From Cephalotus follicularis (lineage: Eukaryota > Streptophyta > Magnoliopsida > Oxalidales > Cephalotaceae): a DNA stretch of 64,000 bases. Under the pieces are notes generated by a model that was not told the DNA's origin, searched no databases, and saw only the letters and a list, made by a program, of their open reading frames with translations. Each line of letters opens with the position of its first letter. Within the stretch, counting starts at the first letter, position 1. This document shows positions 1 through 64,000 of this stretch, piece after piece. The stretch is taken from contig BDDD01000976.1 of the NCBI GenBank assembly GCA_001972305.1, positions 248,001 to 312,000 of the forward strand, written 5' to 3'. Made by a program: the position numbers and the translations under genes.

Positions 1-977
1 CATGGAATTACCCATGTCTATAGGCCGACATCCGGTCAACCAGTACTTTATCCAGTCAACGGCATATGTGTCATGTATCCTACGTCATACTTGGCTCCGA
101 CCGTGACCTAGGGTTAAGAATAATGTCACCCCTAGGTAAAGCCGTGATAACTATAAATTCATGTAAGCATTGAGACTTTCAACAGACTTCCCTGGAAACC
201 TCGTTTCCAGTCTGCCTATCCCTGATTCGGGTTTTATGAGTCTCAATGGACATAAATAATATAGAGCCGATGACCCTGCATACGAGTGTGACAATCCCTT
301 ATTGCACACTCGCCCATACATCTCAATGAAGCTCCCACAAGGCCCAAAGACAACCCTTTTGCCAGCACATGGCTAGTGCTGAGGAAGGCGAAAATCAAAG
401 CCAAGCAATTACAACACAATGCATGCCAGCCGCTCAGGTATAAGGACACAACGTAGCTCACGAATGGTCTACTAGTCACCATAGTCTATACACTACCGAG
501 ACAATAGGAATCCTATTAACATAGGTATGACTTTCCAAATAGGTTTCCTATGGAGGGGCTGCTCAGTCTCAGGCTACCTAGCACGAACCCCGCATCAGCT
601 TTAGGGTAAATCCAAATGGCAACGAGATGATCCATCCCCCACATTCCCTAGGAGCAAGCATAATATGGAAAGTCTTTACGGTTCATCAATAGCCCTAATA
701 AAGTGAACCTATGACTTGGAACGTTTGGTTATAAGGGAGTAAGGATCTCATTCTCATAACCTCTCAGGCATGAGATCCAGCCCTTTTATCGACAGGGCAA
801 TGTATGTGTACTCGGATTACATGGTGATCACCTGATTCATTTAAGATGGTTTGGGATATACATATAGCGGGCTGCCATTTACTACGAAAATATGCACATA
901 AACATGAAAAAGAATTTAGAGTGTATATATAAGCATAAAGCCATCTCATGGGATGCAGGGACACCCCCACTCTAACA
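1..977 (-). mobile_element. Ty1/copia LTR fragment (copy A)
   Basis: Noncoding. Read on the minus strand it begins TGTTAGAGTGGGGGTG at 977, a typical start of a plant copia LTR. Collinear short matches (for example CCACAAGGCCCAAAGACAACC-like and GGCGAAAATCAAAGCCA blocks) show that it is a diverged relative of 20443-21367. The other end lies beyond the window. It abuts a gypsy LTR remnant at 978, so it probably inserted into that LTR, but the second flank is not visible. No pol sequence accompanies it. Seen: similarity and LTR terminus. Inferred: copia assignment, through the pol fossil attached to the second copy. Confidence 0.7.
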
Positions 978-1376
978 CTTCCTTTCATGCAAAATGAGTC
1001 CAAACACAAACGGAAAATTGGATAAACAAAAATGGCAAGAATTCTCCTTTCCAAAAACAAGGCACCATCCAAAACAAATAAGGAATACGACTAAAGCGTC
1101 GACAGTAACGCCAAAGCATCGGTGCTTAAGCCCCTTTTATCAAAAAGTGTCGATGTCAATTGTATAGGCGTTGACGTCTTACACTTCAAAAAGAGTAATG
1201 AAATTACAATGCTAAAGCGTCGACGGTTAAATCCATGACGTCGACGCTTAACGCCTTGGACTCAAAATGAATGTTCAAAAAAAAATTCAAATGGTCCGAA
1301 AAAAAAGTATGCACAACATACGACATAAACACGACATATAACGATAGGCATAAATGCAAAGAAACGGGATATTATA
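978..1376 (-). repeat. G1 3' LTR remnant
   Basis: Matches 9399-9794, the upstream end of the G1 5' LTR, with only scattered differences, including the CTTCCTTTCATGCAAAATG block and the array of GTCGAC-core palindromes at about 1085-1260. The rest of the LTR is missing where the copia LTR begins at 977. The end at 1376 is placed by the polypurine tract that follows and by comparison with ...GATATTACA at 9794. Confidence 0.85.
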
Positions 1377-1395
1377 TCCACCCTCCTTAAAAAGG
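1377..1395 (-). other. G1 polypurine tract
   Basis: Pyrimidine-rich on the plus strand (TCCACCCTCCTTAAAAAGG), hence purine-rich on the coding strand, directly beside the LTR edge. The equivalent tract is found at 48081 in G6. Confidence 0.8.
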
Positions 1396-1436
1396 ATTTC
1401 GTCCTGAAATCATAATCAACCATATACCTTAATCAA

Positions 1437-2875
1437 ACAAGTGAGGGTATTCTTCCCGAATATGCTCCTCCAACTCCCATGTAGCCTCACTCTCTGGATG
1501 ATTCTTCCATAAGACCTTGACAAAAGGAATTGTCTTACGTCTCGTAACCAGTTCCTATCAATCCAGAATAGCTTCAGTCTCCTTCTCACAGGATAGATCC
1601 TCTCGAATCTTGTGCATAGGATAGTGAACCACGTGTAGGGGATGATACTGATAACCCCTCAACATAGACACATGGGACACATTATGGACATGTGCTAACT
1701 GTGGAGGCAAAGCTAACTGATAAGCAACCGCGCCAACCTTCTCCAAAATTTCAAAGGGTCCTATAAACCGAGGACTCAACTTCCCCTTTAAACCAAACCG
1801 CCGGAATCCTTTCCAAGGTGAAACCTTCAAAAACACATGTTCACCTGCTTTAAACTCCAAGTCCCTCTGATGTTAATCCGCATAACTCTTTTGTCGGGAC
1901 TAAGCTGCCTTCAATCTTTCCCTAGCTATAGTCACTTTATCGATAGTGATCTGGACTAGCTCGGGTCCTTCAATGACTCTTTCTCCTACCTCATCCCAAC
2001 ATGTCAGAGCTCGACACTTCCTCCCATACAAAGCCTCAAAAGGCACCATCCGAATACTAGCATGCCAACTGTTATTATAAGCAAACTCCACCAAGCTCAA
2101 ATACTTATCCCAGTTTCCAGTCCACTCTATAGCACAAGACCTCAGCATGTCCTCTAAAGTCTGGATAGTCCACTCAGACTGCCTATCTGTTTGTGGGTGG
2201 AAAGTTGTACTGTAATTGAGCCACGTGCCCCATGCCTTCTGAAAACCCTTCCACAACCGCGAAGTGAAACGAGGATCCCTATCCGATACAATGGATAAAG
2301 GTGTCCCGTGAAGTCTCACTATCTCCTGCTGGAAAACCTCCGCCAACCGGTACATAGGAAAACCCTCTCGAATAGCCAAGAAGTGAGCCGATTTGGCCAA
2401 TCGATCCACTACTACCCATATAGCATCATTCCTTCTGAATGTCCTTGGCAAGACAGTAACAAAATCCAAAGCTATGCTCTCCCACTTCCACACTGGAATC
2501 TCTAAAGGTTGCAACAATCCACTAGCTCGCTGGTGTTCGATCTTTACCTAATGACAAATCAAACACCTCCCAACAAACTCTGCTACATCCCTCTTCATTT
2601 CATTCCACCAGAAATTCCTCTTCAGATCTCTATACATTTTAGTAGAACCATGATGTATAGAGAACGAAGAGCTGTGTGCCTCAGACAGATCAGCTTGTCT
2701 GATTTTAGAATCAGCACACATAACCATCTACCCAACCAAATAACCCCGTGCACATCCATACGAAACTCCGACTGCTTACCCTCATCCACATTCTGAACTA
2801 AAGCCCGTAAATCACCATCATCACTCTTAGCCGCCTTAATTTGAGATATAAGGGTAGGTTCTACATTCATTCAAG
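1437..2875 (-). pseudogene. G1 integrase fossil (zinc-binding, core, C-terminal parts)
   Basis: Integrase inserts the element cDNA into the host chromosome. The C-terminal part (about 1437-1860) has the plant gypsy signature [21 protein letters not shown] and HVHNVSHVSMLR. The core (1900-2517) shows WVVVDRLAKSAHF, HGTPLSIVSDRDPRF and TFHPQTD; the H2C2-like region lies upstream at about 2560-2870. It ends on the usual ..PHLF-type tail close to the polypurine tract. The reading is interrupted in a few places. Plant gypsy (Tekay/Del-like) assignment rests on the YGRKCR..CWDEVGE motif. Confidence 0.9.
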
Positions 2876-4330
2876 CAACAAAACCTCCTGAACCCCGAAC
2901 AAACAAATTCAAATACAATCGCTCTATATCCAAAATCAACTGAGGTTGTGTGAGCGAAGCCGCCACACTCCCTGAACTCTTCCTACTAAGAGCATCAGCC
3001 AACACATTTTTCTTACCAGGGTGGTACTAAATATTAACATCATAGTCCTTGAGAAGCTCCAACCACCACCTTTGCCGCATGTTCAGCTACTTCTGAGTGA
3101 AAATGTACTTGACACTCTTGTGATCGGTGAAAATGTCACAACTTTCTCCATACAAATAATGCCTGCAGATTTTCAATGCAAAAACAACTGCTGCCAACAC
3201 AAGGTCATTTGTAAGGTAATTCATTTAATAAGGCTTAAGCTGTCTCGAAGCGTAAGCTATAACATGATCGTGCTGCATCAATACATAATCCAAACCCTTC
3301 TTGGAAGCATCACTATAAATCTGGTATCCACCTGACCCATATGGCAAATCAAGAACTGGTGCAGACATAAGACCATTATTCAACTTTTCGAAACTTGCCT
3401 CCGATTCTTCATTCCACACAAACTTGGCTCCCTTTCTTATAAGATGCGTCAATGGTAAGGCTATCGAGGAAAAGCCTTCCACAAACCGCCTATAGTAACC
3501 AGCAAAACTCAGAAAGCTCCTAACCTCCGTCACTGTGGTAGGTCTCGGCCATTTGGTAATAGCCTCAACCTTGGCAGGATCCACACTGATGCCTTCTGCT
3601 GTAACCACATGGCCCAAAAATGCCACATGTTCCAACCAGAACTCACACTTCGAAAACTTCGCATAAAGCTTATTCCCCCTCAAAATCCTCAGCACTATAC
3701 GAAGCAGCTCCTCATGTTCTTCGTTCGACTTGGAATATAGCAGGATATCATCAATAAACACAATTACAAACCAATCCAAGAACTCATGAAACACCTGATT
3801 CGACAAATCCATGAAGACTGCTGGTGCATTAGTAAGTCCAAATGATATCACAAGAAACACGTAATGCCCATACCAGGTGCGGAAAGCAATCTTGGGTACG
3901 TCTTCATCCTTTACCCGTAGTTGATGATATCCAGACCTCAAATCTATCTTAGAAAAATACCGTGCACCTTTGAGTTGATCAAACAGGTCATCAATCTGAA
4001 GTAAAGTGTATTTATTCCTGATAATGACCCGATTCAACTCTCCGTAGTCTATGCACAGCCTCATAGAACCATCCTTCTTCTTCACAAACAAAACCGGAGC
4101 ACCCCACGGTGAAACACTCGGCCGGATAAAACCCCGATCCAACAACTCTTGCAACTGCTCCTTTAGCTCGTGCAACTCAAGCGGTGCAATCCTATAAGTT
4201 TGTTTTGATATAGGTCCCTCCCCAGGAATGAGTTCGATGGTAAACTCAACTTCCCATTGCAGTGGCAATCCCTGTAACTCCTCCGGAAACACATCTGAAA
4301 ACTCTCTAACCACAAGATAATCCTCAAGGC
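2876..4330 (-). pseudogene. G1 reverse transcriptase and RNase H fossil
   Basis: Reverse transcriptase copies element RNA into DNA; RNase H removes the RNA strand. The RT part (about 3430-4250) shows [46 protein letters not shown], the catalytic-site motif FIDDILLYS and [11 protein letters not shown]. The RNase H part (about 2990-3340) starts near [19 protein letters not shown] is mostly one open stretch (3225-4409), while RNase H is interrupted. The 5' neighbour on the coding strand is protease, the 3' neighbour integrase, the normal Ty3/gypsy order. Confidence 0.92.
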
Positions 4331-5062
4331 GAAGTTCATCCTTAGAGGCATCTTTCACAACAGCTAAGAATCCCTCAGTGCCTTTAGCCACCAACCTTTG
4401 AGCATTCAAAACTGAAATTATCTTGACATCCGTCTTCGGTCATTACCTTGATACATAAAATCAGGTCTATCAAAATCTCCAAACAAAATCCTTTGAGCAT
4501 GACAATCAATCATGGCACGATGGCGATCCAACTAATCCATGCCAAGAATCTTGTCCTAGTCATGCATATCGATCGGGAGAAGATCCGCCTCACGAACTTT
4601 ATCATCGAACAAAATAGGGCAACCACGAAAATACTCCAATACAACAATAGAAATACCCATAGGGGTAGAAAGAACCAGAACTGGATCAAAAGACTGAGAA
4701 GGCATCCCAAGATGCCGAACAAAAGATCTCACTACCACAGAGTGAGTCGATCCGATATCATACAATACATAAGCCCTATGGTTACCAACAGAAAGAAAAC
4801 CCAAAACTTTACCTGGAACATTTGCAGCCTAATGCGTCGTTATGGCAAAGACTCTGCCTCCCACATTGCGCTGTCCCGCATCAATACCATCACCATTTCT
4901 ATTCCTTTCATGAGGATTTGGATAATCCTTAAAGACATGACCCATCTGTCCACAAGGAAAACATGCCCCAGTAGCCTTGTAACAAGTCCCAAAAGGATGC
5001 CGCTTCCCGCAAGTATCACATTGTGCAATCTGAACATTAAGGTTACCCCGCCACCAGTTCCC
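4331..5062 (-). pseudogene. G1 protease and zinc-knuckle fossil
   Basis: The aspartic protease part (about 4510-4830) carries the LYDIGSTHSVV active-site region, close to the D-T/S-G motif of retroelement proteases. The zinc-knuckle part (about 4920-5060) resembles the CX2CX4HX4C nucleocapsid motif preserved in the family-A relative at 25730-25860. Interrupted in a few places. Confidence 0.82.
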
Positions 5063-6007
5063 TGAACTCGCCTCTGATCATTCCCCGGCTGTCGCTGTTG
5101 TCCCCCATCATTGTTCTGATTATTATTCTTTTTTTTCTGCTTGCCATCACGATCCTTATTCCACTGGCTGCCTTGTCCTTTATTTTGCTACCCAGAATTT
5201 GGTCCCTGAGCATCACCTCTGCTCCGCTTTCTTTCTCCTTCTTGCCTAGCAGCCTGGAAGTCTAACCTCTCCATCTCTATATTCTTTGCAGCATTTGCAA
5301 CCTCCAATACATCTGTAAATCTCAGCTTACCCCTGAGCTAATAGTGTACCTTCCATTTAAAATTCTCAGCTTGTTCTGCTGCCGACCCCTCAGCAGATCC
5401 AGCAAGGCCCACCAATCTAGTGAACTGGGCCAAGAACTTGGTGACTGACTCACCCTCCTTCTATCTTGTATTCACAAATTCTCTTGCATAAGCCTCCTTA
5501 TCAGCAGTGGGAAAATACTACTGATAGAAAACTTCACAGAACTCAGACCATGACAAAGCATCAACATAACCCCCTCCCTTAGCCAACCTCAACATCTTCC
5601 ACCAGCTTTGAGTGTCTCCTTCAAACTTATATGCTGCCAGCCTCACTTTCTGCTCATCCCAGCACATCAAAAATTTTCTCCATATTTGCAACCCAGTGTT
5701 CAACCTCAACCGGTGTCGGTGCTGAACTAAAAGAATGCGGCAGCTGCTTCTAGAACCTCTCAAGCCAGACATATATAGGAATGTTGGGCCGGTCCTCAGC
5801 TCTCCTACCAGCCTGAACATCAGCCGGTGCATTATCCTCAGCAACTTGCTCCATACAACCTTGTCCAGGATTTTACTGGTGCATCACTGGATTCACCTCT
5901 TTGCCAACTGCCTGTCTTACCATTTCATCAACCGTAGGCTTATTTCGCACCTCTTCCCAAGCCACAAATGGTTCGGTTCTCTGAGGGGTATTCCTTGTCC
6001 ATACCAT
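5063..6007 (-). pseudogene. G1 gag fossil
   Basis: Gag forms the virus-like particle. The start is chosen at 6007 because a Met followed by WTRNTPQRTEP aligns with the start of the better kept family-A gag at 26799 (MSRTRNGARRTAP). The WWKMLRLAKGGGYVDALSWSEFCEVFY block at 5518-5700 is typical of plant gypsy gag (retrotrans_gag domain). Interrupted in several places. Confidence 0.85.
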
Positions 6008-6158
6008 CTACAAAAAAGACACCGGAACATGAAATATCAAAAAGAAACAAAAGTCAAAACAAAAGACATATCCGAATGACTATAAGGAAATAACCCAACT
6101 TCTACCCAACTCACTAGTCAAGCCTAAACAGGTCTTCTAAGGAAAGAAAAACCTATTC

Positions 6159-6168
6159 TCTGATACCA
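6159..6168 (-). other. G1 primer binding site
   Basis: TCTGATACCA on the plus strand is the complement of TGGTATCAGA, the initiator Met tRNA primer site, six bases from the LTR edge at 6174. Confidence 0.85.
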
Positions 6169-8089
6169 CAATCTATAACACCCCTATATGTGGAGTGCTT
6201 ACAGGACAATATACGGAAGTTATCAAAACATGTGCTTAACTTTATTTCAAAATAACGTGGTGGTCCGAACAGAATATCAGAATAACATAATCCAAATATA
6301 AATTTCAAAAAACATAAGTACCAAAAACAAAATACTGTTTTTTAAAACATTGGTCTACACATGACGAACAGACAACAGAAACATAATAGGATTAAACACC
6401 TAGGTCATCCTCTGGCATAAGGTGGACATCACTCATCACACATTTCCCCGATGCTCCTGATAACCTGCAGCATGGAAACAAAAACACGGCTGGCAAACCT
6501 CAGTACATAATATGAATATAAAATAGAAAACGATAATTTAAAAGATAGTAAAATACATGAGCTTTTAAATATCTTGTATCTCATGCAAAACAAGATTAAA
6601 ATATTCTTGCATAAAGTAAAACATGATATTTATATAAAACAGTTATAAAATACCAAAATTTCCAAATTTCATAGTTTTCTGAAGTTCATAAATTTTCGAG
6701 TAACATAAATTCATAACTTTATCCGATTTCATAATTCCATAATTTTCCAAATAGCATAATTCCATATAGAGAATCCGATGTACATATATATAAGTGCAAG
6801 GGGTTCGCGAGGCCCACATGCCAAACGGAACGACTTGTACGACACTACACAATCAATCCCCAAAATCCAAGTCCGATAACTAGGGTCGACCCATACGCCC
6901 TAATCCGAAATGTCACAATCCGGTGACCAAATCCAAATCTATGTGAGACGCCGTAGACTAATCACACCACTACGGAAAGTGTCATGTCCTCTGTGCCAAA
7001 GAACACGCCTATGGGATCCGCATAGGTAGGTTTTACTCTGTATATCACTATTCCAAAATAATTTCTAAAACCATTTCAAAACATATATAAGCAGTATTTC
7101 CGAACGAATCCGAAATCGTCATCAAAACATACTTCCATATCCAAAAATCATACCCATTCAATTTCAATTAAAAGAGATGATAACAGTAAAATCAGTATAC
7201 AGAACAATACCAAATTTATAAAATCAAAAATATTCCACTTTAATCACCAAAGTAAAAAAACTGATTTTATTCAAATCATATCAGAAGCTCATAATCAAAA
7301 CGGAGATTATTTCAAATAAAAACTGAATGATAGCCAAAAATGAAGAATGAGAAATCCGTACCTTAGCCGTTCAAATAGAATCAAACACAAGAATGAATCA
7401 AATGACACATACGGAATCACCCTAATTGTCATAACAGATGCTTTGGAAATCCTAAATATACATCCCAAACCGAATATCACATAACATGCGCTAAAGAACA
7501 CAAATGGCAGAAGAAAGTGTCGATGTTCTTGTCAAAAGCGTCGACGCCTTAACAACAACGTTATTACTAAGCGCTGAACAAAGCGTCGAAGCAATGCATG
7601 ACAAAACACTATGAAAGCATCGACGCCTTCGACAAAAACGAAATACAGACGACGCTTAGCAAAATGCAAGCCGCAAAAACAGTTGCAAAAATTCAGTTTT
7701 TCTTAAACATGCATCCATAAAACAGCAACATGAAAATTCTAAAACATGTCTACTATGATTGTAACACCAGTAAAATAGTTTGAACACACAATACATGGTA
7801 TACATATTGAAGAATGGCAGCAGAAATGTTCTTTAAAATAGGGTTTCTAAAAGTCATTATCAAAACAAATTCTAGCGTGTGTTTGTACAAACTAATGATT
7901 AATAACAAAAGTACATAATGAAAACTAAAGCTTTCGTTCAGAAAGTACCTTTAGATGATGCCAAGAACGATGAAAAATAGTGCAAGAAAAATGGATGCTC
8001 CAGTTTTGTAAGGACCCAAATTTCCATGTAAGATATTAATTATGTTTGCTATTGTGTAGTTGACAAATATTTCAAGGGACCCGTAGTAT

Positions 8090-8425
8090 GACCCTACGCT
8101 CGGGGAGAGCGCCGACAGTTCCACTTAAAGCACCGACGCTTTGGTAATGACAGTCGACGCCTAGAACCCTTCTACCTGCGTTTTAAACCAGTTCAAACAG
8201 TCGACGCTTAGGGCTAAAGAGTCGACGCTTTGGATAACGGTCGACGCTTTAAATGTAAATGTCGACGCTTCGAAGTCAGGTGGGTGACGTTGACGTTGAC
8301 GAAGGCTTAAAAGCGGCGATGCTTTGTAATAAAGCGTCAGCGCTTTAGTCGGGATAGAGGTGAAAAAGCTCAGGTAAAACCCTTAACCGTCGACGCTTAG
8401 AGGGAAATCGTCGATGCTTTAAGAC
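8090..8425. repeat. GTCGAC-core palindrome array in U3 of the 1.3-kb solo LTR
   Basis: About fifteen copies, intact or decayed, of the GCGTCGACGCTTT kind at irregular spacing of about 20-25 bp, ending some 45 bp before the TATA box. Examples are GTCGACGCTT near 8198, 8220 and 8240. Variants are mostly CG to TG or CA. Confidence 0.9.
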
Positions 8426-8468
8426 ATTTTTGTACGCCACAAGCAATGAATGGAGGCGGCAATTTTTC

Positions 8469-8477
8469 TATAAATAG
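8469..8477 (+). promoter_or_regulatory. TATA box of the solo LTR
   Basis: TATAAATAG, the plant TATA consensus, followed by a purine-rich GAGAGA tract (8491-8590) as in the leaders of several plant LTRs. Supports plus orientation and puts the palindrome array in U3. Confidence 0.7.
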
Positions 8478-9794
8478 CAGTGATCAGTAGAAGAGGAAGA
8501 GAGAAAGAGAAAGGAGAGAAGGAAAAGAGAAAGAGAGGGAAGAGAAGGAAGAGAGAAACAGAGAAAGAAGGAAAGAGGGGAAAAGAGAATTTTGTTGGGA
8601 TTTTAGCATAGTAATTTCTTCAGTGTGGAGAAATGAGAGAAGGACATAAAGTAAAGTAAGGATTCCTATTCTTTTTCTAAAAAAGTAATTTACATTGTAA
8701 GGACTCTTGTTCTTTTTCTAAAAATACTTTATGTTAGGAATTTCTACTCATTCTTTTAAAGTATTTTATTTTAGTATTCAGCTCAATTTAATTTCACTTT
8801 CCCATCGATATGATCGGTATATCCGTCTGACCGAGTGGAGGAAGTTAATTTTTATTACGATAATTCTTACTGAGCTATTTTGGTGCTCACTCCTTTCAAT
8901 GTTTTTTTTTTGTTTTCAACTAAAATTTTTTCAGGAAAAGATTGAACGAGGAAAGTCGAGCTTTGGCAGGAGCTCATAACTGATATTTCGGAAGGAAATT
9001 ATTTTACGAATTATGTTACGAAATATAGTTTTGTGTAATAGTTTATGACATTATAACTAATATTTTCCGCTGTATTATGTCCTTTGATAGATCCTGTGGA
9101 AATGTAAGATGTTAACTATAATTGTTATGATGTATGATGATTTAAATAAGAGTATAAAATTTTAAGGTTTAGTATATCAAATTATTTATAGATAATAGCA
9201 ATTCAGTAAGATTGTTAAAAGATTAGAGGTTTCACCCCCCACGTAACGCACCGAATCCCCGAAGTTCGCTTTGAGCATAAAGTGGACTCGGATCTGGGGC
9301 GTTACAAGTTTTGTAAAAAAAACATGTAGGTGATGAAAATTTTAAAACAATTGAAAACGTGTAAGTTAAATGAAAAAAAAACGTGTTGTTTAAAAGACCT
9401 TCCTTTCATGCAAAATGCGTCCAAACACAGATGGAAAATCGAATAAACAAAAATGGCAAGAATCCTCCTTTCCAAAAACAAGCCACTGTCCAAAACAAAT
9501 AAGGAAGACGACTAAGCGTCGACGGTAGTGCCAATGCGTCGGCGCTTAAGCCCCTTTTATGTAAAAGCGTCGATCTCAATTGTATAGGCGTCGATGTCTT
9601 ACACTTCAAAATGAATAACGAAATTACAACGCTAAAGTGTCGACGGTTAAATCCATGACGTCAACGCTTAACGTCCTGGACACAAAATGAATTTTCAAAA
9701 ATAATTTCAAATGGACTGAAAAAAATATACACAACATACGACATAAACACGACATATAATGATAGGGATAAATGCAAAGAAACGGGATATTACA

Positions 9795-10198
9795 TCACAT
9801 GTCTTCTGTCAGCGTTTAACCTATTCTACCGACAGATTTAGGTGTCGATGTCAACCTTAAGCGTAGACGTGTCGGCCTTCTTGGGGCTAACAGGCTACCC
9901 AAAAAGCGTTAACACCTACCCCATTTGATCTCCATTAATGGACGTTGACGCCATCAGTTGACGTCAACGCCTTAAGGCAAGAAGCCTTAAGCACGCCTCA
10001 GTGTTCCTTGGCGTCAACGTCATCTCTTGGTGTCGACGCTCAAGCGCCCTTTTTGCTTTGCATTTCACAATTCAATGCCACTCCTTAACACTTTCCATTC
10101 AAAATACAACATTAAGCTGAAATACACAATTCTCATTAATCATTTAATTTACAATGAGAAATACAACAAAGCATAAATGGAAAAATCTCGGCGTTACA
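9795..10198 (-). repeat. Family-D LTR fragment (first 0.4 kb)
   Basis: On the minus strand this is the start (TGTAACGCCGAGATTTTTCC...) of an LTR collinear with 37969-38370, including the GGTTGACATCGACACC-type array and the ACAGAAGACATGTGA block. It stops at the edge of G1, so G1 seems to sit in this LTR. What follows at 10199 is not a polypurine tract, so this was a 5' LTR or a solo LTR. Confidence 0.82.
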
Positions 10199-10979
10199 CA
10201 CACCATGCCCATGCCCATGATTGTCATAAAGTGCCCATTCCTTGTGCCATACCTTCACATGGGCTTGAGTGACTAACACTCAAGCCTTTGACCAATTTAA
10301 ATTTGTCACTAATTGACAAACAAGAGGCGGCTAGGATGGGATAAATGGCTTGGCCAAAATTTTGCGTTCCATGCACAAAAATTCGGCCAACATGTGTTCG
10401 ATACACATGTGATTAAATTCCCTCTTTTGCATGCCCATAGTTTTGACCTACACTCTTAATTTGAATCCTTACTAGAGGACAAAAAGGGGGGTGGCTTCAA
10501 AGGGGATTATGGCCGAAATTCTTGTGTCTTACGCAGGGCAAATTTCGGCCAAGGCATGCATGCCTAGCCGCCCCATGCACTCTCTCTTTATCACACAATG
10601 TGATCAAGTATATAACACTCAACCTTTGACTAGAGTAAATTGATTATGGTGTAGCCAAGTGCCTACCATACTAAGGTCACAAAACCTAGCAAATCAAAAT
10701 ACTCATGCAAAGTAACATCTCTAAGATGCTATCCTCCCACCAAGTGACACATGTCTAACACACATATCAAAAAATCCAATAATCGGGTGGGACCCTGAAG
10801 TTTAGTTTGAAATCCGGTACGAAAGATAGGTTTTTTAGAACATCCCAAGGTTGCGGTATGAGCATTCTAATTGTCCTAGACTATCCAAATGACCCGAACT
10901 GATATCTAATAAGTTTCCAGATCCATAAAATTAATTCTAAATTAATTTCTACGTTAATCAATCGATAGCCTGTTAAACC
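10199..10979. other. Unassigned noncoding stretch, possibly the distal part of the copia 1 LTR
   Basis: No coding similarity in six frames. It holds short perfect hairpins (for example CTTGAGTG/CACTCAAG at about 10263-10283 and ACATGTGT/ACACATGT near 10390-10410) and a GGCCGAAATT..AAATTTCGGCC inverted pair at about 10511-10552. The copia 1 LTR picks up on the far side of G2 at 20443, so this may be the rest of that LTR. That is an inference; no second copy is in the window. Confidence 0.4.
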
Positions 10980-11375
10980 AATACTGTCACGCCCCAGTTT
11001 CGACAAACGCACATAAAAGCGGTAAAGGCAACTAACATTAATATTCAGCTCATGCAAAAACCATAAAATTTAAACCTTTCAAACATGATATCAATTGTGG
11101 AAGCATTAAAACTCATAAGCTGAAAAACTCGTAACGTTAATCCCATACTGCACGCTACTCAATACAAATCTGTCATTGTTAAAGCCCACAAAACGGAGCG
11201 TGATCACAGTACATTAACCCAAAAGTAAAGTACAACAGATAACCATCGGCACAGTACATCAGTATCCTTAAAACAAAACAATTTATTACAACCCGGAAGA
11301 ACATAAAGCCCACAACAACTAAAATAAGGCTTGCTCTTCGTCCATACTAGTCCAACGCGTGTCCACTGCATCAAT

Positions 11376-12754
11376 CTGTAAAGTAGGGGGTTAGCCTTTG
11401 TCCTCACTTCGCTAAGTCATAAAAGTAATCCGGGAACAACATTAAATGCATGTCATGTAATGTATGCACAGATGATGCAGTACAGTAAAATACCAGTTTA
11501 TATATATATGAATATATATATATATATATATATGTTTAACGGTATGGTAAAATATCAGTAGGAACATATATATGAAAATTTATGTATGCAAAACAGTACA
11601 GTAGTAGCCCAGCCAGGGCTACATCACAGGCACAGTAATGTCCGAATAGGACCAGTAAACAGTACAGTAAGTCCACAAAGGGACCACGAACAGGCACTCA
11701 GTATGTGTAACGCCGCCAACTCCTGACCCCATGCTACACTCCCACTTCGGTCCCTTTTCCAGGCAACAAGGCGAGGCAATAGTACAGTACAGTGAGTTAC
11801 CTAGCCAACTCCTGGACCCTAGGTCAACCACTAATCATTGCTGGCAGTCCCCGCCATGCAACTAGTACAGCTCAAGCACAACCACAGTAAAATTCACAGA
11901 CCAACAGAGTGAATCAATACAGTCAACAGTACAGTAAACGGTACAGTAGTGATCATTTAGATCGACAAAAGGCAGTTCATTTCAAAATGTTTTTGAAGAT
12001 CATAAAATTTCAAATTTACATTTTCAGTAGTAGAAAATACTTTTAAGCAGTTTAAGTAAGCGAAAATTGCTTTCCCAATTGTTTGAAAATGTGGTTTTTA
12101 TCAATTATATACTTTCGTACTGAAGACAATTATTTTCAATTTCATATGCATTTCTAAATTATCGTCGTAATCTAGAAATCACAAACGGTTCATAATCAGT
12201 CAATAGACAGGCAGTAAACAGTGCATATGCAATGCATACAAATGTTCTAATGCATCCTAAGCGAAATCGGGATCGTCGGGTGCACAAACCATAAAAACTG
12301 TCCAAACAGGACTCTAAAGCGTCGACGTTTATTCCTCAGGCATCAACACTTATGTCCCTTAAGCGTCGGAGTTCAATCCCATAGCGTCAGCGCTTTCAGT
12401 GTATGGGCGTCGATATCTCCTCCCATTGACGTCGACGTTTAAAATGCATTCAACATATAAAACGCAGTTCACAGTACAAAGCGTTGACGCTTACCAAAGG
12501 CATCGACGGTTTCAAGCAGCAATCGCCTTCTTCCTGACAACGTGACCAAACAGTAACAATTTCACCATAATAACATGCAATCCAACATGTATACAGCCCA
12601 GAAGATCGACATGCAATATCATATTACACATCCAGTACAACGTAGCATCATTTCAGTGACCAAAAATAGTTCAACAAGCCATGCAAACTATGCATAAACA
12701 TCACTGAACAAACACCAATTATTGAACACAAAATACAATTATGGATTCCCCTAC
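11376..12754 (-). promoter_or_regulatory. Putative leader intron in the G2 3' LTR
   Basis: Bounded by CCAGAG/GTAGGGGAATCC and by GGCTAACCCCCTACTTTACAG/ATTGATGCAG. The second site has a plant-like branch point (CTAAC) 17-20 bases before the AG. The same pair with a similar spacing occurs in the LTRs of G4, G8, G7 and family D. Splicing itself is inferred; nothing here proves it. Confidence 0.45.
12315..12520. repeat. GTCGAC-core array 2 of the G2 3' LTR (GCGTCGACGC spelling)
   Basis: About nine units such as AAAGCGTCGACGTTTA, GGCATCAACACTTA, AGCGTCAGCGCTTT and GCGTCGATATC. It lies inside the putative intron. The 5' LTR copy is at about 19198-19385. Confidence 0.88.
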
Positions 12755-13184
12755 CTCTGGCCTCAAGTTAGAAGCCAAAAGTCCACCTCTTTTAGTATCC
12801 AACCAGTCACTTTGAGCTCCCAGGTATGGCTTGAAAGCTCCCTGCTTCATCCCAGCAGTTGGTGTGCAAGCTCCAAGCTTCCTTTGCTCAACAATGGCGG
12901 TCTCTCTCTCTGTTTCACTCTCTTCTGCTCTCTTTGTCACTCACAGTGTCACTAATCCCTCTGGCTTTCAATAACATCTGAGAGGGGTGAGAGGAGTCGA
13001 CTTTTATGCAGATTTCTTTTTGTTTTCTCTGCATGTTCTCCTACTTTCTTCTCCTCTCTCACTTGGGCAACCTGGTGCAACAGGTGTCCATTTCTTCCCT
13101 TTCACAGGCCATGCACTAAGAGATTCTCCCTCTGTCCATGCCCTTTTGTTGCAGGTAAGTCTGGCATCAAAAGCATGCATGCCA

Positions 13185-13385
13185 CGTTCTTAAAGCGTCA
13201 GCTAAGATGCTTGATAAGTGGCACGAATTCACCTCCATGCGACAAGTCAATCTACTGTTGTGTGTATGCAGAACACACCGCAAAGCGTCGACGTTTACAT
13301 TCAGGCATCGGCGCTTATGTGATTGAATTTAAACGCGTGTTTCAATTGTTTAAGAGTCGACGCTTCAATCCAGGCGTCAGCTCTT
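13185..13385. repeat. GTCGAC-core array 1 of the G2 3' LTR
   Basis: Units such as AAAGCGTCGACGTTTA, GGCATCGGCGCTTA, GAGTCGACGCTTC and GGCGTCAGCTCTTTA, upstream of the TATA-like box on the element strand. The 5' LTR copy is at about 20143-20250. Confidence 0.85.
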
Positions 13386-13575
13386 TAACCTCAAAACTGT
13401 GACGTTTAACTAAATTTACACTTTTAACATTTCTCTAACAATTGTACTCCAAAACCAACATCATCAGAGTTTGGGAAACATCATCAAGGTCGGCAAATCC
13501 ATCATTTTATTAATTCCACAATAAAAGTGCAATTACATCGTGAAATTACAACATGTGAAAATGCCGGGCGTTACA

Positions 13576-13594
13576 TCCACCCCTCATTCAAAGA
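13576..13594 (-). other. G2 polypurine tract
   Basis: TCCACCCCTCATTCAAAGA on the plus strand, purine-rich on the element strand, directly at the LTR edge. Confidence 0.8.
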
Positions 13595-13621
13595 ATTTCA
13601 TCCCCAAAATTAAACACATTA

Positions 13622-14960
13622 CTAGAACAAGTGCGGGTAACACTCTCGGATATCCTCCTCACGTTCCCAAGTGGCCTCATCCGGTCGGTGGAACTGCCAT
13701 TGAACCTTGACCATGGAGATGGTTCGGTTCCTCAAAGTCTGCGTCTTCCAATCCATGATTCCCATAGGAAACTCATCATAAGATAAATCATCTCGTACAG
13801 GAACGGTATCATAATCCAGGACATGTGACGGGTCCGGGATATATCTCCTCAGCATAGACACATGAAAGACGTTGTGCACATTTGACAGCACAGAAGGTAA
13901 GGCAAGCTGATAGGCTACCTCCCCAACTCTCTCCAAAATCTCGAAAGGACCAATATAGCGTGGAGCTAATTAGCCCCTTTTCCCAAACCTTTGCATGCCC
14001 TTCCATGGTGAAACCTTTAAGAACACATGATCTCCCACACTAAAGGTCAAAGGCCTCCTCTTGACACAGTCCACATAGCTCTTCTGCCGGCTCTGAGCAG
14101 CAAGCAGCTTCTTTTTAATCATCATGATCTTTTCTGAAGTCTCTTCTACTAATTAAGTCCCGATTAAAGGTCGCTCCCTGACCTCATCCCAACAAACAGG
14201 AGATCTGCAGTTTCTTCCATACAGTGCTTCAAACGGTGCCATGCCGATACTGGAATGGTAGCTGTTATTATAAGAAAACTCTATCAAAGGAATGTGATCC
14301 TCCCATGTACCAGTAAGGTCAATAATGCAAGCCCGTAGCATATCCTCCAAGGTCTGGATAGTACTCTCAGACTGCCAATCGGTCTGAGGGTGAAAGGCAA
14401 TACTCAGGTTCAGCTTCGTCCCGAAAGCTGTCTGAAATCTCTTCCAAAAGTTGGAAGTGAAGATGGCATCCCTATTACATACGATGCTGAATGAAACACC
14501 GTGTAGCCTCACTATCTCCTTCACATACAATCGAGTTAGCTTGCTCGCAGAATCAGTAATGTGTGTAGGTAGAAAGTGCGCTGATTTTGTGAGTCTATCC
14601 ACGGTAACCCACACGGCGTTGAGATGGTTTCAAGTCAGAGGAAAACCTGAAACAAAATCCATCATAACATGTTCCCACTTCCACTCTAGAATTGGTAAGG
14701 GTTGTAGCGAACCTGCCGGACTCTGGTGCTCAGTTTTAACTATCTGGCAAGTCAAACACCTTCCCACATACTCAGCTATCTCTCGTTTCATGCCAGGCCA
14801 CCAGTAACTCTTCTTCATATCCTGACACATTTTGGTACTACCAGGATGGATACTGCATCAAGACTCTTGAGCCGCATAGAGTAACTCATTTTTCAATCCA
14901 TGTTCATCTGGTAGACATACCTGCCCCGAAATCTCAGAATACCATCGGCATGTACCCGGA
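13622..14960 (-). pseudogene. G2 integrase fossil
   Basis: The C-terminal part at 13622-14100 has VGEVAYQLALPSVLSNVHN and ends ECYPHLF. The core at 14153-14614 has [42 protein letters not shown] and YGRNCRSPVCWDEV. The H2C2 zinc-binding region is at 14630-14900. Together they match the integrases of G4 and G8 closely. Interrupted several times. Confidence 0.92.
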
Positions 14961-16330
14961 AATCGGACTCCGAGTCGAGATTCTCTCGAATCTACTGCAA
15001 TTCAGGGTGATGTGCTTTAGCATTCTTTATTTTGTCAAGCAACGCTAGCTGTACTCTCATGCTGGCCATAAAGACTACATGTGACCGATTAGACGGAGAC
15101 CATTCTCGGAGGTCTTCTAACAACTTCCATTGCAACACCATCGCACTGGCAACCGTAGCTCCGAGACTCAAGGCATCAGCAACCACATTTGCTTTCCCGG
15201 GGTGGTACTGAACACTGCAATCATAATCGTTAAAGAATTCTACCCATCTTCGCTATCTCATGTTCAGTGTGTCCTGACAGAACAGGTACCTCAAACTCTT
15301 ATGATCTGTAAAGATTTCAAACTGCGCCCCATAAAGATAGTGTCTCCACTTCTGAAGGGCGAAGACAATAGCCGCAAGTTCAAGATCATGTGTCGGGTAG
15401 TTTTCTTCATACGGCTTTAGCTTCCGAGAGGCAGAAGCAATCACTCTTCCTCGCTGCATCTGCACGCAGCCCAAACATTTTCTCGATGCATCACTGTAGA
15501 CTGCAAAGCCCTCATTACCATCGGGTAATGCCAAGATAGGAGTGGAAACTAACAGATCCTTCAGTGCACAAAAACTAGCTTCACAATCTTCGTCCCAGAC
15601 AAATAAGGTCTTCTTCTGGGTCAATCTAGTCAATGGCTCGTCTATCCTTGAAAAGTCCTAGATAAACCTCCTGTAATACCCCGCCAATCCAAGGAAACTG
15701 CGTACCTCCATCACATTCTTTGGTTGTGGCCAGTCTCGTACCACTTCAGACTTTGACGGATCCACCGTGAAGTCTTCCCCATATACGATGTGACCAAGAA
15801 AGATCACATGATCAAGCCAGAATTCACACTTGCCGAACTTGGCGTACAACTAGTGCTCTCTGAGAACCTGCAATACCAGTCTTAGAAGATGAGTGTGTTC
15901 TTCCTCACTCTTTGAATATACCAGTATGTCATCAAGAAACACCATGACAAACTGATCCAAGTATGGCTGAAATGCGTCATTCCTCAATGACATAAAAGTT
16001 TCCGGTGCATTGGTAACACCAAACGGAATCACCAAGAACTCGTAGTGACCATACCGTGTCCGGTAGGCAGTCTTCTCAATGTCTCCTTCCCTTACTCTCA
16101 GTTGGTGATAACCCAATCACAAATCGAGCTTGGAAAACACCCTTGATCCTTGCAACTGGTCGAACAACTCCTCGATGTGGGGTAAAGGATACTTGTTCTT
16201 GATAGTTTCCTTGTTCAACATTCTGTAGTCGATGGAAAGTCTCATCGACCCATCCTTCTTCTTGACAAATAGCACAGGTGCACCGTACGGAGAAACACTG
16301 GGTCTAACAAAACCCTTATCAATCAGGTCT
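14961..16330 (-). pseudogene. G2 reverse transcriptase and RNase H fossil
   Basis: RNase H at about 15000-15560 ([55 protein letters not shown]). RT at about 15600-16330, with the catalytic motif [11 protein letters not shown] near 15915-15960, [23 protein letters not shown], and a thumb region [17 protein letters not shown]. Interrupted several times. Confidence 0.92.
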
Positions 16331-17060
16331 TGTAACTGTAACTTCAGCTCTCGCAATTTAGCAGGTTCCATCTGATAAGGTGATTTAGAGATAGGAGTCG
16401 TTCCAGGAACAAGATCAATAACGAACTCCATACTCCTCTTCGGTGGTAGGGACCCCAAGTCATCAGGAAATATATCTGGAAATTCACACACAACTGGAAT
16501 TTCCTCCAAGCTCAAACGTTTCTCCTTCCTTCGATCAATTATATAAGCCAGGAATCCTTCGCATCCCTTCTCTAGATACCTCGATGCTTGAATAAAGGAT
16601 ATGATCGGTGTCGAGAACCCTTTGTCTCCCTTGAACTGGAATGTTGTTCTGTCGGGCAAGAAAAAATCCACAGTTTTGTGAAAACAATCCATTCGAGCAC
16701 GGTGTGCTGATAGCCAAAAAATCCCCAGTATAACATCGAAGTTACGGATAGGTAGTACTATCAAATATGCATACAAAGAAATGCCTGCCATAGACATCTC
16801 ACAACTCCTATATATCGAATTAGTGTACATAGAAGTCCTAGTCGGTGTACTCACATCAAGCACATATGACATGCAGTCAGGGGTGACATCTAAACAAGAT
16901 GCAAAACGTGCAGATATAAAGGAATGCGATGCTCCATAATCCACCAATACTCTAGCAGAAAAACCATATATATACAGAGTACCTCCAACCACGGAAGTCG
17001 ACTCTGGAACCTCTGTCTGAGCAAGTACAAAAACTCTACCTTTTGCGATGCCCTTGCCGG
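16331..17060 (-). pseudogene. G2 protease region fossil
   Basis: Aspartic protease near 16690-16960 ([35 protein letters not shown]), then a linker with [20 protein letters not shown] leading into RT ([16 protein letters not shown]). Same layout as in G8. Confidence 0.88.
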
Positions 17061-18339
17061 TGTCCTTCCTCTATGACGGTCCCGCCGACGTACCACTACT
17101 ACTTCCTGGCCCAGTAGGCGCTGTAGCTGAACTCTTCGGGCATTCTTTCACAGAATGTCCAGGTGCCCCGCACCTCAAGCACCAACCATTAAACCTCCAA
17201 CAATCTTTCTGTTGGTGTCCCGTGCGACCACAATAGTAACATCCTCAGAATTTGGCATTACTCCCCTGGCTAGGAGAACCTTGTGAAGCTGTCTGCTGAG
17301 ATTTGTTCTTAGATGACTTGGTTAGAGATCCACCATCTTGCCATTTCGAAGACGCTGGTCTGGAGTGTGTAGGACTCTGTTTATTCTACTGTGCGTGAGC
17401 TCTCTCAGCCAGGTCTTCACTGGATATGGTCTCCAGTAATCTTGCTTTCTGAGCAACCTCCACAAAAGTCCCCAGCTCCATAGCCCTAATTCTTGATCGA
17501 AGGTCCGGCCGTAGACCTCTCAGAAACCTCTGTATCTTCTTTACTTCATCAGCTACCATATAGGGTGAATGTCTGGCTAGCTCCATGAACCTTGATTGAT
17601 ACTCTGTCACCGTCATCTCTCCTTGTCGCAACTCCAAGTGTTCTTTCTCCCATCGCTCTTGTTCAATCTGTGGAACATAGGTCTCCAAGAACTCTGTCTG
17701 GAACCTTCCCCAAGTACTGTCAAGCCTCTGAGATTACTATTTTGCTTTGACCATCTCTCACCAATGAGTGGCCTCCCCCCCCCACAGACGGTACACAGCA
17801 AACTTCAGTTTTTGGTTGTCAGCACAGTCCATCACTTCAAATATTTTCTCCAAATCTTGCAGCCATCTCTCAGCAATGGTGGCATCAAGTTTTCCCCAAA
17901 AACTACGTGGATTCTGCCTCATGACCCTTTCAATGTCCCTCCCAGCAAACTTCAGTTTTTGGTTGTCCACACAGTCCATCACTTCAAATATTTTCTCCAA
18001 ATCTTGCAGCCATCTCTCAGCAACGGTGGCATCAAGTTTTCCCCAGAAACTGTGTGGATTCTGCCTCATGACCCTTTCAATGTCCCTCCCAAACTGGCTA
18101 CCATCCTCTCCCGGGCAGTGGTCGGGAGCTCTATGTTGTGACCGAGCTTGCGCGTAGTACTCGCGCATCTCCTCCGCATTAGCCATATTAAAGGCCATCT
18201 GTTGCTGAAAATAATCCGTAATCCGGGTCATCGGGTCTCTATCATCTTGGGGAACATTCATCCCTCGCAGAACATTTGCTTCCTCAGGGGCATTCGCTCA
18301 AACTGCCCTATCCCTAGCACGTGTTCTCCTTCGGTCCAT
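17061..18339 (-). pseudogene. G2 gag fossil with two zinc knuckles
   Basis: The start at 18339 is chosen from MDRRRTRAR, as in G8 at 58549. The capsid-like part shows RWLQDLEKIFEVMDC and QGEMTVTEYQSRFMELARHSPYMVADE. Two CX2CX4HX4C-like nucleocapsid knuckles lie at about 17140-17240. A 49-residue stretch near the N-terminus is present twice in tandem. Interrupted a few times. Confidence 0.9.
17797..18090 (-). repeat. 147-bp tandem duplication in G2 gag
   Basis: Units 17797-17943 and 17944-18090 are adjacent, equal in length (49 codons, in phase) and almost identical. Each encodes a segment running from GRDIERVMRQNP to MDC..NQKLKFA. Gags of G4 and G8 have the segment once. Confidence 0.95.
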
Positions 18340-18438
18340 CGGTTCCTATAAGAAGGATGATGATTAGTCACGACGTTAGGAAAACAACTCATTAATTGCC
18401 AAGGAAAATATCCTGGCGATAGCCTATATTTAATATAA

Positions 18439-18450
18439 GCTCTGATACCA
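18439..18450 (-). other. G2 primer binding site
   Basis: GCTCTGATACCA, complement of TGGTATCAGAGC (initiator Met tRNA), four bases from the LTR edge at 18455. Confidence 0.92.
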
Positions 18451-18454
18451 CTGT

Positions 18455-20437
18455 TGTCACGCCCCGGTTTTGACAAACGCACATAAAAGCGGTAAAGGCA
18501 ATTAACATTAATATGTAGCTCATGCAAAAACCATAAAATTTAAACCTTTCAAACATGATATCAATTGCGGAAGCATTAAAACTCAAAAGCTGAAAAACTC
18601 GTAACGTGCATCCCATACTGCACGCTACTCAATACAAATCTGTCATTCTTAAAAGCCCACAAAACGGAGCGTGATCAAAGTACATTACCCCAAAAGTAAA
18701 GTACAAAAGATAACCATCGGTACAGCACATCAGTATCCTTAAAACAAAACTGTTTATTACAACCCGAAAGAACATAAAGCCCACAAGAACTAAAATAAGG
18801 CTTGCTCTTCGTCCGTACTAGTCCAACACGGGTCCACTGCATCAATCTGTAAAGTAGGGGGTTAGCCTTTGTCCTCACTCGGCTAAGTCATAAAAGTAAT
18901 TCAGGAACAACATTAAATGCATGTCATGTAATGTATGCACAGATGATGTAGTATAGTAAAATACCAGTTTATATATATATATATATATATGAAAAAATAT
19001 ATATATGTTTAACGGTACGGTAAAATATCAGTAGGAACATATATATGAAAATTTATGTATGCAACAACAGTACAGTAGTAACCCAGCCAGGGCTACATCA
19101 CAGGCACAGTAATGTCCGAATAGGACCAGTAAACAGTACAGTAAGTCCACAAAGGGACCACGAATAGGTAGTCAGTATGTGTAACGCTGCCAACTCATGG
19201 CGTCGACATTTATTCCTCAAGCGTCGATGCTTATGTCCATTAAGCGTCGACGTTCAGTCCCATAGCGTCAGCGCTTTCAGTGTCTGGGCATCGATATCTC
19301 CTCCCATTGACGTCGACATTTAAAATGCATTCAACATATAAAACACAGTTCACAATACAAAGCGTCGACGGTTTCAAGCAGCAGTCGTCTTCTTCCTCAC
19401 AACGTGACCGAACAGTAACAATTTCACCATAATAACATGCAATCCAACATGTATACAACCCAGAAGATCAACATGCAATATCATATTACACATCCAGTAC
19501 AACGTACCATCATTTCAGTGTTCAAAAACAGTTCAGCAAGCCATGCAAACTATGCATAAGCATCACTAAACAAACACCAATTATTGAACACAAAATACAA
19601 TTATGGCTTCCCCTACCTCTGGCCTCAAGTTAGAAGCCAAAAGTCCACCTCTTTTAGTATCCAACCAGTCACTTTGAGCTCCCAGGTACGGCTTGAAAGC
19701 TCCCTGGTTCGTCCCAGCAGTTGGTGTGCAAGCTCCAAGCTTCCTTTGCTCAATAATGGCGGTCTCTCTCTCTCTTTCACTTTCTTCTGCTCTCTTTGAC
19801 ACTCACAGTGTCACTAATCCCTCTGGCTTTCAATAACATATGAGAGGGGTGAGAGGAGTCGACTTTTATGCAGATTGCTTTTTGTTTTCTCTGCATGTTC
19901 TCCTACTTTCTTCTCCTCTCTCACTTGGGCAACCTGGTGCAACAGGTGTCCATTTCTTCCCTTTCACATGCCATGCACTCAGAGGTTCTCCCTCTGTCCC
20001 ATGCCCTTTTGTTACAGGTAAGTCTGGCATCAAAAGCATCATGCCACATTCTTCAAGCGGCTGCTAAGATGCTTGATAAGTGGCACGAATTCACCTCCAT
20101 GCGACACGTCAATCTACTGTTGTGTATATGCAGAACACGCCGCAAAGCGTCGACGTTTACATGCAGGCATCGGCGCTTATGTGATTGAATTTAAACACGT
20201 GTTTCAATTGCTCAAGTGTCGACGCTCCAATCCAGGCGTCAACGCTTTAACCTCAAAACTATGTCGTTTAACTAAATTTACACTTTTAACATTTCTCTAA
20301 CAATCGTACTCCAAAACCAACATCATCAGAGTTTGGGAAACATCATCAAGGTTGGGAAATCCATCATTTTATTAATTCCACAATAAAAGTGCAATTACAT
20401 CGTGAAATTACAACATGTGAAAATCTCGGGCGTTACA
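18455..20437 (-). repeat. G2 5' LTR
   Basis: Pairs with 10985-13575, same termini, shorter overall. It has arrays at about 19198-19385 and 20143-20250, a TATA-like CATAAAAG (complement at 19863-19870), and donor- and acceptor-like sites at 19616 and 18847. A TA microsatellite lies at about 18971-18990. Confidence 0.93.
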
Positions 20438-20442
20438 AATAC

Positions 20443-21367
20443 TTTCTCCTATCGTCATCTATGTGCAGCTTATCCCTCTTCATCCTTAGCACCGATTGCG
20501 ATATAGGGCCTGGATAAGTGTCAATCCTATATGAAAGCCGCGATGACTATAAATCTGGTACCACATTGCGACAACCGACGGACCTCCCCAGAAACCTAGT
20601 CTCCAGTCCATTGGCACCTGGCCAGGATTTTCCAAGCCTACAATGGACACAGATAGTATAGAGTCGGTCAGCCAACCTATGGGTGTGACTATTCCTTATT
20701 GCATGCTCACTCACACTTGAACATAGATTCCACAAGGCCCAAAGACAACCCCCTTATCAGCTCTGGGCGCTGGGTAAGGCGAAAATCAAAGCCAGGCAGT
20801 TACCACACAATGTCAAGTAGCCGCTCAGGTCTAAGGAACAAAGCAGGTCCACGGATGGCCTACTAGTCCCCTAGTGACTATACATTATTGACACAGATAG
20901 TAATCAACTATTGATAGGGGTAGGTCCATCCAAATAGGATTCCTATGGTGGGTCAGTTTAGCGAACATTCATTAGCCCCAAGGCTCGAAGCCAGATGACA
21001 ATTAGATACTCCATCTTCCATTTGTGGGATGTGGGCATAATAACAACAAGTCTATTCGGTTCTACTGTTTCCCTAAGACAGTGAACCTACGACTTGGAAC
21101 ATTTATCATAGGGAGTAAGGTAGTCATTCTCATCGCCCATAGGCATGACATCCAACCCTTTTATGTGATGGGAGCCACCTGTGCTTTTAGTTAATATGTA
21201 AATGGAATTGAGACAATAAACTAATCTGGGTTATCACACATGGAATACCAAAACAATTTGAAATTTGCACAATGTAACATAAAAGGAATCTCATAATGTA
21301 CATATAAAGATAATTTACATTTATATACAGCCACCTAGTGGCTTGCAGGGTCACCCTATACCTAACA
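20443..21367 (-). mobile_element. Copia 1 LTR, part right of G2 (copy B)
   Basis: A diverged copy of 1-977. On the minus strand it starts TGTTAGGTATAGGGTGACCC at 21367. Copia RT/RNase H sequence lies immediately to its right on the same strand, which makes this the 3' LTR of copia 1. G2 sits at its left edge. No genes. Confidence 0.75.
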
Positions 21368-21478
21368 TGGTGCCTCTAACGTACTTTAGGATTCCCTTTA
21401 CTATATATCCTAGTATAGAAACTGGAATTGGACTAATAGTTGCTTACCACAAGAACGATATCAGGCCTAGTACATAAC
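21368..21478 (-). pseudogene. Copia 1 pol fossil, RT/RNase H junction piece
   Basis: Minus-strand similarity to the RPDI.........SNY and ILKYVRGT region between RT and RNase H of plant copia elements. It continues the sequence found at 35309 on the other side of G4; ATAAC is duplicated at the two edges. Very degraded. Confidence 0.65.
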
Positions 21479-21616
21479 TGTAACCCCCGGGATTTTCATT
21501 AATGTAATGTTGTAATTTTAATTTCATTTATGCAATTTATTAATGAGAATTATGACTTTTCCCTTTTTGTAATGTTAAATTTGTGCAAAAGTTGATGTGT
21601 GAAAAGTGCTGATGCA

Positions 21617-21765
21617 GGGCGGGCAGCCGACTGCCCAAGAGGGACAGTCGACTGGACCCCCTTTGGGTGGAACCAGCTGCCTGTTGTGAGAGACAACCGG
21701 CTGGGGATGGTGTCGGAAGAGACAGCCGACTGCCAAGATAAGGTAGTCGACTACCATGGGATAGG
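21617..21765. repeat. GTCGAC-core array 1 in G4 5' LTR (CAGTCGACTG spelling)
   Basis: Units CAGCCGACTGCC, CAGTCGACTGG, CAACCGGCTGG, CAGCCGACTGCC and TAGTCGACTACC, about 25 bp apart, upstream of the TATA-like box. The 3' LTR copy is at about 33090-33220. Confidence 0.92.
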
Positions 21766-22119
21766 TCAGTTAAAACGTGTTGGGAGTCTGTTTTTGGCAG
21801 AGAGAAAGGGGGAGAGGACAAAATTGTTCAGTTGTGGGGTTATGGAGAGAGAGGCATGAAAATGCCCATAAATATACATGTCTCTTCCCCTCATTCCATC
21901 AACATTTCATTATGAAAAAGAGATAGAGAGTTGTGAAGAGGGAGAGGCAGTGGAGAGAAAAAGAGAGAGAGAGAAGTTGTATCTCTCCAATTTTGAGCAT
22001 GGAATCTGGACTTCGAGCTCGAACCATACTTGGTGGAGTTGCTGGACGAATTCGGAGGCTTGGAAACTTGGATTGGAACTTAAAGAGGTGGATTCCAATT
22101 CCTAACTTGGAATTCTAAG

Positions 22120-23468
22120 GTAGGGGTAAATTTCATAATTGTTATTTAAGTTCCGTTATAATGGAAATTAATGGATGAAATGCATGGTATGGACTGTATA
22201 TTGAACATAAATGTATGTTATTGCTGTTGAATGCTCGTGTTTGGTTGGATTGAAGTTTGAAAGACATGAATTTTTCTGCTGTTTTTACCTACTGATGTAA
22301 ATCCAATCGACTTCCAGGGCGGGCAGCCGACTGGTGAGCTAGAACAGTCGGCTGTTCAGTGCAGACAGTCGGCTACTCAATAGGAAATAGCAGACTGGAA
22401 GTAAGAACCAGTCGACTATTCATACGATTAATAGAACATACCTGTAAAAGGTTGAGTAGTCGACTGCCAAGAGAGGGCAGCAGACTGGATGAGGAGAGCA
22501 GCCGACTATCAAAAGGAGACAGCCAACTGTTAAGCGAGGCAGCCGACTGCCAGAGCTAGGACAGCCAGCTATTGAAGGGAGACAGCCGACTGTCATGAGG
22601 AAACAGCCAGCTGGTCAGAGACTGACCCGTACCTTGAGCATATCCTTGCATTGCATTTGATATGAAATGAATTTATGGTCGAGATATGGATGACTCTAAA
22701 GTGTTTTTATTCATTTTAGAAATGTGTACATGATTTTATATAAATCATTATTTGATATGAAAATATATTTTCATAAATGTATGTTTTCGATAGATTGAAA
22801 CATGGTTTTAAAGATGCAATACATTTGAATATAAATGTATTATTTCTGGTACTTTATAAAATACTTGGAAACGATTTGAATTGAATTGATTTGTTGATTG
22901 TGATTGATGCCGTACTGGCGGGGGTGACGGAGTGTCACTGATGGCTGGTGGCGGGGATGCTCTCCTAGGTGCCAGGAGATGGCTAGGGATGTCCAAATAC
23001 AATGTTACTAAACACGGAGTGCAAGTAACACGGGGGACCATGATTGCTGAACACAGAGTATGAGCTTCATGAGTTTGATTTGTTGCCTTGCTTCATGACC
23101 CGGGAGTCGGGGGCCGAAGTAAGAGTACGACGTTGGGGCCAGGAGATGGCGGCGCTCTTCGTACAGTGATTTGATTGTCCTTTGAGATATTGATTGGATT
23201 TGATTGTCCTTTGAGATAGTGAGTTGATTTGATTTGAACTGATTTGATTTGACAGCCCTCAAGGCATGATGGTGATTTCATGTGGTGGCCACTTGGCATG
23301 GTTGCACCTATTGGCATATATATATATACATATGTATATGTACGTGTGGTGATATGTTATATATTGCATCATGAGTGCATTCATTTCATGACATTCATTA
23401 TCACTGACCTGGAATTTCACTTATGATTTAGCCGAGTGAGGACAAAGGCTAACCACCTACTATTGCAG
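22120..23468 (+). promoter_or_regulatory. Putative leader intron in the G4 5' LTR
   Basis: TCTAAG/GTAGGGGTAAAT at the left and GGCTAACCACCTACTATTGCAG/ATTGATG at the right, 1349 bases apart. The 3' LTR has the same pair at 33585-34933, also 1349 bases apart. Array 2 lies inside. Splicing is inferred from the conserved sites only. Confidence 0.5.
22310..22615. repeat. GTCGAC-core array 2 in G4 5' LTR
   Basis: About fourteen units at roughly 19-25 bp: CAGCCGACTGG, CAGTCGGCTGTT, CAGTCGGCTACT, CAGTCGACTATT, AGTCGACTGCC, CAGCCGACTATC, CAGCCAACTGTT, CAGCCAGCTATT and others. The 3' LTR copy is at about 33768-34085. It lies within the putative intron. Confidence 0.93.
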
Positions 23469-23842
23469 ATTGATGCAGTGATGAGGATGTCGACTGTACG
23501 CGGCAAATCTGTGGGGAGATGGAGTTTTATTGTTTAAATAAATGTTTTAACCATGTATTAAGACCCGTATTATTTTGGATTAATGTATTAATGGTGTTGA
23601 TCAACTTTTGATCACGCCCCGTTTGCGGGCAATCGACGATGGCTCAATTATGTTAATGTTGGAATCATGTGGTATGGGACGCATGATTCGGTTTGTTTAT
23701 CTAGCTTGTTATTAAATGCTTCCGCACATGAGAATGGAATCGAAGTTTTAAATTTTATCATATTTGTATAAGCTGGATAACGTTATATTGATTGCCTTTA
23801 CCACTTTAATGTTGTCTTATCGGGAACGGGGTGTGACAGAAG

Positions 23843-23854
23843 TGGTATCAGAGC
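23843..23854 (+). other. G4 primer binding site
   Basis: TGGTATCAGAGC, complementary to the 3' end of plant initiator Met tRNA, four bases after the LTR. Confidence 0.95.
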
Positions 23855-23950
23855 ATATTCCAAATATGCTTAGCTAGGAGATTTTCCTCGGCAATTCATT
23901 AATTGTTTTCCTAAAGTCATGACCAACCGTCATCCTTCTTGTAGGAACCA

Positions 23951-25008
23951 ATGGACCTAAGGAGATGTGGAAGCCGTAGAGTTGTTGATGAGGATGTTCC
24001 CGAGGAGGTAAATCTTAGGGGAGATACAATGAATGATGTTCCACAGGGGGCTGCCAACATGAATGTTCCGGAGGTTGCACCTGGGGTGAGAGATCCGATG
24101 GACCGCATCGCTGACTACATCCAGTAGCAGATAACTGCTAGTCAGCAACAGATGGCTGCTAATGCAGCGAATATGGAGGAGATGCAGAGATTGTATGCTC
24201 AAGCTCAGCCTCAGCAGGTGGCTCCTGCTCAGGGTATACATGATGATGGTAATCGGTTTGGAAGGAACCTTGAGAGGTTCATGAGACAGAAACCTCCCAG
24301 TTTCAAAGGGGTGCTTGATGCTACTATGGCTGAAAGTTGGTTACAGGATCTAGAAAAGATCTTCGAGGGGATGGAGTGCACCGACAGACAGAAACTGAGG
24401 TTTGTTGTGTACCGATTATGGGGTGAGGCCACTCACTGGTGGGAGATGGTTAAAGCTAAATGGGAAGCCACCAGAGTTGCTAGTACATGGGAGGGATTCC
24501 AGGAGGAGTTTCTAGCGGATTATGTACCGCGCATAGAGCGTGAGCTGAGAGAGACGGAGCTCTTGGAGGTGCGTCAGGGCGAAATGACTGTGGCCGAGTA
24601 TCAGGCCAGATTTGTGGAGCTTTCCAGACATTCATCCTATCTAGTGGCAGATGAAGAAAAGATGATTCGGAGATTTTTGAGAGGTCTGCGACTGGATCTT
24701 CGGTTTCGAATCAGAATTATGGAGTTGGGTACTTTTGTGGTGGTCACCCAGAAGGCGAGATTGATAGAGAGTGTATTGAATGAAGACCGGGCTAAGAGGG
24801 CCCGGGCACGGCAGAATAAACAGACATCTACTCAGTCTAGGACAGCGTCATCGAAATGGCAGGGCAGCGGTTCTCCAACAAAGTCACCAAGGAATAGATC
24901 CAACCAGTCTGCCAGTAAGGGGAGTAACACGAGGCCCGGAGCTTGTTCTCCTGCGGCCGTATGGGTCACATTCAGAAAGATTGCAACTGTTCCTTCAACT
25001 CTTGCAGT
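23951..25008 (+). pseudogene. G4 gag fossil
   Basis: Start at MDLRRCGSRRVVDED. The main open stretch (24152-25039) shows FMRQKPPSFKGVLDATMAE, WLQDLEKIFEGMECTD, GEATHWWEMVKAKWE and QGEMTVAEYQARFVELSRHSSYL, typical of plant gypsy gag. A zinc-knuckle-like tail is reached at about 24950-25008, where the guest G5 begins on the other strand. Close to G2 and G8 gag. Broken in a few places. Confidence 0.92.
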
Positions 25009-25614
25009 TCCAACGGTGCCATTCTGTAAGGTGCCTTAGATATAGGTGCCGCTCCGGGAATGAGTTCGATGGTAAACTCTACTTCCCGTTGCGGTGGTAA
25101 ACCCGGTAACTCTTCCGGAAACACATCAGAAAATTCTTGCACCACAGGATAGTCTTCAAGGCGAGGCTCAACCTTTGAGACATCCTTCACAACAGCTAAG
25201 AAACCTTCAGCGCCCTTAGCTACCAACTTCCGAGCTTTCAAAGCGGATATAACTTTCACTTCTTTCCTAGGTTATGAACCCTGATAAACAAACTCAGGAC
25301 TATTCACATCCCCAAAAAGAACCCTTCGAGCATAGCAGTCGATTGTAGCCCGATGATGATCCAACCAGTTCATTCCCAAAATCATATCGAAGTCATACAT
25401 ATCGATAGGCAAAAGGTCCGCATCACGAACCCGATCATCGAAAGCAAGAGGACAAGCATAAAAGCACTCAGACATCACAACAGAAGAACCCGTAGGGGTC
25501 GAAAGAACCGAAGCTGGATCAAGCAACTGGGAAGACATCCCAAGATGCCGAACAAAAGACTTCGCTACAACCGAGTGGGTCGATCCAGTATCATACAAAA
25601 CATAAGCCCTACGG
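25009..25614 (-). pseudogene. G5 protease and start of RT
   Basis: The RT entry at 25009-25259 ([40 protein letters not shown]) and protease at 25272-25614 (MYDTGSTHSVVAKSFVRHLG, MILGMNWLDHHRATIDC). The D-T-G-S protease active-site motif is visible. It ends against G4 sequence. Confidence 0.9.
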
Positions 25615-26799
25615 TTACCAACATAAATAAAAGCCCGAAACTGTACTTGGTGCGTTAGCTGCCTGCTGAGTCATGATAGCAAAGACACAACCTCCCACGT
25701 TGCGCTGTCCGTGATCTGAATTGTTTCCCTTCCTTTCCTTTGCACGAGGGTCAGGACAATCCTTCACGAAGTGCCCCTTCTGTCCACACACAAAACAGGC
25801 CCCACTACCCTTGTAGCATACTCCCACTGGATGCTGTCTACCACACACATCACACTTGGCAATCTGGACATCCGCAACTCCTTGTGTCTGCCTCGGGTCA
25901 TTACCGGAATATTGCTGTCCCCGGTTATCATATTTCTTCCCACTCTTGCCATTCCTATTCTTATTCTGTCCAGAAACTTGCCCTTGAGAATCACCTCTGT
26001 TTCTCTTTCTGTCAAACTCCTGTCGAGCAGCCTGGAAATCTAACCTTTCCAGCTCAATGTTCTTTGTCGCATTAGCCACTTCAGATACATCAGCAAACCT
26101 GGTGTTCATCAGTTTACCCCGGAACTGGTAGTACAAATTCCATTTGAAGTTTTCTGCCTGCTCCAAAGCTGTCCTTGCCGCAGAACCAGCAAAACCAGCA
26201 AGCCTAGTGAAACGGGTCAAAAACTCCATCACCGACTCTCCATCCTTCTGTCTGGTATTGATAAACTCTCTGGCGTAAGCCTCTTTATCAGCGGTGGGAT
26301 AGTACTGCTGATAAAAGACCTCGCAAAACTCAGACCAAGTCAGAGTCTCCGCATAGTTGCCACCTTTAGCCAAAACCACAGCTTTCCACCATTTCTGAGC
26401 ATCACCTTCAAGTTTGTACACAGCTAACTTAATCTTTTGTTCATCACTGCAACCAAGAACATCAAAGATCTTGTCCATGTTAGCAATCCAGTGCGCAGCT
26501 TCCACCAGAGTCACGGCTGAGCTGAAAGACAGTGGTCTCTGCTTTTGGAACCGCTCAAGCCAAACATAAGTGGGCGTAACGGTCCTGTCCCCAGCATCTC
26601 TTCCCAACTGGACATCAGCTGGAGCATCATTAGTAGCAACCGGCTCCCTACGGTCCTGATTCAGATTCTGCTCACTCAACACGCATCGTATCTCCTGAGC
26701 AACTGCTTGACGTACAAGCTCCTCCATAGTAGGCTCATTTCTAGCTTCCTGAGACTCAACGGGTGCAGTCCTCCGAGCACCGTTCCTTGTACGTGACAT
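25615..26799 (-). CDS. G5 gag, one open frame of 394 codons (fossil element)
   Basis: MSRTRNGARRTAPVESQE... with the retrotrans_gag block WWKAVVLAKGGNYAETLTWSEF (about residues 130-155), a basic Asn/Gly-rich linker (about 255-305), and two knuckles: CDVCGRQHPVGVC followed by CFVCGQKGHFVKDC (about residues 315-355). It forms the particle and binds RNA in intact relatives. This is the best kept gag in the window and looks whole as far as read. The element around it is partial. Confidence 0.9.
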   Translation of the reverse strand: MSRTRNGARRTAPVESQEARNEPTMEELVRQAVAQEIRCVLSEQNLNQDRREPVATNDAPADVQLGRDAGDRTVTPTYVWLERFQKQRPLSFSSAVTLVEAAHWIANMDKIFDVLGCSDEQKIKLAVYKLEGDAQKWWKAVVLAKGGNYAETLTWSEFCEVFYQQYYPTADKEAYAREFINTRQKDGESVMEFLTRFTRLAGFAGSAARTALEQAENFKWNLYYQFRGKLMNTRFADVSEVANATKNIELERLDFQAARQEFDRKRNRGDSQGQVSGQNKNRNGKSGKKYDNRGQQYSGNDPRQTQGVADVQIAKCDVCGRQHPVGVCYKGSGACFVCGQKGHFVKDCPDPRAKERKGNNSDHGQRNVGGCVFAIMTQQAANAPSTVSGFYLCW

Positions 26800-26954
26800 C
26801 TACGAAAAGGCGCTTAAACATAAAACATCACAAGGAACAAAAACAGAAATCAAAAAACATATCATAAAACCATAACGAAGCAGCCTAACCCGGTGTCTAT
26901 CCAATCTCACAGGTCAAACCAAGTTAGGTCTTCTAAGGAAACAAAACCATATTC

Positions 26955-26964
26955 TCTGATACCA
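26955..26964 (-). other. G5 primer binding site
   Basis: TCTGATACCA, complement of TGGTATCAGA, six bases from the LTR edge at 26971. Confidence 0.88.
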
Positions 26965-27507
26965 AAATTCTGTAACACCCCCGGACGGCGGGAGTCGTCA
27001 CAGGGTCATATCATGCAAACATAACTTAACAAATCATAAGTTTGCTTTATTAGCCAAGTAACATCCAAAAACGTGGCAGTCTTATCCAAACATTTAAAAA
27101 CTTAACATTTAACATATTAAGTAGTTGCGGAAAAATTCAAAACATAAATCAGTTCCAATTTAAAACATAAAACATAAAAATCCACGTATCAGACCACTAA
27201 ACATAACATAAGGATCACTCTCCTAAGGATCCAACATAAAGGGTGGTCATCACTCAATCACACTTTCCTCCGCTGCTCCAGAAAACCTGCCGCATGGAAA
27301 CAAAAACGCGGCTGAGCAAACCTCAGTACGGATAAGGGAAATAAAACAGTAAACGGTAACTTAAAAACAGTAATATTTCAATAAACTTTGTAACAGAAAT
27401 CTTAAACAGTTACAACAGTTTAATCATATACAAATGACAATTGCATATCTTTCGAACAATTACGAAACAATTCAAAACGCTATAAATTGTAGTTCGTAAA
27501 ACATACT

Positions 27508-28051
27508 TGTTGGCTTTTTGCCACTCCTTTAATTGTGTTAAAAATTATTTTTCGATGATTAACAAACAAGTAACTATCAATAAATACTTGTATGCATGTT
27601 TTGACTTATTACAATTTCATATACTCACTTGGTTGTATTGTTGAAAGTGTTGCAAAGGTTCTAAATTGCAGAAACAGGCAAACCAGCCGACTGTAACAGA
27701 GCTTTAGTCGACTGCCAAGGCATACAGTCAACTGCCAACATTTGACCAGCCGACTGGACCTTCAAACAAACCCAGAATTTGCAGGTGCACTCGAGCCAGC
27801 CGACTGCCACAGGGCTTCAGTAGACTGTTGAGGCAATCCAGTCGACTGCCAAGACTTTCCAGTCGACTGCCATGAAATGCACAATTCAACCAGTGGCTTT
27901 GGAAATCGAATTTCTAGGCCAAACAGCTGGCTGGAACAGAGCAACAGTCGACTGCCCAGGCATACAGCCGACTGCCACAGGGCTCCAGCCGACTGCCTCC
28001 TCCCAACGGCTATAATTACAAATGCACAACCTTTTACCAGCCGACTGGTGT
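27508..28051 (+). repeat. SIRE-like LTR piece, first copy
   Basis: Matches 28547-29089 with about 2-3 percent difference by eye. Contains array units CAGCCGACTG and CAGTCGACTG from about 27683. Confidence 0.88.
27683..28050. repeat. GTCGAC-core array in SIRE-like relic, copy 1
   Basis: About fourteen units such as CAGCCGACTGTAAC, TAGTCGACTGCC, CAGTCAACTGCC, CAGCCGACTGG and CAGCTGGCTGG, at about 20-30 bp. Copy 2 is at about 28722-29108. Confidence 0.92.
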
Positions 28052-28546
28052 TTTTTATTGTAAAATGGCTTTGAAATGTTATGAATGTGCATTGCTATTT
28101 TATGTGATGAAGTTTTTATGTTGATGGAGTTCAATATATATATGAATTATGCTTGTTATTATGTTGATTCCTCTCCATAAGTTTCAATTTGAGTATGGCT
28201 TAGTTAAAGATGTCAAAGGCTTACACATATGCTATGGTTAAGGGGGAGTATCTTTCCAACTTTTTGTTGCTTGACAAAAAGGGGGAGATGTTTATTGGTA
28301 TTGCATTGATATATTGGTATTTACTTTGGCAAAATTTGAATATTGCACTTGCAATATTGCTTAAGTGTACTTTATTTTTAAACTATCTTTTTGAGTCTAT
28401 GCATACAAAAAGGGGGATAATTATTGTTAAATGACTTGGACATATGCTTAGACATGATAATTTGTAAGTGAGTTATTTTCAGTTAATTAAATGTCAAAAT
28501 CATGCAATATTAGGCTTGTTTTGTCAATCATCAAAAAGGGGGAGAT
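28052..28546 (+). other. Short internal region of the SIRE-like relic with four purine runs
   Basis: AAGGGGGAGTA (about 28240), AAAAAGGGGGAGATG (about 28277), AAAAAGGGGGATAA (about 28407) and AAAAAGGGGGAGA (28533-28545). The last is the polypurine tract before the LTR; the others look like extra copies. No coding similarity. Confidence 0.75.
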
Positions 28547-29494
28547 TGTTGGCTTTTTGCCACTCCTTTAATTGTGTTAAAAATTATGTTTCGATGATTA
28601 ACAAACAAGTAACTATCAATAAATACTTGTATGCATGTTTTGACTTATTAGAATTTCATATACTCACTTGGTTGTATTGTTGAAAGTGTTGCAAAGGTTC
28701 TAAATTTTAGAAACAGGCAAACCAGCCGACTGTAACAGAGCTTTAGTCGACTGCCAAGGCATACAGTCGACTGCCAACATTTGACCAGCCGAATGGACCT
28801 TCAAACAAACCCAGAATCTGCAGGTGCACTCCAGCCAGCCGACTGCCACAGGGCTTCAGTCGACTGTCGAGGCAATCCAGTCGACTGCCAAGACTTTCCA
28901 GCCGACTGCCATGAAATGCACAATTCAACCAGTAGCTTTGGAAATCGAATTTCTAGCCCAAACAGCTGGCTGGAACAGAGCAACAGCCGACTGCCCAGGC
29001 ATACAGCCGACTGCCACAGGGCTCCAGCCGACTGCCTCCTCCCAACGGCTATAATTACAAATGCACAACCTTTTACCAGCCGACTGCAAGGAAAATCCAG
29101 CCGACTGGATTTGGTCTAATTGCACAAAAACAGATCCGTTGGAGGATCTCTATAAATGGAAGAATGTGGTATTTTTACACATGAGACATATCAAGAGATA
29201 ACAAGAAAATACACATTACTTCCAAGCAACACTAGAGCTATTCTACATCTTTCAAATCAATATCCAAAGCCTACACAAAGCTATCACTTTCATATCCAAC
29301 CTATTGAGAGGTTATTGTAAACACAACACAATTCATTTCTATCATTCTTTGTAATAGAGGGGAGTGAACCCTTGTAAGGTGTTTATTGATTTGCACCCGG
29401 AACCCAAAATCAATTGTAAGGTGGTTTGTTTGATTTGCACCCGTAAGCCGAAAATCAAAGGTTGCTAGTGGTGGCTAGTGGAATCTCAAGGAGT
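28547..29494 (+). repeat. SIRE-like LTR, second copy
   Basis: TGTTGGCTTTTTGCC.., array, a TATAAATGG box at about 29150, then CCCTTGTAAGGTG..GCACCCG blocks characteristic of SIRE-type LTR R/U5 sequence. The right edge is approximate. Confidence 0.82.
29150..29158 (+). promoter_or_regulatory. TATA box in the SIRE-like LTR
   Basis: CTCTATAAATGG, some 45 bp downstream of the palindrome array and upstream of the R/U5 blocks. Same order (array, then TATA) as in the gypsy LTRs. Confidence 0.6.
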
Positions 29495-30404
29495 TCATAA
29501 AACGTGTTGATAACATCACTAACACAATGACAACAAGTTTAGACAGGAATCAAAGACTCAAATACTCCAAGAGCACAAAAACTCAAAGTATGCCATTGAA
29601 ACAAAACTATAATTAAAAGGGATGAATTGACTGACCTGTAGTGATGCTAAAGACACAGAAAACAGTAGGAATGCCACCACAACACTATCAAAATTCAGTT
29701 GTGAAAAAAAACAAAGAAAGAAGAATACAAAACCATAGCTTACTTAGACATACATAGCAAACTAAGAGAATTTAACCCAAAAGAATCAATTAAGGGTTGA
29801 GATTACCTCTTGAACTTTGAAGAATGAATTACACAGTAGATTATTGCACACTAACAGGGCAAATTCGGATGTGGCTTGCAATAATGATGGAGGTATCAAT
29901 TAAAATAGCAATGGCACTCAAAGAAAGGAGAAAGGAAGAGACAAGATTTGACAAAATGGGGAAGAAAGGGAACTTTTCTGGATTTTGAAATGGGAAAAGG
30001 AGAAGCTTTAACATGTGAATTGATAATGGGAAGAAGGAATCTGCTGGAAAGAAAGAAGAAGGTGGGAGGAAGTAGGAGAAAAGGGGGAAAAATATGATAA
30101 AATAGGAAAAAGAAAAATTAAAGAAATAATAATAAAATGAATTAATAATGAAAAGGAAATAAGGAATAATAAAATAAAAGAATAATATTTTGTTTTTAAT
30201 AAAATTATTTTGGATTCTAATAAAATAAATAAAACACAAATTCAACATAGCATAACATACCCAAAATTTGGACCGGTAACAGTCATCTCAAATCACATAA
30301 ACCTGATCATAGGGCAACCAGACTTTTAAAATTAAACACAATTAAAAGCCCGAAAACACATATAAAATTCATAAAATATATTTACGAACGAGCAGGGTAT
30401 TACA

Positions 30405-32900
30405 TACAAGGGTCTAGGGTGTTGTCCAAACTCGATCTGAAGTTGGGTTATCACCAGCTGAGAGTGAAGGAAGGAGATGTAGTGAAGATTGCCTTCCGGA
30501 CTAGGTATAGTCATTATGAGTTCTTGGTAATGCCGTTTGGTGTCACCAATGCATCAGTAGCGTTTATGTCACTGATGAACGATGTGTTTCGACCGTACCT
30601 GGATCAGTTTGTGGTAGTGTTTATTGATGACATACTAGTATACTCGAGGAATGAGGAGGAACACGCATATCATCTGAGATAGGTGTTGAAGATTCTCAGA
30701 CAGCATCGGTTGTATGCCAAGTTTGGCAAGTGTGAGTTCTGGCTCGATCATGTGATTTTTCTTGGTCACATTGTATTTGGAGAAGGTTTGGCGGTGGATC
30801 CGTCGAAGACTGAGGTGGTGCGAGATTGGCCACAACCAAGGAATGTGACTGAGGTGCGCAGTTTTCTTGGTTTGGCAGGTTATTATCGGAGGTTCATTCA
30901 GAACTTCTTGAGAATAGCTACACCGTTGACGAAACTTACTCAAAAGAAAACTTTGTTTATCTAGGATGATGAATGTGAACCCAGTTTTTGTGATCTGAAG
31001 GATCGCTTGGTTTATGCTCCTGTTTTGGTGTTACCTGAGGGTAATAAGGGCTTCGCAGTCTATAGTAATGCTTCGGGTAAGGGATTGGGTTGCGTGTTGA
31101 TGCAACGAGGTAGAGTGATCGCTTATGCTTCGCGGAAGCTAAATCCGTATGAGGAAAACTACCCGACACATGATCTTGAATTGGCTGCAATTATTTTTGC
31201 TTTTTAGAAATGGAGACATTACTTATATGGGGCACAGTTTGAGATTTTCACTGACCACAAGAGTTTGAGGTATCTTTTATGTCAAGATACACTAAACATG
31301 AGACAACGGCGATGGTTTGAGTTCTTTAATGACTATAACTGTAGTATTCAGTACCATCCCATGAAAGCGAACGTGGTCGCGGATGCTTTAAGCCGTAAGG
31401 CTATGGTTGCTAACACGATGATATATCAGTGGAAGATGTTAGAGGACTTCCAAGAGTGGTCTCCGTTTAATTAGTCACAGGGGGTTTTTGTGGCTAGCAT
31501 GCAGGCAAAGCCGGTGTTACTGGACCATATAAAGGATGCACAGTTGAGTGATCCTGAACTAATGGGGATTCGCGAGAATCTCGGTCCGGAGTCTGATTTT
31601 CAGATGCACTCTGAAGACATTATGAGATTTCAGGGTCGAGTATGTGTTCCCGATGAGGCTTGGATAAGAAGTGAATTGTTACATGCGGCACATAAATCAC
31701 GGTATAGTATACATCCTGGCAGCACAAAAATGTATCAAGACATGAGAAAAACTTACTGATGGTCCGGTATTGATTATGTCGCAAAGTGTTATACTTGTCA
31801 GATTGTCAAGGCTGAGCTCTACAGGCCAGCGGGCTTGTTACAGCTGTTACCGATTTCAGAATGGAAGTGGGAGCATGTGACGATGGATTTTGTTTCGGGT
31901 TTTCCTCTGACTCGGAACCGTCACAATGCAGTGTGGGTCATTGTGGATCGGCTTACTAAATCCACACACTTTTTGCCTACCCATGTCACTGATTCAGCGA
32001 GCAAATTAGCTCGGTTATGCGTCAAGGAGATCGTGAGGTTGCTCGGTGGCCCTGTGAGTATAGTTTGTGACAGAGATTCGATCTTCACTTCCAACTTTTG
32101 GGATGAAGCTGAACCTTAGTACTGCCTTCCACCCACAGATAGATGGTCAGTCGGAGCGTACCATCCAGACTTTGGAGGATATGCTTCGAACATGCATTAT
32201 CGACTTTGCTGGTACTTGGGAGGACCACGTTCCTCTGATAGAGTTTTCTTATAACAACAGCAATCACTCTAGTATCGGTATGGCTCTGTATGAGGCTTTG
32301 TACAGAAGAAAGTGTAGATCACCCATTTGTTGGGATGAGGTTGGTGAGCGACCTTTACTTGGGTCGGACCTGGTAGAGGAGACTTCTAAGAAGGTCAGAT
32401 TCATCAGGGAGAAAATACTTGCTGCTCAAAGTAGGCAGAAGAGCTATGTGGACAGCGTCAAGATGAGGCCTCTAACCTTCGACGTTGGTGATCATGTGTT
32501 TCTGAAGGTTTCACCTTGGAAGGGCGTATAGAGATTTGGGAAGAAGGGCAAGTTAGCTACGCGCTACATTGGTCCTATCGAGATCTTAAAGAGAGTTGGG
32601 GAGGTGGCTTATCAGCTTGCTTTGCCTCCTGCACTGTCAAATGTGCACGATGTCTTTCATGTGTCTATGTTGAGAAGGTATATTCGAGACCCATCACATA
32701 TCTTGAATTTTGATTCAGTTCCTGTGCGAGATGATCTTTCTTGTGAGGAGTTACCGGTACAAATCCTAGATCGGAAGACGCAGGTATTGAGGAACCGGAC
32801 CATTCCTATGGTAAAGGTTCAGTGGCAGTTCCATCGACCCGATGAGGTGACTTGGGAACGCGAGGAGGAAGTGAGAGAGCGTTATCCTCATTTGTTTTAG
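30405..32900 (+). pseudogene. G4 pol fossil: RT, RNase H, integrase
   Basis: RT from about 30412 ([18 protein letters not shown], catalytic [11 protein letters not shown]), thumb [17 protein letters not shown]; RNase H about 31010-31470 ([25 protein letters not shown]); integrase zinc region about 31680-31810, core 31835-32340 ([37 protein letters not shown]), C-terminal part to the stop at 32900 (ERYPHLF). The element's earlier RT and protease are not seen. Broken in several places. Confidence 0.93.
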
Positions 32901-32931
32901 TGTCCTTTTAATTTCAAGGACGAAATTCCTT

Positions 32932-32945
32932 GAAGGAGGGGTGGA
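32932..32945 (+). other. G4 polypurine tract
   Basis: GAAGGAGGGGTGGA directly before the 3' LTR, following the TTCAAGGACGAAATTCCTTG block common to plant gypsy 3' ends. Confidence 0.9.
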
Positions 32946-35303
32946 TGTAACGCATGAGATTTTCATTAATGTAATGTTGTAATTTTAATTGCGTTTATGC
33001 AATTTATTAATGAGAAGTATGACTTTTCCCTTTTTGTAATGTTAAATTTGAGCAAAAGTTGATGTGTGAAAAGTGCTGATGCATGGCGGGCAGCCGACTG
33101 CCCAAGAGGGACAGTCGACTGGACCCCCTTTGGGTGGAACCAGCTGCCTGTTATGAGGGACAGCCGACTGGGGATGGTGTCGGCAGAGACAGCCGACTGC
33201 CAAGATAAGGTAGTCGAGTCCCATGGGATAGGTCAGTTAAAATGTGTTGGCAGTCTGTTTTTCGCAGAGAGAAAGGGGGAGAGGACAAAATTGTTCAGTT
33301 GTGGGGTTATGGAGAGAGAGGCACGAAAATGCCCATAAATATCCATGTCTCTTCCCCTCATTCCATCAACATTGCATTATGAAAAAGAGATAGAGAGTTG
33401 TGAAGAGGGAGAGGCAGTGGAGAGAAAAAGAGAGAGAGAAGTTGTATCTCTCCAATTTTGAGCTTGGAATCTGCACTTGGAGCTCGAACCAAACTTGGTG
33501 GAGTTGCTGGACGAATTCGGAGGCTTGGAAACTTGGATTGGAACTTAAAGAGGTGGATTGCAATTCCTAACTTGGAATTCTAAGGTAGGGGTAAATTTCA
33601 TAATTGTTATTTAAGTTCCGTTATATTGGAAGTTAATGGACGAAATGCATGCTATGGACTGTATATTGAGCATAAATGTATGTTATTGCTGTTGAATGCT
33701 CGTGTGTGGTTGGATTGAAGTGTGAAAGACATGCATTTTTCAGCTATTTTTACCTACTGGTGTAAATCCAGTCGACTGCCAGGGCGGGCAGCCGACTGGT
33801 GGGCTAGAACAGCCGGCTGTTCAGTGCGGACAGCCGGCTACTCAATAGGAAAAAGCCGACTGGACGTAAGAACTAGTCGACTGTTCATACGATTAATATA
33901 ACATACCTGCAGAAGGTTGAGTAGTCGACTGCCAAGAGAGGGCAGCCGACAGGATGAGGAGAGCAGCCGACTGTCAAAAGGAGACAGCCGACTGTTAAGG
34001 GAGGCAGCCGACTGCCAGAGCTAGGACAGCCAGCTGTTGAAGGGAGACAGCCGACTGTCATGAGGAGACAGCCAGCTGGTTAGAGACTGACCCGTACCTT
34101 GAGCATATCCTTGCATTGCATTTGATATGAAATGAATTTATGGTTGAGATATGGATGATTCTAAGGTGTTTTTATTCATTTTAGAAATGTGTACATGATT
34201 TTATATAAATCATTATTTGATATGAAAATATATTTTGATAAATGTACGTTTTCGATGGATTGAAACATGGTTTCAAAGATGCAATACATTTTAATATAAA
34301 TGTATTATTTCCGGTACTTTATAAAATACTTGGAAACAATTTGAATTGAATTGATTTGTTGATTGTAATTGATGCCGTACTGGCTGGGGTGACGGAGTGT
34401 CACTGATAGCTGGTGCCGGGGATGCTCTCATAGGTGCCAGGAGATGGCTAGGGACGCCCAAATACAATGTTACTAAACACAGAGTGCAAGTAACACGGGG
34501 GACCATGATTGCTGAACACAGAGTGCGAGCTTCATGAGTCTGGTTTGTTGCCTTGCTTCATGACCCGGGAGTCGGGGGCCGAAGTAAGAGTACGACGTCG
34601 GGGCCAGGAGATGGAGGCGCTCTTCGTACAGTGATTTGATTGTCCTTTGAGATATTGATTGGATTTGATTGTCCTTTGAGACAGTGATTTGATTTGATTT
34701 GAACTGATTTGATTTGACAGCCCTCGAGGCATGATGGTGATTTGATGTGGTGGACACTTGGCATGGTTGCACCTATTGGAATATATATACACACATATGT
34801 ATATGTACGTGTGGCGATATGTTATATATTGCATCATGAGTGCATTCATTTCATGACATTCATTATCACTGACCTGGAATTTCTCTTATGATTTAGCCGA
34901 GTGAGGACAAAGGCTAATCTCCTACTATTGCAGATTGATGCAGTGATGAGGATGTCGACCGTACGCGGAGAATCTGTGGGGATATGGAGTTTTATTGTTT
35001 AAATAAATGTTTTAACCATGTATTGAGACCCGTATTATTTCGGATTAATTTATTAATAGTGTTGATCGACTTTTGATCACGCCCCGTTTGCGGGCGATCG
35101 ACGATGGCTCAATTATGTTAATGTTGGAATCATGTGGTATGGGACGCATGATTCGGTTTGTTTATCTAGCTTGTTATTAAATGCTTCCGCACATGTGAAT
35201 GGAATCGAAGTTTTAAATTTTATCATATTTGTATAAGCTGGATAACGTTATATTGATTGCCTTTACCGCTTTAATGTTGTCTTATCGGGAACGGGGCGTG
35301 ACA
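32946..35303 (+). repeat. G4 3' LTR
   Basis: TGTAACGCATGAG..GGGGCGTGACA, collinear with the 5' LTR. Same arrays, TATA-like box (about 33333), donor-like site at 33585 and acceptor-like site at 34933. Flanked at the right by ATAAC. Confidence 0.95.
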
Positions 35304-35308
35304 ATAAC

Positions 35309-37190
35309 ATAGTATAGATTACCGATCATACAGCCATTACTGAATGGATCAGGCTCATGCGTGTTCTCCCTTGAAGGTGTCTCCAAGAAGACCTAGAGTA
35401 GAGAATTGATTTCCATAATTCGATATGGAATTTTTCTTGTTGAATAAATTCAGTACTATCCTGATGTACGAGAGTTGGGAAAGCCCAAGCAGCCTATCAG
35501 ATCCTCCCCAAAGATCTAAATACCAGTATATATATAGGTGGCTTCTCCCAAGTCCTATTAGAGAAATTCTTAGCATTCCACACCAACAAATCACACTCCT
35601 ACGATGTTTATAATCAGTAGGATGCAATTCTCGGTACAGAACCAAGAATTTATGTTAGCGCCATATTTATTTCGGTAGACGCATGGCTTATTCGGGTTCT
35701 TAAAGAAGTCAAAAGGTTTGACCACTTCGTTATCTATGAGATGCTTGCTTAAGGTCATAATGACCTTTCAAGTTTGCACACTATGTGCAGAAACTCCTTG
35801 GATGTAAATCCCTTGGATTAAGACATACATTCGCCAAATGTCATAACTATGACGAGTGGCAATAGCAAGCAAAATCCTAATGAATTTAAGCGCAGCTATT
35901 CATGAGAAGGTTTTTGGTATACTCGACGTCATGTCGTGTACACTCCTTCATTACTAATTGCATTTAGGATTGCATGGCTTCTAGCCAAGCCTCGAATTCA
36001 ATACATTGTAGTGTATTCTAATAGCTGATAGGATTGTCATCCTTAATGACACTGGATTTATCAATGCCCTTGACGGGAAAACCATACCTCTCAAGTACTG
36101 ATAAAGTCTGCTTGAACTCCTCAACAGAGGAGTGCCTGATTGAGATCTAATCTCAGGTTGAGCTCTAGCCTCAACTGTGTCTATAGAGGATCCAGCATCT
36201 AATTCCTTTAAATCCTGCATGGTTTCTACCTGTGGCAACTCCTAGAGTTCCACTTTACTCCTACTGCTTTCTTGAAGAGGGTGCTCCCTTTCTAGGATCA
36301 CAACACTACATGTAACAAATACCTGGTATTTTTCGGGATAGTAGGAATAGTATCCTTTAGTTTCCTCAGGACACTCCACAACCTGACAGCGGTCTAATCG
36401 TACCTCTAGCTTACTAGGATCCAGCCTATTAACATAAGCCAGACAATCCTAAACCTTGTTTAGGTTGATTTTCCTCTTTATCTATATCTAGTTTAGAATA
36501 GAGGGCATGAATTTTCAAGGAATTCAGTTTAGGGTGTATGCCACTGCTTACAGCGCCTAATCCCAATTATGAGGTAGGGAGGTCATTAAAAGACAGTATG
36601 GATCGAACGATGTCCATCAAGGTCCGGTTCTTCCTTTGGGACAGACAGTTAGGATACAGTGTTCCCGGAGAGGTCCATTAAGAGTGTATTCCATTATCTC
36701 TAAGATAATCTTGGAATTCGTTGGATAGGTATTTGCCTCCCAATCCAATCGAAGTGTTTTAAAAAGCTTACATGTCTTCTCCTTTTTGTCTTTTATAAGT
36801 TCTTTACCAAATTGTTAAAGATTTTGTTTAAAACCTGCAGACCATTAATAAGAATCCTATTATATACTCAAACTTTATTCGACAACAAAGAATAATCGTT
36901 GTTCTCAAAATTGAGCCCTAAGCTCATTTTGTATAAGTGAGTAAATACTTATAATGTTTCTAATTGAGTGTAGTACATAACTACTATGTCCAATGCAATA
37001 CGATAGATCCACTTCTTTATAAGCTCTTAGTTGTGTAGTACCTCCAAGGCCCTGAGGCACCTCCTTGAGGTACGTCAGTAGAAGTGGAAGCAATGAACTC
37101 CTATTATTCCCTTTCTCAGTGCCCCTTCGTGCCACAAAGGAAAGAGGTCTGGTCCTCAAAAAAGTTTCTTATTCTATTTTTTGGCAATTA
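35309..37190 (-). pseudogene. Copia 1 pol fossil: RT, integrase tail, integrase, GAG-pre-integrase
   Basis: Minus-strand similarity to plant copia pol in the normal order from right to left: GAG-pre-integrase (about 36810-37170; SIRNIISIYSL), integrase core (about 36560-36790), integrase tail (about 36380-36450; LAYVNRLDPSKLEVRLDRC), the pre-RT linker (about 36000-36240), and RT (about 35350-35960; GLSQLSYIRIVLNLFN). Heavily broken, the oldest-looking pol in the window. LTR and motif style suggest an Angela/Tork-like lineage, but that is tentative. Confidence 0.82.
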
Positions 37191-37579
37191 TCCCTAGTGA
37201 GACCAAGACGTTGTGCTTAAAGGGAGCAAGCCAGCGGTTTAGTAAAGAGATGAATAAAATTTTTTGATGGACTTGAAGTGGCGACGCTTTGAAGAAAATG
37301 TCAAGGCTTTAGCCAAACCGTCGACATCAATTTCAAAGCATCAGTGGTTAAGCAGGAAAGTTCAAATTTAATGCATAAGGGTAACATCTAAGCGTCGACG
37401 CTTAGATCAAAACCGACGACGCTTTATGCGAAGGAAGCAATCCTGGACTATTATTTACTGCACATTTCAAAGTTGTTCTTTGCCTTAGTGAAATTTTAAT
37501 TTAGTTTTATATTGGCTTAAATAAAAAAAGTTCATAAATTTACAAATACTACAATTCACCTCCATATTGTAGTTTTTCA
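37191..37579 (+). repeat. Copia 2 5' LTR remnant
   Basis: Ends ATTCACCTCCATATTGTAGTTTTTCA just before the primer site, the standard end of SIRE LTRs. It contains GTCGAC-core units at about 37272-37425 (GCGACGCTTTG, AACCGTCGACATC, AAGCGTCGACGCTTAG, CGACGACGCTTTA). The LTR start is not identifiable; the first 60 bases could belong to another copia fragment on the minus strand (weak FTKPLA-like match). Confidence 0.7.
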
Positions 37580-37581
37580 AT

Positions 37582-37593
37582 TGGTATTAGAGA
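37582..37593 (+). other. Copia 2 primer binding site
   Basis: TGGTATTAGAGA, close to TGGTATCAGAGC, directly after the LTR end. Confidence 0.8.
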
Positions 37594-37636
37594 GGGTAAA
37601 CTCATAATTCTTAATTGTTAGAGTTTTAAAGATCAA

Positions 37637-37968
37637 ATGGCCATGAACATGAATTCTAGCGAAAGCGAAAACATTTCTAACCCACTATTCTTTTATCATA
37701 ACAGCTATAGTCATTGGAAGGCCAAGATGACTATTTTTATTCAATCCCTAGACTATAACCTTTGGGACCTAATTGTTGATGGTCCAAATTTGCCTACCAC
37801 CACAAATGAACGTGGTAAGACTATATCTAGGCCTAGAACTAGTTGTAATGATGAACATAGGAAGAGAGTTCAAATGAATGCCAAGGCAAAACCTATAATA
37901 ATCTATGTTAATTCAAATGAGTTCAATAGAGTATCCTATTGTGTTTCGACCAAAGAAATGTGGGATAG
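37637..37968 (+). pseudogene. Copia 2 gag fossil, first part
   Basis: MAMNMNSSESENISNP..., with the copia gag start Y.HWKAKMTIFIQSLDYNLWDLI and the block KEMWDS at the edge of the inserted LTR (UBN2-type gag domain). The remainder follows the inserted LTR at 40608. Confidence 0.88.
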
Positions 37969-38099
37969 TGTAACACCCGGAATTTCCATTTATGTATTTT
38001 TGTATTTCTCATTGTAATTTAAATGATGAATTAATGAGAATTATGACATTTTGGCTTAATGTTGAATTTTGAATTGGAAAAAGGCAAAGGGAAAAGACG

Positions 38100-38290
38100 C
38101 TTGAGCGTCGACGCCAAAAAACAATTAGGCGCGCTTTAAGGCTTCTGGCCTTAAGGCGTTGATGCCAAGTGATGACGTTGATGTCCATCGATGGGGAACA
38201 AAAAGGGGTAGGCGTTAACGCGGTTCAGGGAGCCTGTTAGCACCAAGGAAGAAGGTCAACGCCTAGGGTTGACGTCGACACCAAAAACTA
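38100..38290. repeat. GTCGAC-core array 1 of family D
   Basis: Units TTGAGCGTCGACGCC, AAGGCGTTGATGCC, GACGTTGATGTCC, AGGCGTTAACGCG and GTTGACGTCGACACC. Many are the TG/CA decay forms of GCGTCGACGC. Confidence 0.88.
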
Positions 38291-38730
38291 TCAGCAAAAA
38301 AAACTTAAAACACTGACAGAAGACGTGTGAAAGAGAAGTGTGAGACACTTTATCTTTTCCCCATGCTCTGCAATGACATAAAGGGAGAAAGAAGTGACTG
38401 ATGGGTGTTATGTCGGTAGGGAGAAGGAGGAGAGAGAGAGACGCATGGAGCCTTGCATGCGGGCGAAAGGGAGAGAGAGAGAGAGAAGCTCCTCCATAAA
38501 GCACATCTCTCACCTTCATCTTGTTCTACCTACCCCGCAAGAGAATGAGAAAAAAACAGTGAGAAAAGAGAGAGGTATCCTCCCTCGTTGAACCTGGGAA
38601 CTTGGAAAGCTTGAAGGTTGGAAGTTGGAAGCTCGAACTTGGAGCTGCTACGCCGAACCTTGGAGCTCGAAAGCTACTGGTCGGTAAAACTTAAAGAGGT
38701 GGACTTTGATTCCTAACTTGGAATCAAAAG

Positions 38731-40237
38731 GTAGGGACCACATAATTGTATTTTTGAGTTCAGTTATAATAAGAGTCGTTTGATGAAATGCATGAATGCT
38801 GGGTTGTGGATTGAGTGAATGCTGTGGTGGTCTTGAATGATAACCTGTTACGCATATACTGTGTTGGGTGAATATGGACTAAGTATTGCATGTGTTGTTT
38901 GCTTGGATCCATTGTTTTGTGACATAGTTGAGCGTTACAATGGAAGAGACGCTATTATGGACTCACAGACGTTGACGCCTAGAATGCGCGTCGATGCCTT
39001 AGTCTGTTGTATGAGAGAAAAGAATGCACGACGCATTGGCGCCTAAGGTTCCTTACCTTAGAGCGTCGATGCCAAGAGGAAACGTTGACGCCTAAGTGTC
39101 TGTCATAGACATGGTGTGCTATTAACGTTGACGCCTAGAGCTTGTATTGACGCCTAGAGCGAATGTTGGCGCCTAAGGGGGTTGCCATGCACGTTCACGC
39201 TTAGAGCTTGTATTGATGCCTAGAGCGAATGTTGGCGCCTAAGGGGGTTGCCATGCACGTTGACGCCTGGAGTAGACGTTGACGCCTAAGAGAACTGCTT
39301 TACACGTTGACGCGTATAGGGTATACGCCAATGCCAAAAGAGACAGATTAGGTTTTGGAGCACAAGGTACCATACACGTTGACGCCTAGAGTTAGGTGTT
39401 GATGCCAAAAGGGTCTATCTGCATTTTGAGCATATGTTTGCCTGCATATTGCTATGGTTGATCGAGCTTACCTCACCGTGTGCCGGTTAGCGTTGATATA
39501 CGTGTGATTGAACTACCAAAATGATTCCTAAAATATTTTATCATTTCGGAAAACTGTATACAATGATTTTGCTATAAATCATGACTTGATGTGAAATATT
39601 ATATTTCAATGGATTGAAACGAGGTTTCAAAAGATTGCTACATATTTTGAATAAATATGTTATGACAAGTATTTTATGATACATAATTTACTTGGATTTG
39701 AAAAGGATTTGTTACATATATTTCATAATTATGTGAGTATTTCAAGTGTTTATTACACATAAACTACCTGGAAATGAATTTGAATTATTGATTATACAAT
39801 TTGAATAAATATGGTATTTCAAGCGTTATTACATATAGCTACTTGAAAATGGATTTATGGTTGTTCCCAGCACCACGGGATGGTTAGCCTGCCAGCTTTC
39901 CTATCTCAGGGCCGCTTAGCTTTGTTTGATTGTGGGATGTTGTTCCTACCCTTGGACGGTCAGCCTGTGTGCCTTTCTACCCTTGGCCGGTTAACATCAT
40001 TGAGTGGTCGAGCTTCCTAGCTTTGTGTCGATTAGCCTCGATACATATGGATTGTGGTTGTAGCCACTAGGCATGGTTGTTGACCTTTGATAGATACATA
40101 TATACGTATATATGTATACATATTGTGTATTGCATCATGAATGCATTCATTTCATGACATGTGTTATCACTATTCCCAAGGTACTTTTATGTTTTCTTTA
40201 CTTAGCCAGTGGATTCAGCTAACCCTATCAATTTCAG
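38731..40237 (+). promoter_or_regulatory. Putative leader intron in the family-D solo LTR
   Basis: TCAAAAG/GTAGGGACC and CAGCTAACCCTATCAATTTCAG/ATTGATG, 1507 bases apart. The exon side before the donor (TCCTAACTTGGAATC) matches the same place in G4 and G8 LTRs. Inferred only. Confidence 0.45.
38960..39410. repeat. GTCGAC-core array 2 of family D (GTTGACGCC spelling)
   Basis: About twenty units of ACGTTGACGCCTAGAG and GCGCCTAAG type. Includes a 66-bp tandem duplication (39125-39190 and 39191-39256). Confidence 0.9.
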
Positions 40238-40607
40238 ATTGATGTAGTGGATCGACATTTGTGAGCATGGGGAAAGCAGGTTGAAGAGTTTAAGTTGTAT
40301 TTCTTTTGAGAAATGGATTGTTGTAATAACTGAATTTTGTATTGGGAGGATTATTTTTTGATCATGCTCCGTTTATGGGAAATGAACAATGTTGGTGTTG
40401 TATTATTGTTGAATTTTGGTAACGTGCAGTATGGGATGCATGTTACTTGTTGGTTTCAGCGTATGGTTAAATGCTTCCGCAATGTGATTATGTATTGAAA
40501 AGTTTTAAATTTGCCGTAAATTGCATAAGCTGAATATGTATATATGTTCATTGCCACAACCTAAGGGTTTGTTTTATGTTGTTACGAGAACAGGGTGTGG
40601 CAGATAG

Positions 40608-41400
40608 ACTTAAGGTAACCTACGAAGGTACCAATCAAGTAAAAGTGGCCAAAATTAACATGCTTGTTCATGAATATGAAATGTTTACTATGCATGATAA
40701 TGAGGATATAAAGACTATGTTTACTAGATTCACTAACATCACAAATGCTTTACAAGCTTTAGATAAAGTTTATACTAACAGTGAAATGGTGAGAAAAATT
40801 CTCAGGTGCTTACCAACAATATGGATGTCGAAGGTGACAGCCATTGAGGTAGCAAAAAACCTCAACATCCTTCCTTTGGAGGACCTCCTAGGGTCTCTAA
40901 TGACTCATTAACTTTCTATCATGAAGAAAGATGATGATGAAGAGAAGGAGAAAAGAAAGAAGAAAGTGGTGGCTTTAAAGTCTTCCACAAATGAAGAAAC
41001 AGATGATGATAGTGATGAAGAACTCGCTTTAATCATGAGGAGATTCAAAAGGTTCGTCACAAGTAAAAAGAAATTTGGAGGAAAACCATTCAAGAAAGGT
41101 AATATTCAAAAAGGAGTGTCAAGCAACCTCGAGGAAATTATATGCTTCGAATGCAACAAACCTGGGCACTACAAAAGTAATTGCCCAATACTTAAAAAGA
41201 AGAAGCTTTTGAAGAAAAAGAAAGCCATGCTTACCACTCGGGATGACAATGATAACTCTAGCCCCGATGAAGAATCACATGAAGAAGTTGTTCAGTTAGC
41301 ATTGATGGCCATCGAGGAAGAGGACGAAGACAATGCTGAGGTAGGCTACGATGAACTTGTTTTAAAAGTAGAAAGATATAGTTCTATTAGGTAAGCTATG
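40608..41400 (+). pseudogene. Copia 2 gag fossil, second part with zinc knuckle
   Basis: Gag body VTYEGTNQVKVAKINMLVHEYE and TMFTRFTNITNALQALDK; then an acidic/lysine-rich stretch and one CX2CX4HX4C knuckle (41143-41184, CFECNKPGHYKSNC) that binds element RNA in intact relatives. Typical SIRE gag. Confidence 0.92.
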
Positions 41401-41999
41401 ATGAACTTGTTTTAATAGTAGAAAGATATAGTTCTATTATTTCTTCTTTAAAGAAAAAGGTCAGAACTTTAACTAATGAAAATAATCTATTAAAAATGAT
41501 TGATTTGACTAATGAAGATGATTCTAAAGAAAATGAATGTCTTAAGATAGATAAATAAGAAAAGGAGAATGAATGTCTTAAAATTGAAGTAGATGCTCTA
41601 AAGAAAACATTCTCAAATTTTTCTAATAGTAGTGAAAAATTAGAAAGACTTTTAGGCATGCAAAGATGGGTATTCGATGAAGCCGGTTAACGATGCGATG
41701 AAATGAACAATGTTAAGTATTATCAAAATTTCTTTGAAAGAATGAAAAAAATTGAAAAAGATAAAATTGAGAAAAAAGTTAGTAAAAAGAAACATATCAA
41801 TGTTACTTCTAACTATTGTGGTAAACAAGGACATATTTCTTCATCTTGTTTTTACAAGAAAACTGTATTGTATAAATCAAAATTTGTTAGACTTAAGAAA
41901 ATTTGGCTTCCAAAAGGAACTATTGTAGCTAACCCCAAAGGACCCAAAATTTGTTGGGTACCTCAAGCAAAATTTTGACATTGTTTTTATAGATATGCT
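41401..41999 (+). pseudogene. Copia 2 gag/pol linker fossil
   Basis: Lysine- and asparagine-rich coiled-coil-like sequence (LKMIDLTNEDDSKENECLK, KIEKDKIEKKVSKKKH), then a possible zinc-knuckle trace (about 41815-41850) and GPKICWVP, the phrase that precedes protease in SIRE elements. Poorly conserved, broken. Confidence 0.7.
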
Positions 42000-42240
42000 T
42001 GAAGGCATTGTCCAAGAAGACACAATGGTACTTGGATAGTGGATGCTCCAAGCATATGACCGGTGACAAAAGTTTATTTGTCAATTTCAAATCAAAGCAA
42101 GGAGGAGATGTCACCTTTGGAGACAATGCTAAAGGAAGAATCATGGGATCTGGCTCCATAGGTAATGATCAAACTTCTATTTCCAATGTTCTTATATGTT
42201 GATGGACTCAAACACAATCTATTGAGCATAAGTCAATTAT
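42000..42240 (+). pseudogene. Copia 2 protease fossil
   Basis: TQWYLDSGCSKHMTGDKSLF, the DSGCS aspartic protease active site of SIRE-type copia, then GGDVTFGDNAKGRIMGSG. Cleaves the polyprotein in intact relatives. Confidence 0.92.
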
Positions 42241-43400
42241 GTGACAAAGATTATAGTCACTTTTGAAAAAGATTTTTGCAAAGTAATAGACATCAAAAAT
42301 AACATAACTAAATTTATTGGATATAGACATGGCAATGTGTACGTTGTAGATATAAATGATTTACAAAATGTCAAATGTCTTGTATCCATAAATGATGATA
42401 ATTGGTTATGGCATAGGAGACTTGGTTATGTTGGTATGACAACCATTTCAAAAATTTTAAAACATGATCTAGTTAAAGGGCTTCCCAAAATTAATTTTGA
42501 AAAAGATAAAATATGTGACACTTGTCAATAAGGGAAGCAAACTAGAACATCTTTTAAAACTAAGAATGTAGTGTCTACAACTAGGCCATTACAACTATTA
42601 CATATTGATTTATTTGGACCCATAGATGTGAGAAGTCTAGGTGGTAAATCATATGCTATGGTTATAGTTGATGACCGCTCAAGATATACATGGACAATTT
42701 TCCTTGCCCATCAAAATGAAGTTTTTAAAGAATTTTCAAATTTTTGTAAGATTGTTCAAAAGAAAAAGACACTTCTATTTTAACTATTATAAGTGATCAT
42801 GGTAAATAATTTGAAAACCATCTTTTCAAAAACTTTTATAATGAAAATGGTTTTATTCATGAGATCTCTACTCCTATAACACCTCAACAAAATGGGGTTG
42901 TTGAACGGAAAAATGGAACTCTACAAGAAATGTGTAGAACTATTTTAAATGAAAACCATTTACCAAAATATTTTTGGGCTGAGGCCATAAATAATTCGTG
43001 TTATGATTTAAATCGAATATCGATAATGCCAATTCTCAAAAAGGCTCCATATGAATTATGGAGGGGAGAAAGCCTGACTTTAGTTACTTCCATGCCTTTG
43101 GATGCAAGTGCTTTATTCACAACAATGGAAAGGATCATCTTGGTAAGTTAAACTCCAAAGTTGATGAAGATATATTTCTTGGCTATTCAAGTACAAGTAG
43201 AGCTTATAGATGCTTTAATAAAAGAACACTACTTGTAGAAGAATCTATGCATGTTGTTTTTTATGAATCTAACCCTTTGCTTCCAAAAGACTTAATTAAC
43301 AATGATGATATAGATTTTGCTGAAAAAGGAATTTATAAGCTAAGACTTGAAGATAGCAAAAAGGAGGAGACTATGCAAGGAGTAACCTATCAAGAAAGCT
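42241..43400 (+). pseudogene. Copia 2 GAG-pre-integrase and integrase fossil
   Basis: GAG-pre-integrase (WLWHRRLGYVGMTTISKILKHDLVKGLP), the zinc region ending KICDTCQ, the core (LLHIDLFGPIDVRSLGGKSYAMVIVDDRSRYTW, NGVVERKNGTLQEMCRT), and the tail (DEDIFLGYSSTSRAYRCFNKRT). Order before RT marks Ty1/copia. Several breaks. Confidence 0.92.
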
Positions 43401-44480
43401 ACCAATAAACTCTTCATGACAAGCTTTGAAGGTAGTGAAAGGACATCCTCATGAGGCAATTATAGGTAATCCTAGACAAGGTATAGTTACTAGGTCTACT
43501 ATCAATCATAATTATATTGCTTTTCTGTCTTAGATAGAGCCTAAAAATATAAAAGAGGCTGAAAAAGATGAAAATTAGATGATAGCTATGCAAGAAGAAT
43601 TAAACCAGTTTGATCGTAATAAAGTATGGAACTTAGTATCTAGGCCTAATGATCATCATATAATTGGTACTAAATGGGTATATCGCAATAAAATGGAAGA
43701 TCAAAGAATAGTTGTTAGAAACAAAGCTAGGTTAGTAGCTAAGGGATATTCCCAAGAAGAGGGAATTGATTTTGATTAGGCATATGCACCCGTAGCTAGA
43801 TTAGAATCCATTCGTATTTTACTTGCATATGCATCATATAAAGATTGTACCCTTTTTCAAATGGATGTAAAAAGTGCGTTTTTAAATGGTTTAATAAAGG
43901 AGGAAGTGTATGTAAAACAATCTCTCGGTTTTGAAGATCCACATTTTCCAAGCCATGTTTTTAAACTTTCAAAAGCATTATATGGTTTAAAACAAGCTCC
44001 TAGAGCTTGGTATGAAAAGCTTAGAGGCTATCTCATTAAAAATGATTTTAAAAGAGGCTCAATAAATATAAATCTTTTTACAGAATCTCTCAATGAAGAT
44101 ATTTTAATTGTGCAAATATATGTTGATGATATAATATTTGGTTATACTAATGAGAGCTTGTGCAAGGAGTTTGCTCAAATTATGCAAGATGAGTTCGAAA
44201 TGAGCATTATGGGAGAACTCAACTTTTTCCTTGGACTACAAGTACAACAACTCAAAGATGACATTTTCATCAACCAATCCAAATACGTCAAAGATCTACT
44301 CAAAATATTTGGAATGGAAAATGCAAAGAAGAGCAAAACTCCAATGAGCACAACTACAAGGTTAGACAAAAATGAGCAAGGCAAACTCGTTGACCAAAAA
44401 CTCTATAGGAGTATGATTGGTTCTTTGCCTTTTCTAACTGCTAGTAGACCAAATATTCTGTTCAGTGTATGTTTGTGTGC
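43401..44480 (+). pseudogene. Copia 2 reverse transcriptase fossil
   Basis: WNLVSRPNDHHIIGTKWVYRNK, LVAKGYSQEEGIDFD, FQMDVKSAFLNGLIKEEVYVKQ, ALYGLKQAPRAWY and the catalytic IYVDDIIFG (about 44116-44145). The copia RT signature is complete in outline; a few breaks. Confidence 0.93.
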
Positions 44481-44912
44481 TCATTTTCAAGCATGTCCAA
44501 AAGAATCACACTTGCATGTTGTCAAACGAATTTTTAAATATTTAGCATATACACCTACCTTAGGACTATGGTATCCTAGAAACTCCTCTTTTGACTTGCA
44601 TACATATTCAGATGCTGATTTTGGAGGATATAAAGTAGATAGAAGAAGCAATAGTGGCACTTTGCCAATTCTTAGGAAATATGCTCATTTCTTGGTTTAG
44701 CAAAACACACAATTCGGTAGCACTCTCCATTACCGAAGCTGAGTATATTGCAGTAGGAAGTTGTTGTGCACAAGTCATATGGATGAAACAAAAACTCTTA
44801 GATTATGGATTTAAATTTAAAAATGTACCTATAAGATGTGATAACCCTAGAGCAATATGCTTAGGTAAAAATCCCGTACACCATTCTAGAACTAAGCATA
44901 TATATATATAAG
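44481..44912 (+). pseudogene. Copia 2 RNase H fossil
   Basis: HVVKRIFKYLAYTPTLGLWYP, YSDADFGGYKVDRRSNSG, SITEAEYIAVGSCCAQVIWMKQ and HHSRTKHI. Cut at 44912 by a minus-strand LTR; the element's remaining 3' part is not in the window. Confidence 0.92.
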
Positions 44913-45354
44913 TGTCATACCCCTTTCTCAACATATAGACCCTCAGGTCATAACAATCAACATTTATATTCAGCTTATACGAAAACATATAGAAAATTAA
45001 AAACTTTCCAACCATATAATATCAATGCAGAAGCATTTAGAGCATAAGCCGAATTAAATAACATAATATGCATCCCATACTTCATATTTCAAAAATTTAA
45101 CATCAATACGATAACCATCGTCAATTGCCCTCAAAACGAAGCTTGAACTAAATTCAGTCATTACATCAATCCATTATTATAATGATCAATTTTAACATTT
45201 CTTAAAAGAAATATAACCTAAACTGCTCTTCGTTTCCCCAAGCTCAACGCGATATTGATCCGTTGCATCAATTTGAAATTGATAGGGTTAGCCGAATCCA
45301 TTGGGTAAGTAGAGACAATATAAATGCACTTGGGGTCAACTATAATAAATGCCA
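44913..45354 (-). repeat. Family-D LTR fragment, last 0.44 kb
   Basis: The minus-strand copy ends ..GGGGTATGACA at 44913 and aligns with the end of the solo LTR at about 40160-40602 (AATTCAACAATAATA-poor but GCTTATAC..AATATA, GATTGATGCAACGG-type and CTAACCCTATCAATTT blocks). It stops at 45354, where G6 starts. Inserted in copia 2 RNase H. Confidence 0.82.
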
Positions 45355-46744
45355 TGTACCACCGCCGAATGGTGGGAGCCCTTACAGGTCATAATACATA
45401 ACTTAATAAAACATATGCATAACTTTATTCAAAATATGTGGTGGTCTAAAACGTAACATAGCTGAACCTAAACATAGTCTGAAAACTTTAACATAAACTA
45501 AAATGTCAAAATCCAAAACCATAATCCGAAAAGCATGAAATTGTTCAAAAGACTGGCCCTAACATGACCATATGACAACAGAAACATAATAGGATCAAAG
45601 TCCTAGATGATCATTAGACATAAGGTGGACACCTCTCATCACACATTGCCCCGATGCTCTTGATAACCTGCCGTATGGAAAGAAAAAAGCGGTTGAGCAA
45701 ACCTAAGTATGGATATAGAATGTAAAACAGTAAACGATAATTTTAAAAGATAGTAAGAATTAAAAATAAACTTAAAATAGAAATCTTAAGCAATAATCAG
45801 TTTAAACATTCTTAATAAGTCACCTCAGAATTTTCGTATAAACCAAATCCATAACTTTCAAAACATAAACCATACCTTTCAAAACATAAAGTTCCATACT
45901 GAGCATCATAACATATCACATATCATAACACGTATAAGCAAGGGATTCTCAACGTCCACATGCCATATAGAAATGATGTTTACGATACTACACAATCAAT
46001 TCTCATAACATAACATATCACATATTTCTAGGATCGATCCATACGCCTCTATCACAAATAACGGATCCATAATCCTCCATATAGGATATCATAATATAGA
46101 GAGATGCCATGGACTAATCACACCACCACGGAAAATGTCATGCCTCCGTGCCAAAGGACACACGCCCCATAGGTGGGTACAAAAGCTCAGTACTTCACCA
46201 TTTCGAAAACATTGATTTTATCATAATCAATTTAAAACACATATAGAAAGGTTTTTCCGAAACATATCCAAAAATCGTTATCAAACGATATAATTTCACA
46301 TTGCACATATTTTCATAATCGGAAATCAACTATTTTAATTTCACAATAAAAGAGACGATCGCATAAAATTTCGTAAACAAATCATAGCTGAATTTATAAA
46401 GTCAGAAATACTTAATCTCATAAAAATATCAAAGATGACTTTATTTCCAAAACATATCAAAATCCAAAGCATAACAGAGTTCATAAAACCGAAGGAATAT
46501 ATCAAGGAACGAACATCCGTACCTTATGCGATCACATAAAAAATAACTTTATGAATTGATCGATAAATTTCTAAAGTGCCCATTAGTAGCACAATTATCT
46601 ATAAGATACAAAATCGTTCATATAAGGACGTGAAATTAACTATAGACATTAAATCAGGAATATAACGGTGTTTAAAACAGACCCCGATTCATCAGAAGAA
46701 CAAATAGATAAGGAAATTTGAAAGCAGAAATTTGCTGGACTCAC

Positions 46745-46918
46745 CAGCCGACTGTAACAGAACTCTAGTCGACTGTTCAAAGCATGGCCAGCCGACTACA
46801 CAAGAAGAACTGCAGCCAGCCGACTGGGACAGGGGTCCAGTCGACAGTGCAAGGCATATCAGCCGACAGATCAATAAGGCAGTCGACTACTCAATGCATA
46901 ACAACCGACTGTTCTAGA
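46745..46918. repeat. GTCGAC-core array in G6 LTR (CAGCCGACTG spelling)
   Basis: About nine units: CAGCCGACTGTAAC, TAGTCGACTGTT, CAGCCGACTACA, CAGCCGACTGGG, CAGTCGACAGTG, CAGCCGACAGAT, CAGTCGACTACT and CAACCGACTGTT, 17-25 bp apart. Confidence 0.9.
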
Positions 46919-47106
46919 CGACATAACACAAAAGTCTGACAGTCCTATGCAAATTTTCTATCAAAACCTGGATATCACATTACCAGAGGATCGCAACTAC
47001 TTAAGTAAGACTCTATATGGTATTTAAAATAGTAACAGAACACTGAACATAAGAGAGATATACATACAGTGCCTATACTTAAAAAGAGTGATAAATTCTA
47101 ATCAAT

Positions 47107-47120
47107 TGCATATATATATA

Positions 47121-47166
<46 letters not shown>
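47107..47166. repeat. (TA)n microsatellite
   Basis: About 60 bp of almost pure TA. Simple sequence inside the G6 LTR. Confidence 0.95.
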
Positions 47167-47168
<2 letters not shown>

Positions 47169-48080
47169 CCAGATTACTATCGAATTACCAACAACTAGTT
47201 TTCAAAACCAGCATACAACCTATACAAGACGCCTAAAGACTTGTTAACAGACTCATAAACGATAACAGAGCATATTATGCCAGGAATCAAAAACGAATTC
47301 TAACAGCCTGTATAAACATACAATTGGATTCATAACGAAACCGGACAAACCATCACAGCAAAGCAAGATAACCAACCTGTAATGGTGATACAAAAACCGT
47401 AGAATGAACACAACGATTTCCAAAGCTTACATGGTTGTTCAACAGGAAAAGATAAGGAAACGATACAAGGATTCAACAGTCTATCTATGGAGTGTACAAC
47501 AAAACAAAACCATCTATAAACTGAATCATGAGGCACAAACCTGATTTGATGAAGCAATTTGCATGAAGAACAAAATGGATTTTCAAACTTGCAGGTTTGG
47601 TTGCGTTCCAGGTGAGAGAGAAGGAATGGCACAAAACAGTGGACAAATGGCATACTTAAACAGAAAGGAGAGACAATTTCGGGAAGGATAAGGGAAAGAG
47701 GGAATAAAATCGGGTAGGATAAGGAAAGGAGGAAGATTTTTGGGGAAGTTAGAGGGAAGTGGGAGAGATTACGGGAGAGAGGGAGATAGGAGAGAGATAA
47801 AAACGGGATTGGGAGAGATTGGAGAGAGAAGGAAATAAAAAAAATAGATTAAAAAGATTTAGTTTTAAAAATTAAATAAAAACTGATTTATATAAAATAA
47901 AATTTAAATAGAATAAAAATAAATTTTACTTATTCATATGCACGTACTAACATATACCCAAATAGGCTAAGGCTGGTATCAGTCAGCCTAAAACACATAG
48001 ACCAAAATAAAATCGATAAACTACTTAACAAAACAAATCAAAAGTCTGAAAACATACATACAGACAAACAGGGTATTACA

Positions 48081-48617
48081 TCTCCACCCCCTAAAAAGAA
48101 AATTTCATCCCGAAATCATAAATAACCACATACCTTAAACAAACAAGCAAGGGTATTCTTCCCGAATATGCTCTTCCAACTACCATGTAGCTTCACGCTC
48201 AGGGTGATTCTTCCACAAGACCTTAACAAAAGGAATGGTCTTACTTCTCGTAACCCTTTCATGTCGATCAAGAATAGCTTCAGCCTCCTCCTCACAATAC
48301 AAATCTTCCCGCATCCTGTCCAAAGGACAGTGGACCATGTGCAGGGGATGATAATGATAACCCCTCAGCATAGACACATGGAACACATTATGGACATGTG
48401 CTAACTGTGGAGGCAAAGCTAACCAATAAGCAACCGCGCCAACCTTTTCCAGAACTTCAAATGGTTCTATAAGCCAAGAACTCAACTTCCCTTTCAAGCC
48501 AAAATGACAGACTCCTTTCCGAGGTGAAACCTTTTAAAACACATGTTCACCTGCTTTAAACTCCAAGTCCCTCCGATGTCTATCTGCATAACTCTTCGAT
48601 CGAGATTGAGCTGCCTT
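48081..48617 (-). pseudogene. G6 integrase C-terminal fossil
   Basis: Starts after a purine tract (complement TCTCCACCCCCTAAAAAG). Main open stretch 48180-48497: GPFEVLEKVGAVAYWLALPPQLAHVHNVFHVSMLRGY-like sequence, as in G1. Cut by G7. Confidence 0.88.
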
Positions 48618-49924
48618 TGTCACACCCCGTTATCTAACACATTAAAAACATACATAAATGGTAACAGTTAATAATCCAACATTCATCAATCTTCAATACT
48701 TTAATCAAAAGCAGAAGCATTCCATAGCCGGATTATAATAATTATCTGCACGCAGCCCATACGACGTGCTTACAAGTACAACATACGTTGTAAATTACAT
48801 GTCTGAATGTAAATATAACAAACGGAGTATGATCGCTATTACAATACAAAGACATAGTAAATAACAACCTTAAACAAAACAGGAGCTCTCCTCAAGCTTC
48901 AGCAGCACTTGCCCGAATGCCTTCACTTAATCTAAAATTGTAGGGGGTTAGCCTTTGTCCTCACTCGGCTAAGTAGGAATAAAGCATGAGAAAGAGTATA
49001 TAAATGTAAACATGTATGACAGTTTATTTTTTAAAATAACATATATATTTAAGTATTCCAACATATATGATCAATCATGTCAAGTGGCCATAAACACTAC
49101 AATTCAAGATTACCGCACAAGGGTAAAATCAATCAATACGGTGGTTGGGTGTCACATGTCGCTAACTCCTAGCACCAACTGCGCACAACCTAACTATCAC
49201 CCTACACTCCGAAGATGAGAGATCAGGTAACAATTCTGTCGGCATTTTTCGGGCAGGTAATAATCGAGATCTGCATTGCAGATAAGTTTGGTGGAAGCTC
49301 TAGCCAACTCCTGGCACATAGGACCACCCCGTAGCCAATGATTTCTCCTATCACTCGACTAACGGCAAGGCATGGACAAAGAATTCAATAAATTCAATAA
49401 CAATAATTACATATATCTATAATATGCAATATAGTAGTAGTTTTCTTTTAGAAACATCTAACAATTTAGTGACCGTACCTCTTTTTTGGAGGAAACAGTA
49501 ACAATACAATAGTGGTACCTCTCATGGGAGGAAAATCAGTAAATAATTTGACAGTAAGTTTTTTCATTTGAAAACCATAGTTAAAATCCATATTTGTGCT
49601 TATAGTACTTAGTTGGTTCAATCCTTGAAATTAAGTGAAACCATAGTGTTTATGAGTACTTAATAGATATACAATACCTATAACATCAGCATTATACAGC
49701 AGCATAACAATAGGGACAGTAGCCATTCGAGGATTCAAACAAGAATCATTAACATATCCATAGTCATTCTTACACAATTCACAAAAGAAATGAATAAGTT
49801 GTTTAATTCCCGAAATGTAATTACACACGGACAGGATTGAATATTAGAATCATCCTATGTGGAGGCCAGGGTGATTACATACCATTTAAGCCTAAATAGT
49901 ATCTAATATCAGTAATTTATCTCT

Positions 49925-50045
49925 TAACAGTCGACTGTTCATAAGAATAGCCGGCTGTTTACATTGAGCAGTCGACTGTTTGTCCTTAACAGTAGGTTGT
50001 TTACATTGAGCAGACGACTGTTAGGCTCAATAGTCGACTGTTTTG
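49925..50045. repeat. GTCGAC-core array 2 of G7 LTR
   Basis: CAGTCGACTGTT, TAGCCGGCTGTT, CAGTCGACTGTT, CAGTAGGTTGTT, CAGACGACTGTT and TAGTCGACTGTT, with a regular spacing of about 20-23 bp. Confidence 0.92.
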
Positions 50046-50784
50046 CCCAGAAAAATGACATGCAGTAGTTTGACAGAACAGAGTATGAATGTTCACATTC
50101 TAATTCAAACCAATCAATAGCATGCAATCATAGAGAAATTATCTAGACATGCTATACATATTATATCTTTAAAAATGTGTCAATACCCCTACCTCAATCG
50201 CTATCCCAAAATCAAATTGGATTAATTCCTCTCTTTAAGTTCCAACTTCAACTCAACACCAATTCTGGCACTCCAGCAATTAACTATGGGTGCATGTTAA
50301 TAGGAGATATACGTAGTACACAATCAGTACATATATACCTATTGAACGATTATAACACATTTGAAATCATAACAGAAGCTTACCTCTTAATTTCAAGCTT
50401 CTAACACACATGGAACACTTTAGCTCCAACATGCAAGGTCCAGAATCACCAGCATGATTCTCCTCTTTACTCAGTGTTCTAACACTCAAATCAAGCTCTC
50501 AACAGCTGCTATAGAAGGTTTAAATGCTTAGGAATTCGTCAGATTCCATTAACTCAAATCCCAGCATTTTCCTTTCTCTCTCTCAAATGCACATTTCCTT
50601 ACTCTTTCCAATTTCTGTTTTGCAGGTTGAAGGTCTGCAGATGGAATAGTGCACATGCAAGACACCAATCTTGCATGTTACACAGCTGGTGGCACGCATC
50701 AGTCCTACATGAGACGTCTAGGACACTTGCCGTCCACTACCACTATCATGTTTCAAATGCCATGCACAGACACCTGTCTGAGTT

Positions 50785-50920
50785 AGACCAGTCGAATGTC
50801 TTTAACTGGTAGTCGACTCTCCACTTATGGCAGACCAGTCAACTGTTACCATGTGACAGTTGACTGTCCTTCCATGACCAACCAGTCGGTTGTTACCCTG
50901 TGACAGTCGGCTGTTAGGTA
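50785..50920. repeat. GTCGAC-core array 1 of G7 LTR
   Basis: CAGTCGAATG, TAGTCGACTC, CAGTCAACTGTTACC, CAGTTGACTGTCC, CAGTCGGTTGTTACC and CAGTCGGCTGTTAGG. Confidence 0.9.
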
Positions 50921-51131
50921 CTGATTCTGGTTCCTTAAGTTTATTTAAGAACCCCTCACTTTCATTCAATTCTAAACCAACCGCATACACATTATTCAAG
51001 TAATTGGACACTAAACCTCAATATAATGTATAGTTTATTCAACATTGTACAATATAAATTAATTTGAAATTTGCGGTTATTACATTCCCCCATCCTTAAA
51101 GAAAATTCGTCCTCGAATTTAGCATTAACAT

Positions 51132-51333
51132 TCAGAACAAGTGAGGAAATGTTTCCATCATCTCAGCTTCACGTTCCCAGGTTGCTTCTTCGACCCTGTG
51201 AAACCGCCACAATACCTTTACCATAGGAATAGTCTTATTCCTCAGTACCTTCTCCATTCGATCAATAATCATCGTCGACCTCTCTTCATAAGATAAGTTG
51301 TCACTGATGAATCCATGGTCGTAGCTCAATACG
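51132..51333 (-). pseudogene. G7 integrase C-terminal end
   Basis: NLSYEERSTMIIDRMEKVLRN and ETFPHLF, the usual gypsy pol end, next to a purine tract at 51085-51103. Interrupted at 51333 by G8, resuming at 61057. Confidence 0.88.
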
Positions 51334-51714
51334 TGTCACACCACGTTTCGAGAAGGCAACAATAAAGAAGTAATGACAATTAACATATAAATACAGCTTA
51401 TGCGAATTACCATAAAATTTAAACTCTTAAACAGGATATCAGTCGCGGAAGAATAAAATTCACAAGCTGTAAACTCGTAACGTGCATCGCATACTGCACG
51501 CTACCCAATATAAGTCCATTATTGTTAATCGCCCACAACGGAGCGTGATCAGTGTACAAGATTAAATCCCGTCATTAAACAAACCATAGTACAGTACAAT
51601 TAGTCCTTAAATAACTCGGTTTATTACAAAACATGAGAAAAGTAAAAACCAAGAACAAATAGCATAACATCTTGTTCCTTGCTCATGCCAGTCCAACCAG
51701 TCCACTGCATCAAT

Positions 51715-53141
51715 CTGTAAAGTATGGGGTTAGCCTTTGTCCTCAATAGGCTAAGTCATAAAAGTAGCTCGGGATCAACATTAGATGCATGTCATGTAAT
51801 GTATGCATAAATGATGCAGTGAAGGAAAAACCAGTTTATATATATATGAGAAATATATATATATTTTGCAGTACGGTAAATTAACAGTGGGTACATATAT
51901 AAGAAAATATATGTAAAAATAACAGTACATTAGTGATCGGGCCAGGATCACGTCCACAATCACAGTAATGTCTTAAAAGGACCAACAGGCAATACAGTAT
52001 GTCCACATAGGACCACAACAGTCAGGCAGTATGTGTAACGCTGCCAACTCCTGGCCCCACGCTACACTCCCACTCAGGTCCCTACTCCAGGCAACCGAGC
52101 GAGGCAACAGTACAGTATAGTGAGTCACCCAGCCATACTCCTGGCCCCTAGGTCAACCCTACCACTAGCCGACGCTGGTAGCCTCCGCCATGCAACTAGT
52201 GGCTCAAGCACAAACACATAGAAATTCACGGAGCAACAATAAATCAAACAGTAAACAGTGCAGTAACAGTACAGTGGTGATCGATTAGATCAACAACAGA
52301 TAGTCCATTTCCAAATATTTTTAGAAGTAATAAATATTTGAAACACGTCATTTCAGTAGTAGAAATACCTTGAACAATTCAGTAGTGTAAATCGTTTACA
52401 GTTCATTCGAAAATACGTTATTAATCGATACATATTTTCATACTCAAAATAGCACATTCTGGTTCACATATGCATTTCTAAATATCCAAATTTTAGAAAT
52501 CATAAACGATTTACAAACAGTAACAAACAGGCAGTAAAGCGTGTATATGCAATGCATACAAATGCTCTAATGCATCCAAAGTGAAATAGGGATCGTCGCG
52601 CTTCGTTTAAATAAGAGGGAACCAAACAGCAGCTTGGCAGTCGGCTGGATTCTCCACCAATCAGCTGTTCTGGGAATTTGGTACATGGGTAGCCGGCTGG
52701 TTCCTTCTACCAGCCCAGTGGTTCATTAGGCAGTCGACTGTCACCCTTCAACAGTCGACTGTTTCGATTGAGTAGTCGGCTGTCTTCCTTTGATAGTCGA
52801 CTGTTCTGGGAAACAGTTGCATGCAATCTGAGATACATCACTTAGGCATATCATTGCAAGCATCCAAAATATATTCTCAAGGAAGAAAATCATCATTCAG
52901 TCCTCCACAGTCTCCTAAAACCCAACAGTAGCATGCATCTTATCTAGTGATCCAATACCAAGATAGAACTCAACATGCATGTACATAAGTTCAAAGATTC
53001 TCAACAATAAACATGGCATGCGTAAAACCAGCAATAATCATGGTCATATCAACTGAGCATTATGGCTTATACTAGCAGACAATCAAATCGCACAACATGC
53101 AGTAACATTGAACTCCAATTTACAATCATAACTTCCCCTAC
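51715..53141 (-). promoter_or_regulatory. Putative leader intron in the G8 3' LTR
   Basis: Same pair of donor-like and acceptor-like sites as G2 and G4, 1427 bases apart, containing array 2. Inferred. Confidence 0.45.
52635..52815. repeat. GTCGAC-core array 2 of G8 3' LTR
   Basis: CAGTCGGCTGG, AATCAGCTGTTC, TAGCCGGCTGGTT, CAGTCGACTGTC, CAGTCGACTGTTT, TAGTCGGCTGTC and TAGTCGACTGTTC. The 5' LTR copy is at about 59753-59930. Confidence 0.92.
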
Positions 53142-53629
53142 CTATTGATTCCAAGTTAGGAATCTTTAAGTCCACCTCTTTGTGTTCCAACAGTGACGTT
53201 TTGGGCTCCCAGAAGTTCCAACTCCAAGCCCAGTAGCTCCAAGAACAGTCCAATAGCTCCAACAAGAGCTCCAAGCTTCAACAATGGAGAAACACTCCCT
53301 TCTCTCTTTCCTCTGTGTTTTTCTCCACTGCCCTCTTTGGTTCTTAGACCTTTCAGTGCCAGGATGAAGGAGATGAGGGAAGCCATTTTATGCAGAGTGT
53401 TTCTCTCCCTCTCTTCCTTAACTCCCTTCACATGGCACTAAATGCCACATTTCTATCCCACATGCATGCACACACTCATAGGTCTAAACTCCTTCCCCCA
53501 ATGAAGTTTGCATGATCCACAGGTGTCCTCTTCTTCCATTCCTTAGCTGCATGAAACACAGATGGCACCCACTTCCATCTGTAAGCTGTAGCATGTGATT
53601 CCAGTCACATGCAACAAAACATAGCACAA

Positions 53630-53790
53630 TCCAGTCGGCTGACCATACCCAACAGCCGGTTGCTCGCCTGGCAGATCGTTACCACGTGGCTCGACAGTTG
53701 CCAGTCGACTGGTTCATCCCACCAGTCGACTGTTTCAAAACACAGCCACCTAGCCGGCTAGCCAAACGTACCAGTGGACTGTACTTGGTA
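53630..53790. repeat. GTCGAC-core array 1 of G8 3' LTR
   Basis: CAGTCGGCTGACC, CAGCCGGTTGCTC, CAGTCGACTGGTTC, CAGTCGACTGTTTC, TAGCCGGCTAGCC and CAGTGGACTGTAC. The 5' LTR copy is at about 60745-60900. Confidence 0.92.
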
Positions 53791-53989
53791 TACCCACAAG
53801 GTAACACACTTCTAAGTACTTAATTGATTTTAAATCAACATCATCAGATTCGGAAAATCCATCTTTTTATTAATTCCACAAATAAAGTACATTTACATTG
53901 TGAAATTACAATACATGAAATTTCCGGGCGTTACATGCACCCATCCTTCAAAGGAATTTCGTCCTCAAAATTCAAACGAGACTAGAACA

Positions 53990-55316
53990 AGTGCAGGTAG
54001 CGTTCTCGGATATCCTCCTCACGCTCCCAAGTTGCTTCATCCGGTCAGTGGTATTGCCATTGAACCTTGACCATGGAGATGGCTCGGTTCCTCAAAATCT
54101 GCGTCTTCCAATCTAGAATCCGTACAGGCAACTCCTCACAGGATAGGTCGTCTCGCACCAGAACAGTATCATAATCCAGGACATGTGACGGGTCTGGGAT
54201 ATACCTCCTCAGCATAGATACATGAAAGACGTCGTGCACGTTTGACAGTGCAGGAGGTAAGGCAAGCTGGTATGTTACCTCCCCAACTCTCTCCAAAATC
54301 TCAAAAGGACCAATGTAGCGAGGAGCTAATTTGCCCTTTTGCCCAAACCTTTGCACGCCCTTCCATGGTGAGACCTTTAAGAACACATGATCGCCCACAC
54401 TGAATGTCAAAGGCCTCCTCTTGACACTGTCCGCATAGCTCTTTTGCCGGCTCTGAGCAGCAAGCAGCTTCTTTTTTATCATCCTGATCTTCTCTGAAGT
54501 TTCCTCCACTAATTCAGTCCCGAGTAAAGGTCTCTCCCCGACCTCATCCCAACATACAGGAGATCTGCACTTCCTCCCATACAGTGCTTCCAACTGTGCC
54601 ATGCCGATACTGGAGTGATAGCTGTTATTATAAGAGAACTCTATCAAAGGAATGTGATCCTCCCAAGTACCAGAAAAATCAATAATGCAAGCCCGTAGCA
54701 TGTCCTCCAAGGTCTGGATGGTACGGTTAGACTACCCATCGGTCTGAGGGTGGAAGGCAGTACTCAGGTTTAGCTTCGTCCCAAAAGCTGTCCGAAACCT
54801 CTTCCAGAAGTTGGAAGTGAAGATGGCATCTCTATCGCATACAATGCTGACTGGAACACCGTGTAGCCTCACTATCTCCTTCACATACAAACGAGCTAGT
54901 TTGCTCGCAGAATCAGTAACGTATGTTGGCAGAAAGTGTGCTGATTTGGTGAGTCTATCCACGACAACCCACACGGCGTTGTGACGATTCCGAGTCAGAG
55001 GAAAACCCAAAACAAAGTCCATCGTAACATGTTCCCACTTCCACTCTGGAATTGGCAAGGGTTGTAGCAAACCTGCCGGTCTCTAGTGTTCGGCCATAAC
55101 TGTCTGGCAAGTCAAACACCTTGCCACATACTCGACGATCTCTCGTTTCATGCCAGGCCACAAGTAAGTCTTCTTCATATCCTGATACATTTTAGTGTTA
55201 CCAGGGTGAATGCTGTACAGAGATTTATGAGCCCCGCAAAGTAACTCATTCTTTAATCCTGGTTTATTCGAAAGACACACACGTCCCCGATATCTCAGAA
55301 TACCATCATCATGCAC
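53990..55316 (-). pseudogene. G8 integrase fossil
   Basis: C-terminal part and core tail at 54045-54710 ([51 protein letters not shown]); core at 54732-55070 ([42 protein letters not shown]); H2C2 zinc region at 55083-55316. A few breaks. Confidence 0.94.
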
Positions 55317-56800
55317 TCAAAAATCGAATTCAGAGTCCAGATTCCCCCAGAAACGTTGCAACTCTGGATCATGTGGTTGTGCATCCCTGATGTGATCTAG
55401 TAACACAGGTTGTACTCGCATGTCGGCCACAAAGATCCCCGGTGACTGATTGAACGAAAACCATTCTTGGAAGTCTTCTAACATCTTCCATTGTGACACC
55501 ATCGTACTGGCAACCATAGCCTTGTGGCTCAAGGCATCAGCGACTACATTCGCTTTCCCCGGGTGGTACTAAACACTGCAGTCATAATCACTAAAGAATT
55601 CTACCCACATGCGTTGTCTCATGTTCAGTGTGTCCTGACAAAACAGGTACCTCAAGCTCTTGTGATCGGTAAAGATCTCGAATTGCGCCCCATAAAGTTA
55701 GTGCCTCCACTACTGAAGGGCGAAGATGATAGCTGCTAGTTCGAGGTCATGAGTCGGGTAGTTCTCTTCATACGACTTTAGCTTCCTCGAGGCATATGCA
55801 ATCACTCTGCCTAGCTGCATCAATACACAAGCCAAACCCTTACCTGATGCCTTACTGTAGACTGCAAAGCCATCATTACCGTTAGGTAATGCCAAGACAG
55901 GAGCGGAAGCTAACCGATCCTTCAGTTCACGGAAGCTAGCTTCACAGTCTTCGTCCCAGACAAAAGGGGTCTTCTTCTGGGTCACTCTAGTCAAGGGCTC
56001 GGCTATCCTTGAAAAGTTCTGGATAAACCTCCTATAATACCATGCCATTCCAAGGAAACTGCGCACCTCTGTCATGTTCTTCGGTTGTGGCCAGTCTCGC
56101 ACCACTTCAGTCTTTGACGGGTCCACCGTCAAGCCTTCACCAAATACGATGTGACCGAGAAAGATCACATGATCAAGCCAGAACTCACACTTGCCAAACT
56201 TGGCGTACAACCGGTGTTCTCTGAGAACTTGCGATACTAGTCTCACATGATGAGCGTGCTCCTCTTCACTCCTTGAATATACTAGTATGTCATCAATAAA
56301 CACCACAACAAACTGGTCCAGGTATGGTCAAAATACGTCATTCATCAATGACATAAAAGCTGCCGGTGCATTGGTAACACCAAACGGCATCACCAGGAAC
56401 TCGAAATGACCATACCGTCTCCGGAAGGCAGTCTTCTCAATGTCTCCTTCCCTTACTCTCAGTTGGTGATAACCTGACCTCAAGTCGAGCTTGGAAAACA
56501 CCCTTGATCCTTGCAACTGGTCAAACAACTCCTTGATGTGGGGTAAGGGATACTTGTTCTTGATAGTTGCCTTGTTTAACATTCTGTAGTCAATACAGAG
56601 CCTCATCGACACATCCTTCTTCTTGACAAACAGTACAGGTGCTCCCCATGGGGAAACACTAGGTCGAATAAAACCCTTATCGATCAGATCTTGCAACTGT
56701 AATTTCAGTTCCCTCAATTCTGCAGGGGCCATTCTATAAGGTGCTTGAGAAATAGGAGCTGTACCTGGTATAAGATCGATAACAAACTCCATATTTCTCT
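55317..56800 (-). pseudogene. G8 reverse transcriptase and RNase H fossil
   Basis: RNase H about 55530-55960 ([38 protein letters not shown]). RT about 55960-56800, with the catalytic [11 protein letters not shown] near 56280 and [20 protein letters not shown]. Mostly open in two long stretches; a few breaks. Confidence 0.94.
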
Positions 56801-57545
56801 TCGGTGGCAAAGATCCCAAGTCATCAGGAAATACATCTGGGAATTCGCACACAACTGGAATTTCCTCCAAGCTCAAGCCTTTTTCTTTCCTTCGATCAAT
56901 CACATAGGCCAGATATCTTTCGAATCCCTTCTCTAGGTACCTCGATGCTCGAATAAAGGATATGATCGGTGTCAAGAACACTTTGTCTCCCTTAAACTGA
57001 AAAGTCGTTCCGTCGGGCAGACAAAAATCCACAGTTTTATTGTAACAATCCATACGAGCACGGGGTGTTGATAGCCAATCCATCCCTAGTATAACATCGA
57101 AGTCACGGATAGGCAGCACTATCAAATCTGCATACAAAGAAATGCCTGCCATGGACATCTCACAACTCCTATATATCGAATCAGTATACATAGAAGTCCC
57201 GGTTGGTGTACTCACATCAAGTATGTATGGCATGCAGTCAGGGGTGACATCTAAGCAAGATGCAAAACGTGCAGATATAAAGGAATGTGATGCTCCAGAA
57301 TCCATCAATACTCTAGCAGAAAAACCATATATATATAGAGTACGTCCAACAACAGAAGTCGACTCTGGAACCTCTGTCTGAGCAAGTACAAAAACTCTAC
57401 CTTTTGCGATGCCCTTGCCGGTGTCCTTCCTCTGTGACGGTCTCGCCACCGCACCACCACTACTCCCTGGCCCAGTAGGCGCTGTGGCTGAACTCTTCGG
57501 ACAATCCTTCACTGAGTGACCAGGTGCCCCGCACCTCAAGCACCA
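56801..57545 (-). pseudogene. G8 protease and zinc-knuckle fossil
   Basis: Protease near 57010-57330 with [16 protein letters not shown] (D-S-G active-site form) and [12 protein letters not shown]2CX4HX4C knuckle ([13 protein letters not shown]) at about 57500-57545. Continuous with RT on one long open stretch. Confidence 0.92.
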
Positions 57546-58549
57546 ACCATTGAACCTCCAACAATATTTCTGTTGGTGGCCTGTACGACATCAATGATAG
57601 CAACCTCCGGATCTAGCATTACTCCCTTGACTAGGAGTACCCTGTGAGCTGTCTGTTGAGACTTGTTCTTAGACGACTTCGTCAGAGAACCACCATCCTG
57701 CCATTTTGACGATGCCGGTCGGGACTGTGTAGAACCATGTTTATTCTGCTGTGCGCGAGCTCTCTCCGCCCGATCTTCGCTGGATATTGTCTCCAACAGT
57801 CTTGCTTTCTAAGCAACCTCCGTAAAAGTCCTCAGTTCCATAGCTCTAATTCTTGATCGAAGATCCGGTCGCAGACCTCTCAGGAATCTCCAAATCTTAT
57901 TATCTTTATCAGCTACCAGGTAAGGTGAATGTCTGGCCAGCTCCATGAATCTTGCTTGATACTCAGGCACAGTCATCCCTCCCTATCGCAACTCCAAGAG
58001 CTCCATCTCTCGTCGCTCTTGCTCAATACGAGGAGCGTAAGTCTCCAAGAACTCTGCCTGGAATCTGTCCCAAGTGCTGTCCAGTCTCTGTGATTCCCAT
58101 TTTGCTTTGACCATTTCCCACCAATGAGTGGCCTCACCCCATAGGAGGTATACTGCAAACTTCAGCTTTTGAGTGTCAGTACAGTCCATTACTTCAAAGA
58201 TTTTCTCCAGGTCTTGAAGCCATCTCACAGCAACAGTAGCATCCAGTTCCCCCTAGAAACTAGGTGGATTCATCCTCATGAACTTCTCAATATCTCTCCG
58301 AAACTGGTTACCATCCTCCCCCGGGCAGTGGTCGGGAGCCCTATGTTGCGGTCGAGCTTGCGCACAGTACTGCCGCATCTCCTCCGCATTGACCCTATTA
58401 AAGGCCATATGTTGCTGGAAATAGTCCGCAATCCGAGCCATCGGATCTCTGTCATCTTGGGGAATATTCATCCCTTGCGAAATATGTGCATCCTTAGGGG
58501 CATTGGCTCCAACAACCCTAGCCCTAGCACGTGTTCTCCTTCGGTCCAT
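57546..58549 (-). pseudogene. G8 gag fossil
   Basis: Start chosen at 58549 (MDRRRTRARARVVGANAPKD). RWLQDLEKIFEVMDCTDTQKLKF, GEATHWWEMVKAKWESQRLD and a basic Gln/Ser-rich tail. Here the segment that is doubled in G2 gag is single. A few breaks. Confidence 0.92.
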
Positions 58550-58645
58550 TGGTTCCTATAAGAAGGATGACGGTCAGTCAAGACTTTAGGAAAATAATTC
58601 ATTAATTGCCAAGGAAAGTATCCTAGCTAAGCATATATGGAATAT

Positions 58646-58657
58646 GCTCTGATACCA
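58646..58657 (-). other. G8 primer binding site
   Basis: GCTCTGATACCA, complement of TGGTATCAGAGC, four bases from the LTR. Confidence 0.93.
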
Positions 58658-58661
58658 CTAC

Positions 58662-61051
58662 TGTCACACCCCGTTAAGAGAAGGCAACAATAAAGCGGTA
58701 ATGGCAATTAACATATAAATACAGCTTATACGAATTACCATAAAATTTAAACTCATAAACAGGATATCAGTCACGGAAGCATAAAATTCACAAGCTGTAA
58801 ACTTGTAACGTGTATCCCATACTGCAAGCTACCCAATACAAGTCCATTATTGTTAATCGCCCACAACGGAGCGTGATCACGGTACAAGATTAAATCCCGT
58901 CATTAAACAAACCATAGTACAGTACAATTAGTCCTTAAATAACTCGGTTTATTACAAAACATGAGAAAAGTAAAAACATATTGCAGTACGGTAAATTAAC
59001 AGTGGGTACATATATAAGAAAATATATGTAACAATAACAGTACAGTAGTGATCGGGTCAGGATCACGTCCACAATCACAGTAATGTCCGAAAAGGACCAA
59101 CAAGCAGTACAGTATGTCCACACAGGACCACAACAGTCAGGCAGTATGTGTAACGCCGCCAACTCCTAGCCCCACGCTACACTCCCATTCCGGTCCCTAC
59201 TCCAAGCAACCGAGCGAGGCAACAATACAGTACAGTGAGTCACCCAGCCATACTCCTGGCCCCTAGGTAAACCCTACCACTAGCCGGCGAGGGCAGCCTT
59301 CGCCATGCAACTAGTGGCTCAAGAACAAACACATAGAAATTCATGGAGCAACAGTAAATCAAACAGTAAACAGTGCAGTAACGGTACAGTGGTGATCGAT
59401 TAGATCAACAACAGGCAGTCCATTTCCAAATATTTTTAGAAGTAATAAATATTTGAAACACGTCATTTCAGTAGTAGAAATACCTTGAACAATTCAATAG
59501 TGTAAATCGTTTACAGTTCGTTCGAAAATACGTTACTAATCGATACATACTTTCATACTCAAAATAGCACATTCCGGTTCACATATGCATTTCTAAATAT
59601 CGAAATTTTAGAAATCATAAACGATTTACAAACAGTAACAAACAGGCAGTAAACAGTGTATATGCAATGCATACAAATGCTCTAATGCATCCTAAGCGAA
59701 ATCGGGATCGTCGCACTTCGTTTAAATAAGAGGGAACCAAACAGCAGCTTGGCAGTTGGCTGGATTCTCCACCAGTCGGCTGTTCTGGGAATTTGGTACA
59801 TGAGTAGCCGGCTGGTTCCTTCCACCAGCCCACTGGTTCATCAGGAAGTCGACTGTCACCCTTCAAGAGTCGACTATTTTGATTGAGTAGTCGGCTATCT
59901 TCCTTTGACAGTCGACTGTTCTGGGAAACAATTGCATGCAATCCAAGATACATCACTTAGGTAGATCACTGCAAGCATCCAAAATATATTCTCAAGGCAG
60001 AAAATCATCATTCAGTCCTCCACAGTCTCATAAAACACAACAGTAGCATGCATCTTATCCAGTGATCCAATACCAAGATAGAACTCAACATGCATGTACA
60101 TAAGTTCAAAGATTCTCAACAATAAACATGGCATGCGTAAAACCAGCAATAATCATGGTCATATCAACTGAGAATTATGGCTTATACTAGCAGACAATCA
60201 AATCGCACAACATGCAGTAACATTGAACTCCAATTTACAATCATAACTTCCCCTACCTTTTGATTCCAAGTTAGGAACCTGTAAGTCCACCTCTTTGTGT
60301 TCCAACAGTGACGTTTTGGGCTCCCAGAAGTTCCAACTCCAAGCCCAGTAGCTCCAAGAACCGTCCAATAGCCCCAACCTGAGCTCCAAGCTTCAACAAT
60401 GGAGAAACACTCCCTTCTCTCTTTCCTCTGTGTTTTTCTCTACTGCCCTCTTTGGTTCTTAGACCTTTCAGTGCCAGGACGAAGGAGATGAGGGAAGACA
60501 TTTTATGCAGAGTGTTTCTCTCCCTCTCTTCCTTAACTCCCTTCACATGGCACTAAATGCCACATTTCTATCCCATATGCATGCACACACTCACGGGTCT
60601 AAACTCCTTCCCCCCATGAAGTTTGCATGATCAACAGGTGTCCTCGTCTTCCATTCCTTAGCTGCATGAAACACAGATGGCACCCACTTCCATCTGTCAG
60701 CTGTAGCATGTGATTCCCGTCACATGCAACAAAACAGAGCACGATCCAGTCGACTGTCCACACCCAACAGCCGGCTGCTCGCCTGGCAGATCGTTACCAC
60801 GTGGCTTGACAGTTGGCCAGTCGACTGGTTCATCCCACCAGTCGACTGTTCCAAAACAAAGCCACCCAGCCGGCTGGTCAAATGTACCAGTCGACTGTAC
60901 TTGGTGTACCCACAAGGTAACACACTTCTAAGTACTTGATTGATTTAAAATCAACATCATTAGATTCAGAAAATCCATCTTTTTATTAATTCCACAAATA
61001 AAGTACATTTACATTGTGAAATTACAATACATGAAATTTCCAGGCGTTACA
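58662..61051 (-). repeat. G8 5' LTR
   Basis: TGTCACACCCCG..CCAGGCGTTACA, the pair of 51334-53935. Same arrays, TATA-like box (complement TTTTATGCAG at 60501-60510) and donor-like site (about 60260). Reading frames in it are array shadows. Confidence 0.94.
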
Positions 61052-61056
61052 ATATG

Positions 61057-62230
61057 CGAGATGGGTCGGGTACGTATTTCCGTAGCATGGAAACATGAAA
61101 TACGTTATGCACATTCGACAAACTGCGCGGTAGTGCAATATGATATACCACTTCCCCCACTCTTTTTAGTATCTCTTAAGGTCCAATGTACCTTGGAGCC
61201 AACTTCCCCTTGAGGCCAAAACGGTGTATCCCTTTTGAAGGCGAGATCCTCAGAAAAACATGATCCCCCTTCTCGAATTATAGCTTCCTCCTCTTTATGT
61301 CGGCATAATTCTTTTGCTGGCTCTGTGCAGCTAGTAACCTCTTCTTGATCACTTCCACTTTATCAGTAGTCTCTTGTACCAACTCTGGTCCCAACACTTG
61401 TTTCTCACCCACCTCATCCCAGCAAATAGGTGATCTGCACTTTCTCCCATACAAGGCGTCATAAGGAGCCATTCCAATGCTGGTGTGATAGCTGTTGTTG
61501 TAAGAGAACTCAATCAGTGACAAATGATTCTCCCAACTCCAAGAGAAATCAATCATACAAGAATGAAGCATATCTTTAACAGTCTGATTGGTACGCTCGG
61601 ATCGTCTGTCGGTCTGTGGGTGAAACGAAGTACTGAAGTTCAAGGTTATTCCCATTGCTATTTGGAACCTCTTCTAGAACCTTGAAGTGAATATTGTATT
61701 ACGGTCACAAACAATACTGACCGGCACTCCATGCAATCTCACTATCTCCCGAATATACAATCGAGCCAACTTCTCGACCGAATACGTCATGTTCATTGGT
61801 AGAAAGTGAGCAGACTTAGTGAGTATGTCCACTACAACCCACACTACTTTGTGCTGATTTCATGACCTTGGTAACCCCGACACGAAGTCCATGGTCACAT
61901 GCTCCCATTTCCACTCAACCACTGGTATTGATTGTAGCAGTCCCGCAAGTTTCAGATGTTCTACCTTGACTCTCTGATAGGTCAAACATCTGGCTATATA
62001 TTCAACAATCTCTCTTTTCATACCACTCCACCAGTAGTTCTTCTTTATGTCATGCCACATCTTAGAGCATCCCGGATGAACACTGTAATTTGACTTGTGG
62101 GCTTACTGCAATAGCTCACCTCTGATGCTCTCGTCATCCGGAACACATACCCTTCCTCATAACCTCAATATACCATCAGTATTGATGGAGAATTCATAAT
62201 CAGTGTCTAGGTTCTCACGAATACTCCATA
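61057..62230 (-). pseudogene. G7 integrase fossil
   Basis: Main open stretch 61278-61655: NFSTSFHPQTDRRSERTNQTVKDM-like and [26 protein letters not shown]. Zinc region at 61860-62110 (WHDIKKNYWWSGMKREIVEYIARC). Same order as other gypsy pol. Several breaks. Confidence 0.9.
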
Positions 62231-63560
62231 ACTAAGTGTCACTGAACTGAGCAGTCCGAATACAATCCAGAAGTTTCGGTTGTGCTCTAAGATTCCCCAC
62301 AATAACTCCTTGGGAAACCATGAACGGATTCCATCTCTGAAATTCCTCCAATAGCTTCCACTGTGAAACCATTGCACCAGCAATCATTGCCTTGCGACTC
62401 AGCACATCCGCCACTACATTCGCCTTTCTTGGGCGGTATTGAATGTTGTAGTTATAATCATTGAAGAACTCCACCCATCGTCTCTGTCTCATGTTGAGCT
62501 CCTTCTGGGAAAATAAATACTTTGAACTTTTATGGTCAGTGAAGATCTCAAATTGAGCACCATAGAGATAGTGTCTCCATTTCTGTAAAGAGAATACTAT
62601 GGCAACCAACTTAAGATCGTGTACAGGATAATTTTCTTCGTACGGCTTCAACTTTCTCGATGCGTAGGCAATCACCCTACGATGTTACATAAGGATGCAT
62701 CCCAATCCCTTCCCAGAAGCATCAGTATAAACAGTAAAACCCTCATTACCCTCCGGTAATGCCAACACTAGAGCCGAAATCAACCGACTCTTCAACTCCT
62801 GGAAACTTGCCTCACATGAATCATCCCACACAAAACTTGACTTCTTCTCAGTCAACCGTGTCAATGGTGTAGCAAGCTTTGAAAACCCCTCGATGAACCT
62901 TCTGTAATAGCCAGCCAATCCCAAGAAGCTTCGAACCTTAGTAACGCTCCTCAGTTGGGGCCAATCAACAATACTCTCAATCTTCGAAGGATCCACCGAC
63001 AATCCTTCGCTCAACACAATGTGACCAAGCAAAGTCACATGATCCAGCCAAAACTCACACTTGCTGAATTTGGCAAATAACTGTTCCTTCCGCAATGTCT
63101 GCAACACGATCCTCAAATGCTACATGTTCTCCTCAATACTCTTGGAATAAATTAGGATGTCGTCTAAGAATATAACGACAAACTGGTCAAGATAGGGCTG
63201 GGATACTCTCTTCATCAAACACATAAAGGCTACATGAGCATTCGTCAAACCAAACGGCAATATCAGAAATTCATAATGCCCATATCTGGTTCAAAATGCA
63301 GTTTTCTCCACATTACCTTCCCGGATCCTCAACTGATGATAACATGTCCTCAGGTCATGTTTGGAGAATACAGTTGAGCCTTGCAATTGGTCGAACAACT
63401 CCTCAATATGTGGCAGAGGATACTTGTTCTTCACAGTTACCTGATTTAGCAGCCTATAATCGACGCATAGCCGCATCGATCCATCATTCTTTTTCACAAA
63501 TAGGACCGGTACTCCCCACGGTGACACACTCGGTCTGATGAAGCCCTTATCAAGATAATC
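62231..63560 (-). pseudogene. G7 reverse transcriptase and RNase H fossil
   Basis: RNase H 62232-62760 ([44 protein letters not shown]). RT 62760-63560 ([55 protein letters not shown]). Several breaks. Confidence 0.92.
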
Positions 63561-64000
63561 CTGTAATTGAGTCTTCAACTTCTTCAATTCAGCAGGGGCC
63601 ATTCGGTACGGAGCTTTAGATATTAGAGCAGTCCCAGGCACTAGTTCAACACTAAACTCTACATCTCTCTCCAGTGGCAATGAAGTAAGATCATCCGGAA
63701 ATACGTCAGGAAAATCACATACAATAGGAACTTGCTCAATGCTAGGCGTACCTTTCGTATGATCAATCACATACGCCAAATAGCCTTCGCATCCATACTT
63801 GAGATACTTCTGTGCTCGAGTATACGAAATGATCGGAGCAAAAACATTCTTCTCTCCGATAAACTTGCACTCAGTCCCATCCCGAGGATAAAAAGTCATC
63901 ATCTTGTTATAGCAATCAACACAAGCAAGATGAACGTACAGCTAGTCCATCCACAAGATCACATCGAAATCCCGGATAGGCAATACTATTAAATCAGCAG
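63561..64000 (-). pseudogene. G7 protease-RT linker and protease, cut by window end
   Basis: [45 protein letters not shown] and [19 protein letters not shown]. Aspartic protease sequence begins near 63900 and continues beyond 64000. Confidence 0.85.

Follow-up and report, generated by a model that had tools for sequence, protein, structure and literature searches.

The 64-kb window analysed here, a single stretch of 64,000 nucleotides from Cephalotus follicularis, raises the question of why LTRs of both the Ty3 and Ty1 superfamilies carry arrays of short palindromes with the same GTCGAC core. The dense arrays originally described are real: the window contains 70 copies of GTCGAC, compared to 6.05 ± 2.29 (sd; maximum 12) in 100 dinucleotide shuffles, and AGTCGACT with at most one mismatch occurs 102 times, compared to 16.5 (maximum 25) in shuffles. 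We scored units by our own scheme, requiring a core with at most one mismatch plus flanks, with flavour A being of the AAGCGTCGACGCTT type and flavour B of the CAGTCGACTG type. This gave 50 A and 100 B units, whereas the values for 30 shuffles were 3.3 and 10.3; both LTRs of an element entered these counts separately, as they do in the spacing, one-sidedness, variant and spacer statistics below. The shuffle counts for all three measures rule out a chance origin of the arrays.

Nearly all of the scored units (140 of 150) lay within LTRs or LTR-like arrays: 117 were inside 13 delimited LTR segments and 23 in four further arrays (5 at 7.5 kb, 8 in the solo LTR E8, 3 in copia 2 and 7 at 46.7 kb), while 10 were scattered. 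Seven internal regions held 0-2 units each, which is the level of their shuffles (0.2-2.5); the density in pol or shuffled sequence was thus not equal to that in LTRs, and the predicted LTR enrichment stands. Genome-wide (1.577 Gb), we counted 25,896 pairs of CAGTCGACTG at exactly 21 bp, compared to 89 for the reversed control, and 18,108 occurrences of AAGCGTCGACGCTT, an exact 14-mer with a single occurrence in the window, compared to 15. Tens of thousands of copies in the genome support the initial reading. A 200-kb extra sample comprised five stretches picked by contig number, of which C10 contains 6,752 N. The Ty3 LTRs of the window that carry arrays, together with the solo LTR E8 and the E6 LTR part, are the following.

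978..1378, minus strand: E7 Ty3-type LTR segment, 3' copy; flavour A array at 1098-1245; 89% match to 9399-9796
7519..7653, minus strand: F7, read as block 2 of the E7 5' LTR; flavour A array of 5 units
8007..9306, plus strand: E8 solo LTR; target duplication AGTTT; flavour A units at about 8113-8412; TATAAATA at 8469
9399..9796, minus strand: E7 LTR segment, 5' copy; flavour A array at 9507-9665
9797..10198, minus strand: E6 LTR part; flavour A units near 9944-10037; 70% like the E4 LTR start
10985..13575, minus strand: E1 3' LTR (Ty3); target duplication GTATT; flavour A blocks at offsets 215-284 and 1069-1250
18455..20437, minus strand: E1 5' LTR (Ty3); flavour A blocks at offsets 195-284 and 1069-1210; one B-scored unit at 1049
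21479..23838, plus strand: E3 5' LTR (Ty3); target duplication ATAAC; flavour B blocks; ATAAATA at 21868
32946..35303, plus strand: E3 3' LTR; flavour B blocks at 33093-33218 and 33771-34055; 95.3% match to the 5' LTR
37969..40602, plus strand: E4 solo LTR inside copia 2; target duplication GATAG; flavour A units at offsets 139 and 1003-1410
46747..46887, minus strand: F46, in an E7-like Ty3 LTR; flavour B array, like the Sirevirus array in inverted orientation
48617..51084, minus strand: E5 3' LTR (Ty3); flavour B blocks at offsets 174-289 and 1047-1150
51334..53935, minus strand: E2 3' LTR (Ty3); flavour B units
58662..61051, minus strand: E2 5' LTR; flavour B blocks at offsets 157-298 and 1136-1272; target duplication with one mismatch

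F7 adjoins a segment (6789-7380) that is 65% like 45933-46541. E1, E2, E3 and E5 have Ty3-type domains and lack the Sirevirus signature in pol or PPT. No chromodomain was matched by Pfam in these four elements; by eye the integrase-end tail of E2 is chromodomain-like, and their lineage may be that of the Tekay/Del chromoviruses. The target duplications GTATT, ATAAC, GATAG and AGTTT correspond to no unit sequence, which speaks against the palindromes being insertion targets of other LTR elements. Plant LTR elements do show a weak palindrome preference, but it is described as slight and as concerning the insertion site itself, with LTRs not commonly targeted (PMC6911290), and we give this explanation almost no credence.

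The units are more orderly in spacing, and less so in symmetry, than had been described. Instead of irregular steps of 17-30 bp, consecutive units in the window had a modal spacing of 21 bp (30 cases for B, 8 for A). In a larger set, this step accounted for 50 of 103 flavour B steps, flavour A steps fell at 19-21 bp (12, 5 and 13 of 78), and a few closer steps of 6-14 bp were seen. A second class of 27-28 bp (12 of 69 of the pairs listed, from C1 only and with related copies included) does not fit simple two-turn phasing, so helical phasing cannot be the sole account of the spacing. A link between array polarity and the direction of transcription is likewise contradicted, since the polarity is reversed relative to transcription in F46 and in the copia element of C201. 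Two flank flavours surround the core, AAGC/GCTT and CA/TG, and arrays are flavour-pure (178 of 179 clear units), although this purity and the flank symmetry are partly conditional because the definitions of units and arrays include the flanks.

Strict palindromy did not prove to be conserved: breaks in the palindrome are frequent, and those of one array tend to fall on one side (122 of 139 one-sided changes, compared to a null mean of 95.7 and maximum of 109). Among 97 flavour B units, core changes affected the left side in 43, the right in 12 and both in only 3, the commonest variant being GCCGAC, and symmetry is thus not maintained through compensating changes. Such one-sided changes suggest that pairing is not defended, which argues against a role at the RNA level, whereby transcribed arrays would fold and either give rise to small RNAs and silencing or serve the element through the fold itself, with protein binding being secondary. 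The arrays are indeed predicted to fold strongly (z-scores of -2.86 to -4.00, compared to -0.48 for 34 control segments), and the palindromes of maize Sirevirus LTRs are reported as small-RNA hotspots (Bousios et al. 2016, via PMC5311732 and PMC10760457). Those LTRs resemble ours in having a palindrome-rich control region with high predicted structure, and differ in that Ty3 elements are among the carriers here. Folding, however, is expected of any repeated palindrome, a lone flavour B unit is predicted to form no stable hairpin, and upstream U3 arrays may escape transcription. We regard an RNA-level role as unlikely.

Between the units, the spacers are close to random, with a weak tandem similarity inside arrays (0.453, compared to 0.326 when shuffled). 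Unit divergence between the two LTRs of one copy was not lower. CpGs were retained between LTR pairs in 57 of 79 cases in units and in 120 of 211 elsewhere, a difference that could indicate some protection of the units but that the unit definition itself favours.

How the arrays came to be shared is partly a matter of descent. E1-E4 have common LTR blocks of about 67-84% identity, E5 has just one block of 35-44 bp in common with their LTRs, and in related LTRs the array blocks occupy the same positions though their flavours differ. The internal regions of E1 and E2, for instance, are 85.5% alike, and their LTRs are of opposite flavours (A and B, respectively). Shared descent explains much of the array distribution within Ty3. 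Spacer relatedness exceeded an edge-preserving null for the pairs SIRE/F46 and SIRE/T57 (p=0.002, the floor of the test; 21 family pairs), three further family pairs reached 0.006-0.044, and 16 of 21 showed no difference at 0.05. One array shows cross-family descent and looks captured. The prediction that the arrays belong to unrelated families thus stands as regards the spacers, which are mostly unrelated, but not as full independence, given the LTR blocks common to E1-E4. An origin of every array from one recently copied segment can in general be rejected, since those 16 pairs show no spacer relation at 0.05 and the spacers are near-random. The related spacers of the two SIRE pairs, the tandem similarity and the common blocks are also compatible with a neutral spread, in which a functionless, minisatellite-like segment would have passed among families and expanded by slippage. 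Nonetheless, ten-base units and the 21-bp step persist amid near-random spacers, most family pairs show no spacer relation, and drift would not yield flavour-pure arrays or promoter-proximal placement; we find a neutral spread hard to credit.

The window also contains carriers from the Ty1 superfamily.

27508..28047, plus strand: Sirevirus relic, first LTR part; flavour B array; 97.4% match to 28546-29086
28547..29110 (3' end not delimited), plus strand: Sirevirus relic, second LTR part; flavour B array; AGGGGGAGATTG just before
37282..37417, plus strand: copia 2; small flavour A array with 3 scored units; perfect 14-mer at 37390

At the PPT, Sireviruses are recognised by a AGGGGGAG octamer that lies 10 bp ahead of the 3' LTR, together with an AT/TG junction (PMC2829016). 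The relic has AGGGGGAGATTG at 28537, 10 bp before its 3' LTR and with this junction, the upstream octamer cluster comprising three copies (28241, 28280 and 28537); judged by the PPT in their sequence, the relic and a relative in C1 are Sireviruses. The two LTR parts of the relic contain 11 and 12 units, exceeding the Sirevirus repeated-motif minimum of eight. In the C1 relative, a second cluster of seven exact cores (C1:7492-7667) precedes an extra ORF and ends 28-118 bp upstream of its candidate ATGs; this ORF, presumably 'envelope-like', matched PF20167 only below the cut-off. Copia 2 has a PBS-like site at 37581, after the array, and a copia RT at 43780-44697; among the at least 120 database matches to this RT, those listed show no more than 68% identity. 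The C201 element has a copia-type gag and lacks the AGGGGGAG octamer; RT proteins searched against it gave no match inside, indicating that pol is degraded or lost and that its copia status rests on gag. TATA-like boxes lie beyond the last core by 14 bp in the C201 copia, 45 bp in the C1 Sirevirus (TATAAAAG at 4939), 53 bp in E8 and 116 bp in E3. Arrays are therefore present in both superfamilies, as predicted: in Ty3 LTRs, in a Sirevirus, in the LTR of one copia outside the Sireviruses and probably in another copia.

A named system does exist, contrary to what was first supposed. Sirevirus LTRs and the region upstream of the envelope-like gene carry palindromic repeated motifs, or RM boxes (Bousios et al. 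2010, PMC2829016), each element having at least eight palindromic copies, placed ahead of the TATA box in the upper half of the LTR; the Vitis motif CGGTCGACCG contains the GTCGAC core. The arrays described here resemble them in that many dyad-symmetric copies stand ahead of a TATA box in the LTR and others precede a presumably envelope-like gene. RM boxes are, however, termed Sirevirus-specific and absent from classic retrotransposons, whereas our arrays also occur in Ty3 LTRs and non-Sirevirus copia. The flanks are CA/TG or AAGC/GCTT here as opposed to CGG/CCG; the CGG-CCG signature, found in 12 of 13 published Sirevirus motifs (Tnd-1 being without it), is absent from our Sirevirus arrays, which have CA/TG. 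Whole-array flavour switching and the 21-bp step are not described in the RM-box passages of PMC2829016, and among the matches listed from the open-licence literature we found no shared arrays of this kind.

Other elements offer partial parallels. Heat-responsive elements read by HSFA2 occur in the LTRs of ONSEN and other Brassicaceae COPIA elements (PMC5059998), where, as here, a host-factor-type site was repeatedly gained and duplicated across several families; that case involves COPIA only, in contrast to the two superfamilies, different motif and putative reader of ours. The cold-inducible Medicago retroelement MCIRE has a CCGAC core in its LTR, similar to CRT/DRE and to the arrays here, the passage in PMC5059998 mentioning no array. 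In VANDAL transposons, the VANC targets are short, dense, non-coding motifs in one orientation whose units diverge together (PMC5735166). Our arrays share this density, orientation, non-coding position and joint divergence, as well as motif types that differ between related families (PMC5735166, PMC10398659), but VANDALs are DNA transposons with a TE-encoded reader and our carriers are LTR retrotransposons. By analogy, a protein of the element could bind the arrays and counter silencing, with the flavours being reader specificities, and the polarised, flavour-pure arrays are consistent with this. We found no extra DNA-binding protein in the Ty3 elements (ORFs of at least 150 aa, 17 of 18 scanned), the Sirevirus extra ORF stayed under the PF20167 cut-off, and sharing by two superfamilies would require a reader that acts on competitors, making a TE-encoded reader improbable.

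We consider it probable instead that the arrays are multi-site cis-regulatory platforms, at which a trans-acting protein binds and thereby drives Pol II promoters. This is favoured by the LTR restriction, the genome counts against reversed controls, the preferred step amid near-random spacers, the flavour purity, the block positions kept despite flavour differences, the TATA-like boxes after the arrays and the Sirevirus cluster before an ORF. This protein would bind DNA sequence-specifically and would most likely be a transcription factor of the host; it would occupy units at steps of about 21 bp, and the bound array would activate the LTR promoter lying downstream. In the Sirevirus, another promoter ahead of the extra ORF would probably be activated as well. 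Copies keeping the array would transpose more, so that replicating lineages would retain unit and spacing even as the spacers drift. The arrays would enlarge through local duplication, be inherited within the Ty3 group and sometimes be captured by another family; whole arrays would switch between the two flank flavours, as expected given two related readers. We infer protein binding, activation and selection for it, and likewise the host origin of the putative reader and capture as a route. An AP2/ERF reader of the CRT/DRE type is a lead only, suggested by the listing of GTCGAC as a CRT/DRE core (CRTDREHVCBF2; PMC4222965), the CCGAC core in an LTR and GCCGAC as the commonest B variant. The platform reading is weakened by the 27-28 bp step, the polarity independent of transcription, the high predicted RNA structure and the CpG retention in units, and Bousios et al. 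found no single binding factor for RM boxes (PMC2829016). More tentatively, one trans-acting reader system of this plant with two related specificities (AAGC/GCTT and CA/TG) might be exploited by Ty3 and several Ty1 lineages that gain, exchange and convert whole LTR arrays to one specificity.

RM boxes were published as a Sirevirus speciality (PMC2829016), and the same arrays occur here in Ty3 and other copia elements. If both Ty3 and other copia elements of a single genome are driven by these arrays, the arrayed sites, in their tens of thousands, could serve as sinks or sensors for one DNA-binding protein, and the convergence of retrotransposon families of differing ancestry on one host signal would become testable, with E1 and E2, close relatives of opposite flavours, as a natural pair for reader specificity. 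Were a single shared reader system to be true, it would amount to a cis-regulatory code common to two superfamilies, set by the host and not by ancestry.

The window (G000:C976:248001-312000; assembly total 1,577,397,061 bases) contained 70 GTCGAC hexamers, against 6.05 +/- 2.29 expected from 100 dinucleotide shuffles. This core is shared by two flavours of unit, A (AAGCGTCGACGCTT) and B (CAG(T/C)CGACTG), and scoring by our own definition, which makes use of the flanks, gave 50 A and 100 B units, compared to 3.3 and 10.3 in 30 shuffles. Inside 13 delimited LTR segments lay 117 of the 150 units, with 23 in four further arrays (placed by printed coordinates) and 10 scattered, while each of seven internal regions held 0-2 units versus 0.2-2.5 in its shuffles. 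The original prediction that the motif is enriched in LTRs over internal regions and shuffled sequence is thus confirmed.

Across the whole genome, AAGCGTCGACGCTT occurred 18,108 times versus 15 for the control. Pairs of CAGTCGACTG with gaps of 0-30 numbered 48,687 (166 for the reversed pattern), and 25,896 of them (89 reversed) stood at exactly 21 bp, so that this distance accounts for 53% of pairs, compared with about 3% if all 31 gaps were equally frequent. In a sample of 200 kb (five 40-kb stretches outside the window), GTCGAC was found 71 times against a first-order expectation of 15.6 (4.55x), second only to TATATA among the 64 six-base palindromes, and every stretch held at least one array. 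Window and sample yielded 34 arrays (20 and 14, respectively), 19 of flavour B and 15 of flavour A. GACGTC was also enriched in the sampled stretches (L005-L024; 56 versus 15.6 expected).

Ty3-type domains were found in four of the window's carriers, ORFs being assigned to elements by us, by position:

E1: Ty3-type element; protease
E2: Ty3-type element; protease, RT, RNase H, integrase tail
E3: Ty3-type element; gag
E5: Ty3-type element; RT, RNase H
E4: solo LTR; target duplication GATAG
E8: solo LTR; target duplication AGTTT

LTRs of the Ty3-type elements measure about 2.0-2.6 kb, and target duplications were GTATT for E1, ATAAC for E3 and one with a mismatch for E2. We tentatively take E1, E2, E3 and E5 to be Tekay/Del; Pfam found no chromodomain. 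Units in E1-E5 fall into two blocks, one at offsets near 139-298 and the other near 828-1410, the first block of E4 being a single unit, and stray B-scored units occur singly at offsets 1649 (one E1 LTR) and 1726 (E5). About 590 bp of the E1 3′ LTR (11726-12318) is absent from the 5′ LTR; since part of it matches the E2 LTR, deletion from the 5′ LTR is likelier than insertion. Within E1, a 147-bp unit forms two repeats (17796-18091; 95-96%), and a 66-bp tandem duplication with array units in the E4 LTR (39125-39272) exemplifies local array growth. E2 (51334-61051) seems to have inserted into the pol of E5, and E4 into copia 2.

Some other carriers are of the copia type. In the relic at 27.5-29.1 kb, the AGGGGGAG octamer occurs three times and the junction reads AGGGGGAGATTG; octamer and junction of this type are a Sirevirus signature in PMC2829016, and by this sequence criterion the relic is classed as a Sirevirus. 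In a related Sirevirus on another contig, C1, TATAAAAG starts 45 bp past the last core of the LTR array, and seven exact cores (7492-7667) lie upstream of an extra ORF that follows a copia-type gag and whose match to PF20167 fell under the cut-off. At C1:3166-11327 (L001-L004), a Sirevirus-like copy, the gag region comes so closely before array and extra ORF that pol seems missing. An element on contig C201 is flanked by two LTRs, each about 0.6 kb long and 88.5% identical to the other; it has a copia-type gag (122 bits) and a B array with TATAAATA 14 bp after the end of its last core; no Sirevirus octamer was found in it. Copia 2, a Ty1 element of the window, has a copia RT and a PBS-like site preceded by a small A array.

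The earlier statement that no named system of this kind was known does not stand, because PMC2829016 had described such arrays in Sireviruses, the Vitis motif CGGTCGACCG included, and the window and C1 Sirevirus arrays belong to that known kind. However, the same paper gives these arrays as absent from classic retrotransposons, whereas carriers here include Ty3 and non-Sirevirus copia elements. As far as the open-licence literature searched shows, these carriers are new, and so are the existence of two flavours, the switching of whole arrays from one flavour to the other among close relatives, the step of 21 bp and the tracing of one array across superfamilies.

Across 4.5 kb, chiefly internal, E1 (A) and E2 (B) share 85.5% identity; their LTRs align in four blocks (76-82%), and the arrays occupy unaligned modules at corresponding places between them. 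The same pattern was seen in Ty3 LTRs resembling the E7 segments, where array F7 is A, array F46 is B and the adjoining DNA is 65% alike. F46 matches the Sirevirus array at 83.6% over 55 bp, inverted relative to its own LTR, with a spacer z of 5.6 under a null that keeps spacer edges, and this likeness leads us to read it as a probable capture. Among 21 family pairs, spacers were related for SIRE/F46 and SIRE/T57 (p=0.002); three others gave p 0.006-0.044, and 16 were not above the null at 0.05. Between the two LTRs of one copy, 52/550 columns differed in units versus 333/7113 elsewhere; the units are no better kept than the rest. Counter to this, CpGs were kept more often in units (57/79) than elsewhere (120/211), a result that our unit definition favours. 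We infer that unit conservation stems from selection among source copies.

Consecutive units in the 34 arrays were 21 bp apart in 50 and 20 bp in 14 of 103 B steps, and 19, 20 and 21 bp apart in 12, 5 and 13 of 78 A steps; tighter steps of 6-14 bp numbered 7 (A) and 3 (B). Among the 69 forward pairs listed for C1, distances were 19 (3), 20 (12), 21 (40), 22 (2), 27 (4) and 28 bp (8). By eye, several C1 spacers of 27-28 bp have a ACGCATCA-like word in common, in one orientation or the other, which might be an additional site within some arrays. Spacers are nearly random: mean identity was 0.453 for spacers of the same array, 0.361 for those of different arrays with the same flavour and 0.329 across flavours (shuffled, 0.326). 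Flavour was pure in 178/179 clear units, the array definition itself using flanks. Core changes within arrays were one-sided in 122/139 cases (null mean 95.7), and arrays differ in which variant they favour, be it GCCGAC, GTTGAC, GTCAAC or ATCGAC as read on one strand. Among 97 B units, 43 had the T/A pair altered on the left, 12 on the right and only 3 on both sides, indicating that compensation does not defend palindromy. Polarity goes with the array rather than with the direction of transcription, and is reversed in F46 and in the C201 copia array. On contig C288 (L021-L024, joined positions 35231-35621), two adjacent A-type arrays carry GTTGAC, a fixed one-sided variant containing the TTGAC word, in 12/13 units.

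The preferred step, the free spacers, the flavours common to whole arrays and, in four cases, a TATA-like box downstream fit a putative protein-binding platform, on which a bound protein would activate transcription. A small-RNA role, as described for maize Sireviruses in PMC5311732 and PMC10760457, may accompany protein binding, given the high predicted RNA structure of the arrays (z -2.86 to -4.00, versus -0.48 in 34 controls); nonetheless, the one-sided core drift and a B unit without a stable hairpin argue against it as the selected trait. As to what might read the binding platform, Bousios et al. (PMC2829016) found that the sites in their Sirevirus motifs were mostly those of stress factors, with no single common factor, and a table in PMC4222965 gives GTCGAC as a CRT/DRE core, a match that offers a CRT/DRE reader of these units as a lead.
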